The position numbers and the translations under genes are program-made. Below, one piece after another: positions 1 through 39,040 of a stretch of DNA of 39,040 bases (positions are counted from its first letter, which is position 1; each line of letters begins with the position of its first letter). This stretch comes from a virus, in the IMG/VR virus record IMGVR_UViG_3300031707_000062, positions 1-39,040 of that record. One strand, given 5' to 3'. Below the pieces are notes generated by a model. It had not been told where the DNA came from. It did no database searches and saw only the letters and a list, made by a program, of their open reading frames with translations.

Positions 1-140
1 TTTCCGAAGAAAATTATTTGGAAAAAAGATTTAGTCTTCGGATTTAAGGCAGCGGCGGATGCGGCACGGGGTGCGGCATGGGGTGCGGCATGGGATGCGG
101 CATGGGGTGCGGCATGGGGTGCGGCACGGGGTGCGGCACG
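1..140. repeat. Terminal overlap (copy 1) of a circular genome
   Basis: Bases 1-140 recur at 38901-39040. The only difference is position 127 (C) against 39027 (T). The same reading frame enters at base 1 and leaves at 39040, so this is the overlap of a circular or permuted assembly, not two real loci. Trimming it leaves about 38,900 bp. The overlap ends inside the 12-bp tandem array, so the exact closure and repeat number are uncertain. A true short direct terminal repeat is possible but less likely, because it would split a gene. Confidence 0.9.
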
Positions 141-819
141 GGGTGCGGCATGGGATGCGGCATGGGGTGCGGCACGGGGTGCGGCATGGGATGCGGCATG
201 GGATGCGGCATGGGGTGCGGCACGGGGTGCGGCATGGGGTGCGGCAGCGATTAATACAGGCTTAAAAGATAAAGCGACTCTTAAGCTTATTGCAATCGAA
301 ACACAAACACTAAAAGCCTTAGAGAACGGCCTTGCTTGGTATTTCCCAATGCAAGACAAGTTAATTTTAGTGCCCCTTCCGGAATTTTCTTTTGACGAAG
401 AGCAAAAGCTTCACGCAGAGAACAAACCGGCTATTTACTGGAAGGGAGGAGCCAAATTTTATTTCTACCACGGAGTAAAAGTAGATAAAAAGTTAATCGA
501 ATCCCCGGAGAAATTAACAAAGAAGGACTGGCTCAATGAAAGCAACCTTGAAATAAGACGCGTTATTCAGGAAAGAATGCCCGACTTTGCTAAGAAAATT
601 GGTGGAAAGAAAATCGATACTTCAGAAAAAGGAGAGCTTATTGAAGTTGACTTGGGAAGCGATCCGGAGAAAATAGCCAGATATGTAAAAGTTAAGGATG
701 GTTCAACTGCCAGAGAGTACTTCTTAAGAGTTCCTCCAACTATCCAAAAAGTAAATGAGGGAATAGCGTGGACCTTTGGCCTTGAAGCTAAAAAATATAA
801 ACCGATAAAAGAAACTTAA
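1..819 (+). CDS. DUF6745-like protein with AAW(G/D) repeats (3' part; 5' part at 38772)
   Basis: This is the 3' part of a gene that starts at 38772 and crosses the circular junction; the joined protein is about 315 residues. The frame is open from base 1 to the stop at 817-819. The order is a short basic lead, fifteen AAWG/AAWD/AARG tetrapeptides, then a C-terminal domain with the segments YFYHGVKV, SNLEIRRVIQERM, EYFLRVPP and VNEGIAWTFGL. From memory these match the DUF6745 family of bacteria and phages, which often carries a short-period, Trp/Arg/Asp-rich repeat before this domain. The family's function is unknown to me. The gene directly upstream (38480) is a partner I also associate with this family. 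The repeat number may differ between genomes in the population. Confidence 0.8.
   Translation, partial: FPKKIIWKKDLVFGFKAAADAARGAAWGAAWDAAWGAAWGAARGAARGAAWDAAWGAARGAAWDAAWDAAWGAARGAAWGAAAINTGLKDKATLKLIAIETQTLKALENGLAWYFPMQDKLILVPLPEFSFDEEQKLHAENKPAIYWKGGAKFYFYHGVKVDKKLIESPEKLTKKDWLNESNLEIRRVIQERMPDFAKKIGGKKIDTSEKGELIEVDLGSDPEKIARYVKVKDGSTAREYFLRVPPTIQKVNEGIAWTFGLEAKKYKPIKET
61..240 (+). repeat. 12-bp tandem repeat, 15 units, coding
   Basis: Fifteen head-to-tail 12-bp units, gcggcaYggGRt in degenerate form, encode the tetrapeptides AAWG, AAWD or AARG. Only two positions vary: the first base of codon 3 (TGG Trp or CGG Arg) and the second base of codon 4 (GGT Gly or GAT Asp). All other bases are invariant. 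In order the units read RG, WG, WD, WG, WG, RG, RG, WD, WG, RG, WD, WD, WG, RG, WG. The array stays in frame within the DUF6745-like gene. The partial second copy at 38961-39040 has WG where unit 6 here has RG. Confidence 0.95.
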
Positions 820-1062
820 GTGGAATCTGGCCTGCACACTAATCAAGAAGGCGAAGAGCTGGTATCTGGTTCCGAACCAAAATTAAAAGGGACAGGGGTT
901 TATTGCGAGTGGAAATACGATTGGGCAGAAAAGGGTGACGCCATTTGTAACAAGGAATTGAGCATCCGGGAAGTTGAGTATTGCGAGAAACACAAAAAGC
1001 TATTTAACGGAAAAATGCTTTGTTTCGGACATCAAGATCAGTACCTTAAGAAGTTTAATTAG
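820..1062 (+). CDS. Small putative zinc-binding protein
   Basis: An 80-residue protein of unknown function. The GTG start abuts the TAA of the DUF6745-like gene, which suggests translational coupling; there is no clear SD, so the start is uncertain. The C-terminal half has four cysteines and two histidines in the arrangement YCEW, ICNKE, YCEKHKK and LCFGHQ, which would suit a small zinc knuckle. It heads the run of small early-type genes. Confidence 0.65.
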   Translation: MESGLHTNQEGEELVSGSEPKLKGTGVYCEWKYDWAEKGDAICNKELSIREVEYCEKHKKLFNGKMLCFGHQDQYLKKFN

Positions 1063-1068
1063 CCTTTT

Positions 1069-1290
1069 ATGAAATTTACTTTAAAAGTCTTTTCCGGGCG
1101 CAAGGTAGTAAGAAGGTCATTTACCAAGTCTGCGCGAAGATTTACTCATTTTTTACGCACGCTTAATTTAGAGAATGGACGTTTAAAGGCGCTTATCAAA
1201 GTTGAATACGAAGATGGGCCTACAAACGAAGGGGAATATACAGACAAAAGCGAGGTGATGAAAGCGTTCAGAGCTTTTTGCGAAAAATGA
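1069..1290 (+). CDS. Hypothetical basic protein
   Basis: A 73-residue protein I do not recognise. The N-terminal half is rich in Arg and Lys (GRKVVRRSFTKSARR) and the rest is mixed alpha/beta. The ATG lies six bases after the previous stop, with no strong SD. Its TGA overlaps the ATG of the next small gene (ATGA), which supports it as part of a real operon. Confidence 0.6.
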   Translation: MKFTLKVFSGRKVVRRSFTKSARRFTHFLRTLNLENGRLKALIKVEYEDGPTNEGEYTDKSEVMKAFRAFCEK

Positions 1291-1373
1291 GTAACGGCAA
1301 GAGAAAGAAAAACACATTTAAGAGACGGAGAAGGCGACAGGAAAGGAAAAGACAACGTGAGCAAGAAACATAA
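1287..1373 (+). CDS. Very small arginine-rich protein
   Basis: A 28-residue reading frame starting in an ATGA overlap with the gene before it. Almost half of the residues are Arg or Lys, including a run of six basic residues (KRRRRR), so it would bind nucleic acid if made. It overlaps the next start by 17 bases. The chain of overlaps is the main support; compositional bias could also produce such a frame by chance. Confidence 0.45.
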   Translation: MSNGKRKKNTFKRRRRRQERKRQREQET

Positions 1374-1452
1374 AAAATTTACTAATACAAAAATGTCTCC
1401 GGAAGAGTACCGGAAGTTAAAGTCGGCCAAAAAGCAATCTAAAAGAAAATGA
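1357..1452 (+). CDS. Very small lysine-rich protein
   Basis: A 31-residue frame with a GTG start (alternative ATG at 1393). It is dominated by Lys and carries the segment MSPEEYRKLKSAKKQ. It ends in an ATGA overlap with the 172-residue gene at 1449, consistent with translational coupling. Function is unknown; a small nucleic-acid binder is possible. Confidence 0.45.
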   Translation: MSKKHKKFTNTKMSPEEYRKLKSAKKQSKRK

Positions 1453-1967
1453 TAGCGGCAAGATTACAAATCTGGATTAACAAGAAACCTGTCCTTCAGG
1501 GAAAGTTTTATTTCCGGGAACATCGCCCGGTCTTTTTATTCAACGTAGACAAGAACAAATGGATGGACATTTACAAGGGTTACGGAATCGCCGAGCAGAT
1601 ACTTGAGGGCTTTGCCAAATCCAAATTACACGTCCAGATAATTGCTAAAAATACCGACACCCATATTTGCTATACGACCAAAAGAACCACGATTTATAAA
1701 AAAGGAATTAAAGCCTTTTATGGAGGACATACCCAATGGTTTTTGCCTCTGAAGAATTGGGAAGTATTTAGGGATCATCTTTCCGAACCCTTTGGACTTC
1801 CGAAGATGACAATGGGTGATTGGTTGGTAGAAGAAGATAATTTTCGTAGAGTCGAGGATGCCAGTATGCCGGTCAGTGTCTGGGAGAAATTAAAGAAATT
1901 ACATCCGGAAACAATAGCGAAAATAAGAGGAGATGTCGAAAGAAAACCGAACATTATTGGAGTCTAG
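1449..1967 (+). CDS. Hypothetical protein, 172 aa
   Basis: A soluble protein with no signal peptide or membrane segment that I do not recognise. It is rich in aromatic residues in the middle (GIKAFYGGHTQWFLPLKNWEVF), and beta-strand-like segments alternate with short helices in the C-terminal third (SVWEKLKKLHPETIAKIRGDV). Its start overlaps the previous stop. It is the last gene before a 299-base region without genes that begins with a very strong hairpin, so it probably ends a transcription unit. Confidence 0.7.
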   Translation: MIAARLQIWINKKPVLQGKFYFREHRPVFLFNVDKNKWMDIYKGYGIAEQILEGFAKSKLHVQIIAKNTDTHICYTTKRTTIYKKGIKAFYGGHTQWFLPLKNWEVFRDHLSEPFGLPKMTMGDWLVEEDNFRRVEDASMPVSVWEKLKKLHPETIAKIRGDVERKPNIIGV

Positions 1968-2266
1968 CGTTTGTACCTGACTTTCTGCCTCTACTTACAA
2001 ATGCGGAGGCAGAAAGTCGGGAGTCGAAGTCGCCCGCAACGACATTAAAAAAGGGGCATGACTAGGGGCGGACCAGCGCTCCGGTTACGAAACCAAGGCT
2101 TGAAAGTATGTTAAGTTTCGCAGCCAGACCTGGGTGATACTCGGATACACGTAACGAAGAGAAACCCCGGAGAATTCATACCGGAAGGGAAAACCGGATA
2201 AGCCAGTTTAAGGGACGTAACGGTCTTTAGGGCGGCCTATCGGCCGAAATCAAATTACCAATAAAT
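1968..2266 (+). ncRNA. Structured intergenic region, putative noncoding RNA
   Basis: This 299-base stretch has no supported gene and is visibly richer in G+C than its neighbours. After the 16-bp hairpin it holds many short complementary pairs: GGTT/AACC at 2083-2094, CGAAAC (2088-2093) with GTTTCG (2115-2120), GGCT (2097-2100) with AGCC (2122-2125), CCGG boxes at 2167, 2181 and 2193, and a CGGCC/GGCCG hairpin at 2233-2246 with a TATC loop. Some pairings are mutually exclusive, so a pseudoknotted or switching fold is possible. I could not match it to a tRNA, tmRNA, RNase P, group I or group II intron or a known riboswitch. The strand is assumed from the flanking genes. Confidence 0.55.
1976..2021 (+). 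other. Strong 16-bp hairpin
   Basis: Bases 1976-1991 pair with 2006-2021: sixteen consecutive pairs including one U-G wobble, around a 14-base loop. It starts nine bases after the stop of the 172-residue gene. No T-run follows, so it is not a classic intrinsic terminator. It may protect the 3' end of the upstream mRNA or be the first domain of a noncoding RNA continuing to about 2250. Confidence 0.85.
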
Positions 2267-2479
2267 ATGGACAAAACAGAACAAATAAGACGAATCAAAA
2301 AAGGAATCATTTTTCTGCGGGGTTTTAAAAACCTTCAAGACATAGACCTTTATCGAAAAGGCGTAGTCAGATTTTTAGATTTGGTTGAAGAATTTATAAA
2401 CGGCGGAATAGATAAAGACATTGTGGAAGTTGCAAAAGAAATGTTTAATGGGCCAGTTACTCCGACAAGCGGGGATTAG
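2267..2479 (+). CDS. Hypothetical protein, 70 aa
   Basis: A small, probably all-helical protein with the segments RRIKKGIIFLRGFKN and VVRFLDLVEEFINGG, and no recognised family. The ATG lies 21 bases after the last hairpin of the structured region and has no SD, so translation may be leaderless or controlled by that structure. About 70 bases without a gene follow. Confidence 0.55.
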   Translation: MDKTEQIRRIKKGIIFLRGFKNLQDIDLYRKGVVRFLDLVEEFINGGIDKDIVEVAKEMFNGPVTPTSGD

Positions 2480-2552
2480 TTAAAAAACTATCGTCTGGCC
2501 CACTACTATAGCATTAGCAATCTATAACAAAGAGTGCTAAAAGTCAAGACAA

Positions 2553-2648
2553 ATGAAAAACTTTGAACCAAATTACGACACAATGATGTTCACGATTTGC
2601 GGAATGGGCATTCTGATTATTTTGTATTTGATTCTTTTTATCAAATGA
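2553..2648 (+). CDS. Single-pass membrane peptide
   Basis: A 31-residue frame: twelve polar residues, then one continuous hydrophobic helix (MGILIILYLILFI) ending in Lys. It overlaps the next gene by ATGA. Membrane peptides of this kind recur through this small-gene region; the function is unknown. Confidence 0.5.
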   Translation: MKNFEPNYDTMMFTICGMGILIILYLILFIK

Positions 2649-2980
2649 GAACATCACCAACACAAAGGTCTTTGGCGCTTCTTCGAAAAGAAGGTTATAC
2701 CGCGCAGGTAGTCGAAAAGTTTAATCCTTTTGCCCATATCCGGCAGGACCTTTTTGGATTTATTGATATTGTTGCTATTAAGACCGGGACTCCCGGAGTA
2801 TTGGGAGTTCAGACAACAACTCAAGCTCATGTTGCAGAACACGAAGCAAAAATCCGGAAGACCGAAGCATTTAAGGTTTGGCTTGCTTCCGGCAACCATT
2901 TGGAAATCCACGGCTGGGCCAAAAGAGGTAAAAGAGGTAAAAGAAAATTGTGGAGTGTAACAAGGAAAATAATCAAATGA
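2645..2980 (+). CDS. Putative PD-(D/E)XK-type endonuclease
   Basis: A 111-residue protein. The chosen ATG overlaps the upstream stop; a longer frame from 2597 would run through the membrane peptide. The pattern is a helix (RSLALLRKEGYTAQVVEKFN), then DLFGFIDIVAI, then VLGVQTTTQAHVAEHEAKI. That resembles phage VRR-NUC/Holliday-resolvase-like nucleases, in which an Asp in the first core strand and an (E/Q)xK-like element in the second bind metal. Here the second element reads QTT rather than ExK, so activity is uncertain. It is followed by an RNA ligase with a four-base overlap. A role in recombination or DNA processing is inferred. Confidence 0.55.
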   Translation: MRTSPTQRSLALLRKEGYTAQVVEKFNPFAHIRQDLFGFIDIVAIKTGTPGVLGVQTTTQAHVAEHEAKIRKTEAFKVWLASGNHLEIHGWAKRGKRGKRKLWSVTRKIIK

Positions 2981-4047
2981 AGTTGAATTTAACGCCGTTT
3001 TATGATCTGGTAGATAAAAAGTATTTGAGCGTCCAAAAACATCCGACAGCGGACCTCCTTGTTTGGAACTATACACAAAAATGCCAATTCGACCGGCATT
3101 GGACAACGGAAACGATGATGGCACGGGGGCTGATTACGGATAGTGCCGGAGAAGTTAAGGCCAGACCTTTTAAAAAGTTCTTTAATTATGAAGAACATAT
3201 GGGGGAAGATTCAAAACTTCCGAAATTGCCGCTTAAAGAGAACTTCGAAGTTTTTGACAAAGTTGATGGTAGTTTGGGTATTCTTTACTTCTTGCCGGAC
3301 GGGACCCCGCAAATAGCCACCCGCGGCAGCTTTATTTCCGAGCAGGCAATCGAAGCAAATAAGATTTTAGCCGACACGATAGCCAAATTCGGTATCAAAC
3401 TCCTCCCGGAAATGCCCTATACCTGGCTGTTTGAGATAATTTATCCGGAGAACAGAATTGTAGTTAATTATGGAACTACCCGCAATCTAGTTCTTTTGGC
3501 CATTATTGAGAAAGAAACCGGCGAAGAGCTTCCGATTACTTCTTTAATAACACCTCTGTCTAAAGTTAAAAAGTTTGATGGCTTGACCGATTTTAACCAA
3601 ATCAAGACATTTATAAGACCCAATGCGGAAGGATTTGTGATCCGGTTTGAGTCCGGGGTCAGATGCAAGCTTAAATATGACGAATATGTGCGGCTTCATA
3701 GGCTCGTTACCGGAGTCAATAGAAAGACTATTTGGGAACTTCTTAAAAACAATCAGCCTTTTGATAAGCTTCTAAATCAAGTTCCGGAAGAGTTTTACGA
3801 ATGGGTAAGAAGTACGAAAAAGGGGCTGGAAGACAAATTTGTGGTTATTGAAACCTTAATGCTTCAGGATTACGAGAAGGTGCGCAATCTCAAGACCCGC
3901 AAAGAGCAGGCGGAGGCAGTTAAAGACTCAAAATACGCAAGTATAATTTTCCGGTTGATTGACCAGAATCTATATCAGGATTTGATTTGGAAAGTGCTTA
4001 AACCCAAAGCCGCGAAGCCATACAAGGAGGATATAGATACGAAATGA
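2977..4047 (+). CDS. RNA ligase, T4 Rnl1-like
   Basis: A 356-residue ATP-dependent RNA ligase. Family members form a lysyl-AMP intermediate and join 5'-phosphate to 3'-hydroxyl RNA ends, classically to repair tRNAs cut by host defence nucleases. Motif I is KVDGS at residues 95-99, with K95 the expected nucleotidyl lysine. A motif III-like segment (TWLFEIIYPENRIV) lies at about 149-162, motif IV (AEGFVIRF) at 217-224 and motif V (KLKYDEY) from 231. Upstream, KARPFKKFFNY is the usual N-terminal signature. The ATG overlaps the stop of the nuclease gene. No polynucleotide kinase/phosphatase partner is visible, although a metallophosphoesterase is encoded at 34840. A tail-fibre attachment role, known for T4 Rnl1, cannot be excluded. 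Confidence 0.85.
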   Translation: MKLNLTPFYDLVDKKYLSVQKHPTADLLVWNYTQKCQFDRHWTTETMMARGLITDSAGEVKARPFKKFFNYEEHMGEDSKLPKLPLKENFEVFDKVDGSLGILYFLPDGTPQIATRGSFISEQAIEANKILADTIAKFGIKLLPEMPYTWLFEIIYPENRIVVNYGTTRNLVLLAIIEKETGEELPITSLITPLSKVKKFDGLTDFNQIKTFIRPNAEGFVIRFESGVRCKLKYDEYVRLHRLVTGVNRKTIWELLKNNQPFDKLLNQVPEEFYEWVRSTKKGLEDKFVVIETLMLQDYEKVRNLKTRKEQAEAVKDSKYASIIFRLIDQNLYQDLIWKVLKPKAAKPYKEDIDTK

Positions 4048-4190
4048 AAATAAAAGACATAATAGTTTATTCAGGTATCTTTATTCTTTTGAGGGCCTTG
4101 TGGGGATTTGAAATAGCCGTTCTTATCGGAATTGTTCTAATTGTCTTAATGTTGCTAGATGATAAGGAAATTCCCAAACCTAGAGTATAA
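4044..4190 (+). CDS. Small membrane protein, 48 aa
   Basis: It starts in an ATGA overlap with the RNA ligase gene, with a strong SD (AAGGAGG, 4024-4030) set about 13 bases before the ATG. One or two hydrophobic segments (IIVYSGIFILL and IAVLIGIVLIVLMLL) end in a charged tail. Inner-membrane location is inferred; function is unknown. Confidence 0.65.
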   Translation: MKIKDIIVYSGIFILLRALWGFEIAVLIGIVLIVLMLLDDKEIPKPRV

Positions 4191-4205
4191 GTTGGTAGAG
4201 AGAAA

Positions 4206-4517
4206 ATGAAAAAGATTTTATATGTCGGCCTAAAAGAAGTAATAGAGATTTCATACCCGAATTGGGCTGGTTTCATAATGAGATTTCTTTGGCGACACCT
4301 TGAAGTTAAACGCCTAAAATCGTTCCAAGATGGAAACGAAATAGACCTTGTAGTTTTTGATGAAGCTATGACTGCCAACCCAAAAGTTCAGAAATTGATT
4401 AAATCACTTAAATGCCCCAACCCTCTAACTTGTATCGGTTATATGAACGCAGAAAGCGATTTAGAAAATATCAAGGAAGATTTATTATCCCACCTCAAAG
4501 GAGGCGAGAAGAAATGA
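4206..4517 (+). CDS. Hypothetical protein, 103 aa
   Basis: A soluble alpha/beta protein starting KKILYVGLKEVIEI, with EIDLVVFDEAM in the middle and LTCIGYMNAESDLENIKEDLL near the end. The order of hydrophobic strands and helices is loosely like a receiver or Rossmann half-domain, but no catalytic signature is clear. The SD-like GAGAG lies just upstream. The gene ends with AAAGGAGGCGA, the SD for the next gene, a sequence that recurs at 5144. Confidence 0.6.
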   Translation: MKKILYVGLKEVIEISYPNWAGFIMRFLWRHLEVKRLKSFQDGNEIDLVVFDEAMTANPKVQKLIKSLKCPNPLTCIGYMNAESDLENIKEDLLSHLKGGEKK

Positions 4518-4603
4518 AGACTATTATAGCTTTAATTATTTGGGCAATAATAATGATTAGCCTATGGATATGGATAAGAAAAACAGGGAGATACTTGCCG
4601 TAG
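4514..4603 (+). CDS. Membrane peptide, 29 aa
   Basis: An ATGA-overlapping frame with a good SD (AAAGGAGG at 4497-4504). The sequence is one transmembrane helix rich in Ile and Trp (IIALIIWAIIMISLWIWI) followed by RKTGRYLP. A longer in-frame start at 4412 is unlikely because it would overlap the previous gene extensively. Confidence 0.55.
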   Translation: MKTIIALIIWAIIMISLWIWIRKTGRYLP

Positions 4604-4616
4604 GAGGCGATAAAGA

Positions 4617-4787
4617 ATGAGTAAGAAGATAGAAAAGATACAGGACGATATTTATAAACAAGCTACCAAGTGGGTTGATTTAAGAGACTTGGCGAATAAT
4701 GGTATTCGGGTTTTAGATGAACCACAGGAAATTATAGACAAGCTCAACGAAATAATTGATAGGTTGAATAAAGAGGGGAAAGAATGA
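4617..4787 (+). CDS. Hypothetical helical protein, 56 aa
   Basis: It is preceded by the SD TAGGAGGCGA. The product is charged and helical (IEKIQDDIYKQ, IIDKLNEIIDRLNKEGKE). The last codons, RLNKEGK, lie in a 21-base sequence (4761-4781) repeated exactly at 5465-5485 at the end of another gene, which suggests cassette duplication or recombination. Function is unknown. Confidence 0.6.
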   Translation: MSKKIEKIQDDIYKQATKWVDLRDLANNGIRVLDEPQEIIDKLNEIIDRLNKEGKE

Positions 4788-4963
4788 CTAATAAAATTAA
4801 ATTGTTTTTCTTTAATTATTTCATACGATTTAATGTTGGGAGGAGCAGCACTTACTTCGTAACCCTAACGAGTATCTTTTTAGGATTGTTACTTTTCCCG
4901 TTGGCAATTATCCCTTATCTTATAAAAGTCTTTTTGGGAAATGGAATCTATAAGGAGAAATGA
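4784..4963 (+). CDS. Small membrane protein, 59 aa
   Basis: It starts in an ATGA overlap. The order is basic N-terminus, an aromatic stretch (KLFFFNYFIRF), then one long hydrophobic segment (SIFLGLLLFPLAIIPYLI), probably an integral inner-membrane protein. The SD is the AGAGGGGAAA of the duplicated 21-base element. No family is recognised; a minor holin-like or superinfection role is conceivable but unsupported. Confidence 0.55.
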   Translation: MTNKIKLFFFNYFIRFNVGRSSTYFVTLTSIFLGLLLFPLAIIPYLIKVFLGNGIYKEK

Positions 4964-5139
4964 AAAGAGAAACAGAGTGCGAAGTTTGCGGAAGGAAGAT
5001 TGGACATAAAAATACTTGTCCTATCTATCTTAGAAAGTTTGTAAATGCACAGCCACCAAATATCTACGCAGGAGAGGACAACAAACCAATAAACACCCCC
5101 CACAGGAAGGGAAGGGATAAAAGAGAGGAAACTAGCTAG
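4960..5139 (+). CDS. Small zinc-ribbon-like protein, 59 aa
   Basis: An ATGA-overlapping gene with SD AAGGAG (4951-4956). The N-terminus has CEVCGRKIGHKNTC, a CxxC followed by His and Cys that could bind one zinc. The rest is hydrophilic and probably disordered (PPNIYAGEDNKPINTP). Function is unknown. Confidence 0.6.
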   Translation: MKRETECEVCGRKIGHKNTCPIYLRKFVNAQPPNIYAGEDNKPINTPHRKGRDKREETS

Positions 5140-5161
5140 GCTCAAAGGAGGCGATGAAGAA

Positions 5162-5488
5162 ATGAAGAAGAAGATAGACCCAATTTTTACAGATATTTTA
5201 GGGCATTATTATCAGGCTTTAGTCTACAAGGCTTTGTTTGGTGCTCCCTATGGATATAAGAGGATTTGGATAAATAAATATCTATTCTCATTGCCCCTTC
5301 CTAGTTTTTCCATAGACAGAAGCGAACAAGCTATTTACTGGAACATAAATTGGATTGGAATACTTAAAATCGGAAAGGAGAAAATAAGAGTGCCACGGAC
5401 TATTTTTGACAAAGTAAGGGGAAAAGGAAGAACGATAAGGTTTACGAGATATTCAAGGCTAGACAGGTTGAATAAAGAGGGGAAATGA
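5162..5488 (+). CDS. Hypothetical protein, 108 aa
   Basis: A good SD (AAAGGAGG, 5144-5151) and a leader almost identical to that of the membrane peptide at 4514 precede the ATG. The protein is rich in aromatic and basic residues (YGYKRIWINKYLFSLPLP), with strand-like repeats of isoleucine near IYWNINWIGILKIGKEKI. It ends with RLNKEGK inside the second copy of the 21-base repeat. No family is recognised. Confidence 0.6.
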   Translation: MKKKIDPIFTDILGHYYQALVYKALFGAPYGYKRIWINKYLFSLPLPSFSIDRSEQAIYWNINWIGILKIGKEKIRVPRTIFDKVRGKGRTIRFTRYSRLDRLNKEGK

Positions 5489-5637
5489 AAAAGGCTAATA
5501 AAAAACCAGCACATCATAGAGCAAAATTTCATCGTTTTGATAAAGGCGGACTAAAAGAGCATCTAGAATATATGGAGTCTGAAAGAATGAGGGCGGGAAA
5601 TAAGACAAAAACCAAAGTTCAGTTAAACTCAAAATGA
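5485..5637 (+). CDS. Small basic protein, 50 aa
   Basis: It starts in an ATGA overlap using the AGAGGGGAAA SD of the repeated element. It is very basic and hydrophilic (MKKANKKPAHHRAKFHRFDK, then a short helix around EHLEYMESERMRAG). It may bind nucleic acid. A five-codon frame (5634-5654) overlaps its stop and contains the SD of the next gene. Confidence 0.5.
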   Translation: MKKANKKPAHHRAKFHRFDKGGLKEHLEYMESERMRAGNKTKTKVQLNSK

Positions 5638-5656
5638 AGAAAGGGGGTGATTGAAA

Positions 5657-5887
5657 ATGAACGAAAATGCAGGCACACCAAAAATAGAGTTAAGCTTGTT
5701 TGACGTAATAACGGAATTAGAAGTTGTAAGTTTAGGTCTTGAGACTAAAATTTTTGGAGAAAGACCCGAAAGACCCAACCAGCCAGAACTTGTCAGCGGA
5801 AGAATTTCACAAGCAATAGAGAGAATAAAAGAGGCCAATTCCAGATTGAGGGAAGTATCTAATCATTTAGAGCAGTTGGGGAAATGA
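5657..5887 (+). CDS. Hypothetical helical protein, 76 aa
   Basis: The ATG at 5657 is chosen over the TTG at 5651 because the SD GGGGGTGA (5643-5650) sits six bases upstream. The second half is an amphipathic coiled-coil-like helix (ISQAIERIKEANSRLREVSN). Coiled-coil dimerisation is plausible; function is unknown. Confidence 0.6.
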   Translation: MNENAGTPKIELSLFDVITELEVVSLGLETKIFGERPERPNQPELVSGRISQAIERIKEANSRLREVSNHLEQLGK

Positions 5888-5964
5888 CCAGACTTAAATA
5901 CTACCTGATAAACATTGGAGGATTGATGGTTATACTGATGATTTGGAAGTGGATATATGGGTGA
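5884..5964 (+). CDS. Membrane peptide, 26 aa
   Basis: An ATGA-overlapping frame encoding a basic start and one transmembrane helix (LINIGGLMVILMIWKWIYG). It is the fourth tiny membrane protein in this region. The support is the overlap pattern and the hydrophobic composition. Confidence 0.45.
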   Translation: MTRLKYYLINIGGLMVILMIWKWIYG

Positions 5965-5978
5965 ATGAAAGGTTTTGA

Positions 5979-6125
5979 ATGATGGGAAAATTAAGTTGGG
6001 CCGACAAAAAATTTGGGAAAATTTGTAAGAAGTGCGGCAAAAGACATCCTTTTATTGGCACTCCAGGAGTTAATCTGCCCAAAAATGCTGACAATGAATG
6101 TAGAGGAGAGGAAATTAGCACTTGA
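5979..6125 (+). CDS. Small zinc-finger-like protein, 48 aa
   Basis: It starts MMGKLSWADKKF, then CKKCGKRH and a lone downstream Cys (DNECRGEE), consistent with a small zinc site. AAAGG lies shortly before the ATG. Its last codons overlap the -35 box of the terminase promoter (6122-6127), so it closes the small-gene operon. Confidence 0.5.
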   Translation: MMGKLSWADKKFGKICKKCGKRHPFIGTPGVNLPKNADNECRGEEIST

Positions 6126-6150
6126 CACATTAGAGTGATAGATTTACATT
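6122..6150 (+). promoter_or_regulatory. Sigma-70 promoter for the terminase operon
   Basis: TTGACA (6122-6127), a spacer of exactly 17 bp, then TACATT (6145-6150). The predicted start is near 6157. The 46-base leader contains an inverted repeat with CTTAAG arms (6170-6175 and 6197-6202) ending directly at the terminase ATG, so translation could be controlled by that hairpin. Confidence 0.8.
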
Positions 6151-6202
6151 AAATTAAGCTTGTTTTTATCTTAAGCATATTACTGCGTTTGTAATACTTA
6201 AG

Positions 6203-6643
6203 ATGGAAATTGCTCAAACTCCAATAAAACGTAACAAGGTTAAACCAACCGAGAAGCAACTGCGTGCTTTTAACCTCGCTAAGTTTCATCCCAAGTGGAC
6301 GTGGGCCAAGATTATGAGGGAAGCTGGCTATAAAGGAAAAACCCCGGAGGCGCCAGGTCAAAATCTCCTTACCACGCGTGGTTTCATCGCAGCTCAAGCA
6401 TTATGGCCGAGTGCCCTCGCGAGGCGTGGAATTCATATTGAGAGTCTCGCCGACAAATTTAAAGACCTTTTGGGTGCGAAAAAACAAGTTGTGACCAGAG
6501 GAGGGCGCATTGTTGAGGTAGAAGACAAGGACCTTCAGTTTAAAGTCGCAGAAAGTCTCAAGAAAGACTTGGGAATCGGCGCAGATTCAACACCATCCGA
6601 AGAAAAAACAGTTACTTTCAAATGGAAAAGACCGATTTTGTAG
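6203..6643 (+). CDS. terS: Terminase small subunit
   Basis: A 146-residue protein, usual in size and position for a small terminase, which recognises viral DNA for packaging. The N-terminal part TEKQLRAFNLAKFHPKW, then ESLADKFKDLLG and a region with QFKVAESLKKDLGIG, has the layout of DNA-binding small terminases (N-terminal HTH, central oligomerisation helices, C-terminal strand TVTFKWKRPIL). It is separated from the large subunit by one small gene. There is no SD; the ATG directly follows a CTTAAG hairpin arm. A consensus sigma-70 promoter drives it. Confidence 0.75.
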   Translation: MEIAQTPIKRNKVKPTEKQLRAFNLAKFHPKWTWAKIMREAGYKGKTPEAPGQNLLTTRGFIAAQALWPSALARRGIHIESLADKFKDLLGAKKQVVTRGGRIVEVEDKDLQFKVAESLKKDLGIGADSTPSEEKTVTFKWKRPIL

Positions 6644-6870
6644 TAGTCCTATAGCGTGTGATTTGTGCCTAGACATAATAGTAGATTAATAAGCTGTGCG
6701 TATATTAGTCCGTACAATGTTTATTGTGCGACTAATACATACTACTAACTTATTACAGCCAGAGTTAATTAATATGCTTTCGAAAAAATGCTTGTCGTAC
6801 ATTGGGTCCCATACAACAAGTAGTGTTACTACACAGACACACGCAGGGCGCCCGTGTTTTGGTAGAAGGA
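6644..6870 (+). other. Intergenic structured region upstream of terL
   Basis: No gene is supported here. Bases 6704-6718 and 6723-6736 form a 14-bp hairpin with one bulged base and a GTTT loop. A weaker hairpin with ACACG/CGTGT arms encloses a GGGCGCCC palindrome (about 6840-6857), followed by TTTT. A promoter-like pair lies at 6748-6778. The element TGGGTCCCAT followed by AACA...TGTT starts at 6803 and recurs exactly 300 bases later, at 7103. Confidence 0.6.
6748..6778 (+). promoter_or_regulatory. Probable late-type promoter (divergent copy)
   Basis: ACTTATTA (one mismatch from ACTYATAA) is followed after 17 bp by TATGCT, the same 25-base geometry as the late promoter family elsewhere in the genome. 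It would start transcription near 6785, serving the zinc-binding gene and the large terminase. The support is weaker than for the other members. Confidence 0.5.
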
Positions 6871-7112
6871 ATGCTTAAAAAAACAAATAAAAACGATGAA
6901 ATCGAAATTCACATCTTTATCTCAGACAGCGAAAGGGTACTGGGAAGAGTCTTTTTTACCACGAATATTCTGGAATGCGACAACAAACCTTGTGCCGGCG
7001 GATGCGGGAAGAAGAATCTTAAAAGAAATGAGCGCGTAGATTGCGAGTTTTGGCCAGGAGTGACAGAAACTTATTGCATAGATTGTTGGGTTAAACAATA
7101 AATGGGTCCCAT
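6803..7112 (+). repeat. Two copies of TGGGTCCCAT plus AACA/TGTT hairpin
   Basis: TGGGTCCCAT occurs at 6803-6812 and 7103-7112. Each copy is followed within three bases by AACA, a loop of four or five bases and TGTT. In the second copy the terL ATG lies inside the loop of this small hairpin. The 300-base spacing exactly brackets the 76-residue gene, so this may be a duplicated regulatory element or the boundary of an inserted cassette. Confidence 0.6.
6871..7101 (+). CDS. Small zinc-binding protein, 76 aa
   Basis: The ATG at 6871 directly follows GAAGGA; longer upstream frames run through the structured leader and are rejected. Six cysteines in the second half (ECDNKPCAGGCGKKN, DCEF, YCIDCW) suggest one or two zinc sites. 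The position between the terminase subunits suggests a packaging or regulatory role, but no family is recognised. Confidence 0.6.
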   Translation: MLKKTNKNDEIEIHIFISDSERVLGRVFFTTNILECDNKPCAGGCGKKNLKRNERVDCEFWPGVTETYCIDCWVKQ

Positions 7113-7121
7113 CTAACAGAA

Positions 7122-8609
7122 ATGTTGCAAAAGGAAATTGATTGGTGGCCGCAGCCAAGGCAACTTATAGCTATTCAGGCTGCGGGACTTTCGTTGCCAT
7201 TTGATAATGTCCCCCTTAAAAAGGCCATTGCAGATATAGTCGGATATGGAGGCGCCGCAGGAGGTGGTAAGACCGACACTCTTCTTCAGATGGGTCTTAT
7301 TGCCTGTTTGTATTATAAGGGCATTGGAGTCGCATATTTCAGGCGTGAATTTCCCCAACTTGAGGGTATTGGCGGGGCCATTCAAAGGTCAGTAGAATTA
7401 TTCTTTGGAATAGGCTCGTATAATCAGCAGTCCCATAAATGGACCTTCCCCGGCGGCTCTACTCTTCAATTTTATCATTGCAAGGACCCTCTCGATGTTT
7501 ATAACTATCAATCCCAGCAATTCGACATCCTTCTTATCGATGAGGTTACGCAGTTTACGGAAGAAATGGTTAAATATCTTCTCACCAGAAACCGCGCTAC
7601 TGTTGATTATCCGACTTTTAAACCCTTTGCCGCCTTTGCCACAAACCCCGGCAATGTCGGCCATGAGTATTTCTTTCGGGAATTTGTGGACCTGGGGGAA
7701 ACGGAACAGGTTCATACTTTCACTACCGAGACCGGAAGTAAGGAAACCCACATCTTTATCCCCGCTAAATTAAGCGACAATCCTATCCTTACGAAAAGGG
7801 ACCCCGGCTATGCTAACCGAGTCGCAAACACCGAGCTAAATAAAAAGATGTTGCTTGAAGGAAGCTGGGATGTCTTTGCCGGTCAAGCCTTCTCCGAGCT
7901 TTCCAGAAATGTTCACCTTATTTCGCCCTTTGAGGTCCCGAAAGAATGGATGCGTGCCGCTTCATATGACCATGGTTTTAACCATCCTTATTCTTTTGGG
8001 ATATTCGCCGTTGACCCGAAAGGGGATGTTTACTTGGTCAACTATGCCTCGGCCAGGCTTCGTAGAATTGACGAGATTCACAAAACTATGAATGAAATGT
8101 CCGGAGGGATTAAGTCCTTACAATATATTGTCGCCGGCAAAGACATCTGGTCCAGGATGAAGGATGGTGGCCCTACCATTGCGGAACAATATAGCCACAA
8201 AAACCCGAAAGTTTATTTTCGTCCGGCCAAAACCGACAGAATTCAGGGTGCCGCCCAGGTCCGGGCTTATCTCTCCTGGAAAGGGATTAACGAAGACGGC
8301 AGCAACGGCCGGCCTAAGTTCTATATTTTCGAAAATTGTGCGCCGGTCTATAACACCTTAAGCCGGATGATTTTCGACTCCAATAACGGTGAGGATGTTT
8401 TAAAACAGAATGCGGACGAAAGCGGCAAGGGTGGAGACGATGACTACGATATGGTCCGTTATTTTCTAATGAGCCGGCCCAAACCCTTTGAAATCGAAGA
8501 AAGACGCGCCCCTAGAGATAGTTTTAAGGCATGGCTGGACCGCAAAGCCCTTGAAAGGTGGAGAAAAAAGCATTTGGTTGGCTGGAATTTACCGAGTTTA
8601 TATAAATGA
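7122..8609 (+). CDS. terL: Terminase large subunit
   Basis: A 495-residue DNA-packaging motor. The Walker A loop is GGAAGGGKT (residues 43-51, K50) and Walker B is ILLIDE (136-141). The ATPase coupling segment AFATNPGNVGHEYF lies near 171-184. The C-terminal RNase H-like nuclease domain begins with SYDHGF (D283 as first metal ligand) and has DDDYDMVRYFL near the end. ATPase followed by nuclease is the full-length arrangement; the sequence type is like the headful-packaging Terminase_6 group. The ATG has no SD and lies in the loop of a small hairpin next to the repeated TGGGTCCCAT box. It overlaps the next gene by ATGA. Confidence 0.95.
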   Translation: MLQKEIDWWPQPRQLIAIQAAGLSLPFDNVPLKKAIADIVGYGGAAGGGKTDTLLQMGLIACLYYKGIGVAYFRREFPQLEGIGGAIQRSVELFFGIGSYNQQSHKWTFPGGSTLQFYHCKDPLDVYNYQSQQFDILLIDEVTQFTEEMVKYLLTRNRATVDYPTFKPFAAFATNPGNVGHEYFFREFVDLGETEQVHTFTTETGSKETHIFIPAKLSDNPILTKRDPGYANRVANTELNKKMLLEGSWDVFAGQAFSELSRNVHLISPFEVPKEWMRAASYDHGFNHPYSFGIFAVDPKGDVYLVNYASARLRRIDEIHKTMNEMSGGIKSLQYIVAGKDIWSRMKDGGPTIAEQYSHKNPKVYFRPAKTDRIQGAAQVRAYLSWKGINEDGSNGRPKFYIFENCAPVYNTLSRMIFDSNNGEDVLKQNADESGKGGDDDYDMVRYFLMSRPKPFEIEERRAPRDSFKAWLDRKALERWRKKHLVGWNLPSLYK

Positions 8610-9016
8610 CCGAAATTATCGAACATCCATTTAAAGAAGGCGTGAGGTTAATCTTAAGGAAATACTTTGGCGAGGAGATTGCTAAGTCGTTCTATTTAAC
8701 CTTTGAGGCGGAACATATTTCAAGACTGGATAGCCCCCATATCTTTAATCAACTTAAGGCCGGAAATTTAATTATGGAGGTCAGATATAAAAATCCGGAC
8801 GGGACGCATGAATATATCTGCGACCTTTTTTCGTGGATTTCACCCAAAGAAACCGAACCCAAGCTTCTGCGTTATATCACGGATGCCTATAAAGCCGGAA
8901 AAATCAAAGGCTGGGTGGAACGGGACGGAAAGATTAGCAAGGTTGTTACAGAGGGCAGATATGAAACTCTGGATAGTTTGATTACAAATTCGATGAAAGG
9001 GGGTGAACCGAATTGA
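8606..9016 (+). CDS. Hypothetical protein in packaging operon, 136 aa
   Basis: A soluble alpha/beta protein starting in an ATGA overlap with terL. It has the segments FYLTFEAEHISRL, LIMEVRYKNPDGTHEYICDL and a helical end. It resembles no family I can name. Its 3' end carries AAAGGGGGTGAA, the SD for the next gene. Position between terL and an HTH protein suggests a head or packaging accessory. Confidence 0.65.
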   Translation: MTEIIEHPFKEGVRLILRKYFGEEIAKSFYLTFEAEHISRLDSPHIFNQLKAGNLIMEVRYKNPDGTHEYICDLFSWISPKETEPKLLRYITDAYKAGKIKGWVERDGKISKVVTEGRYETLDSLITNSMKGGEPN

Positions 9017-9402
9017 AGACCCCAATTATGGCCAGTCTTTTAGTAAGGCCGCCGGACGGCTTTACCAAAGAAGAAAAAGCAATTGCCCGGCTCCTGACGG
9101 AAGAAACGGTCGATACTCTATATAGCAAGCTTCCAAATTCACGGATGAAAGCAATCTTGGCTCTTCACTTTGAACTTGGATATACGCAGGATGTTGTCGC
9201 CAGAATATTCGGCGTCAGCCAATCTCAAATAAGCTTAGACATTAAAAATATCCAGAGAATTCTTATGGGCGGAGATTATCAAAAACATACAAAAGTGGTC
9301 AGAGTAAAAATAGGAGATGCCGAAATTCCTCTTTGGAGAGAACCAATAAACATCAACGTCGAAGAACTCTTGGCCTTTTTGTATACATTCAAAGTTCCCT
9401 AA
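9013..9402 (+). CDS. HTH DNA-binding protein, possible late regulator
   Basis: A 129-residue protein. The TTG start at 9013 is supported by the SD GGGGGTGA (about 8999-9006) and by its four-base overlap with the previous stop; ATG 9028 is the alternative. Residues about 57-83 (YTQDVVARIFGVSQSQISLDI) are a clear helix-turn-helix of the sigma region 4/LuxR type. The remainder is helical with a short strand region. It lies directly before the first well-formed late promoter (9412). That makes it a candidate activator or sigma-like factor for the ACTYATAA promoters; it could instead be a packaging-associated DNA binder. Confidence 0.65.
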   Translation: MKTPIMASLLVRPPDGFTKEEKAIARLLTEETVDTLYSKLPNSRMKAILALHFELGYTQDVVARIFGVSQSQISLDIKNIQRILMGGDYQKHTKVVRVKIGDAEIPLWREPININVEELLAFLYTFKVP

Positions 9403-9411
9403 ACAGGGGTT

Positions 9412-9442
9412 ACTCATAAATTCGGTTTAGGTAAAACATAAT
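9412..9442 (+). promoter_or_regulatory. Late promoter for portal gene
   Basis: The octamer ACTCATAA (9412-9419) is followed after 17 bp by CATAAT (9437-9442); six bases later comes the portal ATG (9449). The predicted start coincides with the start codon, so a leaderless mRNA is implied. There is no SD before this ATG. Confidence 0.75.
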
Positions 9443-9448
9443 TAAAAT

Positions 9449-11449
9449 ATGGAAAAACAAAAAGCTCCAACTTCCGAAAGCGAAGTGATGTCTCAGCAAA
9501 ACGCGGTTACCAATACAAAGACAAAAAGAGCCGAAAGAATAGCCCTTCTTAAAAGCCGTCTTTCAATTGCAAAATTGTTTTGTAAAAAGCCTCATGCCGC
9601 CTGGAAAGCTTGGACTGATGAATACAATATTGAGGATTTTGGCGATACGGAGGTAGTTCGGGATAAAGTAAGAATCGGTTATGTCTTCCGAAAGGCCGAG
9701 AGTGATATGCCGGCAATTTTCGACGACAAGCCGGATATATTTATTGAAGGCAGAAGCGCTCCTGTCAAAGATATTGCCCCGGTTATTTATGGCCTCAATG
9801 ATTATCTATGGGATATACAAAACCTTGAAGATAAGATTGATGACGTAGGACTTTACTTCATTGTTCTCGGAATGGGAATCGTCACCTCTCCCTGGGTAAC
9901 AAAGACCAAGAAAGTTCCCCAAACGGAAATAGACCCGGAAACCGGCAAAGAAGTGACAACCTATTATGACTTTCCGATATTTGATAGCCCCAACGCCGAA
10001 GCCGAAAATCCTTTCAAGATTTATTTCTCTCCGGAAACAAAGTTTGCCCCAATTATGGATTCCGAGCATTGTCCTTACTATTTCAAGGAAAAGACTCTTT
10101 CTCCGGAAGAAATTAAGGCCAAATGGAATAAAAAAGTAAGGTCTTCGGAGACAATGAATCTTGAAGATGGAGGACCTAATGTAAATATCGATCTTGCCGA
10201 AGATAAAACAGTTGTTAAAGAGGACGTAAAAAGAAACTGTGTATATGAATATTGGGGAACGCTTCCGGAAGACAAGGCGCCATCCGGCAAAGACTCAAAC
10301 GGAAATACATTCGGGCCGTGGCAGTACGATAAGGAATATCATGTTGAGATGACCAACTCGCAGGAGCTCTTCATTGAAGAGTGTCCTTACGACCACAAAC
10401 CCCTCTTTATTATCGGAAACTACGGATTTGCTAATAAATTCTGGAAATTTGGCGATACGAAACATTTGATGCCTTTGGTTCAGGAATTCCAGCAATATCG
10501 CTCCCACCTTCTTGAGTATGCCAGGAAAATGACTGACCCTAAGCCTTTGATTCCGGCGGAGTCGGATGTTGACGAGGATGCTTTTTCGGATACAAAAATT
10601 GGTCGCCCGGTCAAATATGCCGGGGAACGTCCGCCTACCTATCTTTCTCCGGGAACGATGGGTAAGGAAGTTGAAGAAGGAATAGGCAATGTCCGGCAGG
10701 ATCTTGAAAAAACTTCCGGCTCTTTTGATTTAAGCGGCGGCGCCAGCCAATCGACAGTTAAGACTCCGCGCGGAATTTCCGTTTATGCCGAAGCCGCAGA
10801 CCGCAATATTTCTAGAAAGAGAAAGAAAGTTTCTAAATTAATCCGAGAATTGACACTCTTCCAGTTTAAACAGGTCGCCCAAATGTGGACAGCAGAAGAT
10901 AATAAGACTATTCCGGTTAAGGCCGATGGTGTTCCTCAAGCTTTGGGTGTAACCGAAGATGTTTTGAAGGTTATCGGCGGAATAGGTCAGATGTATACGA
11001 TTAATATTGAGGTAGAAACTCTTTCGGTTAATCGCGTACAGCAAAAAAGAGACGCCCTGGATCTTTGGGACCTTGCCCAAGGTCATCCGGAAGTATTTAA
11101 TTTGGTTGAACTTGCAAAAGACCTCTTGCAGAACGGATATGGCAAGAGAAACGCTGACCGTTATCTTACAACTGAAGAGCAAAGAGCAAAGATGGCTGCT
11201 AGTGCCGCAGATACTAAACCTAAAGTTAGCGTTCAAATCAAGGCTGACGCAGCAACGCCGGTGGGGGATAGTCTTCTTGTTAAAGAAGGACTTTTACCGC
11301 CTTCAGCGGCCAATGATGTTACGGGGGGCGCCGCTGCAGTGATGACAGACCCCAATGCTATGCCTAAAGAGCTACCGGCTACGCCTCCGCAATCGATTCC
11401 GCCTGAATTGCAAGCGACAATGACTGGTCCGGCCCCCGCCGGGCAATAA
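9449..11449 (+). CDS. Portal protein
   Basis: A 666-residue protein placed after the terminase genes and before scaffold and capsid genes, the canonical portal position. The long size is usual for short-tailed phages. Typical segments include YGLNDYLWDIQNLEDKIDD near the N-terminus, the stem-like HLMPLVQEFQQYRSHLLEYA, then LSPGTMGKEVEEGIGNVRQD and a helical crown region (ISRKRKKVSKLIRELTLFQF). The last 80 residues are Pro/Ala-rich and probably disordered. Portals form a dodecameric ring through which DNA enters and leaves. The family call rests on segment patterns and synteny. It is probably translated from a leaderless mRNA. Confidence 0.8.
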   Translation: MEKQKAPTSESEVMSQQNAVTNTKTKRAERIALLKSRLSIAKLFCKKPHAAWKAWTDEYNIEDFGDTEVVRDKVRIGYVFRKAESDMPAIFDDKPDIFIEGRSAPVKDIAPVIYGLNDYLWDIQNLEDKIDDVGLYFIVLGMGIVTSPWVTKTKKVPQTEIDPETGKEVTTYYDFPIFDSPNAEAENPFKIYFSPETKFAPIMDSEHCPYYFKEKTLSPEEIKAKWNKKVRSSETMNLEDGGPNVNIDLAEDKTVVKEDVKRNCVYEYWGTLPEDKAPSGKDSNGNTFGPWQYDKEYHVEMTNSQELFIEECPYDHKPLFIIGNYGFANKFWKFGDTKHLMPLVQEFQQYRSHLLEYARKMTDPKPLIPAESDVDEDAFSDTKIGRPVKYAGERPPTYLSPGTMGKEVEEGIGNVRQDLEKTSGSFDLSGGASQSTVKTPRGISVYAEAADRNISRKRKKVSKLIRELTLFQFKQVAQMWTAEDNKTIPVKADGVPQALGVTEDVLKVIGGIGQMYTINIEVETLSVNRVQQKRDALDLWDLAQGHPEVFNLVELAKDLLQNGYGKRNADRYLTTEEQRAKMAASAADTKPKVSVQIKADAATPVGDSLLVKEGLLPPSAANDVTGGAAAVMTDPNAMPKELPATPPQSIPPELQATMTGPAPAGQ

Positions 11450-11450
11450 T

Positions 11451-11864
11451 ATGCAAATACCATCTCCAAACGAGGGGAAAAAACCACAAGCTTATCGTGG
11501 AAAACAAGCCCTCTATTTTGACAGAAGCCACGAAGAGGTTGTAACCGAATACGTGCCGGTTGATAAACGCAATCCTTCTGCCGGAATTCGGCCGGAAACA
11601 AAAGTAGTTACCGTTCCTGACAATCCGGAAATAGTTGATTTAGAAACCGGCCAATCAAACACTAAATATTGGAAACCGGAAATGGTTTTAAATCCCGAAG
11701 GCTGCAAACATCATTTTGTGCTTACCAATGCCGCAAAGCGGGAAGTCGAATGTACAAAATGTAATCTTCCGACGAGTTTTACCGTTCCCGGGTCTTATAG
11801 AGAAGAAAAAGGTCGATATTTCTTTATTTACCACAAAAAGGAATACGAAATCTTCAGCGAGTGA
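11451..11864 (+). CDS. Putative zinc-ribbon protein, 137 aa
   Basis: The ATG begins one base after the portal stop, so it is coupled to portal translation. The first half is hydrophilic and extended (Pro-rich). The second half has GCKHHFVLTNAAKREVECTKC, a Cys/His...CxxC arrangement expected to bind zinc, followed by aromatic strands (GRYFFIYHKKEYEIF). I do not recognise the family; a minor head protein is plausible from position. Confidence 0.65.
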   Translation: MQIPSPNEGKKPQAYRGKQALYFDRSHEEVVTEYVPVDKRNPSAGIRPETKVVTVPDNPEIVDLETGQSNTKYWKPEMVLNPEGCKHHFVLTNAAKREVECTKCNLPTSFTVPGSYREEKGRYFFIYHKKEYEIFSE

Positions 11865-11883
11865 TTATTAGTTTTTTCAACTT

Positions 11884-11914
11884 ACTCATAACTTCAAAAA
11901 TATAGCCCCATAAT
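11884..11914 (+). promoter_or_regulatory. Late promoter for scaffold/capsid genes
   Basis: ACTCATAA (11884-11891), 17 bp, CATAAT (11909-11914). The predicted start near 11921 leaves a leader of about 53 bases ending in a very strong SD (AAAGGAGGTGAAG). Unlike most members of this family, this promoter feeds an SD-led gene, fitting high expression of head genes. Confidence 0.75.
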
Positions 11915-11973
11915 TTTAATTGCGAACCTATCTGGAACAATCCATTAGGACTCTAGAAAGGAGGTGAAGATAA

Positions 11974-12831
11974 ATGACTGATGAAATTACAGCTCCGGCT
12001 GGCGATACTCCAGCGGCTCCGGCCGCAAGTACAACTCCAGCAGAAGAAGGTAGTCAAACGACTGGTCAAGGCGGTGCGGGAGAGGAAACAGAAGTTACCC
12101 CTCCTGCAACAGTAGCAGAAGGCAGCCAACCAGCCACGGGAGAACAAGAAGAGGAAACTTTTTTTGACCCCAACCAAGTGCCTGAAGCATTGAAACCAGC
12201 GTACAAGCAAATGCAAGCTGCTTTTACCAAGAAAACGCAAGGAATTGCGCAGGTAAAAGCCGACGCAGAAGCATACGCGAAGTACAAGCAATACGCTCCA
12301 ATTCTGGAGGAGATGCTTAAAGGTCCGACGAATCAACCTGCGACACCTGAATTAAAGGCGTTGGAGGACAGGATGCGTGCGGAAGGTTATAGCGAGGATG
12401 CAATTAATTTAGCTAAGTTGACGGGAGGAGTCTTGCTGAACAGCATGAATCAGAAGCAGGAAGTCTCCAGGATTCAAGGCGGAATTAATGAAGCGGCAAA
12501 AGTAGATCCTCGTTTAAACGACCCTAGTTTGGTGTATCAAACCGATACAGGTGAAAGCGTTACGTTTGGGTTAATCGTCGAGAACTTAGTTCTGGCCGAC
12601 CCCAAATGGCAAGTAGATCCGGTAGCGGCAACTAAGCGAGCAATCGCAAGAGTAGATGCACTTATAGGGAAAGCTAAGACACAAGGCAAGGAAGAACTAT
12701 CTAACTCTGCAACTCAGAGGGCAAGAAAATTTGCGCCCAACGTGTCATCTCCCCAATCAACGGTTAGCGATGAGCAACCGAAGACCATAAAAGAAGCGGC
12801 AGCGCAAGCTAAAAAACAACTAGGAATCTAA
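11974..12831 (+). CDS. Capsid scaffold (assembly) protein
   Basis: A 285-residue protein directly before the major capsid gene. The first 65 residues are Ala/Pro/Glu/Thr-rich and acidic, clearly disordered. Helical segments follow (PEALKPAYKQMQAAFTKKTQ, ADAEAYAKYKQYAPILEEML), and the C-terminus is basic (KEAAAQAKKQLGI), the end that usually contacts the capsid protein. This composition and position are characteristic of podovirus scaffolds. SD GGAGGTGA lies upstream. A protease fusion is not seen. Confidence 0.75.
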   Translation: MTDEITAPAGDTPAAPAASTTPAEEGSQTTGQGGAGEETEVTPPATVAEGSQPATGEQEEETFFDPNQVPEALKPAYKQMQAAFTKKTQGIAQVKADAEAYAKYKQYAPILEEMLKGPTNQPATPELKALEDRMRAEGYSEDAINLAKLTGGVLLNSMNQKQEVSRIQGGINEAAKVDPRLNDPSLVYQTDTGESVTFGLIVENLVLADPKWQVDPVAATKRAIARVDALIGKAKTQGKEELSNSATQRARKFAPNVSSPQSTVSDEQPKTIKEAAAQAKKQLGI

Positions 12832-12879
12832 ATATCGTTACGAAACACATTTAGATAAATAGGAGGAGGTGAATATTTT

Positions 12880-13821
12880 ATGGCTGATGCAAATATCGGG
12901 TTGTTACTTTCTACAACCTTAAAAAATTATAGAAAGACTTTAACGGACAACATCCACAAGTCTAATGCGGTGTTTTACCAACTGAAAAAGGCTGGTTACA
13001 TCAAAGAAGAGGATGGTGGTGAAAGAATCGTTGAACCGTTAATGTATGGAAAGAACACGACAGCTGCTTCTTATAGCGGTTATGATTTGCTGGATGTAAC
13101 CCCTCAAGAAGGTATTGACTCAGCAGAATTTAACTGGAAACAGTATTCTGCCGCAATTACCATTGATGGTAAGACTGAAAGGCAAAACGCTGGCCAAAAT
13201 AAGATCATTTCAGTTTTGGAGGCTAAAACCCGCCAGGCAGAAATGTCTCTCACAGAACAGCTTTCTACTGGACTCTTCTCAGATGGTACAGGCAATAGTT
13301 CCAAAGACCTAACAGGTCTTGAGGCTATGGTTTTGGCGTCTGGAACGTACGGTGGTATTAATTCTGCTGTCTATACATGGTGGCAGGCTTATGTGGAATC
13401 AACTTCAACGGCGCTTACTCTCGCAATGATGCGTATAGCTTTCAATACCGCCTCCGTAGGTGGTAAAGATACTCCCTCTTTGGTCGTTATGACCCAAGCC
13501 CTCTACGAAAAATATGAAGGTCTCTTTACCGGGACTATCAATATGTTCGCGGGTGGAACAAAAGAGTTGGCTGATGGAGGGTTTCAGACTTTGGAATTCA
13601 AAGGAATTCCGGTGGTTTGGGACGAACTATGTCCATCTGGGACGGTTTATTTCCTTAATAAAAACCACATGACTCTTACGGTCCACAGTGATGCGAATTT
13701 CGAAACAACCGATTTCGTTAAACCTGAGAACCAAGATGCTCGTGTTGCGCAAATTCTCTTCATGGGTAATTTGACCTGCAACAGGAGAAAGAGCTTTGGA
13801 AAGTTGACCGCGAAGACTTAA
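12880..13821 (+). CDS. Major capsid protein
   Basis: A 313-residue protein, the usual size for an HK97-fold capsid subunit without a delta domain. It follows the scaffold gene and has the strongest SD in the genome (AGGAGGAGGTGA). Segments expected in this fold are visible: an N-terminal arm (LLSTTLKNYRKTLTDNIHKS), an E-loop-like region (YDLLDVTPQEGIDSAEFNWK), a spine helix (SVLEAKTRQAEMSLTEQL) and P/A-domain strands near the end (IPVVWDELCPSGTVYFLN). A weak terminator hairpin overlaps the stop codon, which would let capsid mRNA outnumber downstream mRNA. Confidence 0.85.
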   Translation: MADANIGLLLSTTLKNYRKTLTDNIHKSNAVFYQLKKAGYIKEEDGGERIVEPLMYGKNTTAASYSGYDLLDVTPQEGIDSAEFNWKQYSAAITIDGKTERQNAGQNKIISVLEAKTRQAEMSLTEQLSTGLFSDGTGNSSKDLTGLEAMVLASGTYGGINSAVYTWWQAYVESTSTALTLAMMRIAFNTASVGGKDTPSLVVMTQALYEKYEGLFTGTINMFAGGTKELADGGFQTLEFKGIPVVWDELCPSGTVYFLNKNHMTLTVHSDANFETTDFVKPENQDARVAQILFMGNLTCNRRKSFGKLTAKT

Positions 13822-13832
13822 GGAGTCTTTTT
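13813..13832 (+). terminator. Weak intrinsic terminator at capsid gene end
   Basis: AAGACT (13813-13818) pairs with AGTCTT (13824-13829) around a five-base loop, followed by further T residues up to 13832. The stem overlaps the capsid stop codon. It is probably partial, since the next virion gene has no visible promoter of its own. Confidence 0.6.
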
Positions 13833-14005
13833 GGTCCGTGATAGCGGTAGCGTTAGTAGTCGGGAGGGGTATTCTCTCCAGCGGCGATAAAGGTCGTTTA
13901 TAGTGGCTACCCGCCAGTGTTAGTACCTTTCAACTCAACAGAGCAGAAATGCTTGGTAGTGAAAGAAACCGACCCCATAAGGGGCGTGGTAACAAAGAAA
14001 GGGGG
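13833..14005 (+). ncRNA. Structured RNA between capsid and decoration genes
   Basis: No gene is supported in this 173-base stretch. GCGGTAGC (13844-13851) pairs with GCTACC-C-GC (13906-13914, one bulge) and encloses GGAG/CTCC (13863-13879), giving a branched domain. CTTTCA (13927-13932) pairs with TGAAAG (13960-13965) around an AGCA-GAAA-TGCT tetraloop hairpin (13942-13953). CCCC-ATAA-GGGG (13973-13984) is closed by outer ACC/GGT. The next gene's SD follows directly. It could be a 5' leader that regulates the next gene, an mRNA-stability element or a packaging-type RNA; no known family is recognised. Confidence 0.55.
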
Positions 14006-14017
14006 TGAATATTTAAT

Positions 14018-14449
14018 ATGTTATTTTCAAGATTACAGCGTGCTCTACCTGAAAAGGTATTCACGATAGTTTCAAATATACAGGGTGCGACCATTACAAC
14101 CGGTCTTCCTGTTAATTTGGCAGTGGGTGCAAGCAATGACGGTATTTCGGCTCAAATCGCCGGTGCCGCAGGTTTATACCCCGGATTTATCGGTGTGGCG
14201 TCGAAAGATATAGCTGCAAATGATTATGGATTGGTTCAAATCGCAGGATTTGTTAATTCTGTCTATCTATCAAATGTGGGTAGCTCAATCACGATTACGG
14301 CCGGCGATCCGTTAGTTCCGGCTCCGGCAGGATTCTTCTCTGCTGCTCCAACATATGCGAACTCTGGTTTTAGATGGCTTTTTGCATCTAACGTACCGGT
14401 TGCAGTTTCGGCTGCTAGCTATGCGTCCGGATTATTGAAAATGATCTAA
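14018..14449 (+). CDS. Putative capsid decoration protein
   Basis: A 143-residue protein with SD AAAGGGGGTGAA. It is rich in Gly, Ala, Ser and Val with alternating hydrophobic strands (ATITTGLPVNLAVGASNDG, YGLVQIAGFVNSVYLSNV, SITITAGDPLVPAPAG), the look of a small beta-barrel capsid cement or head-decoration protein. Placement directly after the capsid gene and before a strong terminator supports an abundant head protein. The assignment is by composition and synteny only. Confidence 0.6.
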   Translation: MLFSRLQRALPEKVFTIVSNIQGATITTGLPVNLAVGASNDGISAQIAGAAGLYPGFIGVASKDIAANDYGLVQIAGFVNSVYLSNVGSSITITAGDPLVPAPAGFFSAAPTYANSGFRWLFASNVPVAVSAASYASGLLKMI

Positions 14450-14474
14450 TCAAAAAGATTGATTAAGTCAGAAG

Positions 14475-14495
14475 ACCCGCGCAAGCGGGTTTTTT
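14475..14495 (+). terminator. Rho-independent terminator of the head operon
   Basis: ACCCGC (14475-14480), a GCAA tetraloop and GCGGGT (14485-14490) form a six-bp GC-rich stem followed by TTTTTT. It ends the capsid transcription unit. A late-type promoter begins 16 bases later. Confidence 0.93.
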
Positions 14496-14510
14496 GATGG
14501 TTGGAGACTT

Positions 14511-14541
14511 GCTCATAATTGTCAAAAGTGAATGTTATATT
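14511..14541 (+). promoter_or_regulatory. Late promoter after the head-operon terminator
   Basis: GCTCATAA (14511-14518, one mismatch at the first base), 17 bp, TATATT (14536-14541). The predicted start is near 14548, leaving a 20-base leader with AAAAGGAAA before the ATG at 14569. Its place directly behind a terminator makes a promoter functionally necessary. Confidence 0.72.
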
Positions 14542-14568
14542 GGGTTTAATAGGACGAAAAAGGAAAAT

Positions 14569-14832
14569 ATGGAACCAAAAGAAGTCTTGTACGAATCTTC
14601 AGACAAACAAATTGTCCCCTTTTTATTGACTCAACCTGACGTGGAGCTTGCCGGGTCTCGCCTGTCGGACAAAAGAATCCTCTTCTTTCTTTTTAGACCA
14701 TTCGACAAATGTGTGAAGTTGGTCAACGATTTTATGAGCAGAAAGGCCCCACTAGTTCAGCCCAAGGACTTATTGGATGCGGTAGAGACTTTCCGGGACA
14801 GAATTTTCGAAATTAAAAAAGGAAATGTTTGA
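14569..14832 (+). CDS. Hypothetical protein, 87 aa
   Basis: The ATG at 14569 is used because earlier in-frame starts (14494) lie within the terminator and upstream of the promoter. The protein is hydrophilic and begins MEPKEVLYESSDKQIVPFLL; its helical end is DLLDAVETFRDRIFEIKKG. It overlaps the next gene by eight bases. No family is recognised; the pair with 14825 may be virion assembly or regulatory proteins. Confidence 0.6.
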   Translation: MEPKEVLYESSDKQIVPFLLTQPDVELAGSRLSDKRILFFLFRPFDKCVKLVNDFMSRKAPLVQPKDLLDAVETFRDRIFEIKKGNV

Positions 14833-14995
14833 TAGCTTGGCCAGATGTCAAAAGGACGGCAAAATAGTCGATTTAAACGACCTTCCGGCTTTGCTTAAAA
14901 AGCATCTTGGGCATGGTTTTGAGCAGCCGGCAAGGCTCAATTTCATTGAAAGGTTTATATGGACCAGAAGACTAAAAAAGCAAAAGAAAAAATAA
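14825..14995 (+). CDS. Hypothetical basic protein, 56 aa
   Basis: It starts inside the previous gene (AAAAAAGGAA serves as SD) and runs 37 bases into the glycosyltransferase gene, in a different frame. The sequence KIVDLNDLPALLKKHLGHGFE is followed by a strongly basic tail. It could be a small adaptor; function is unknown. Double overlap and codon composition support it moderately. Confidence 0.5.
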   Translation: MFDSLARCQKDGKIVDLNDLPALLKKHLGHGFEQPARLNFIERFIWTRRLKKQKKK

Positions 14996-15738
14996 AGGAA
15001 AAAGTATTGAAGGTTGCGATGTCTATTCCTTCCGAAGGTCATACCTTACCAGAAAGCTACGACAACCATATAATGATGTCTTTCCATTTGGGCCGTCTTC
15101 AGGAGCTTTGGAATCACGAAAAGAGAAATCCGCGTTATGAATTCTACTGGCATACTTCCGGGCGTCTTTTGACCGCAATGGCCAGAGAGAGATTAATAAA
15201 CGAGGCTAAAAAGGCGGGCGTTGACTATATTTTAATGTATGACGATGACATGATTCTTCCTCTTGATATGGTTGAGTGTATGCTTCAGGACGTAGAACTA
15301 CATCCGGAAATTGATATTTTGGCTCCCCTGGCTTTTATGCGCAATCCGCCCCATTACGCAGTCATGTATACGGTTATTGAAGGGTTTGACCCGACTCGCG
15401 GACCTTACTATATCAATCAATTTGTCAAAAACTACCCCAGGAACTCCCTCGTCGAGTGCGACGCGGTCGGGTTTGGTGCGGTTTTAATCAAAATGAGCAT
15501 TATTGAGAAGATGAAGCCTCCCTATTGTTTTTCAACAACGGGCTCCGGAGAAGATGTTTTCTTTTGCCAGAAAGCCAAAAAGGAGGCTAGGGCGCGAATA
15601 TTCATGGATACCCGGATTAAATTGGGCCATCTGGCGCAGCCCCAGATAGTTGACGAGGAATATTTTGATAATTGGAGGCGAAAGAACAAGCATTTTATTC
15701 CAAAGGTTCCAGGAAAATATAAAACAACCGAAAAATGA
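14959..15738 (+). CDS. Glycosyltransferase, GT-A fold
   Basis: A 259-residue protein. After a basic start, the core has the GT-A sequence DYILMYDDDMILP with D95-D96-D97 as the nucleotide-sugar/metal-binding motif, then EIDILAPLAFMRN and CDAVGFGAVLIKMSIIEKM, typical of phage and capsule family-2-like enzymes. GEDVFFCQKAKKEA supplies the downstream acidic residues expected at the catalytic base. It is the first of an island of sugar and methyl transferases placed between head and tail genes. Likely role: modification of virion proteins or host surface sugars; the substrate is unknown. It overlaps the next gene by four bases. Confidence 0.8.
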   Translation: MDQKTKKAKEKIKEKVLKVAMSIPSEGHTLPESYDNHIMMSFHLGRLQELWNHEKRNPRYEFYWHTSGRLLTAMARERLINEAKKAGVDYILMYDDDMILPLDMVECMLQDVELHPEIDILAPLAFMRNPPHYAVMYTVIEGFDPTRGPYYINQFVKNYPRNSLVECDAVGFGAVLIKMSIIEKMKPPYCFSTTGSGEDVFFCQKAKKEARARIFMDTRIKLGHLAQPQIVDEEYFDNWRRKNKHFIPKVPGKYKTTEK

Positions 15739-16991
15739 AACAAAAGGAAATTGTCTCAATAATAATTCCTACTTGGAATAATCCGGAGTATCTGCGGGGG
15801 GCCATTGCCTCAATTATTAGAAATGGCACAAGCGAGGGGCTTTTTCATATTTACATAGTTAACAATGGTGCGGCCAATAGCCTAGATTGGATTGCGGACT
15901 CACCTTATATAACGAAAATTCACATGTCCTACAATGCTGGCTGGCAAGGCGGAATCGTTGCTGGTCTTAAAAAGGCAAAGGGGGAGTTTGTTTGTTTCTT
16001 TAATGACGATGCTTATATTCCTCCTGCTTCCCGGCTTTGGCTTCAAACGCTTTTACAACAATTCCGGGACCCGAAAGTTGCTGCGGTCGGTCCTTCCTCA
16101 AACGTAGTTATGGGATACCAAAATATCTTTGTTGATGTTCCGTTCCATGTTTACGAAGCTAGGTTTTTAATTGGATTTTGTGTCATTGTAAGACGTAAAT
16201 ATTTCGAGGAGATTGGCGGAATGGATCTTGATTTACCGGGAGGGGACGATTTTGACTGGTCGATAAGATTCCGGGACAAAGGCTACAAATTGATTGCTAA
16301 TAGAGACGTTTTTATCTTTCATCACGGTTTTAAAACAGGAGAAAAGCTGCACGGAACTTCGGATAAAGTCGGGGGTTGGAATTCATACGAATATAAGGAA
16401 CAAGTTGATTTTGCCTTAATTAAAAAGCATGGATTTAGGAAGTGGTGGGAGACAATTAAAGGAGCTTACGAGTTGCCAAAAGCAGTTAAATCTCCATTTC
16501 CTACCGATTCTGAAGGAAAAATAATTAGAAAATTCCTTAACAGGAAGGAAAAAATTCTTGATTTAGGGTGCGGGGGCAATAAAACCGTTCCGGAGGCAAT
16601 CGGAGTGGATATTGTTTTGGTTGATGAATTTATTGAGACACTCCGACCGGGAACAAAATCTCAGGCAAATGTAAGGGCAGATGTTAGTAAGCTGCTTCCT
16701 TTCGAAAAAGGCTCTATTGATACGATTGTCGCCCGTCATATTTTGGAACATATGATAGACCCGCTTGAGACCTTAACTAACTGGAAAACTGTGTTAAAAC
16801 CCGGCGGAAAATTAATTATTGCAGTCCCTAACCAAAGTATAATTTCTTCAATTCCCATGAGTGTTGAACATGTTCACGCCTTTACTCCGGATTCCCTGAA
16901 GCGACTTTTAACACTTATCGGTTTTGATGTTTTAAAACAGATGGATTCCAAAAATGGAGTTTCTTTTGTTATGGTTGCAAAAATAAAATGA
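15735..16991 (+). CDS. Bifunctional glycosyltransferase GT2 - SAM methyltransferase
   Basis: A 418-residue fusion. Residues 1-240 are a family-2 GT: SIIIPTWNN near the start, FFNDDAYIPP with N90-D91-D92 at the DXD position, and DLPGGDDFDWSIRFRDKGY (about 166-184) as the acceptor/catalytic-base region. Residues about 255-418 are a class I methyltransferase: ILDLGCGGNKTVPEAIGVDI (motif I from about 274), IVARHILEHMIDP (motif IV region) and LKPGGKLIIAVPN. The two activities probably act in sequence, adding a sugar and then methylating it. It is translationally coupled to genes on both sides by ATGA overlaps. Confidence 0.88.
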   Translation: MKQKEIVSIIIPTWNNPEYLRGAIASIIRNGTSEGLFHIYIVNNGAANSLDWIADSPYITKIHMSYNAGWQGGIVAGLKKAKGEFVCFFNDDAYIPPASRLWLQTLLQQFRDPKVAAVGPSSNVVMGYQNIFVDVPFHVYEARFLIGFCVIVRRKYFEEIGGMDLDLPGGDDFDWSIRFRDKGYKLIANRDVFIFHHGFKTGEKLHGTSDKVGGWNSYEYKEQVDFALIKKHGFRKWWETIKGAYELPKAVKSPFPTDSEGKIIRKFLNRKEKILDLGCGGNKTVPEAIGVDIVLVDEFIETLRPGTKSQANVRADVSKLLPFEKGSIDTIVARHILEHMIDPLETLTNWKTVLKPGGKLIIAVPNQSIISSIPMSVEHVHAFTPDSLKRLLTLIGFDVLKQMDSKNGVSFVMVAKIK

Positions 16992-17230
16992 GTAAAAGTA
17001 TCAGAACATTTAAGTGCGGCTGCGTAATTATCCGGACAACGGCAAATCGAACCTTTGTCAAAGAAACTAGGTATGCGCCGGCAATAATTATACCAGTTAG
17101 TGTTTGGAAACTATTGCGTCGTTGTAATTCTCACAAAATCAATTTTGCCAAAAAGACCGACAAAATGATTCGGAGGTCTGAAAGAAAACGGGGTAAGGGT
17201 TATACGAAGAAAGGACACAGAGATGGTTGA
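16988..17230 (+). CDS. Hypothetical basic protein, 80 aa
   Basis: It starts in an ATGA overlap with the GT-methyltransferase gene. It is very basic, with CGCVIIRTT near the N-terminus, a middle AIIIPVSVWKLLRRC and a Lys/Arg-rich tail (SERKRGKGYTKKGH). It may bind nucleic acid or a charged polymer; no family is recognised. Confidence 0.55.
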   Translation: MSKSIRTFKCGCVIIRTTANRTFVKETRYAPAIIIPVSVWKLLRRCNSHKINFAKKTDKMIRRSERKRGKGYTKKGHRDG

Positions 17231-17390
17231 AGAATCGCACGAAGAACAGGTCAAAAAGGTCCGAAACGTAATTCGGGTTTTGGCAAGCCAATGGTTTTTG
17301 ACAAAACATCTCGATATTAAAGTGCGGAAAGTGGTCTTAGAGTTTGCGGACTGGCTCGACGCAATTATGAGTGAAGAGGAAGGAGATTAA
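17223..17390 (+). CDS. Small hypothetical protein, 55 aa
   Basis: It overlaps the previous gene by eight bases and shares its stop (TAATG) with the next start. It is helical, acidic at both ends (MVEESHEEQ, SEEEGD) and hydrophobic in the middle (KVRNVIRVLASQWFL), a possible small adaptor. Function is unknown. Confidence 0.5.
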   Translation: MVEESHEEQVKKVRNVIRVLASQWFLTKHLDIKVRKVVLEFADWLDAIMSEEEGD

Positions 17391-17947
17391 TGCACGCGCA
17401 TTGGACATCCGGCTTAAAAGTAAAAGAATTGGTTAAAAAAACTAAACCTATACTTGTTGTGGAACTTGGAGCAGGAGGAGGAGAAAACACAGAGCAGTAT
17501 CTGGAACTTCGAAAAAACCTACCTGTAAAATTCAAGATGGTTGTTATATCGGACGGTCAATGCCCGGAGAGGTTTGTAAAAGAAGAGGCCTTCGCTTGGA
17601 TATTCGGAATCAGTTATCTTAAACTCCCGGAGTTTGATGACGGAACAATAGATTTTTGTTCGATAGACACTGATCACAACTATTGGACGCTCAAGCAAGA
17701 ATTGGCACTATTAAATGAGAAGATGAAGATGGGTGGTATTGTGGTTTTGCACGATACGGAGTCGTATCGTCATAATTCAGGCACGATGTCTGCCTACCAT
17801 ACTGGCGACGCCTATCCAAAGGAAATTTTAGAAAATCAAGGTAAAGGAATGGGGGACGCCTTAGAAGAAGAGATAGCGGCCGGCAACTTTGAACTGATTA
17901 AAGAAACCAAAAAAAAATGTGGAGCGACAGCTATTAAAAAGATATGA
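17390..17947 (+). CDS. Class I SAM-dependent methyltransferase
   Basis: A 185-residue protein with VVELGAGGGENT (residues 23-34) as the SAM-binding glycine loop, a middle IDFCSIDTDHNYWTLKQELA and GGIVVLHDTES as the fourth and fifth strands. This is the pattern of Methyltransf_24 / CmcI-like sugar and small-molecule methyltransferases. It follows SD GAAGGAG and overlaps the previous stop. It belongs to the modification island with three glycosyltransferases, so a sugar substrate is inferred. Confidence 0.8.
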   Translation: MHAHWTSGLKVKELVKKTKPILVVELGAGGGENTEQYLELRKNLPVKFKMVVISDGQCPERFVKEEAFAWIFGISYLKLPEFDDGTIDFCSIDTDHNYWTLKQELALLNEKMKMGGIVVLHDTESYRHNSGTMSAYHTGDAYPKEILENQGKGMGDALEEEIAAGNFELIKETKKKCGATAIKKI

Positions 17948-17955
17948 AAAATAAG

Positions 17956-18483
17956 TTAAACAAACTTACCAGTTTTGCTTCTTGCCCTAGTCTTAACCTG
18001 AATAGATTTATGAAGTTTGTTGTGTTCAATTTTGGTAAGCACGATCAGATTTTCAAGTCTGTTGTCAGATTTAACTCCATTAATATGATGGACGTGTTGG
18101 TTAGAATTAAGATTTGTTCCAAGATGCTTTTCCATAATAAGTCGATGTTCTCCGACCCACCGGGAACCAGTCCAAATTTCGATGTAACCGAGGGGTTGTT
18201 TTCTTTTGGCGCCAATCGCACGTCTATGAATGCCCCCCTTCCAAAGAGGATTATCCGCACCCTTTTGAGTAATGGGCAGAATTTTTGCGTGGCAGCTATG
18301 AGAGCAATAAGAGTTTTTCTTATGGCTAGCCAAAAAAGGTTCAAAACAGACAACGCATATCTTTGTGAAATATTTTTGCCAAGTTTTTCTCCTAACCCCG
18401 TCTTTTTGAAGTTGAATAATCGGTTTTCTCCAAACACCACCCTTTTCAACAAAACCGGCTTTAATGGCATTTTTAATTTTCAT
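17956..18483 (-). CDS. HNH endonuclease (selfish, opposite strand)
   Basis: A 175-residue protein on the - strand between two + strand genes, with only eight and 23 bases of spacing. An N-terminal zinc element (CVVCFEPF... YCSHSCHAK) is followed by the HNH core VHHINGVKSDNRLENLIVLT and an ending His (EHNKLH), typical of phage HNH_3 homing-type nucleases. The orientation against the operon, tight fit and zinc-plus-HNH layout suggest insertion as a free-standing selfish element. Its own promoter overlaps that of the next gene (TATAAT seven bases before the ATG). Confidence 0.88.
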   Translation of the reverse strand: MKIKNAIKAGFVEKGGVWRKPIIQLQKDGVRRKTWQKYFTKICVVCFEPFLASHKKNSYCSHSCHAKILPITQKGADNPLWKGGIHRRAIGAKRKQPLGYIEIWTGSRWVGEHRLIMEKHLGTNLNSNQHVHHINGVKSDNRLENLIVLTKIEHNKLHKSIQVKTRARSKTGKFV

Positions 18484-18490
18484 TCAGATA

Positions 18491-18519
18491 ATTATAATAC
18501 AATATTATGACAAAAGCAA
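18491..18519. promoter_or_regulatory. Overlapping divergent -10 boxes
   Basis: The 23 bases between HNH (-) and glycosyltransferase (+) contain TATAAT on both strands. For the - gene, TATAAT (18491-18496) lies seven bases before the ATG with a TTGCTT -35 candidate 17 bp upstream (18514-18519). For the + gene, TATAAT (18493-18498) lies eight bases before the ATG. Both imply leaderless mRNAs; the + side has no good -35. Confidence 0.5.
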
Positions 18520-19433
18520 GACACGCAATACTATATAACAACGACTTTGGGCGTAACGATGGTCCCCCACTTTATTTTTACAATGTACTACTTGGTATGG
18601 GGTTGGAAGTATTGCACCTTCTGCCCCAAGGTGATGTAAGAAATTTTGGTAAGTTTAATTATTGGTGGTGGGTAGATTGGGGAGAAGATGGCCTGCCGGT
18701 AGACCACACATGGTTTCCCCCCAAAGATGGCGGAAAAACGGTCTATGTGTGCTCAGACGCGCACATAGACAAGACTGGTAGAAACTATAGATTTAACTTT
18801 GCAAAGAAGTTCGATTATGTCTTTTTTAATCAGCCACGATTCGTAAATGAATACAAAAAGTTCAATCCTAACTGGCGAAAGAACAATAAGTATGTTGGTT
18901 TTTTGCCTCACGCAGCCGAACCGCAGGCATATCCCCATACGGAACAGATTAAAAAATACGATGTTTGTTTTATTGGACACGTTCAAGATGTCAAAAATTA
19001 TAACGGATTTAGTCGGGTGGACATGCTTGACCGCCTTTATAAAGAGTTCCCCAACTTCTATTTTGGGACCAGGAATCCGGTTTCTCCGGAAAAGAACATG
19101 TTCGAGGATGCTGCGAAGCGTTTTAACGAATCCAGAGTCGTTTTGAATATTTCGATTAAAGACGACCTCAACATGCGTGCGTGGGAGATTCTTTCTGCCG
19201 GAGCTTTCGAACTTACAAATTACTTGCCGGTTTTGAAGAAAGTGGGCATTATTGATGGTAAACACCTAGTTACTTATAAAACTTTGGACGAGATGGTTAA
19301 ATTAATTAAGTATTATCTCAAGCACGATAGGTTGCGCGAGATAATTGCTAAAGCTGGAAATCAGCTTTTAATGGAAAAACATACTTATCGACACAGAGTC
19401 GAAAGTATCTTAGAAATTATAAAAAATGGCTAA
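18507..19433 (+). CDS. Glycosyltransferase, CgeB/GT-B-like
   Basis: A 308-residue protein of GT-B type. The N-terminal half has YVCSDAHIDKTG and FDYVFFNQPRFV, then GFLPHAAEPQAYP and YDVCFIGHVQD. The C-terminal half has VVLNISIKDDLNMRAWEILS, SAGAFELTNYLP and a terminal helical segment (EKHTYRHRVESILEIIK). This order matches CgeB-like glycosyltransferases that phages and spore formers use to decorate surface proteins. It completes the modification island. It may be transcribed from its own weak promoter after the inserted HNH gene. Confidence 0.78.
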   Translation: MTKARHAILYNNDFGRNDGPPLYFYNVLLGMGLEVLHLLPQGDVRNFGKFNYWWWVDWGEDGLPVDHTWFPPKDGGKTVYVCSDAHIDKTGRNYRFNFAKKFDYVFFNQPRFVNEYKKFNPNWRKNNKYVGFLPHAAEPQAYPHTEQIKKYDVCFIGHVQDVKNYNGFSRVDMLDRLYKEFPNFYFGTRNPVSPEKNMFEDAAKRFNESRVVLNISIKDDLNMRAWEILSAGAFELTNYLPVLKKVGIIDGKHLVTYKTLDEMVKLIKYYLKHDRLREIIAKAGNQLLMEKHTYRHRVESILEIIKNG

Positions 19434-19614
19434 AGCAAAAGGACAAGTTACAGATTTTATTAAATCAACCGATACCCGCCGAAAGTCGACGGACTTAACC
19501 AATGAGAGGCTAAGCGTAGCGGATATTGGTCGGGATTTTGTACCGGTGGCCCAGCAGGGAATTCATCCTGTAGCCGGTACGAATGTGACGACGGAGAAAA
19601 GTAGAAACGATTAA
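19426..19614 (+). CDS. Hypothetical protein, 62 aa
   Basis: It overlaps the glycosyltransferase end by eight bases. Hydrophilic and apparently disordered: basic start (MAKAKGQVTDFIKSTDTRRK), then LSVADIGRDFVPV. It resembles small virion-associated proteins of short-tailed phages by position only. Function is unknown. Confidence 0.55.
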   Translation: MAKAKGQVTDFIKSTDTRRKSTDLTNERLSVADIGRDFVPVAQQGIHPVAGTNVTTEKSRND

Positions 19615-19616
19615 AA

Positions 19617-19805
19617 ATGATTGACGAAAAAAGTTTGGTGCCAGATGGCAATACTCTTAAATTTATCGGTGATCTCCAAACACTACCGGTTTGTCCTCTT
19701 TGTAAAGAGGGTAAAGGCGAAAAGCACGAACTCCTAACTCAGGAACATCCTTATAAATTAATCGTTAAAGAAGAAGTTACGAAAGAAGGTGAATCACATG
19801 TCTAA
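19617..19805 (+). CDS. Small CxxC protein, 62 aa
   Basis: Starts two bases after the previous stop. A central LPVCPLCKEGKGEKHELL has a CxxC pair and a His that could form half a zinc site. The C-terminus is Glu/Lys-rich and contains the SD (GAAGGTGA) of the next gene. Confidence 0.5.
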   Translation: MIDEKSLVPDGNTLKFIGDLQTLPVCPLCKEGKGEKHELLTQEHPYKLIVKEEVTKEGESHV

Positions 19806-20097
19806 TTTTCGTGATTATATCCCAGAGGGGGAAGACAATTCCGCATACAAAGCGGGGTTTACTGATTTTCAAGGACCCACTCCGGCCGTTGAGGTAAAGG
19901 CAGGAGTTCCGGTTATCAAAGAGTCTTTTGCCGACCTTAAGAGAGTATATAAAGAACTTACCGGGAAAAAGGTAAAAGTTGGAACATCGAAGGTGGAACT
20001 TAAAAAGATGATTGAAGAGCTAATGCCGATACCAACTTCAGAAGTTCCGGCCGAGCCGGTTGTTGCGGAGGCTTCTACTCCGGCTCCTGAGGCTTAA
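19798..20097 (+). CDS. Hypothetical virion-region protein, 99 aa
   Basis: The ATG at 19798 is chosen over the GTG at 19789 because GAAGGTGA is placed correctly for it. A helical middle (ESFADLKRVYKELTGKKVKV, KVELKKMIEELMP) resembles a short SAP-like helix-extended-helix. The Pro/Ala/Glu tail is disordered. It ends its unit: a late promoter lies ten bases beyond the stop. Confidence 0.55.
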   Translation: MSNFRDYIPEGEDNSAYKAGFTDFQGPTPAVEVKAGVPVIKESFADLKRVYKELTGKKVKVGTSKVELKKMIEELMPIPTSEVPAEPVVAEASTPAPEA

Positions 20098-20106
20098 TTT
20101 TAAGTC

Positions 20107-20137
20107 ACTTATAAATTTGCTTATTCTGAAATAGACT
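20107..20137 (+). promoter_or_regulatory. Late promoter before small virion-region genes
   Basis: ACTTATAA (20107-20114), 17 bp, TAGACT (20132-20137), then six bases to the ATG at 20144. The distance from octamer to start codon is 37 bases, identical to that at the portal, 22718 and 30211 genes, so a leaderless transcript is expected. Confidence 0.68.
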
Positions 20138-20143
20138 GGATTT

Positions 20144-20323
20144 ATGATGAAATCATTTACACATCCGGATGGTGGTATTGTTTCTCCTGGCAAAATGCCG
20201 AAAATGACGAAAAAGTCGGGTATGGGAGCGGGAGAAGTTATGGCCAGTCCTTCTGGAAAAGGAAAAACCCAGGTGCAGAAAATGAAAGAGGCCGGGATTG
20301 ATCTTCAACGCGCGGGAATGTAA
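20144..20323 (+). CDS. Small protein with THPDGG motif, 59 aa
   Basis: Starts ATGATG; the first ATG fits the late-promoter spacing. It carries FTHPDGGIVSPGKM near the N-terminus, which parallels THPDSGFVKTP in the next gene, so the two may be distant paralogues or bind the same partner. The remainder is Gly/Lys/Met-rich (MPKMTKKSGMGAGEV). Function is unknown. Confidence 0.55.
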   Translation: MMKSFTHPDGGIVSPGKMPKMTKKSGMGAGEVMASPSGKGKTQVQKMKEAGIDLQRAGM

Positions 20324-20325
20324 AT

Positions 20326-20544
20326 ATGGGAAATCCAACCCATCCGGATAGCGGGTTCGTTAAGACTCCTCAAATCGCAAAACCAATGGTAATTCGTGTT
20401 AAAAAAGGTGCTTTGCATGCTGAGTTAGGAGTTAAACAAGGAGAGAAGATTCCCGTCAGTAAGTTAGCTATTAAGCCCGGCGATAGTCCACTGCTAAGAA
20501 AAAGAAAGCAATTCGCCATTAACGCGAAGAAGTGGAACCATTAA
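20326..20544 (+). CDS. Small phage protein with LRKRKQFAINAKKW ending, 72 aa
   Basis: The N-terminal THPDSGFV matches the previous gene. The C-terminal part, KGALHAELGVKQGEKIP, then SPLLRKRKQFAINAKKW, is a pattern I associate with many small phage proteins of unknown function found near virion genes. It overlaps the end of the convergent - strand gene by four bases. A DNA- or capsid-associated role is possible. Confidence 0.6.
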   Translation: MGNPTHPDSGFVKTPQIAKPMVIRVKKGALHAELGVKQGEKIPVSKLAIKPGDSPLLRKRKQFAINAKKWNH

Positions 20545-20996
20545 TCTTTATTTCTTTTCCCTCTTCCTATAAAGAAACCAACTAGAAATACAAATAAGGC
20601 CCCCATTGTAATCAAGACTGTTCGCCCACTCGCCGCCTCTTGTTCTTGTTGGTGACATGCTTCGAATCCAGAGTCTCTTCCTTTTTGAAAGATGTTTTTG
20701 TAAGCCGTATCTAAATCATTTTGAGCCATTTTCTGAGTAGTAAACCACGCTCCGTAACCACACCAGTTTAAATTATTATTAGTATTTAAGGGTAGAGGCG
20801 GGACAGCTACGCATCCACAACTAGGACTATATGTTCCATCGTTGCAGACATACCTTCCAACAAAAGCATCACAGTAAGAAATTCCCCCATGCCAAGAACA
20901 ACACCCCTGTTGGGCTGAAATTTGTTTAAAGGAGAAGATTAAGAAGGCAAAAACAAAAAGTACGCCCAAAATTAGTGACCCAATTGACTTACTCAT
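20541..20996 (-). CDS. Exported cysteine-rich membrane protein
   Basis: A 151-residue protein on the - strand. An N-terminal signal or anchor helix (LILGVLFVFAFLIFSF) and then QISAQQG suggest export. The following cysteine-rich module has CCSWHGGISYC and CNDGTYSPSCGC, a motif I know from short extracellular modules of bacterial secreted proteins. The C-terminal segment TVLITMGALFVFLVGFFIG is a second transmembrane helix followed by a basic tail. Orientation and pairing with a CAP-domain gene suggest a cargo (moron) locus expressed from the prophage. Confidence 0.72.
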   Translation of the reverse strand: MSKSIGSLILGVLFVFAFLIFSFKQISAQQGCCSWHGGISYCDAFVGRYVCNDGTYSPSCGCVAVPPLPLNTNNNLNWCGYGAWFTTQKMAQNDLDTAYKNIFQKGRDSGFEACHQQEQEAASGRTVLITMGALFVFLVGFFIGRGKRNKD

Positions 20997-21040
20997 AAAT
21001 CTTCATAGCTCACCCTAAACTTTATTTAGATTAGCACTTT

Positions 21041-21523
21041 TTAATACGGATTGTTTTTGTCAGTTTTGAAACTAGAAAAGATTTCAGAACAATAAAGACT
21101 GGTACAGACAAGGCAGGAATATTTGTAAGGGAATTTAAGAATAGCTAGATGTGTTGGTGAGCCAATCCAGGCAGTCAGGACTTTCTGCTCCGACACAAAA
21201 TTTTCGGCAAGATTTTCTTGAATCACATAGGGATAATTCGAATATTCTTCATACAAACCCTGATGAGAAAAGTTATTGACAATTTCTGCGGCTCGATTAG
21301 AAGCAATTTCACAAAGCCTATTGTCGACAATATATTTTGGTAGATTGTTTTCACTTCTCCAGCCCTGGACAAGCGAAAAGAGCTTATCAGAATCGAGAGC
21401 AGTTATAACAGGAGTAGAAATTGGCTCCAAAACGGGTTTAGCCGCCCCATAGCGGGTGGACCAATTAAACCAAAGAAGAAAAAGGATTAAAAGAATACTG
21501 AGGCCGAATAAGGCTCTTTTCAT
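21041..21523 (-). CDS. Secreted CAP/SCP-domain protein
   Basis: A 160-residue protein. The ATG at 21523 is chosen because a perfect promoter ends seven bases before it; a longer frame from 21559 would be within the -35 box. One N-terminal signal/anchor helix (ALFGLSILLILFLLWFNW), then a CAP domain: LVQGWRSENNLPKYIV, LCEIASNRAAEIV, FSHQG, ENLAENF and AWIGSPTHLAILKF, with the two His expected in the CAP cavity. Two late cysteine clusters may form disulfides. CAP proteins act outside the cell. An effect on the lysogen's surface is inferred. Confidence 0.85.
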   Translation of the reverse strand: MKRALFGLSILLILFLLWFNWSTRYGAAKPVLEPISTPVITALDSDKLFSLVQGWRSENNLPKYIVDNRLCEIASNRAAEIVNNFSHQGLYEEYSNYPYVIQENLAENFVSEQKVLTAWIGSPTHLAILKFPYKYSCLVCTSLYCSEIFSSFKTDKNNPY

Positions 21524-21530
21524 AGACAAG

Positions 21531-21559
21531 ATTATAGGACTTTTTATATTTCTTGTCAA
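21531..21559 (-). promoter_or_regulatory. Perfect consensus promoter, leaderless
   Basis: On the - strand, TTGACA (21554-21559), exactly 17 bp, TATAAT (21531-21536), then seven bases to the ATG at 21523. It is the best promoter in the window and needs no phage factor, so the CAP gene should be active in the lysogen. The start site would coincide with the start codon. Confidence 0.88.
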
Positions 21560-21571
21560 TTTAGCAAAAAC

Positions 21572-22669
21572 ATGTCAACAAATTGGTTCGGTACAATTTT
21601 AACAAACATTCTTAATAAGGCGGGAGTTCAATCCCATCCGGGCGCGTGGGGTACTCCGGATATAGGACTTACAGAATTACTTCAAGGTTCCAATGCTCCT
21701 AGAAACATGCAGGGCGGTTCCACATTGAGAAACGTAACTACTCAAGAATACCTTCCGTCAAATTTCAGGACCGCAGAACAGATTAAGGCTGCTTCTGGGG
21801 GGCAAGTTCTTGGTTCTACAACGACTGGCGGCGGTGGTGGTGGTGGAAATCTTGATTTAGGCTCACCCACGACAACCCCGGTCGATGCCAGCAATGCAGA
21901 TGCGTCGTTGGCGGCATGGCAGGCCGCGCGCCAAAGAATCTTGGACCAAGGACCTCTTTTGGACCAATCTTTTGTTCAAGGAAAAACTGATATTCAAGAC
22001 TCTATAGATTCAGCAAACAGGTCTGCCGCAACCCAAACAGATATAAATAACAGTGCCTATGGTGATTTGCTTAGAGGCAACCTTCAAACCTATCAGGACA
22101 CAAACAGATCAAGGCAGGGAATCTTTTCCAATTTGGGTACGCTTGATAGTTCTGCATTCCAAGAACAGCAATTTAGGGGAGATCAAACTTTTGGACAGAA
22201 TAAATCCAGTATTGAACAAGACCAAGTTCGCACAAATACTGGGATTCAAAATACTTTAACAGATTTTACAAATAAGGCTAAGTCTGGATTGGCGTATCTT
22301 GCTATTCAATATCAGGCCGGTAAAAACGCTCTTTCTTCAGCTCTTGCGCAGGGAGATATTGCTGGTGCTCAGGATGTTAGTGCGGCCTTGGCCGATATTA
22401 GACAGAAAGCAGCAGATATTAACAATGTAATTATTACTTTCCAAAATCAGGCCAATCTTTACAAGACATTGGGCTACAATGTAACTACAACCGTTCCAAC
22501 TTATAATGCCACCGGAATTACGCCCGGACTTACAAATAGCTTTGGGGATCAACTTAAAAATATCCAAAATATGACCCCGAGTGCTACAACTGGAATTCAG
22601 GGTCAGGGCTACATTTTAGACGCGCAAGGAAATAAAAGAGATCCTCTGACCGGGCAAATAATCGCTTAA
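21572..22669 (+). CDS. Internal virion (ejection-type) protein
   Basis: A 365-residue protein. A Gly-rich linker (TTTGGGGGGGNLDLG) separates an N-terminal piece from a long Gln/Asn/Ala-rich helical region (AAWQAARQRILDQGPLLDQ, then EQQFRGDQTFGQNKSSIEQD and NIQQALADIRQKAADIN-like heptads). Such low-hydrophobicity, glutamine-rich helical proteins between head and tail genes of short-tailed phages are typically ejected with the DNA. The assignment is by composition and position. No SD is evident and no clear late promoter was found directly before it. Confidence 0.6.
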   Translation: MSTNWFGTILTNILNKAGVQSHPGAWGTPDIGLTELLQGSNAPRNMQGGSTLRNVTTQEYLPSNFRTAEQIKAASGGQVLGSTTTGGGGGGGNLDLGSPTTTPVDASNADASLAAWQAARQRILDQGPLLDQSFVQGKTDIQDSIDSANRSAATQTDINNSAYGDLLRGNLQTYQDTNRSRQGIFSNLGTLDSSAFQEQQFRGDQTFGQNKSSIEQDQVRTNTGIQNTLTDFTNKAKSGLAYLAIQYQAGKNALSSALAQGDIAGAQDVSAALADIRQKAADINNVIITFQNQANLYKTLGYNVTTTVPTYNATGITPGLTNSFGDQLKNIQNMTPSATTGIQGQGYILDAQGNKRDPLTGQIIA

Positions 22670-22680
22670 TTCATCTGCTC

Positions 22681-22711
22681 ACTTATAAGTTCCTCTTAAC
22701 TATTCCACAAT
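22681..22711 (+). promoter_or_regulatory. Late promoter for the polyvalent protein gene
   Basis: The perfect palindrome ACTTATAAGT (22681-22690) contains the octamer; 17 bp after it is CACAAT (22706-22711), then six bases to the ATG at 22718. No SD is present, so a leaderless mRNA is implied. Confidence 0.75.
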
Positions 22712-22717
22712 TGGGAT

Positions 22718-25700
22718 ATGGACCTCGGAACCAAAATTCGTAATTTTCTTACGCAAGCGGGTCGAACTGTTTCTTCTGTCGGACAATCTATAGGAAAAGC
22801 AGCTGCCCCCTTATTCGCTCCGCGTGCTCCACAACCGGTTAGCACTCCTGCCCCAGGATTCGGGCAAACGTTAGCCAGCCGGATTAGCAACTACTTTAAT
22901 CCCACCTCCAATCGCGGGCAAAATTTCTGGTCCACACCTTTTATTCAAAAATTGGGCCAAGTCCAATCTTTCATAGAAAGCCCGAAGCAATTAATTATAA
23001 TTCCGGAAATCAAGCCTCCCGAAAATGCGCCTTTTCTTTCTAAAGCCGGGGCATTTTTGGGAAACATACCCATAGGAATAACCAACACAATCAGCCAGGG
23101 AGTTACGGCTCCAATAATGGATATTGGACAGGCGATAGGTAGACCGTTAAGCGGAAGGCAATATGACTATAATGAATTCAAAAACATAGGCAGATTGGGA
23201 CTTCAATTTGGAGGACTGCTCAATAAACAAGCAGCAGAAACACAAGGAACCAAATATGGATTTAAACAAGTTGCCGGAAATGTTGCCGAAACTGCAATGC
23301 CTATAGTTACTGCGGCCACATTGAAAGCTTCCCCACAGATAGCGGGAGATGTTGTTCAAAAGGCAATGAAAGAAACTTTTCTTCAAGCCATTAAGAGTGG
23401 AGCAATGAGTGGAGTAAAGTATGGCGGGGGATTTGGTCTTTTGTCTGGCCTCACAACAGGCAGGGATATTCAAAATGATAATGAGTATCTTGCCAATCTT
23501 GGTATAAATACTGGCGCTGGTGCATTGTTTGGTGCCGGATTGGGAGCAGTCACGGCCGGAGCAGGATACGGATTTGGGGCAATTAAGAATTTCCTAACAA
23601 ATGCCCTAGTAAAGAAACATCCCGAAATGTCGTCTACCACAGCAGGAACTTGGATAGATGGGTTCTTTAGACACGAAGATGGGCGATTTGCAAGCTTCGT
23701 ACAAGGGAAAACGAAAATTGAGAATAAAGTTAGAACAAGATTGGGAATGAAATCCAACGAGCCAGTTTATTACGGAGACTTGAGAGAGTCATTGGGACTT
23801 CCCAGAAATGGAGATTATGAAATTCCACAAATTAAACTAGGACTTTCAACTAGAGCTCTAACCAAAGCCGAGCATGAAGCAAGCCTAAAATTGAACAATT
23901 TAAAAACTCCTTTTGATGCGAATTCATATATTCAGGAAATGACTACAAATCAGAAAACCGCAAAAATAGCCGGCAATCCGGAATTAACTCTCAAGGGAAA
24001 GGTGGGCGCATTTATGAGCGATTTTAAGCAAAAATTTGTTGACACAAACGCTCCAATTGAAGATGCACTTTCGTATGCCGAAAAACAAGGAAATTATAAG
24101 GTTTTGCCGACACAAGACGTTAGGCTTCAAATTGATAGGGTTTTAAGAAGCAAGCAAATTGCCGGACAATTTATTAAAGATAACGGACTTTACGACACAA
24201 TTAAAAGCGCTCCGGACATTAACGCTTTGGATCAATACTTAATTGCCAAACATGCCGTCGAGAATGAAGCGGCGGGGTTTGCCACAGGGCGCAATTTGGC
24301 AAAAGATAAACAATTAGTAACCGAATTGGCGCCGACCTATGAGCCTCTGGCGCAAACGGTTAATGGATATAGTAGAAAGCTACTTCAGTATGCGGTTGAT
24401 AACGGACTGGTATCTCAAGCCGTCGCGGACAATCTCGTAAAGAAATACCCGAATTACGTGCCTCTTCAAAGGGTATTTAGCGAACTAGAAGGCAATCAGA
24501 ACATTATTGGAGGAAGAAAGGGAGTAGCCTCGTTATCGAAACAGGGGGCGGTAGTTGCCTTGAAAGGTTCCGAACGCGAAATTGCAAATCCGACAGAATC
24601 TCTTCTTGTTAAAACCATGGACATTATGAACCAAGGAGAAAGGAATGTCGCAGCAAAACAACTTGCTTCGTATAGAAATTTGCCCGGATTTCAAGGATTA
24701 ATTCGGGAATTGGGACCAAAAGAATCGGCGCCACACACATTCTCCTACTTGGATAATGGTGTCAAAAAGACATTTGAAACTACCCCGGAGCTTGAAGCCG
24801 CGGCAAAATCTCTTACTCCCCCAGATTTTGGACTTTTAGCCAAGATATTCTCGATTCCGACTAGAGTTCTTCAGATGGGTGCAACAGCCTTAAACATTCC
24901 TTTTACGCTTACGAACTTGGCGAAAGACCAAATGAGTGCCTTTATAAATACAAATCAGGTCGCCAAAACCTCGCTTATTAATCCGGTTAATTTTGTGAGA
25001 GCTCTTTATGAGGCAGTTGGACACGGGAAGCTTTATCAGGAAACAATCAGAAACGCAGGAATGGGAACCTCTTTCGATATAGCAAGAAGCGCTCCGGAGA
25101 CAACAATTGCGAGTATAAGGTCAAATCGCAATGTTGGTTTAAAGATTGCATATTTAGTCAAGAATCCGGAACAGCTTTTAAGGGCAGTTGAAAACGTAGT
25201 CGGACGAACAGAAGAATTGACGCGTATTCAGCAATATAAAGGAACTTATGATGCTTTACTAGCTAAAGGTCGAACTCCGGAAGACGCAACACTTCTTGCT
25301 TCACAAGCAGCTAGGGAAAATACCGCCAACTTTGCCAGAAGCGGACAATTCGGAAAAGTTTTAAATAAGGTCATTCCCTTCTTTAATGCCGGAATTCAGG
25401 GAGCAAGGCAACTTGACCGAAGTTTCCAAAATAACCCCGCCGGAACTGCATTAAAAATGGCTATCGGAGTTTTCTTGCCAACGGCAGCCGTGACCGCATG
25501 GAATCTGTCAGATCCGGCAAGAAAAACGGTCTATGAGGATATTTCTGAATTCGAAAAACAGAACAATATCGTTATTGTTCCTCCCAATCCGACGAAAGAT
25601 GCCAGAGGACAATGGAATGTAATAAAAATTCCTGTCTCTCAAGAAGTCGCGCCCCTACTTAGTCTTGTCAGAAGGCCAATTGAAGCTTCTGCCGGTCTTG

Positions 25701-27007
25701 ATCCTGTCAGGTTTGGTGAAGTGGCGACAAGTTTAATTAATGCTACGACAAGCCAGGACGTATCAAGTTTGTCTAAAATAGAATCTACTTTTGTACCTCA
25801 GGCACTTAAACCTGGCCTCGAGACGATTACAAATAAAAACTTATTTACCGGAAAGGAAATAGTTCCTTCGGAAATGAGAAATCTCCCTCCGGAAGAACAA
25901 AAACAAAGCTATACTTCCCAGCTCGCTATTGATATTGGAAAAAGACTAAATACCTCTCCCCTTTTGGTTGAGAACTTTATTAAGACTTCCGCCGCCGGTG
26001 TAGGATCTCAACTAATTAATGCCTATGATGTAGCCGTCGGAAAAGGAGATAAGGCGGGTGGAGAAAACATTTTACAGGCCGTTCAGCGAAGATTTGGCAA
26101 GGCACAGGGCGGAGAAATTGTGGCAAAAGCAAATAAACTGGCCTCGAAAGGAATGGATAAACAGTCGACTATTGGTTACGACTATCTACACAAAGGAAAG
26201 ACTTACGATGAAAACGGACTCCCGGCACAAAGCGGGTCTTTACAAGACAGTATGACAAATGCTTCAGTAAGATTATCTAGCCCCGAAATATTGGCAAAGG
26301 AGGCGGCAATGGCCAGAGCTCAGGCAAGGACGAACGGAACGCCCATTAATCCACTTTACAATTTACCTGTCGACCAACAATTAACCGTTTTAAGAATAAC
26401 TTCTCTCCCCGTTAAAGACCCTGAGAAAAAGACTCTAACAAACGCAAATATTACGTGGCTTAAGCCTTATTGGGACCAACAGTCTCAATATATCAGCCAA
26501 ATGCAGGCTGCGGGAATTTTCAAGCCAAACACTCCGGTCGCTGGAGAACTTCAAAGACCGGTAGCAAGTCTCGAAATTCAGCAGGCCATGGACAGTAAAC
26601 AATGGAATTATCCCGGTGTCCAAGCATATCTTGATGCCTACACACTTTGGGCAAATCAGGAGCGGGCGAAACTTGGCCTGGGTCCGGCAAGTGGAGCCGG
26701 CGGAGGATCAAGTGGACCATTTAAACCTTACATGAATTTGGGATTTGGTCTAAAAGCTAATGCAAAAGGAAAATTGGCAAGTCCGGTGGGAAACTTTAAA
26801 AAGGCAATGGCGAAGCTCGGGAAACCCGCAAAAGTTCCAAAGCTGGCGAAGTTAAAATTGGCCGGATTACAACTTAAGATTCCTAAGGTCCCAAAGACTC
26901 TCTCGTACAAAATGCCCAAAGTAAAGAAAGGGATTTCAGCCAAAAAGGGACTTAAATTATCTCTTTTGAAACAAACCCCAATTTATAGGTCTCGATTAAT
27001 GGCGTAA
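22718..27007 (+). CDS. Large polyvalent virion protein with LPD38-like domain
   Basis: The largest gene: 1429 residues. The N-terminal 300 residues are Gly/Ala/Pro-rich with several amphipathic or weakly hydrophobic segments (GALFGAGLGAVTAGAGYGFGA). A region near residues 700-930, from IFSIPTRVLQMGATALNIPF through NLAKDQMSAF to LKMAIGVFLPTAAVTAWNL, is the pattern I associate with large polyvalent protein-associated domain 38. These giant proteins are packaged in virions and delivered with DNA. The last 110 residues are Lys/Pro/Leu repeats (KVPKLAKLKLAGLQLKIPK), probably a DNA- or membrane-binding tail. No catalytic motif is evident to me. Confidence 0.72.
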   Translation: MDLGTKIRNFLTQAGRTVSSVGQSIGKAAAPLFAPRAPQPVSTPAPGFGQTLASRISNYFNPTSNRGQNFWSTPFIQKLGQVQSFIESPKQLIIIPEIKPPENAPFLSKAGAFLGNIPIGITNTISQGVTAPIMDIGQAIGRPLSGRQYDYNEFKNIGRLGLQFGGLLNKQAAETQGTKYGFKQVAGNVAETAMPIVTAATLKASPQIAGDVVQKAMKETFLQAIKSGAMSGVKYGGGFGLLSGLTTGRDIQNDNEYLANLGINTGAGALFGAGLGAVTAGAGYGFGAIKNFLTNALVKKHPEMSSTTAGTWIDGFFRHEDGRFASFVQGKTKIENKVRTRLGMKSNEPVYYGDLRESLGLPRNGDYEIPQIKLGLSTRALTKAEHEASLKLNNLKTPFDANSYIQEMTTNQKTAKIAGNPELTLKGKVGAFMSDFKQKFVDTNAPIEDALSYAEKQGNYKVLPTQDVRLQIDRVLRSKQIAGQFIKDNGLYDTIKSAPDINALDQYLIAKHAVENEAAGFATGRNLAKDKQLVTELAPTYEPLAQTVNGYSRKLLQYAVDNGLVSQAVADNLVKKYPNYVPLQRVFSELEGNQNIIGGRKGVASLSKQGAVVALKGSEREIANPTESLLVKTMDIMNQGERNVAAKQLASYRNLPGFQGLIRELGPKESAPHTFSYLDNGVKKTFETTPELEAAAKSLTPPDFGLLAKIFSIPTRVLQMGATALNIPFTLTNLAKDQMSAFINTNQVAKTSLINPVNFVRALYEAVGHGKLYQETIRNAGMGTSFDIARSAPETTIASIRSNRNVGLKIAYLVKNPEQLLRAVENVVGRTEELTRIQQYKGTYDALLAKGRTPEDATLLASQAARENTANFARSGQFGKVLNKVIPFFNAGIQGARQLDRSFQNNPAGTALKMAIGVFLPTAAVTAWNLSDPARKTVYEDISEFEKQNNIVIVPPNPTKDARGQWNVIKIPVSQEVAPLLSLVRRPIEASAGLDPVRFGEVATSLINATTSQDVSSLSKIESTFVPQALKPGLETITNKNLFTGKEIVPSEMRNLPPEEQKQSYTSQLAIDIGKRLNTSPLLVENFIKTSAAGVGSQLINAYDVAVGKGDKAGGENILQAVQRRFGKAQGGEIVAKANKLASKGMDKQSTIGYDYLHKGKTYDENGLPAQSGSLQDSMTNASVRLSSPEILAKEAAMARAQARTNGTPINPLYNLPVDQQLTVLRITSLPVKDPEKKTLTNANITWLKPYWDQQSQYISQMQAAGIFKPNTPVAGELQRPVASLEIQQAMDSKQWNYPGVQAYLDAYTLWANQERAKLGLGPASGAGGGSSGPFKPYMNLGFGLKANAKGKLASPVGNFKKAMAKLGKPAKVPKLAKLKLAGLQLKIPKVPKTLSYKMPKVKKGISAKKGLKLSLLKQTPIYRSRLMA

Positions 27008-27010
27008 CTA

Positions 27011-27041
27011 ACTTATAAGTAGTCTCGTCTTCTTCCATAAT
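27011..27041 (+). promoter_or_regulatory. Late promoter for adaptor gene
   Basis: ACTTATAAGT (27011-27020, perfect palindrome) with the octamer 17 bp before CATAAT (27036-27041); seven bases then lead to the ATG at 27049. This is a one-base variation of the otherwise constant spacing to the start codon, while the spacing between boxes stays fixed. Confidence 0.76.
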
Positions 27042-27048
27042 TTAAAAA

Positions 27049-27714
27049 ATGGCCAATTTGCTTGTTTCCGATATTCAGACAATGCTGGCGATTCGCTTGG
27101 GAGAGTCCGCCGCTCCTGGGGACACGACCACAAAAGCGCAGAGGCTTAATTGGATAAATCGTGCCTATATGGATATTGCCAGAAAAAGGAACTGGTGGTG
27201 GCTGGAAACTACGGATACTTCGAATACAAATACGGGCTCGACTACTGGTTACTCCGAACCCGCGGATTGTAAAAAGATAATTGAGCTTCAAATAAGTGAC
27301 GTTTATTACGACGAGATTCCTTACGTAGACAACCGGATCTATAAAAACACTCTGGGTGTGGTTAGCCTACCAACCCTTAGAAGGTCGTACAAGTTTTACA
27401 GGTATGGAGGCAAATATTATCTTATTCCAACTGACGGGAACGATGCGGCAATTCACTATATAAAATATTACAAAAGAATAACCAATTTGACCAACGACGG
27501 GGATATATTTTTGATTCCGGAAGAATACGGAGAAGTGATTGCAGCTTACGCAGAAGCGCGCTATTGGATGAGCATTACCCAACAGGCCAAGGCTTCGGCT
27601 CCTTTCCAAGAATATAACCAGATAGTTGTGGACATGATGCGGGAACATGGGCGTCGGAGTTCTGGTTCCGCAGGCTTTGCGGTCAGGGAGCCTGAGGATT
27701 CGTTTGGTAGATAA
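27049..27714 (+). CDS. Head-tail adaptor protein
   Basis: A 221-residue protein placed before the tail hub gene. AQRLNWINRAYMDIARKRNW is the signature N-terminal helix of podovirus adaptor/gatekeeper proteins; then YYDEIPYVDNRIYKN, a strand-rich centre (YYLIPTDGNDAAIHYIKYYK) and IPEEYGEVIAAYAEARYWM followed by a helix. These features match the tail-tubular-A/gp6-like adaptor group that joins portal to tail. The start falls in a leaderless position behind a late promoter. Confidence 0.72.
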   Translation: MANLLVSDIQTMLAIRLGESAAPGDTTTKAQRLNWINRAYMDIARKRNWWWLETTDTSNTNTGSTTGYSEPADCKKIIELQISDVYYDEIPYVDNRIYKNTLGVVSLPTLRRSYKFYRYGGKYYLIPTDGNDAAIHYIKYYKRITNLTNDGDIFLIPEEYGEVIAAYAEARYWMSITQQAKASAPFQEYNQIVVDMMREHGRRSSGSAGFAVREPEDSFGR

Positions 27715-27724
27715 ACAAAATGAA

Positions 27725-28240
27725 ATGGCAAAATTTAATAAAGGACATAAAATTTGGCTTGGCCGCAAACACACTCCCGAGTCTAGGCTAAAAATGAGTC
27801 GTGCGAAGAAGGGTAAAAAATTAACAACAGAACAGTTAAAAAATCATTCAAAAGGACTAATTGGAAAAGAAAGACCACCTCTTTCGTTAGAATGGCGTAA
27901 GAAAATAGGCATAAAGAGTAAGGGAAGAATTGCTGGAAATAAAAACCCTAATTGGAAAGGTGGAATTTATAAATATAACGACGCTCTTAGAAAGACCCTC
28001 GAATACAAACTTTGGCGAAAGGCTGTCTTTGAAAAAGATAACTATACGTGTCAGATATGTGGAAAGCCTAGTAATGGGGATATTGAGGCAGACCATATAA
28101 AACCTTTTTCTCTTTATCCAGAACTCCGATTTGCAATAAACAACGGCCGCACACTCTGTAAATCTTGCCACAAAAAGTATGGATGGAATTATTTTCGGGA
28201 AATGAATCCAAAAGGAAAGGAGATATATGCCAACAATTAA
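27725..28240 (+). CDS. HNH homing endonuclease with NUMOD3-like repeats
   Basis: A 171-residue protein from ATG 27725; earlier in-frame starts lie inside the adaptor gene. The N-terminal part has three NUMOD3-like DNA-binding segments (LGRKHTPESRLKMSRAKKGK and two relatives). The C-terminal HNH zinc-ribbon nuclease has CQICGKPS, EADHIKPFS, NNGRTLCKSCHKKY. It overlaps the tail hub start by 14 bases and contributes that gene's SD. A free-standing mobile HNH gene inserted between adaptor and hub genes is the simplest reading. Confidence 0.9.
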   Translation: MAKFNKGHKIWLGRKHTPESRLKMSRAKKGKKLTTEQLKNHSKGLIGKERPPLSLEWRKKIGIKSKGRIAGNKNPNWKGGIYKYNDALRKTLEYKLWRKAVFEKDNYTCQICGKPSNGDIEADHIKPFSLYPELRFAINNGRTLCKSCHKKYGWNYFREMNPKGKEIYANN

Positions 28241-30170
28241 TGTTCCAGGTAAAGACGTAGCTGAACAGACAAAATACGTATACGGATTCCAACAGGGTCT
28301 CAATAAATTACAAGATGAGAGCTTAATATCGGATCATGAGTTGTCAGATGCTTTAAACAATATCATTGTTGTTGATGGTCTTCAAAAACGTCTTGGTAGC
28401 CTCAATTTTGGGTCTTCAAGTGGAAGTAGAATTTATGGCGCGGCTTCTTTTTATACATCAGCAGCGGCAAATAATCGCTGGATGCTTCGCGAAGGCGGAA
28501 CTTCGCTTATGTACTACACAACCCCCGGAAAGGTTCCTACGGCCATTTCAGGAGCCACAATGACGGCCGGAAAAAGAACAGAATTCGCAGAAGCCCGAGA
28601 CACAATGTATGTGGAAAATGGTACAGACCCCCTTACAAAAATCATTGTTTCAGGAGTTGTCCCGACAGCTGTTGTCTTTACGGCTTTATCCACCCCAACC
28701 AACTTGACGGTTACTCCTACAGGAACCGCCGGATCGACACATTATTCTTATAGGATTACTGCTTTTAGTGCCACGGGAGAAACCTTAGCCTGTACTTCTG
28801 TTCCAACTACAACCGGAAATGCCACTCTTACTGCTACCAATTACAATGCTCTTGCCTGGACCGCAGTCTCAAACGCAGTCGGATACAACATTTATGGGCG
28901 CAAAGCGACAACCGATAACGGCATTGGTGAAACAAAGATGGCGACGATTACGACAAATGCCTATAACGACACCGGAGTTGATACCCCTTCAACAATAATT
29001 ACTCCGCCTGAAGGAAACAGCTCCGGAGGACAGGTCGGAAGCATGGTTTTTTATGCTATGAGCCGTTTATTTGTCGCCGGAGATCCAGGAAATCCCTCAA
29101 GGCTTTATTATTCTGGAGTTGGAACTTCAATTGATGACTTTTCGACTGCTTATTCCGGAGGCTGGGTTGACGTTTCGAAAAACGATGGAGATTCAATTAC
29201 GGGAATTTTCTTCTTCCAAAATGCCTTTATTGTTTGGAAACACCATTCTATTTGGAAATTTACGTTCACTACGGCAGGACTTCCCCAGCTTGAATTAATT
29301 ACCAACGAAATCGGCTGCGAGTCTTTCCGCACAATCAGAATGGTTAATAACGACATCTGGTTTGTGGCCAACAAGGATGGTCGCGCCGTTGTGTTTTCTC
29401 TCGGAAATGTTCAGCAATATTTCAATGCTTTAAGAACTACGGAGCAATCTTTAAAGATTAGCGGAGGGTCCCTTCTCGATTCGACAAACTTGGCTTATCT
29501 GGCAAATTCCTGCGCATTTTATTTTAGAAATTTGTATCTTCTTGCGGTTCCCAATTCGGGCTCGACCACAAACAATCGGATTTATGCTTTTGACTCCCGT
29601 TTTAGTGCTTGGGCGGGATATTGGGAAGGCATGAATGTAAATTCATTCTTTACCTATACGGACGTCAACAATCAAACCGAACTTTATTACGCCGATGAAA
29701 CAAGTGGATATGTTGTGCAAATGTTTACCGGAACGAATGATAACGGGACCGCAATTCATTGGAGAATCCAGACAAAAAGCTTCATGCTTAATTATTTTGA
29801 CCAGTACAAAATATTCCGGAATCCCATTCTTTGGTTCAAAGATGTGGCAAACGGGACCATAACCGGATATTTCGTGCTTGATGGTCTTTTCTCTTCCGGA
29901 ACTTTCAATATCACAGCGCTTGTATCGGGAATTGGAGCAGGATTTGACAAAATGGGAACATTCAAAGCAGGAGATTCCTTGGGAGCTTCAACAACTTCAT
30001 TAAAAAGCGATCAACCGATGGAAATTATTACGACAAAACAAGGAAGGTCTCTCAAGATGGAGCTAGACGACACAAACGCCTCTTCATCTTTTAAATTCCT
30101 GGGGTTTTCCTTCCGATGGTTACTTCTGGCCGGGAAACCCCTGCCGAGTGAAAACAGGATACGGCTGTAA
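28227..30170 (+). CDS. Tail hub / nozzle protein (beta-propeller type)
   Basis: A 647-residue protein with SD GGAAAGGAGAT. The N-terminus (FQQGLNKLQDESLISDHELS DALN-type segment) resembles the start of podovirus tail tube/nozzle proteins. Residues about 155-260 look like a fibronectin-III insertion (TPTNLTVTPTGTAGSTHYSY, then NAVGYNIYGRKA). The rest has repeated short strands ending in W or F, with MSRLFVAGDPGNPSRLYYSG and NNRIYAFDSRFSAWAGYW, the blade pattern of propeller-type hubs. It forms the distal tail through which DNA exits; the family call is by pattern and synteny. Confidence 0.7.
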   Translation: MPTINVPGKDVAEQTKYVYGFQQGLNKLQDESLISDHELSDALNNIIVVDGLQKRLGSLNFGSSSGSRIYGAASFYTSAAANNRWMLREGGTSLMYYTTPGKVPTAISGATMTAGKRTEFAEARDTMYVENGTDPLTKIIVSGVVPTAVVFTALSTPTNLTVTPTGTAGSTHYSYRITAFSATGETLACTSVPTTTGNATLTATNYNALAWTAVSNAVGYNIYGRKATTDNGIGETKMATITTNAYNDTGVDTPSTIITPPEGNSSGGQVGSMVFYAMSRLFVAGDPGNPSRLYYSGVGTSIDDFSTAYSGGWVDVSKNDGDSITGIFFFQNAFIVWKHHSIWKFTFTTAGLPQLELITNEIGCESFRTIRMVNNDIWFVANKDGRAVVFSLGNVQQYFNALRTTEQSLKISGGSLLDSTNLAYLANSCAFYFRNLYLLAVPNSGSTTNNRIYAFDSRFSAWAGYWEGMNVNSFFTYTDVNNQTELYYADETSGYVVQMFTGTNDNGTAIHWRIQTKSFMLNYFDQYKIFRNPILWFKDVANGTITGYFVLDGLFSSGTFNITALVSGIGAGFDKMGTFKAGDSLGASTTSLKSDQPMEIITTKQGRSLKMELDDTNASSSFKFLGFSFRWLLLAGKPLPSENRIRL

Positions 30171-30173
30171 CTT

Positions 30174-30204
30174 ACTTATAAGTAAAGACTAATTCTGACA
30201 ACAT
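30174..30204 (+). promoter_or_regulatory. Late promoter for fibre genes
   Basis: ACTTATAAGT (30174-30183), 17 bp after the octamer CAACAT (30199-30204), six bases, then ATG at 30211. The octamer-to-ATG distance is 37 bases as in three other members. The -10 box is the weakest of the family. Confidence 0.66.
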
Positions 30205-30210
30205 TAAAAT

Positions 30211-31602
30211 ATGGCAAATCCCATCGATATTCCTCAAGATTTCAGCACGACTCTTAATGTTGGAGGCGGAATTGATGCCTCGCAAACGACAGGAATCGTT
30301 TTGACTTCTGTTTCGGGGCTTCCTACAGACGGAGGAATCCTTTGTTTTGATTGGGCTTCGCCCCTGGATACTTCTGCCGCGGAATATCTTGAATATACCG
30401 GTATCTCTGGAAACACATTAACGGGAGTAACCCGCGGAGCAGAAGGATTTTCAGGTCATGCACATACAAATGGTTGTACTGTTGTCGGAATTGTCAGCCG
30501 TGCTCATATTAAAAGACTTAGAGATAAATTAACTGGAAACGATGCCGTAGCTCTCCAGGATACAAGTGCAAATGAACTCTTAAAAACTTCTCCCGTTGCG
30601 TCCGCCGTAAACGAAATTACGATAGCGAATGCCGCGACAGGAAATGCTCCGTCACTAGCCCCTACGGGTGCAGATACCAATATTGATTTCATTTTAAAAG
30701 CAAAAGGGGCAGGAAATCTAAAATTCGGCACCGCCCTTTTAAAGTTTCCCAATGCCGATGGCTCAGCTAACCAGGCATTGATAACAGACGGAGCCGGGGT
30801 CTTAAGTTTTGGCTCAGTTGCCGGAGGATTGCATCTTTTTGCTACTTCTTACTCTCCCGGAAACATAATTGTAGCTCCTGACCTTGCGGCTCCTTATATT
30901 GTTCAAGAAGCAATCACGCTGGCAACAATTAAGATTTATTTGAAGGACGGCCCGAATACGGGTGCGACGGCGACAATAGTTCCTAAAAGAAATTCTAAAA
31001 AATTATTTACTACAGCTCCCACGATAGCAGCTTCTACTCAAAAAGACGCTATGGATGCAACGACCGGATGGGCCGGAACGGGAGTAACCGTAACAAATGA
31101 TACTTCAATTAAAAAAGAGGGTACGGGTTCGCTTAAGAATGTAATTGATGCTACAGGAAACAGAACCCTTGATAAAACTATTGGTTCGTTTGATGCCTCA
31201 ACCGCCAAAGCTATTTCGTTTTGGATTGGTTCAAATGCGGCAAATGTGTGCAGGTTCTACATAACAGACGGGACAAATACCTCTTATTTTAATATAGACA
31301 ATGTACCTTTGGTTTCAGCGGCTAACTTAAACTTTGCAAGAGTTTACTTAACCTCCGAAAAACTTAACAATCCCGACGCAAACTCAGGAACGAAATGCAA
31401 CATCGCCGCTATCACGCATATAGGTTTTGATACCTTAACAGCTTCTCAAACTTATTACATTGACGATATTGAACTTGAAAATTATTACACAGGGACTCCA
31501 GACATCACTGCCTTAGCCGCAGGGGATATTTTAAGTACGGATGTAACGGTCGTAGGCTCGACACTCTCGGGAGCAGGATTAGTCGTAGAGTATTACAAAT
31601 AA
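30211..31602 (+). CDS. Tail fibre / receptor-binding protein
   Basis: A 463-residue protein. The N-terminal 120 residues have ILCFDWASPLDTSAAEYLEY and TGVTRGAEGFSGHAHTNG, a phage-fibre attachment pattern. The middle is a fibre shaft (GADTNIDFILKAKGAGNLKF, ADGSANQALITDGAGVLSF). The C-terminal 190 residues have a jelly-roll carbohydrate-binding layout (KEGTGSLKNVIDATGNRTL, then ISFWIGSNAANVCRFYITDG and TYYIDDIELENYY). Receptor binding at the host surface is inferred. It is followed by a lectin-type protein two bases later. Confidence 0.75.
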   Translation: MANPIDIPQDFSTTLNVGGGIDASQTTGIVLTSVSGLPTDGGILCFDWASPLDTSAAEYLEYTGISGNTLTGVTRGAEGFSGHAHTNGCTVVGIVSRAHIKRLRDKLTGNDAVALQDTSANELLKTSPVASAVNEITIANAATGNAPSLAPTGADTNIDFILKAKGAGNLKFGTALLKFPNADGSANQALITDGAGVLSFGSVAGGLHLFATSYSPGNIIVAPDLAAPYIVQEAITLATIKIYLKDGPNTGATATIVPKRNSKKLFTTAPTIAASTQKDAMDATTGWAGTGVTVTNDTSIKKEGTGSLKNVIDATGNRTLDKTIGSFDASTAKAISFWIGSNAANVCRFYITDGTNTSYFNIDNVPLVSAANLNFARVYLTSEKLNNPDANSGTKCNIAAITHIGFDTLTASQTYYIDDIELENYYTGTPDITALAAGDILSTDVTVVGSTLSGAGLVVEYYK

Positions 31603-31603
31603 A

Positions 31604-32272
31604 ATGTTTGGAGAACTGTGGCGACATTTCGGTAAAACTGGCTTAATTGGATATTACCGATTAAACGGCAATTCAACGGACGAAAGCGGGAGTGGCAAAA
31701 ACGGCACGGATACTGCCATTACTTATTCTGATGCAAATGGAAGGTTTGGAAACGGTGCGGGTTTTAATGGCTCTTCCAGCAAAATTACTTTTTCAGCCAT
31801 TATTGCTCCTACCAGTACTTTTACTTTTTTGGCGTGGGTTAAGCCGACAAGCTTGGCAGCAGCACAAGATTTTCTTTCTTCTAATGCTGGAGTTATGGCG
31901 GCTCGTATAGGAGCAACCGGAGATATAGGTATTTTTGATTATGCGGCTTGGAGTACAAACGGTGTTTATTGGGATTCTCCGGTGGGGTTTTGCGTTGCGG
32001 GCAAATGGAACCTTCTTGCGTGGATGTACAATGCTACAACCGATAAGGGTAGGTTTTTTGGGGCTTCGGTTGATGGGTTTAACGATAGTGGCGAAGTTAC
32101 CAAAACAGTTGTTGGGGCAGGGGGAAAAAGCGGATACAGTTTTACAAACCTTGGGGGGCCAACCTTTACCTACTTCGGCGGGGCGATGGACGAAGTTGCT
32201 GCTTTTAACAAAATTATAACCCCGCAGGAAATTAAAAAATATTGGGACTCAATGAAACAGATAAATATATGA
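31604..32272 (+). CDS. LamG/concanavalin-like lectin, tail-tip protein
   Basis: A 222-residue beta-sandwich protein of the Laminin_G_3 type. GLIGYYRLNGNSTDESGSG and GNGAGFNGSSSKITF start the domain; FTFLAWVKPTS, KWNLLAWMYNATTDKGRFF and FTYFGGAMDEVAAFNKIITP complete it, the last being the typical closing signature (DEVAxFNKxLTPxEI). It probably binds a surface glycan together with the fibre upstream; the start is only two bases from that stop. Confidence 0.83.
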   Translation: MFGELWRHFGKTGLIGYYRLNGNSTDESGSGKNGTDTAITYSDANGRFGNGAGFNGSSSKITFSAIIAPTSTFTFLAWVKPTSLAAAQDFLSSNAGVMAARIGATGDIGIFDYAAWSTNGVYWDSPVGFCVAGKWNLLAWMYNATTDKGRFFGASVDGFNDSGEVTKTVVGAGGKSGYSFTNLGGPTFTYFGGAMDEVAAFNKIITPQEIKKYWDSMKQINI

Positions 32273-32472
32273 CCAAAAACACAATAATTTCACTAAAAGA
32301 TATTTACGACGTGGTTAATCGTATGGAAGACAAAATGGACAAGCGTTTGAACGCAATCGAGGGACGAGTAGATGTTTTGGAAGATTTTAGAGGTTGGATA
32401 CTTGGAGGACTGACTATAATCGGAATTTTTGTAAGCGGGTTCGCAACGTGGGTTTGGAAAAAACTAGGATGA
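32269..32472 (+). CDS. Holin-like protein (coiled coil plus TM helix)
   Basis: A 67-residue protein from the ATG in the ATGA overlap. An N-terminal amphipathic coiled coil (VVNRMEDKMDKRLNAIEGRV) is followed by one transmembrane helix (LGGLTIIGIFVSGFATWVW) and a KKLG end. This is the layout of XhlA-type/phage holin-associated proteins, and the endolysin gene follows with an ATGA overlap. Confidence 0.68.
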   Translation: MTKNTIISLKDIYDVVNRMEDKMDKRLNAIEGRVDVLEDFRGWILGGLTIIGIFVSGFATWVWKKLG

Positions 32473-33299
32473 AACTTTCTTTAATGAAGTTCTGGCAACA
32501 GGATCCAAAATGGTCTTCTGAAAAGCTGGGCACCTCGGCCGTAACAATCGGCGGATATGGGTGTGCTCTCTGCGCCCTGGCAATGATTGAGAAATATTAT
32601 AACTTCGATACCGACCCCCTCAAATTAAATCAGCTTTTAATTGACAAGAGTGTCTATGCCGAGCGCAACTTGATGAAATGGTGGGAAATAAACAAAGTCA
32701 ACGAATTTGTGAGCTTAAAAGAGTGGATTGACTGTTTGACTACCCCGGCCCCCCTAGAGAAAATTGATGCTGAACTGGAAGCCAGTAGGCCTGTAATTTG
32801 CCACGTTGACCTCAATCCCAATCAGCCCGGGCCCGACCATTTCATTGTAATCATCGGCAAGACCGAGGACGGACATTACATAATCTTCGATCCCTGGTAT
32901 AACGAAGATTCTGTATTTTTTGATTGGAGATATGGGGATCCAGCCAAAGGAATTTTCAGATTACTTTTAATTAATGGTCCTGTTCCCCAACCCGAGGCCC
33001 CCAAACCCTCGATAGCAGATCTACAGGGTCAAATAGATCAATGGGCGAAACACTTCGAGGATGTCAAAGAACACCTCAGACCAGCAGGAGTAATGCCAGG
33101 AGACGATTTACCCAAAATTATAGGCACGATAGATCAATTGGTTGCCCTTAAAAAAGAGTATACCGATCACCAAGCGGCAGATGCGGCTCAAGCAGAGAAA
33201 CCACAAAGCGAACCCTCAAATGAACAATTTCTTACCCAATTTATTTTTTGGAATTTCATTATTAAGTTTTTTTCGAAAAAGGAGGTGAGCAAGAAATGA
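32469..33299 (+). CDS. C39-like cysteine peptidase, putative endolysin
   Basis: A 276-residue protein. Papain-fold C39-family features: WQQD (Q10/Q11, oxyanion region), GGYGCALCALAMIEKYY with C32 as nucleophile, PDHFIVIIG with H124, and YIIFDPW with D141. These enzymes cut peptide crosslinks or process peptides; here the location between holin-like genes supports a cell-wall endopeptidase. Residues about 200-245 are a coiled coil, and the C-terminus has a hydrophobic segment (FLTQFIFWNFIIKFF) and basic end that may hold it at the membrane. Its 3' end contains the SD of the next gene. Confidence 0.75.
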   Translation: MKLSLMKFWQQDPKWSSEKLGTSAVTIGGYGCALCALAMIEKYYNFDTDPLKLNQLLIDKSVYAERNLMKWWEINKVNEFVSLKEWIDCLTTPAPLEKIDAELEASRPVICHVDLNPNQPGPDHFIVIIGKTEDGHYIIFDPWYNEDSVFFDWRYGDPAKGIFRLLLINGPVPQPEAPKPSIADLQGQIDQWAKHFEDVKEHLRPAGVMPGDDLPKIIGTIDQLVALKKEYTDHQAADAAQAEKPQSEPSNEQFLTQFIFWNFIIKFFSKKEVSKK

Positions 33300-33529
33300 A
33301 GAAATTTCTCAAAAAGATAGTTGATTTTCTCAAAAAGGTTTGGGATCGGTTGCCCAAAGAAGGCAAGGTAGCAGTCTATTTATTTGGGGCTGCAGTTCTT
33401 GAACAAATCTCAAAAGATATTAGACCCGAATTCTTTTCTTTTATTCCTTTAATATATCGACTGGCAATTTTCAACTTAATCGAAGTTTTCTTAGTTGAAA
33501 TGGTTAAAAGACTAAAAGCCTTAACTTAA
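33296..33529 (+). CDS. Small membrane protein, holin candidate, 77 aa
   Basis: A strong SD (AAAGGAGGTGA) and ATGA overlap with the peptidase gene. A basic amphipathic start (MKKFLKKIVDFLKKVWDRLP), two hydrophobic segments (KVAVYLFGAAVLEQI and LIYRLAIFNLIEVFLVEMV) and a basic C-terminus. This is compatible with a class II holin, or with a small scaffold of the lysis complex. Confidence 0.62.
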   Translation: MKKFLKKIVDFLKKVWDRLPKEGKVAVYLFGAAVLEQISKDIRPEFFSFIPLIYRLAIFNLIEVFLVEMVKRLKALT

Positions 33530-33545
33530 ATAGAAAAGGGGCGAT

Positions 33546-33692
33546 ATGGAAAATCTGCCTTTTGTTTTTCGAGCAATTTTGGCGATTTTGTCATGGTTCC
33601 TTTTAGATGTTCTTTTTTTAATTTTCATAAGTAGGTTTCATCACCGCCTCGACAAAGAAACCAAAGCGGAACGATGGGAAAAATACAAATAG
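33546..33692 (+). CDS. Small membrane protein, 48 aa
   Basis: GGGGCG stands just before the ATG. One long hydrophobic stretch (FRAILAILSWFLLDVLFLIFI) is followed by a charged cytoplasmic-type tail (RFHHRLDKETKAERWEKYK). Spanin-like or holin-associated function is possible from the lysis location, but no lipobox is seen. Confidence 0.55.
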   Translation: MENLPFVFRAILAILSWFLLDVLFLIFISRFHHRLDKETKAERWEKYK

Positions 33693-33751
33693 CTTTTGTT
33701 GTTGGAAGTTTACTTTTTTTAGTATTTGTTTATTTATTTAAACAAAAATGA
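33674..33751 (+). CDS. Membrane peptide, 25 aa
   Basis: It overlaps the previous gene and ends in an ATGA overlap with the next. Almost the whole peptide is one transmembrane helix (IAFVVGSLLFLVFVYLF) with KQK at the end. Such a peptide inside a lysis cassette could be a pinholin or single-TM regulator; support is limited to composition and overlaps. Confidence 0.45.
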   Translation: MGKIQIAFVVGSLLFLVFVYLFKQK

Positions 33752-34089
33752 GCAAAGAACCTTGTCTACTATGGGATGGTGCTAAACAAATAGGTGAACC
33801 TCGCGGGCTTATCTTGCGCGGAGAATGTCCGGTTGATTCATTCTGCCGAAAAGCTGTTTGTTTTTATATTTCTTCCGAAGAAGAAATGGCCCAAAGCTAT
33901 AAAACTCCGGAAGAGCGCGATGCGAGTTTGCAGCAGGAAATAAACTTTTATCTTGCGACCGGTAAATTGGCTCCCGAAACCAGCCCGGACCAAACGAGAA
34001 AATTTTTATCCAAGCTTAGAGAACATTTTCGTATCGAGGACGCTAAGAGGATAGAGCAACTTAGAAGGGATTTAATCAATGAGGGCTGA
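33748..34089 (+). CDS. Hypothetical protein, 113 aa
   Basis: A soluble protein starting MSKEPCLLWDGAKQIG, with three early cysteines (CPVDSFCRKAVC), then a long charged helix (EERDASLQQEINFYLATGKL, TRKFLSKLREHFRIEDAKRI). The cysteine group could bind zinc. It overlaps the peptidase-like gene by 11 bases. No family is recognised. Confidence 0.55.
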   Translation: MSKEPCLLWDGAKQIGEPRGLILRGECPVDSFCRKAVCFYISSEEEMAQSYKTPEERDASLQQEINFYLATGKLAPETSPDQTRKFLSKLREHFRIEDAKRIEQLRRDLINEG

Positions 34090-34714
34090 ACGAAATGAAC
34101 TTCCTTACACACCCGAGCATGAACCGGGCGGGCCTAAGGTTATCTTTTTGGCTCATGTAGATTATGTTCACAAACGAGGTATCCGGTGGCAACAAAAGGG
34201 AAGCATAGTTACTGGAGTTTTGGACGATATGGCCCCTGCCTCAATTCTTTTTTCCTGCTTAAGTGAGATTAAAGGCGATGCCTACTTTTCTACGGATGAG
34301 GAGAGTGGGATGCACTACGCGGAGAGATTGGCCCGTAAAATTCACAAACACTATCCTCCGCCCGGAAGAATACATAAATTTGGTTGTGACCGAAGTTGGA
34401 TGCCCACGGTAGTTGTCGTTGAGGTCACGGATATTAAAACAAACGCTGACATAGCTTTTGAGAATTTTGTTTTCTTTGACGCCGGTAAGATTCGAAAGAT
34501 TATGGATACTCCTAAACTGAAAGATGTTAAATATACCTTCCACGGAGCTTCAACTTGGGATGAAACGTATAGATTCGCAGAAGCCAAAATTCCTAGTTTT
34601 ACCATGAGCCTGCCTGTGGTGGGGGATTTTCATACCTATAAAGCTTGGGTGGATAAAGAGAAGTTGGGTAAATTCCGCAGGGTTTTACTAGAAATAGACA
34701 AAGCCCTTGGATAG
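34079..34714 (+). CDS. Putative zinc amidohydrolase/aminopeptidase (M28/M20-like)
   Basis: A 211-residue protein whose spacing of candidate metal ligands matches the M20/M28/M42 fold: HVD (H26, D28), GVLDD (D49, D50), TDEES (E74 as base, E75 as ligand), a later acidic residue (VTD, D118) and FHT (H185) near the C-terminus. The length is short for the family (usually above 300 residues), and no lid domain is present. The substrate is unknown: peptidoglycan stems, host peptides or N-acyl amino acids are possible. Its place after the lysis genes suggests cell-wall or host modification. Moderate confidence because the call rests on motifs. Confidence 0.55.
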   Translation: MRAERNELPYTPEHEPGGPKVIFLAHVDYVHKRGIRWQQKGSIVTGVLDDMAPASILFSCLSEIKGDAYFSTDEESGMHYAERLARKIHKHYPPPGRIHKFGCDRSWMPTVVVVEVTDIKTNADIAFENFVFFDAGKIRKIMDTPKLKDVKYTFHGASTWDETYRFAEAKIPSFTMSLPVVGDFHTYKAWVDKEKLGKFRRVLLEIDKALG

Positions 34715-34839
34715 GGTTGTATCCTTGAAAGACTTTTTGGGCAACTCTCGCTTGGGCAATAAAAGGGTAAGAGAAACCCAAGCACAGATAGGAGTTTGAC
34801 CTGCCAGAACAAACTTACAGCTCTAAAGAAAGTAAAGTT
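34715..34839 (+). other. Structured leader before phosphoesterase gene
   Basis: This 125-base gap has no separate gene. CCCT/AGGG (34704-34716) and GTTG/CAAC (34716-34745) can pair, and GCTTGGG (34750-34756) pairs with CCCAAGC (34777-34783). TTGGGCAA occurs twice, at 34737 and 34752. GGAG at 34791-34794 is a correctly spaced SD for an in-frame CTG at 34801. Confidence 0.5.
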
Positions 34840-35844
34840 ATGATTGAAAGAGGCGACTATCGGCCAAAGATTATAATTGATGGAAGCGGAACAGAAAGGG
34901 ACGTATCACCCGAAAAGTTCCGCCCTATCCCTGTTCCTGAAAATACGATTGTTTTCCCGGACAAAAAAGAGGTTGTTGTTGATTGGCGCAGGACATTTGA
35001 GAAAATAACCGAGATTACGAGGGATATTAATGCCGCCGAAATTGTCCAGGACGAGGGAATCTACCAACCCGTAATTACTCACCCAAGGTTGAAGTGGGCC
35101 ATGGGGATAAACTTTTCTGACCCCCACATCGGAAGTTACACCTCAGACCATGAACTTATCCGGGACATTTTAGACATCACTCTTAATATTCCCCATTCTT
35201 TTATTGTTGATACCGGAGACACTTTCAATAATGGTATTTGGGGAGGCCTTGCTTACGAAGATATAATCCCACCCTACTTACAAGCCTTTACAATAGAGGA
35301 TATGGCAAGGGAATTAGGAGACAAATATGCTGCGTGTGTTATTGGAAATCATCCAGAGTGGATGTTTACCGATGCCGGCATAAAACCAGAATTTATGTTT
35401 GCCAGATTAATAAAGGGGCCGATATTTCCAGGAATGGGACTTTTACATTTGGACATTGGCGGGCAAAAATATGATTGGGCGTTGGCACACGATTATTGGG
35501 GAAAGACGAAAAAGAATATCTTTAATGTTTGTATTAATTTAAGACAAAATGAGTATCCCAATGCAGATATTTTCTCGGTAGGTCACGAGCACATTTGGGG
35601 ATTTGGAACCGAAAAGATTGACGAACGAGTAGTTGGTTACATCAGACCAGGAACGGCCAAATTAATAGACCGATATGCGCGGATTCACGGAATAGCAAGG
35701 AGGGGGCAGGCGATGGGCATGGCAGTTCTTTTTAGGACAGACAAAAAAGAATTTGAGATAAAACCGATTGACAAGGCAGTTGCTTTTATGAAAGAGCAAA
35801 TGGTTTTGGCTGGTTATGAGGGGGCTTCAAGTTCGACGGTATAG
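34840..35844 (+). CDS. Metallophosphoesterase (calcineurin-like)
   Basis: A 334-residue protein (347 if it starts at CTG 34801, which has a better SD than ATG 34840). All five MPP motifs are present: SDPHIGS (D94, H96), TGDTFNNG (D127), IGNHPEW (N170, H171), ALAHDYW (H217) and VGHEHIWGF (H249, H251). Family enzymes hydrolyse phosphomono- or diesters using two metals; phage relatives may act on DNA ends, cyclic nucleotides or RNA 2',3'-phosphates. With the RNA ligase it could form an RNA repair set, but the genes are far apart. Its C-terminus overlaps the tmRNA-like attP candidate. Confidence 0.85.
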   Translation: MIERGDYRPKIIIDGSGTERDVSPEKFRPIPVPENTIVFPDKKEVVVDWRRTFEKITEITRDINAAEIVQDEGIYQPVITHPRLKWAMGINFSDPHIGSYTSDHELIRDILDITLNIPHSFIVDTGDTFNNGIWGGLAYEDIIPPYLQAFTIEDMARELGDKYAACVIGNHPEWMFTDAGIKPEFMFARLIKGPIFPGMGLLHLDIGGQKYDWALAHDYWGKTKKNIFNVCINLRQNEYPNADIFSVGHEHIWGFGTEKIDERVVGYIRPGTAKLIDRYARIHGIARRGQAMGMAVLFRTDKKEFEIKPIDKAVAFMKEQMVLAGYEGASSSTV

Positions 35845-35884
35845 ATTTATCTATCCGCAAGGGTTCAATTCCCTAAGCCCCCCT
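35820..35884 (+). other. Candidate attP resembling a tmRNA tRNA-like domain
   Basis: GGGGGCT (35820-35826) pairs perfectly with AGCCCCC (35876-35882). Between them stand TTCGACGG (35832-35839), the hallmark of tmRNA 5' ends, a short hairpin with TATAGA/TCTAT arms, and a T-arm AGGG-TTCAATT-CCCT (35860-35874). The 65 bases therefore have the layout of a tmRNA tRNA-like domain with its mRNA part removed. No CCA is encoded and one T-stem pair is mismatched. It lies next to the integrase stop, where attP usually sits, so integration at the 3' end of a host ssrA or tRNA gene is inferred. Confidence 0.65.
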
Positions 35885-35904
35885 GAACACAATTTGGCCT
35901 CAAT

Positions 35905-36912
35905 TTAGTCCCTGGCAAACAATTTTACAAGTAATGATTTTGATGTTCTTGCAACCTCAAAGGCAAAGCGTGTATCAACATCCACCGGCCACTTTCGAAC
36001 AGCCTCCTCAATTTTATCCAATATTTTACTCGTGGGAAGTTCTTTTGAGAATAAAGGGTGATTTTCAGCGCCTTTTTGAATATCGTCATAGGTGAATTTG
36101 GTATAGCCCATTGTCGTATTTACGTCGGCGTGTCCAACAAGCTTGGCTATTGTAAGAACGTCGGTTCCCTGACGGATATGCTCCATAATATAGGAGTTTC
36201 TAAAACAATGAGCGTGAACGTGTTTGTTTATTTCCGCAGCTTCGGCCTTTTCTCTGAGCATTGGATTAAAAGTTTGTTCAACGATTTTGTGTCCTCTCAG
36301 GGAAGTAAAAACTAAGTCTCGGGGTTTTTTGTTTTTGGAATATTCGGCCAGTTCATCCGCCAACTTCAAAGGAATTGGAACTTTTCTGTCCACCCCCGTT
36401 TTGGTGTCTTTAAAGACTGCGTAGTTTGAGTCAATCCCCAAGTATAAATTCTCTTTGGTAAGCGAGGCCATTTCATCAATACGACAGCCCGTTGAAGCAA
36501 GAAAGAAAATTGTCAATTTCGCCGTAAGGTTTCTTTCTCTTGTACGCTCTGGATTTACACCATGCTGGAGTCCCCTGACCATCGGAACATCTATAATTGC
36601 CTGGATTTCATCAATGCTTAATATTGTCGGGACCCTTTGCTGTTTCGGGAAGAAGGAAATATTTTCAGTTAAATGTATTTTCAAAAACTGCCCCAAATAG
36701 ATAAAAAGGAGGATATAGCCATTTAAGGTCTGGTTGCGACGCCCTTTCCGGCACATTTCTAAAATAAAGGATTCGGCGTTTTTGGCTGATAAATCATGCT
36801 TCCCCAGCCATACGAAGAAGTATCTAAATCTCCTCTCGACAGTTGTTAGCGAACTTTCTTTAAGGTGTTTGTTATAAACTAACCAGTTAAAGAATTCCTC
36901 TTTACGAGCCAT
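35905..36912 (-). CDS. int: Tyrosine recombinase (integrase)
   Basis: A 335-residue XerC/D-like phage integrase on the - strand. ATG 36912 is chosen because GGAAGG is spaced eight bases upstream; GTG 36936 is less likely. The N-terminal SAM-like domain (residues 1-85) is followed by the catalytic domain with STGCRIDEMASL (R144), DTKTGVDRKVP (Lys in the beta-hairpin), HAHCFRNSY (H235, R238), LVGHADVNTTMGY (H261, Y270). All catalytic residues are present, so it should be active. It is the main evidence that the phage is temperate; attP lies beside its stop. Confidence 0.95.
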   Translation of the reverse strand: MARKEEFFNWLVYNKHLKESSLTTVERRFRYFFVWLGKHDLSAKNAESFILEMCRKGRRNQTLNGYILLFIYLGQFLKIHLTENISFFPKQQRVPTILSIDEIQAIIDVPMVRGLQHGVNPERTRERNLTAKLTIFFLASTGCRIDEMASLTKENLYLGIDSNYAVFKDTKTGVDRKVPIPLKLADELAEYSKNKKPRDLVFTSLRGHKIVEQTFNPMLREKAEAAEINKHVHAHCFRNSYIMEHIRQGTDVLTIAKLVGHADVNTTMGYTKFTYDDIQKGAENHPLFSKELPTSKILDKIEEAVRKWPVDVDTRFAFEVARTSKSLLVKLFARD

Positions 36913-36969
36913 ATTCAACCTTCCCCATATTCTCACTTAATATGTTTTTAACAAGCTCTAAATTGGGCC

Positions 36970-36998
36970 TTGACAAGCATTTTAAATAGCCCTATAAA
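36970..36998 (+). promoter_or_regulatory. Sigma-70 promoter in the int-SSB intergenic region
   Basis: TTGACA (36970-36975), 17 bp, TATAAA (36993-36998) points rightward to the SSB-like gene, leaving a leader of about 170 bases. On the opposite strand the same bases read TTGTCA, with only a weak -10 after 17 bp, so a divergent integrase promoter may overlap here. This is the likely switch region, although no repressor gene was identified nearby. Confidence 0.75.
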
Positions 36999-37108
36999 TA
37001 ATATGCTACTGCTCTTTTTGATGTTATTGAGGCTAAATACGAAGCTTATAGTAATCTTCAGTTGAAATTCCGGCATTTCTTCGGAAGATTCCACTAGGGC
37101 GGAATAAA

Positions 37109-37126
37109 TAACTTCAAGTAACTTCA
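37109..37126. repeat. Tandem TAACTTCA repeats in the leader
   Basis: TAACTTCA occurs at 37109-37116 and 37119-37126, a 10-bp period equal to one helical turn, in the long leader of the SSB-like gene. Nearby are GAAAT/ATTTC (37060-37080) and GGAA/TTCC inverted repeats. Such phased repeats often bind a regulator or excisionase; with only two copies this is tentative. Confidence 0.4.
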
Positions 37127-37177
37127 GATAAAGAGCTGTAAGCAAGACCGAGTATATCAAACTAGGTCAACAAGTCA

Positions 37178-37966
37178 ATGACAAACGATTTGCCCGAAAA
37201 AAATGCTCTAGCTCTAATTTCCCAAAATGAAGAATTGGCCGCGTTATATAGAGACAATGCTCACGTAGGCGCTTCAAACTTGGCCGGCACTCTTCCCCAG
37301 CTTAAAATTCATACACAAGGCAAAAGTTCCTCTAATATTCTTGAAGACGGCAGCGAGCCAAACGATGGATGGTTTTTCTACAAACCGACCTCCGAGCAGT
37401 TTGAGACGGTAGAATGCCATGTTTTAACTATTAGCCGCGGTTATCGCTCGGAAGGTTTTCAAGGAAAACAAAATGTTTTTAATCAACTCTTAGGAGGCGT
37501 GATAATGGATGGGACCGACTTCAAACCTTTCATTCTTTACTTTACAGGACTCAAGCTTCAAAACCTTTGGGACTTCGGCAAGGAAGCCGGCAAATATACA
37601 AAAGCCAAGCCGATTCCTATCCCCATGTTTGCTCTCACGGTTATGTTTACGACCGAAAAGGTATCTCACAATTTCGGCAAAAGCTGGGTAGTTAAATTCG
37701 AAATTGAAAAGGATGAAAAAGGAATTCCGAAAGTGGTTACAGATCCGGGACTTTTCCAGTTCTTGAGAGACCACGTAGAAACGGTTGAAGAAACTATCAA
37801 TTCTTTGATTGCTGCCAAATCAACAGGCGAAGAAGAAGAACCGAATGTTCCGGTAACCCCAATAACGCCAACTGTCTCTGGAGAGCCGGAAGAGCAAGAA
37901 GATGTCCCGCCCCGCGAAGAGGAAGGCGAAAAAGAAGAAGATCCCGACGACGAGATTCCTTTTTAG
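37178..37966 (+). CDS. Single-stranded-DNA-binding-like protein with SSB C-terminal tip
   Basis: A 262-residue protein. The first 210 residues form a beta-rich core (ILYFTGLKLQNLWDFGKEAG, PMFALTVMFTTEKVS) that I do not match to a named fold. The last 55 are Pro/Glu/Asp-rich and end in DDEIPF. This tip is nearly the same as the host SSB end (DDDIPF), which docks replication and repair proteins, so an ssDNA-binding or SSB-mimic function is inferred. With no phage polymerase visible, it may recruit host replication factors. It has no SD and follows a 170-base leader with a consensus promoter. Confidence 0.68.
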   Translation: MTNDLPEKNALALISQNEELAALYRDNAHVGASNLAGTLPQLKIHTQGKSSSNILEDGSEPNDGWFFYKPTSEQFETVECHVLTISRGYRSEGFQGKQNVFNQLLGGVIMDGTDFKPFILYFTGLKLQNLWDFGKEAGKYTKAKPIPIPMFALTVMFTTEKVSHNFGKSWVVKFEIEKDEKGIPKVVTDPGLFQFLRDHVETVEETINSLIAAKSTGEEEEPNVPVTPITPTVSGEPEEQEDVPPREEEGEKEEDPDDEIPF

Positions 37967-37980
37967 GTTACATATCTGCC

Positions 37981-38478
37981 ATGAACAACTACCTATTTCA
38001 CAGCAACAAAAAGACATTCAAAAGCGTAATTATTCTCTCCGGAATAATTCTTCTGACTTTCATTTTGGGTATGAAGTTTCAGGCAAACAGCGACAGGATT
38101 GAAACTCTCACGACCCAGCTGGCCCAAGCCAAAGAAGCCAAAGAAAAAGTCGTTTATATAGAGCCTTCCGATGTCGATTCCTATATCAAATATATTTTTG
38201 GCCCGGATTACTCAAAAGCAATGCTGCTTCTTAAGGGAAAGGGCGGAGACTCTTGTGCCGAAAACAGAAATCTTGACCCAAATGCCGTAAACGACAACAC
38301 CTGGTGGGGTGGCGTTGGACAGGACATTGGGGTATTTCAGATCTCCAGCGTTTATCAAAAAGTTCAACCCAAATTCTTATATGACTACAAGGTAAATATT
38401 CGAATCGCTTATCAACTTTTTAAAGAGTCCGGAAATTCATTCAAATTGTGGACCTGTGGAAAGGTATACGGAATTTAA
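37981..38478 (+). CDS. Membrane-anchored lysozyme/transglycosylase
   Basis: A 165-residue protein. A transmembrane anchor (VIILSGIILLTFILGM, residues 16-31) and a short coiled-coil linker (DRIETLTTQLAQAKEAKEKV) precede a small lysozyme-like domain. CAENRNLDPNAVNDN places E94 as the probable catalytic acid; QDIGVFQISSVY is the substrate-groove strand; VNIRIAYQLFKESG follows. The domain is short. The position next to early genes and not in the lysis cassette argues for a role in peptidoglycan remodelling, or in genome entry if virion-associated, rather than simple lysis. Confidence 0.75.
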   Translation: MNNYLFHSNKKTFKSVIILSGIILLTFILGMKFQANSDRIETLTTQLAQAKEAKEKVVYIEPSDVDSYIKYIFGPDYSKAMLLLKGKGGDSCAENRNLDPNAVNDNTWWGGVGQDIGVFQISSVYQKVQPKFLYDYKVNIRIAYQLFKESGNSFKLWTCGKVYGI

Positions 38479-38479
38479 T

Positions 38480-38770
38480 ATGAAACGACAAGGAGACTTA
38501 TTATTCAAAAAAGTTAGCAAGTTCCCCAAAGGACTTAAAAGGATCCCCAGGGGAATAATCCTCAGAGGTGAAGTTACCGGACATTCTCATCGACTGGTTG
38601 GGGGAGACGTTTTCTCAGATAAAAACGGAATAATGTACCTTTCTGTATTGAAAAACGGTCATATAGTCCACGAGGAACACAAAACCATAAACCTTTCGAG
38701 AGGAAAGTATGCAGTAATCCGCCAGCGAGAATATCAGAGTAAAGATATGGTCCGGGTCGTTGTTGATTGA
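38480..38770 (+). CDS. GEVTGHSH/QREY protein, DUF6745 partner
   Basis: A 96-residue protein from ATG 38480 (two bases after the previous stop). It starts KRQGDLLFKKVSKFPKGLK, then ILRGEVTGHSHRLVGGD, VHEEHKTINLSRGKYAVIRQ and REYQSKDMVRVVVD. I recognise this GDLL-GEVTGHSH-EEH-QREY order from small bacterial and phage proteins that, in my recollection, sit beside DUF6745 genes. That is the arrangement here, with the partner starting two bases after this stop. The conserved His and Glu residues in strands suggest a small cupin or beta-barrel metal site. Function is unknown. Confidence 0.68.
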   Translation: MKRQGDLLFKKVSKFPKGLKRIPRGIILRGEVTGHSHRLVGGDVFSDKNGIMYLSVLKNGHIVHEEHKTINLSRGKYAVIRQREYQSKDMVRVVVD

Positions 38771-38771
38771 T

Positions 38772-39040
38772 ATGGCAAGAATTAACAAAAAAGCCAAGGC
38801 AAGAATTAAGAGAATCGAAGAGGCCACTTTGCACACGGTTCTTAACAAGGAAGCCGTCATCCAGGCTTTCAAAAAGCAATACAAACTTCTCGGAGTTGAT
38901 TTTCCGAAGAAAATTATTTGGAAAAAAGATTTAGTCTTCGGATTTAAGGCAGCGGCGGATGCGGCACGGGGTGCGGCATGGGGTGCGGCATGGGATGCGG
39001 CATGGGGTGCGGCATGGGGTGCGGCATGGGGTGCGGCACG
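38772..39040 (+). CDS. DUF6745-like repeat protein (5' part; continues at base 1)
   Basis: The 5' end of the gene whose 3' part is 1-819. The ATG at 38772 follows the previous stop by one base. The first 43 residues are basic and helical (KAKARIKRIEEATLHTVL, VIQAFKKQYKLLG), then the frame enters the overlap and the AAW tetrapeptide array before the window ends. The partial array here reads RG, WG, WD, WG, WG, WG, R, so unit 6 differs from the copy at base 121. Joined across the junction the protein has about 315 residues. Confidence 0.8.
   Translation, partial: MARINKKAKARIKRIEEATLHTVLNKEAVIQAFKKQYKLLGVDFPKKIIWKKDLVFGFKAAADAARGAAWGAAWDAAWGAAWGAAWGAA
38901..39040. repeat. Terminal overlap (copy 2) of a circular genome
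   Basis: Matches bases 1-140 at 139 of 140 positions. The mismatch (39027 T, 127 C) changes one Arg to Trp in tandem unit 6. It can also be read as one extra AAWG unit at this end, so read-level variation in repeat number is likely. Confidence 0.9.

Follow-up and report, generated by a model that had tools for sequence, protein, structure and literature searches.

A predicted late promoter family with a phage-specific octamer at the −35 position and an adjacent sigma-region-4-like gene

The window analysed here, a stretch of viral DNA of 39,040 nucleotides, carries a family of two-part sites that probably act as late promoters of the virion genes. They would be read by the host RNA polymerase by way of a small sigma-region-4-like protein encoded at 9013-9402, with a specificity that drifted between phages. 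The earlier note had implied an alternative or phage-modified polymerase, and among the readings considered this one has the best support, all of it from sequence. The late-promoter reading is supported because the same geometry recurs at orthologous virion genes, with a different octamer in each phage, and because the sigma-region-4-like gene lies next to it.

The sites consist of an octamer and a −10-like hexamer on the plus strand of the window.

9412 to 9442, plus strand: predicted late promoter, ACTCATAA, N17, CATAAT; ATG of the portal-like gene at 9449
11884 to 11914, plus strand: predicted late promoter with leader, ACTCATAA, N17, CATAAT; gene at 11974
14511 to 14541, plus strand: predicted late promoter with leader, GCTCATAA, N17, TATATT; gene at 14569
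20107 to 20137, plus strand: predicted late promoter, ACTTATAA, N17, TAGACT; ATG at 20144
20991 to 21021, plus strand: probable eighth late promoter, ACTCATAA, N17, TAAACT; upstream of the gene at 21572
22681 to 22711, plus strand: predicted late promoter, ACTTATAAGT, CACAAT; ATG of a 1429-aa gene at 22718
27011 to 27041, plus strand: predicted late promoter, ACTTATAAGT, CATAAT; ATG of a tail gene at 27049
30174 to 30204, plus strand: predicted late promoter, ACTTATAAGT, CAACAT; ATG at 30211

All seven octamers listed in the earlier note were present, and six of them read ACTYATAA as claimed; the one at 14511 is GCTCATAA and departs from that sequence. The hexamers (CATAAT three times, TATATT, TAGACT, CACAAT and CAACAT) were as described, and each of the seven started 25 nucleotides after the octamer start, which leaves a spacer of exactly 17 bp. 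A T at position 10 was common to the seven sites, and the 17-bp spacer and a −10 of the form NANNNT were shared by these seven and the site at 20991. TYATAA, which is not close to TTGACA, was found at the −35 position in all eight. The palindrome ACTTATAAGT was likewise recovered at three sites (22681, 27011 and 30174) as a perfect 10-bp unit. On the other hand, the proposed additional site at 6748 reads ACTTATTA/TATGCT, does not fit the pattern and was dropped from the family. A better candidate is the eighth plus-strand match, at 20991 (ACTCATAAAT, with TAAACT at the same spacing), which is a probable promoter, although it overlaps the start codon of the minus-strand ORF 20541-20996 and may have originated by chance. 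A minus-strand moron lies between this site and the gene at 21572.

The frequency of the spaced pair was compared with that in 1000 dinucleotide shuffles of the window, a check that the earlier note had proposed. [AG]CTYATAANT alone matched eight times on the plus strand and five times on the minus strand (shuffle mean 0.73). When the 17-bp spacer and NANNNT were added, eight matches remained on the plus strand and none on the minus strand, against a mean of 0.05; with an ATG 6-8 nt further on, the counts were five and zero (mean 0.002). The exact octamer ACTYATAA occurred in nine copies on the plus strand and four on the minus strand, some of them without the geometry; those at 19272 and 22499 had no fitting −10 or lay inside genes. 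The pairs could be accidents of A+T-rich intergenic DNA, and sigma70-type matches overall were indeed no commoner than in shuffles (26 versus 25.3 and 21 versus 29.5). However, the excess of the spaced pair and a peak at 17 bp in the relatives leave this reading with a negligible probability, and we regard it as refuted by the relatives. Since the search pattern was fitted to the sites of the window, the relatives provide the stronger test.

A motif search with fixed spacing in related phages, also called for earlier, revealed that the geometry is kept before the same virion genes. Over 423 gene starts in 13 contigs of the clade, the 17-bp spacer gave 24 matches, whereas other spacer lengths from 8 to 30 gave at most three each; no 17-bp match was found at 290 gene starts in 10 distant contigs. 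The capsid proteins of the clade are 63-76% identical to that of the window, and the GC content of the contigs ranges from 36.5% to 56%. At orthologous virion genes each close relative has its own octamer: ACTYATAA in the window (W), TCTCATAA in phage N, TCCTATAT in G002, and also GCTCATAA and GGATAA among the relatives. The octamer of G016 was ambiguous. Over four positions, the octamers showed 0.28 mismatches within a phage and 2.40 between phages at orthologous genes, a contrast that was reached in 0 of 20000 permutations. In eight phages, matches to the own octamer were on the plus strand only, partly at corresponding places that had not been used for choosing the octamer. The site at 11884 has counterparts before the orthologous gene in five relatives, and site 31088 of phage N is placed similarly to the site at 14511. 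The palindrome was rejected as the recognition unit because it is not conserved in the octamers TCCTATAT, GCTCATAA and GGATAA.

At 9412, 20107, 22681, 27011 and 30174, the hexamer ends 6, 6, 6, 7 and 6 nt before the ATG, respectively, a spacing absent from the earlier note. The predicted transcription start at these five sites falls at the ATG or within 1-2 nt of it, and the mRNAs should therefore be leaderless. The −10 thus lies 12-13 bp before the start codon in five of the eight sites, the position used to recognise TA-led leaderless genes (PMC3160421). At 11884 and 14511, the ATG follows 59 and 27 nt on, behind a Shine-Dalgarno-like sequence.

The statement that some of the sites follow a terminator found no support. 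Terminator-like sites were as frequent as in shuffled sequence (15 versus 15.6 in 8900-23000 and 18 versus 17.5 in 23000-39040), and no flagged site stood immediately upstream of a late promoter. A host-type promoter provides a contrast to the late sites.

21531 to 21559, minus strand: perfect TTGACA-N17-TATAAT; the ATG of the CAP-domain moron (21041-21523) follows after 7 nt

This was the one perfect copy in 8900-39040, and it indicates that the usual −35 is available and is not used at the late sites. Looser host-type promoters near an ATG (TTGACA within two mismatches, TATAAT within one) showed no 17-bp peak at 1004 ORF starts of the clade, with four matches at a spacer of 17, four at 23 and five at 25; the case for leaderless host-type promoters is therefore confined to two perfect copies.

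The candidate reader of the octamer is encoded directly upstream of the first late promoter.

9013 to 9402, plus strand: gene of the sigma-region-4-like protein, candidate octamer reader (129 aa, TTG start)
8606 to 9016, plus strand: 136-aa gene directly 5' of it; relatives have counterparts in the corresponding position

The former, which lies between the terminase and portal genes, ends 10 nt upstream of the first late promoter. A six-frame scan of the window gave a single Sigma70_r4 match, at 9139-9234 (E 6.7e-6, 21.7 bits). In the Pfam scan of the member proteins the window protein scored 20.8 bits; both values are below the curated cut-off of 24.1, which was passed by two of seven member proteins (those of L066, L067 and L070 lay outside the scan). 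The G003 protein had no Pfam match, and the best match of the M protein was HTH_23. Across Pfam, PHROGs and a fold search, most members had sigma region 4 or a sigma family as their best match. Among the 50 matches listed in the fold search with a predicted model, almost all were sigma factors, but the best Foldseek E of 0.03 and the best Z of 7.3 are in the range of a common structural arrangement. Region 2 gave no match in the seven member proteins at E 0.1, and the protein is not a complete sigma factor of the gp36/gp47 type. The 136-aa product was rejected as a region-2 partner, since its alignment showed no sign of this and it had no PHROG match.

Orthologs were found in nine other phages, and the HMM of the family had no match in the distant contigs that were scanned. 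A predicted late promoter lay between this gene and the portal gene in 10 of 10 distinct phages, and in eight the octamer was within about 20 nt of the stop (148 nt in L068 and 233 nt in L066). In G016 this promoter is not leaderless. Phages N and G002 each carry a further small gene of this type. An L075 gene annotated as 'DNA-directed RNA polymerase' was unlike sigma region 4 and was not matched by the HMM. Octamer divergence correlated weakly with that of the recognition helix (r 0.28, p 0.07), and this covariation was not adopted as support; the values were r 0.43 and p 0.004 for the whole protein and r 0.25 and p 0.03 for the portal control. Known phages gave no match to 9000-31700 by megablast or to the W and M proteins by tblastn at E 0.01. 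No relative was confirmed when viral contigs were scanned with the N protein by a method that requires exact short words. A genome scan for the host yielded three contigs, whose bins carry the labels Nitrososphaeraceae, Melioribacter and Gottesmanbacteria; the first two are probably mis-binned phage contigs, and a capsid profile run over 379 genomes of the phylum of the third matched only that genome.

A separate phage activator might instead recognise the octamer, at some sites by binding ACTTATAAGT as a dimer, and recruit the sigma70 holoenzyme in the manner of MotA at the middle promoters of T4. The three perfect palindromes and the sigma70-like −10 hexamers agree with this, but the palindrome is lost in the relatives, and a phmmer comparison of the early regions (387 ORFs from 11 sources, E <0.05) turned up no other regulator common to the clade, so that such an activator seems unlikely. 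A host alternative sigma, for example of the ECF type, is slightly less likely still. The octamers would then differ with the hosts. The phage contigs do span the GC range given above, and a two-part site with a fixed spacer is what would be expected of a sigma factor; however, the gene found beside the first promoter in all ten phages would be left unexplained. It is very improbable that this gene encodes a packaging or other DNA-binding protein while something else reads the octamer. Its place between terminase and portal and the weak matches of the M protein to terminase HTH families in the Pfam and PHROG scans are consistent with packaging. The best matches in most members argue otherwise, as does a separate gene at 6203-6643, which is small-terminase-like by eye only and has no Pfam or PHROG match.

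Region 4 of sigma70 is the domain that contacts the −35 element. In the preferred reading, with the sigma-region-4-like protein as the specificity factor, the octamer would stand in for the −35 hexamer at about −37 to −30 and be bound by the small phage protein, while reading of the NANNNT-type −10 would be left to the host sigma. Transcription from upstream would yield the protein, which would join or replace domain 4 of the host sigma and activate the virion operons late in infection. With the first late promoter directly after its gene, the protein would be encoded next to a promoter that it controls. It would since have drifted to other octamers, with the ATAA core mostly, and the 17-bp spacer, retained. 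More tentatively, a stand-alone region 4 may be an exchangeable −35 reader that replaces domain 4 in the holoenzyme while host domain 2 stays on the −10; the protein and octamer would then have diversified as a pair from phage to phage, at the capsid identities given above, forming a natural specificity series coupled to leaderless virion mRNAs. If so, the late-gene code of uncultured phages could be read from sequence, with the octamer given and its reader encoded next to it. A factor of region 4 only would be a minimal means of re-targeting the RNA polymerase of bacteria, and the ten naturally occurring pairs of protein and octamer could serve for studying and swapping −35 recognition. The hosts would be expected to belong to a group that normally translates abundant virion proteins from leaderless mRNAs.

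Among the papers listed in searches of an open-licence library, none was recognised as describing a comparable late factor made up of region 4 alone. The nearest likenesses include phage 7-11 of the phiEco32 group, whose gp47, a complete sigma factor, acts at late promoters GTAAtg-(16)-aCTA, and phiEco32 itself, with the late element tAATGTAtA (PMC8948821). As there, two-part promoters precede late genes, a phage specificity factor with region 4 would act with the host core, and specificity varies between related phages; unlike gp47, the proteins described here have 78-129 aa, region 4 only and a sigma70-like −10 (PMC8948821). As with AsiA/MotA of T4, a phage element would take the place of the −35 and the sigma70 −10 would be kept, but T4 needs two proteins, whereas the candidate here is the sigma-region-4-like protein (PMC7403470, PMC11598898). 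With Ltr/RinA of Gram-positive phages, too, a small gene lies just upstream of a late promoter, which its product controls. Ltr acts through upstream repeats (−107 to −42 in phi13) and gives one long transcript, in contrast to the single octamer at −35 and the several promoters of the window (PMC13123087). Upstream of five of the eight sites, an Ltr-type repeat array was absent from four, and the fifth had one two-copy 10-nt repeat. Leaderless phage transcripts are already known and have been termed frequent (PMC5312081). As in Cluster O mycobacteriophages and TA-led bacterial genes, the predicted +1 coincides with the first nucleotide of the start codon and the −10 lies about 12 bp before it (PMC4351075, PMC3160421). 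The leaderless promoters of Cluster O are predicted to be of the SigA type, whereas those described here would form a phage-specific class that is leaderless before several virion genes (PMC4351075).

All seven octamer/hexamer pairs described in the earlier note were present in the window at the positions claimed, each with a 17-bp spacer between the octamer, at about the −35 place, and the −10-like hexamer. The proposed octamer, ACTYATAA, holds at six of the seven and fails at 14511, and a T at position 10 is common to all seven. An extra site suggested at 6748 does not fit the pattern; 20991 fits it instead. The sites, named by octamer start, are as follows.

9412, plus strand, hexamer 6 nt before the ATG
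11884, plus strand, Shine-Dalgarno-like leader ahead of gene 11974
14511, plus strand, octamer GCTCATAA, Shine-Dalgarno-like leader ahead of gene 14569
20107, plus strand, hexamer 6 nt before the ATG
20991, plus strand, probable eighth site, separated from gene 21572 by a minus-strand ORF
22681, plus strand, hexamer 6 nt before the ATG
27011, plus strand, hexamer 7 nt before the ATG
30174, plus strand, hexamer 6 nt before the ATG

The pattern [AG]CTYATAANT-N15-NANNNT, which had been fitted to the window sites themselves, occurs eight times on the plus strand and never on the minus strand, compared with a mean of 0.05 and a maximum of 2 matches when the window was dinucleotide-shuffled 1000 times. 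The earlier note's observation is correct.

Related contigs were gathered by capsid, tail and portal protein searches. The close clade comprises G001, G002, G003, G004, G014, G015, G016, L066, L067/L068, L070, N (L061 plus L058, bin label Nitrososphaeraceae) and M (L059, bin label Melioribacter). Capsid identity to the window (W) is 63-76% in the eight clade members with a listed value and 36-51% in more distant contigs. In 13 clade contigs (423 gene starts), [CT]ATAA-N(L)-NANNNT-N6-8-ATG matched 24 times with L = 17 and no more than 3 times with any other L from 8 to 30; the L = 17 pattern gave none among 290 starts of 10 distant contigs. With no preset motif, the top 6-mers at −42 to −25 were CTTATA (W), CCTTAT (G001) and TCCTAT (G002), whose counterparts in G003 and G004 did not exceed the strength seen in distant contigs.

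Octamers agree across different genes of one phage, whereas they differ at orthologous genes of different phages. The comparison used 35 sites whose fixed place reads ATAA or ATAT. Over octamer positions 1-4, the 54 pairs of sites within phages had a mean distance of 0.28, against 2.40 for the 86 pairs taken between phages at orthologous genes, and none of 20000 permutations reached so low a value. This is expected from a phage-specific trans-acting reader. Each phage's own octamer-N17-NANNNT was found on the plus strand only (W 8, G001 5, G002 10, G003 6, G004 3, G014 4, G015 5 and N 8, the N sites at 262 and 35580 being a single sequence close to either end of the record), counts that are partly by construction because own octamers were chosen from sites already seen, although most leadered sites played no part in that choice. 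Octamers of other phages gave 0 to 2 matches per strand, with these exceptions: that of W with G014 (4 plus, 0 minus) and those of G004 and G015 with each other (3 plus, 0 minus each), pairs whose patterns overlap, and the short GGATAA of G003 (1 plus, 4 minus in the window).

Leadered sites recur at matching places in relatives. They precede the gene 11974 ortholog in G001 (1192), G002 (15863), G003 (6547), G004 (85) and G015 (6694); N has the ortholog with no site before it in the own-octamer scan, outside which M and G016 lay. Upstream of the gene 21572 ortholog, sites are leadered in N (262), G014 (2267) and G001 (4605) and leaderless in G002 (10402) and G004 (9809). Since such sites occur at the matching place and a minus-strand ORF intervenes in N as in W, 20991 is likely a genuine promoter that a moron has separated from the gene it served. 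Two genes are inserted in the late region at 20541-21523 (minus), one with a CAP domain (PF00188) and a perfect sigma70-type promoter.

Transcription starts some 6-9 nt past the −10 in phages 7-11 and phiEco32, according to PMC8948821, and with a 6- to 7-nt gap the predicted start therefore coincides with the ATG or adjoins it at the five putatively leaderless sites. A published survey recognises leaderless bacterial genes by a TANNNT lying some 12 bp upstream of the start codon (PMC3160421). Two perfect TTGACA-N17-TATAAT promoters have a similar layout.

Window, minus strand, 7 nt before the ATG of the CAP-domain moron
G002, 7 nt upstream of an ORF at 2310

From these two promoters, starting without a leader may be the norm for these phages or their hosts, and the −35 may be what distinguishes the late promoters. 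No leaderless signal was found with looser TTGACA/TATAAT-type matches. Because phage transcripts without a leader are already called frequent in PMC5312081, the leaderless part alone is not new.

The candidate octamer reader is a 129-aa sigma-region-4-like product (9013-9402, plus), which contains the sole Sigma70_r4 match in the window (9139-9234; six frames, E up to 1). When contigs were scanned with an HMM built from ten orthologs, 11 of them, representing 10 distinct sequences, gave a match to the gene and the rest gave none; for G001, G004 and G014, fragments without this region, absence is uninformative. In 10/10 the portal gene follows, with a 17-bp-spaced promoter between the two, and the octamer lies about 20 nt or less from the sigma4-like stop codon in eight, and 148 nt (L068) and 233 nt (L066) after it in the others. 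Octamers here include ATATATAA in L070, a (C)AGGATAA-like one in G003 and TCCTATAT in G002. Among seven members, the Sigma70_r4 profile scored above cut-off in G015 and G016, more weakly in four and not in G003; six matched PHROG sigma family 351, and the M protein best matched HTH_23. The structural model has a mean pLDDT of 68 (74-88 at residues 31-90), and nearly all 50 fold matches listed were sigma factors (Foldseek E at least 0.03, Z up to 7.3). No region 2 was found in the seven members scanned, and the −10 is therefore presumably read by the host sigma. The putative recognition helix has one glutamine common to all ten orthologs. As evidence against the assignment, the correlation of octamer distance was only weak for that helix (r 0.28, p 0.07); for the whole protein it was moderate (r 0.43, p 0.004), and the portal control also correlated (r 0.25, p 0.03). 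Second small sigma4-like ORFs, each the first rightward gene past the integrase, occur in two relatives.

N (L061), 14518-14670, 50 aa, above the Pfam cut-off
G002 (flipped), 36399-36614 (L031 3387-3602, minus), 71 aa, weak Pfam match

With two candidates each, either gene may encode the reader in N and G002; no such ORF was found after the integrase in the window. The 136-aa gene directly upstream (8606-9016) has same-place counterparts in relatives and matched no known PHROG family; its product is a possible co-factor.

Elsewhere in the window, 14959-16991 holds two clade-conserved genes, one with weak glycosyltransferase and the other with weak methyltransferase matches. An HNH endonuclease gene (27647-28240, plus) is flanked by two tail genes, and an ORF at 17956-18483 (minus), HNH-like by eye only, carries a TATAAT 7 nt upstream of the ATG. 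The T4-type RNA ligase gene at 2950-4047 (phrog_562, E 2.2e-71) points to a defence against RNA cutting. The last 140 nt (38901-39040) repeat 1-140 with one mismatch, within a coding tandem repeat with a 12-bp unit (60-246 and 38960-39038; GAAW repeats), and the record may therefore be a complete circular genome cut within the repeat.

These sequence comparisons support the earlier interpretation of a late promoter family served through altered polymerase specificity. Transcription from upstream would supply the sigma4-like protein along with terminase and the 136-aa neighbour. The sigma4-like protein would turn the host holoenzyme away from TTGACA and towards the octamer, and the re-targeted holoenzyme would open the virion operons. 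Phage re-targeting of host polymerase is of an already known kind; what is new is a specific candidate factor gene, the finding in relatives that each phage has one octamer of its own, and the layout without leaders. The −35 would be replaced much as by MotA/AsiA (PMC7403470), and the apparent change of specificity from phage to phage resembles that described for phiEco32 and 7-11 (PMC8948821). The position of the sigma4-like gene resembles that of the genes for Gram-positive Ltr proteins, which lie directly upstream of the promoter they control (PMC13123087), but a repeat array was looked for at five late sites here and none was found.

Follow-up and report, generated by a model that had tools for sequence, protein, structure and literature searches.

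The viral record IMGVR_UViG_3300031707_000062 (39,040 bases, analysed at its full length and referred to here as the window) has ends that repeat each other: a 140-bp terminal direct repeat at 38901..39040 corresponds to positions 1-140 with 139/140 identity and one mismatch. Two adjoining genes reach this junction. The first (38480..38770, + strand, from the open reading frame [ORF] list) encodes the 96-aa QREY protein. Its stop codon is followed after one base by the ATG of the second gene at 38772, which is read as 38772-38900 joined to 1-819 across the 140-bp terminal repeat and encodes a protein of 315 aa. The 5' part (38772..38900, + strand, by ORF reading) specifies residues 1-43, a helical N-terminal region, and the 3' part (1..819, + strand, by reading across the circular junction) specifies residues 44-315 and the stop. 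The stretch 38480-39040 thus holds only the 5' part of the pair, and the bulk of the second gene is at 1-819. Its C-terminal 173 residues (143-315; 298..816, + strand, Pfam profile match) have the conserved domain DUF6745 (PF20530; 82.9 bits against a curated cut-off of 27, E-value: 2.5e-23, profile positions 28-206 of 206), the sole family above cut-off in a Pfam scan of the 315-aa protein. A sequence-only reading of this DNA had proposed the 96-aa QREY gene, the 1-base gap, a second gene running through the circular junction to base 819 and a DUF6745-like C-terminal domain, and the ORF reading and profile search confirm all of these.

Upstream of the DUF6745 domain is an array of tetrapeptide units (61..240, + strand) with a 12-nt period of GCG GCA YGG GRT. 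The array comprises 15 exact 12-nt units (six AAWG, five AARG and four AAWD), which is the number that had been read from the sequence alone, and Tandem Repeats Finder independently reports a period of 12 with 15.6 copies and 92% match. The only bases that vary are the first of the W/R codon and the second of the G/D codon, and there are zero silent changes among the units. Matches of the array to glycine-zipper Pfam families were below cut-off and driven by composition, and these were rejected. A truncated end copy of the array lies within the terminal repeat (38961..39040, + strand, by end-to-end comparison). The one mismatch of the terminal repeat, at repeat position 127 (T/C), is at the variable first base of the W/R codon in unit 6, which is AARG at 121-132 and AAWG in the right-end copy. 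Variation within the phage population may underlie this difference, although as evidence the mismatch alone is weak, with about a 1 in 10 chance of falling there by position. Because the right-end array is cut off and unit 6 differs between the copies, the true number and order of units in the phage are uncertain. Several other viral contigs, like this record, start or end inside arrays, which indicates that assemblies of array genes are often broken or collapsed.

Elsewhere in the window, 2950-4047 encodes an RNA ligase related to the T4-type RNA ligase/tail-fibre attachment protein (PHROG 562, E-value: 2e-71). By eye, a single ORF at 15735-16991 reads as a family-2 glycosyltransferase with a methyltransferase domain after it, with two more glycosyltransferase-like ORFs close to it, and two HNH-endonuclease-like ORFs are found at 17956-18483 (- strand) and 27647-28240 (+ strand).

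The QREY protein matched no family in Pfam or NCBIfam and a single PHROG, phrog_27831 (function unknown). The residues that are invariant in its family are G5 D6, G34-H35-x-H37, H64-x-E66-H67 and D96. The four invariant histidines could be metal ligands. AlphaFold2 models QREY as a small all-beta protein (pLDDT 82). For a relative of the second protein (L005), mean pLDDT is 86.6 overall and the N- and C-terminal parts are well modelled; its array is helical with a pLDDT of 57-74. As these array values are low to moderate, the model does not establish an ordered surface. Fold searches of the PDB with both proteins gave no Foldseek match at E<=0.001 (best Z 3.4 and 3.5).

The association of QREY with DUF6745 was examined in viruses by searching the QREY profile alone against 2.9 million viral contigs, keeping 80 of 129 relatives and calling DUF6745 in these loci with an HMM built from DUF6745. 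DUF6745 is beside QREY in 61/80 of these viral loci, within 100 bp in 54 and on the same strand in all, and 17 of the 19 loci lacking it are 3.4-4.1 kb loci with little sequence past the QREY gene. Among one-per-species bacterial and archaeal genomes, a QREY-motif seed matched at least 591 stretches, 563 of which were confirmed; in the 80 that were kept, DUF6745 is near QREY in 77 and within 100 bp in 68. Phages have either gene order (QREY first in 39, DUF6745 first in 22) and so the neighbourhood is not merely an inherited order. Distances between loci for one protein also correlate with those for the other (Mantel Spearman 0.64 over 130 loci, 0.33 for phages alone and 0.75 for genomes alone, with 0/500 permutations as high in each case). 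By adjacency and correlated divergence, QREY and the DUF6745 domain are a conserved two-gene unit. Among isolated phages, Microcystis phage Ma-LMM01 and a Mycobacterium prophage carry the pair, both in their replication/recombination regions, and the early DNA-metabolism genes near the pair in phages are RecT/RecE, ERF/Rad52, DnaB, replication initiators and polymerase.

The tight coupling of the genes, the small size of one partner, the occurrence of both orders and the accessory location would suit a toxin-antitoxin-like or immunity pair in which the array sets cognate specificity. However, the Pfam/NCBIfam and PDB fold searches recognised no toxin fold or catalytic family and the chromosomal copies are found in metabolic-type cassettes, making a pair of this kind improbable.

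The array is not part of the conserved unit. It is present in 43/57 viral DUF6745 genes but in only 2/75 genomic ones, and both of the latter adjoin phage-type Rad52-like genes. The proposal of the sequence-only reading that the two genes form a module, given that DUF6745 often adjoins QREY, therefore holds for QREY and the DUF6745 domain but not for the array, which is exchangeable and phage-associated; its statement that bacterial DUF6745 proteins carry Trp/Arg/Asp repeats is not supported, as the chromosomal copies nearly always lack the array. Although chromosomal members also lie beside QREY, where the phage protein has a hypervariable array they have either a leucine-rich repeat (LRR) region (Verrucomicrobiota, Planctomycetes, Hymenobacter, Herpetosiphon) or a non-repetitive region (Actinoplanes and others). 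DUF6745-LRR fusions are encoded at loci L108-L110, L112, L119, L121, L125, L143 and L162, and the LRRs of the two that were tested by profile (L108 and L162) resemble those of XopL/XopAC-type proteins. The period-5 repeats of L152 and L182 are low-complexity linkers unrelated to the arrays and were set aside.

Chromosomal pairs are often found within the STM4011-STM4015 cassette, which is uncharacterised and encodes two radical-SAM proteins, a hydrolase, STM4014 and the LRR-like STM4015. The pair might be an adaptor for this cassette, which phages would use to redirect or block the cassette of the host. STM4011-4014 homologues are located within 5 kb of 39/80 chromosomal QREY loci, STM4011-4015 adjoin QREY and DUF6745 in an annotated example, and in an actinobacterial sample the pair and the cassette co-occur and are neighbours in two genomes. 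However, cassette genes were found in 0/94 viral loci, and thus at none of the phage loci examined, and STM4011 was not found in the two genomes with array-type DUF6745 (draft assemblies). A function with the cassette is possible for the chromosomal pairs and weak for phages, and the adaptor explanation is considered quite unlikely. The loci in which the pair lies with the cassette are L189 (NZ_CP023408) and 39 genome loci among L107-L186.

The phage region preceding DUF6745 can be described, from sequence comparison, as an array of 3- or 4-residue units with a fixed backbone (such as A-A, S-V or Q-L). The period-4 backbones of phage DUF6745 proteins are AAx[GD], SVx[DA], QVx[DA], QLx[DG], SAVx, ATx[DG] and KVx[DA] (68 units), and period-3 arrays (SAx, ATx, AxD) are also present. 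Arrays are exchanged between related phages. When 46 arrays are mapped onto a DUF6745 domain tree, 31 backbone changes are counted, and the nearest relatives of the window on this tree have other backbones and other periods. In L021 and L023, QREY and the C-terminal half of DUF6745 share 90% DNA identity over 781 bp; apart from 33 bp at the gene start, neither the array nor the greater part of the N-terminal region has a match. In the near-identical DUF6745 phage pairs that were fetched, the arrays are identical, nearly identical or cut by the contig end; unit number among relatives was instead compared in related Propionibacterium phages (discussed below).

Selection on the arrays was assessed by counting, for each array, those codon variants that recurred in two or more units, with the silent expectation derived from consensus units. 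Treating recurrent codon variants as events (these are not independent, the arrays are young and homogenised, and the measure is distinct from a codon-model dN/dS), the 49 arrays of the DUF6745 set have 167 amino-acid-changing and 8 silent variants where 48 silent variants are expected (p=4e-15), and 42/49 arrays have no silent variant. Arrays collected by DNA pattern alone give similar counts in DUF6745 genes (144 non-silent and 7 silent, 41 expected) and in other genes (84 and 6, 23 expected), as do AAx[DAG] arrays (229 and 12, 65.5 expected, p=3e-19). In a frame control, the silent fraction is 4.6% in the real frame vs 37-38% in the other two forward frames, and variable columns at codon positions 1, 2 and 3 number 60, 64 and 11, respectively, of 183 each. 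Because, among the forward frames, the silent deficit is seen only in the real one and third positions are avoided, the variation is shaped at the protein level, and because the non-silent excess is about eightfold over whole units, relaxed constraint is not by itself a sufficient explanation. The scarcity of silent variants, together with the frame control, shows that the array is under diversifying selection at its variable positions. The main variable position is occupied mostly by R (28%), G (23%) and W (19%), followed by D, E, Y and L with some H, while the position after it is mostly A, D, S or G, and also N. The counts agree with the earlier suggestion that the array is a variable surface, for which binding, in recognition, immunity or host takeover, is a putative function.

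Three other explanations of the arrays bear on these counts. The first is that slippage generated the array as a spacer of low complexity, which may be disordered and would have little sequence-specific function, like the amino-acid tandem repeats of Borgs. Borg repeats have perfect units that are nearly all unique within a genome and are biased towards disorder-promoting residues (PMC9879509); like the phage arrays, they are young in-frame tandem repeats in the genes of a mobile element. The phage arrays fit this description in their near-perfect repeats, in-frame unit length and low model confidence, and Borg repeats also arise independently and yield disordered regions (PMC9879509). However, Borg repeats are mostly perfect, whereas the phage arrays vary abundantly and almost purely non-silently at fixed positions. 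In addition, their alphabet rich in W, R and G is common to arrays with different backbones, and the bulky W ranks third among the variable residues. Given the selection test, a mere spacer is disfavoured and is judged unlikely.

Secondly, a diversity-generating retroelement or some other dedicated mutator could write the variable positions, which would account for the occurrence of several bases at one fixed site beside constant wobble sites. A reverse transcriptase (PF00078) was found in 0/28 array-phage records, including this one, and no template repeat was seen in the 39,040-base window. Retroelement mutagenesis is largely refuted by the former result, and any dedicated mutator is highly improbable. 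Thirdly, the repeats could act at the DNA or RNA level (in recombination, packaging or regulation), with the protein sequence being incidental. The ends of this record and many other contigs do fall inside arrays, but assembly is expected to leave contig ends in repeats, backbones and periods differ between phages, and the variation is ordered by the reading frame; a nucleic acid-level function is accordingly very improbable.

The model proposed for the array in DUF6745 proteins is a recognition module. Based on sequence comparison, arrays would grow and shuffle by unit duplication and recombination, and whole arrays would be swapped between related phages. The array is most likely a recognition surface in which the series of side chains sets what is bound. 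It would bring the DUF6745-QREY part to ever-changing partners, for example factors of the host or of rival phages, early in infection; both the targets and the subsequent action of DUF6745-QREY are putative. Near-identical units, few variable sites, shuffling, swapping and the presence of an LRR at the same place in chromosomal proteins together resemble what is seen in recognition domains engaged in an arms race. Two observations count against a recognition surface: glycine is common at the variable position, and period-3 and period-4 arrays coexist, which a single known solenoid cannot explain. On balance, a swappable recognition module under diversifying selection, resembling the repeats of NOD-like receptors (NLRs) but built from 3-4-residue units, is somewhat favoured, with binding as its presumed function.

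Fungal NLRs (het-d, het-e, hnwd) have WD40, ANK and TPR repeats of high internal conservation, described as arms-race recognition domains (PMC4986451, PMC2873952). The phage arrays share with these repeats near-identical tandem units, shuffling of units, few fixed sites under diversifying selection and modular swapping. However, the fungal units are approximately 33-42 residues long while those of the phage arrays are 3-4, and recognition is putative for the phage array. As the Pfam scan of the phage-borne protein detected no NACHT or NB-ARC domain, it is an analogue and not a member of the fungal NLRs. A search of the open-access literature returned no description of DUF6745, DUF7666, the STM4011 group or phage tetrapeptide arrays.

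Arrays are also carried by proteins without DUF6745. When viral contigs were scanned by DNA pattern for SVx[DA] arrays, at least 120 loci were obtained; among those listed, 51 are in DUF6745 genes, 29 are in cut ORFs and 36 are in ORFs with a complete C-terminus and no DUF6745 match. Most of these 36 share another architecture, which ends in a PFQPAVDLWKRGLVPSFDGKTWRLHSG-like domain and matched no Pfam family. In this architecture (L199, L221, L229, L230, L240, L242, L247, L265, L288 and L292), an MCxFFS-like or YKLAxPDGWDFYTG-like N-terminal region is followed by the array and the PFQPAVDLWKRGLVPSFDGKTWRLHSG-like C-terminal domain. A scan for AAx[DAG], the type found in the window, gave approximately 96 W/R arrays, one of them in DUF6745. 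The others match phrog_8332, phrog_18326, phrog_15773 or DUF7666 (PF24703), although some PHROG matches run through the arrays themselves and so not all are independent domains. These proteins carry or match the same AAx[DAG] arrays but lack DUF6745, and their flanking domains differ in the ORFs examined. AAx[DAG] arrays at L316-L435 are located in many unrelated phage proteins and are equally rich in non-silent variation.

Judged from these sequences, phages have in the array a hypervariable module that is distinct from the conserved pair, is portable and also occurs in unrelated phage proteins. A broader and more tentative reading is that portable, minimal recognition modules form a general class in phages, in which one or two residues of each 3-4-residue unit would be a changeable binding code. 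Such modules, borne by a number of unrelated proteins, would owe their diversity to duplication, shuffling and selection and would be the counterpart in prokaryotic viruses of hypervariable repeat receptors; both parts of this reading are plausible but fall short of probable. Selection that maintains variability in a phage gene is usually the sign of an arms race, and this sign is seen here in well over a hundred arrays from several unrelated protein families. The module is widespread in phages, and the protein that bears the array is linked to an unstudied, widespread bacterial gene pair and to a radical-SAM cassette. Should binding be set by the variable residues, it would become possible to search for the targets on the other side of the arms race, and few known natural scaffolds for variable binding would be as simple as the array.

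Nine Propionibacterium freudenreichii phages encode an array gene of the phrog_8332 kind, which in eight is located between the antirepressor region and recE/recT. The flanks of these genes stay similar while the arrays differ; the arrays are older, with silent variants present. All nine phages infect one host species and seven list strain TL110, and such differences among phages of a single host species indicate that array type is not simply determined by the host. The Propionibacterium phage paper records duplicated array genes. Among these loci (L436-L444), the array gene is tandemly duplicated in phages B22, Doucette and E6.
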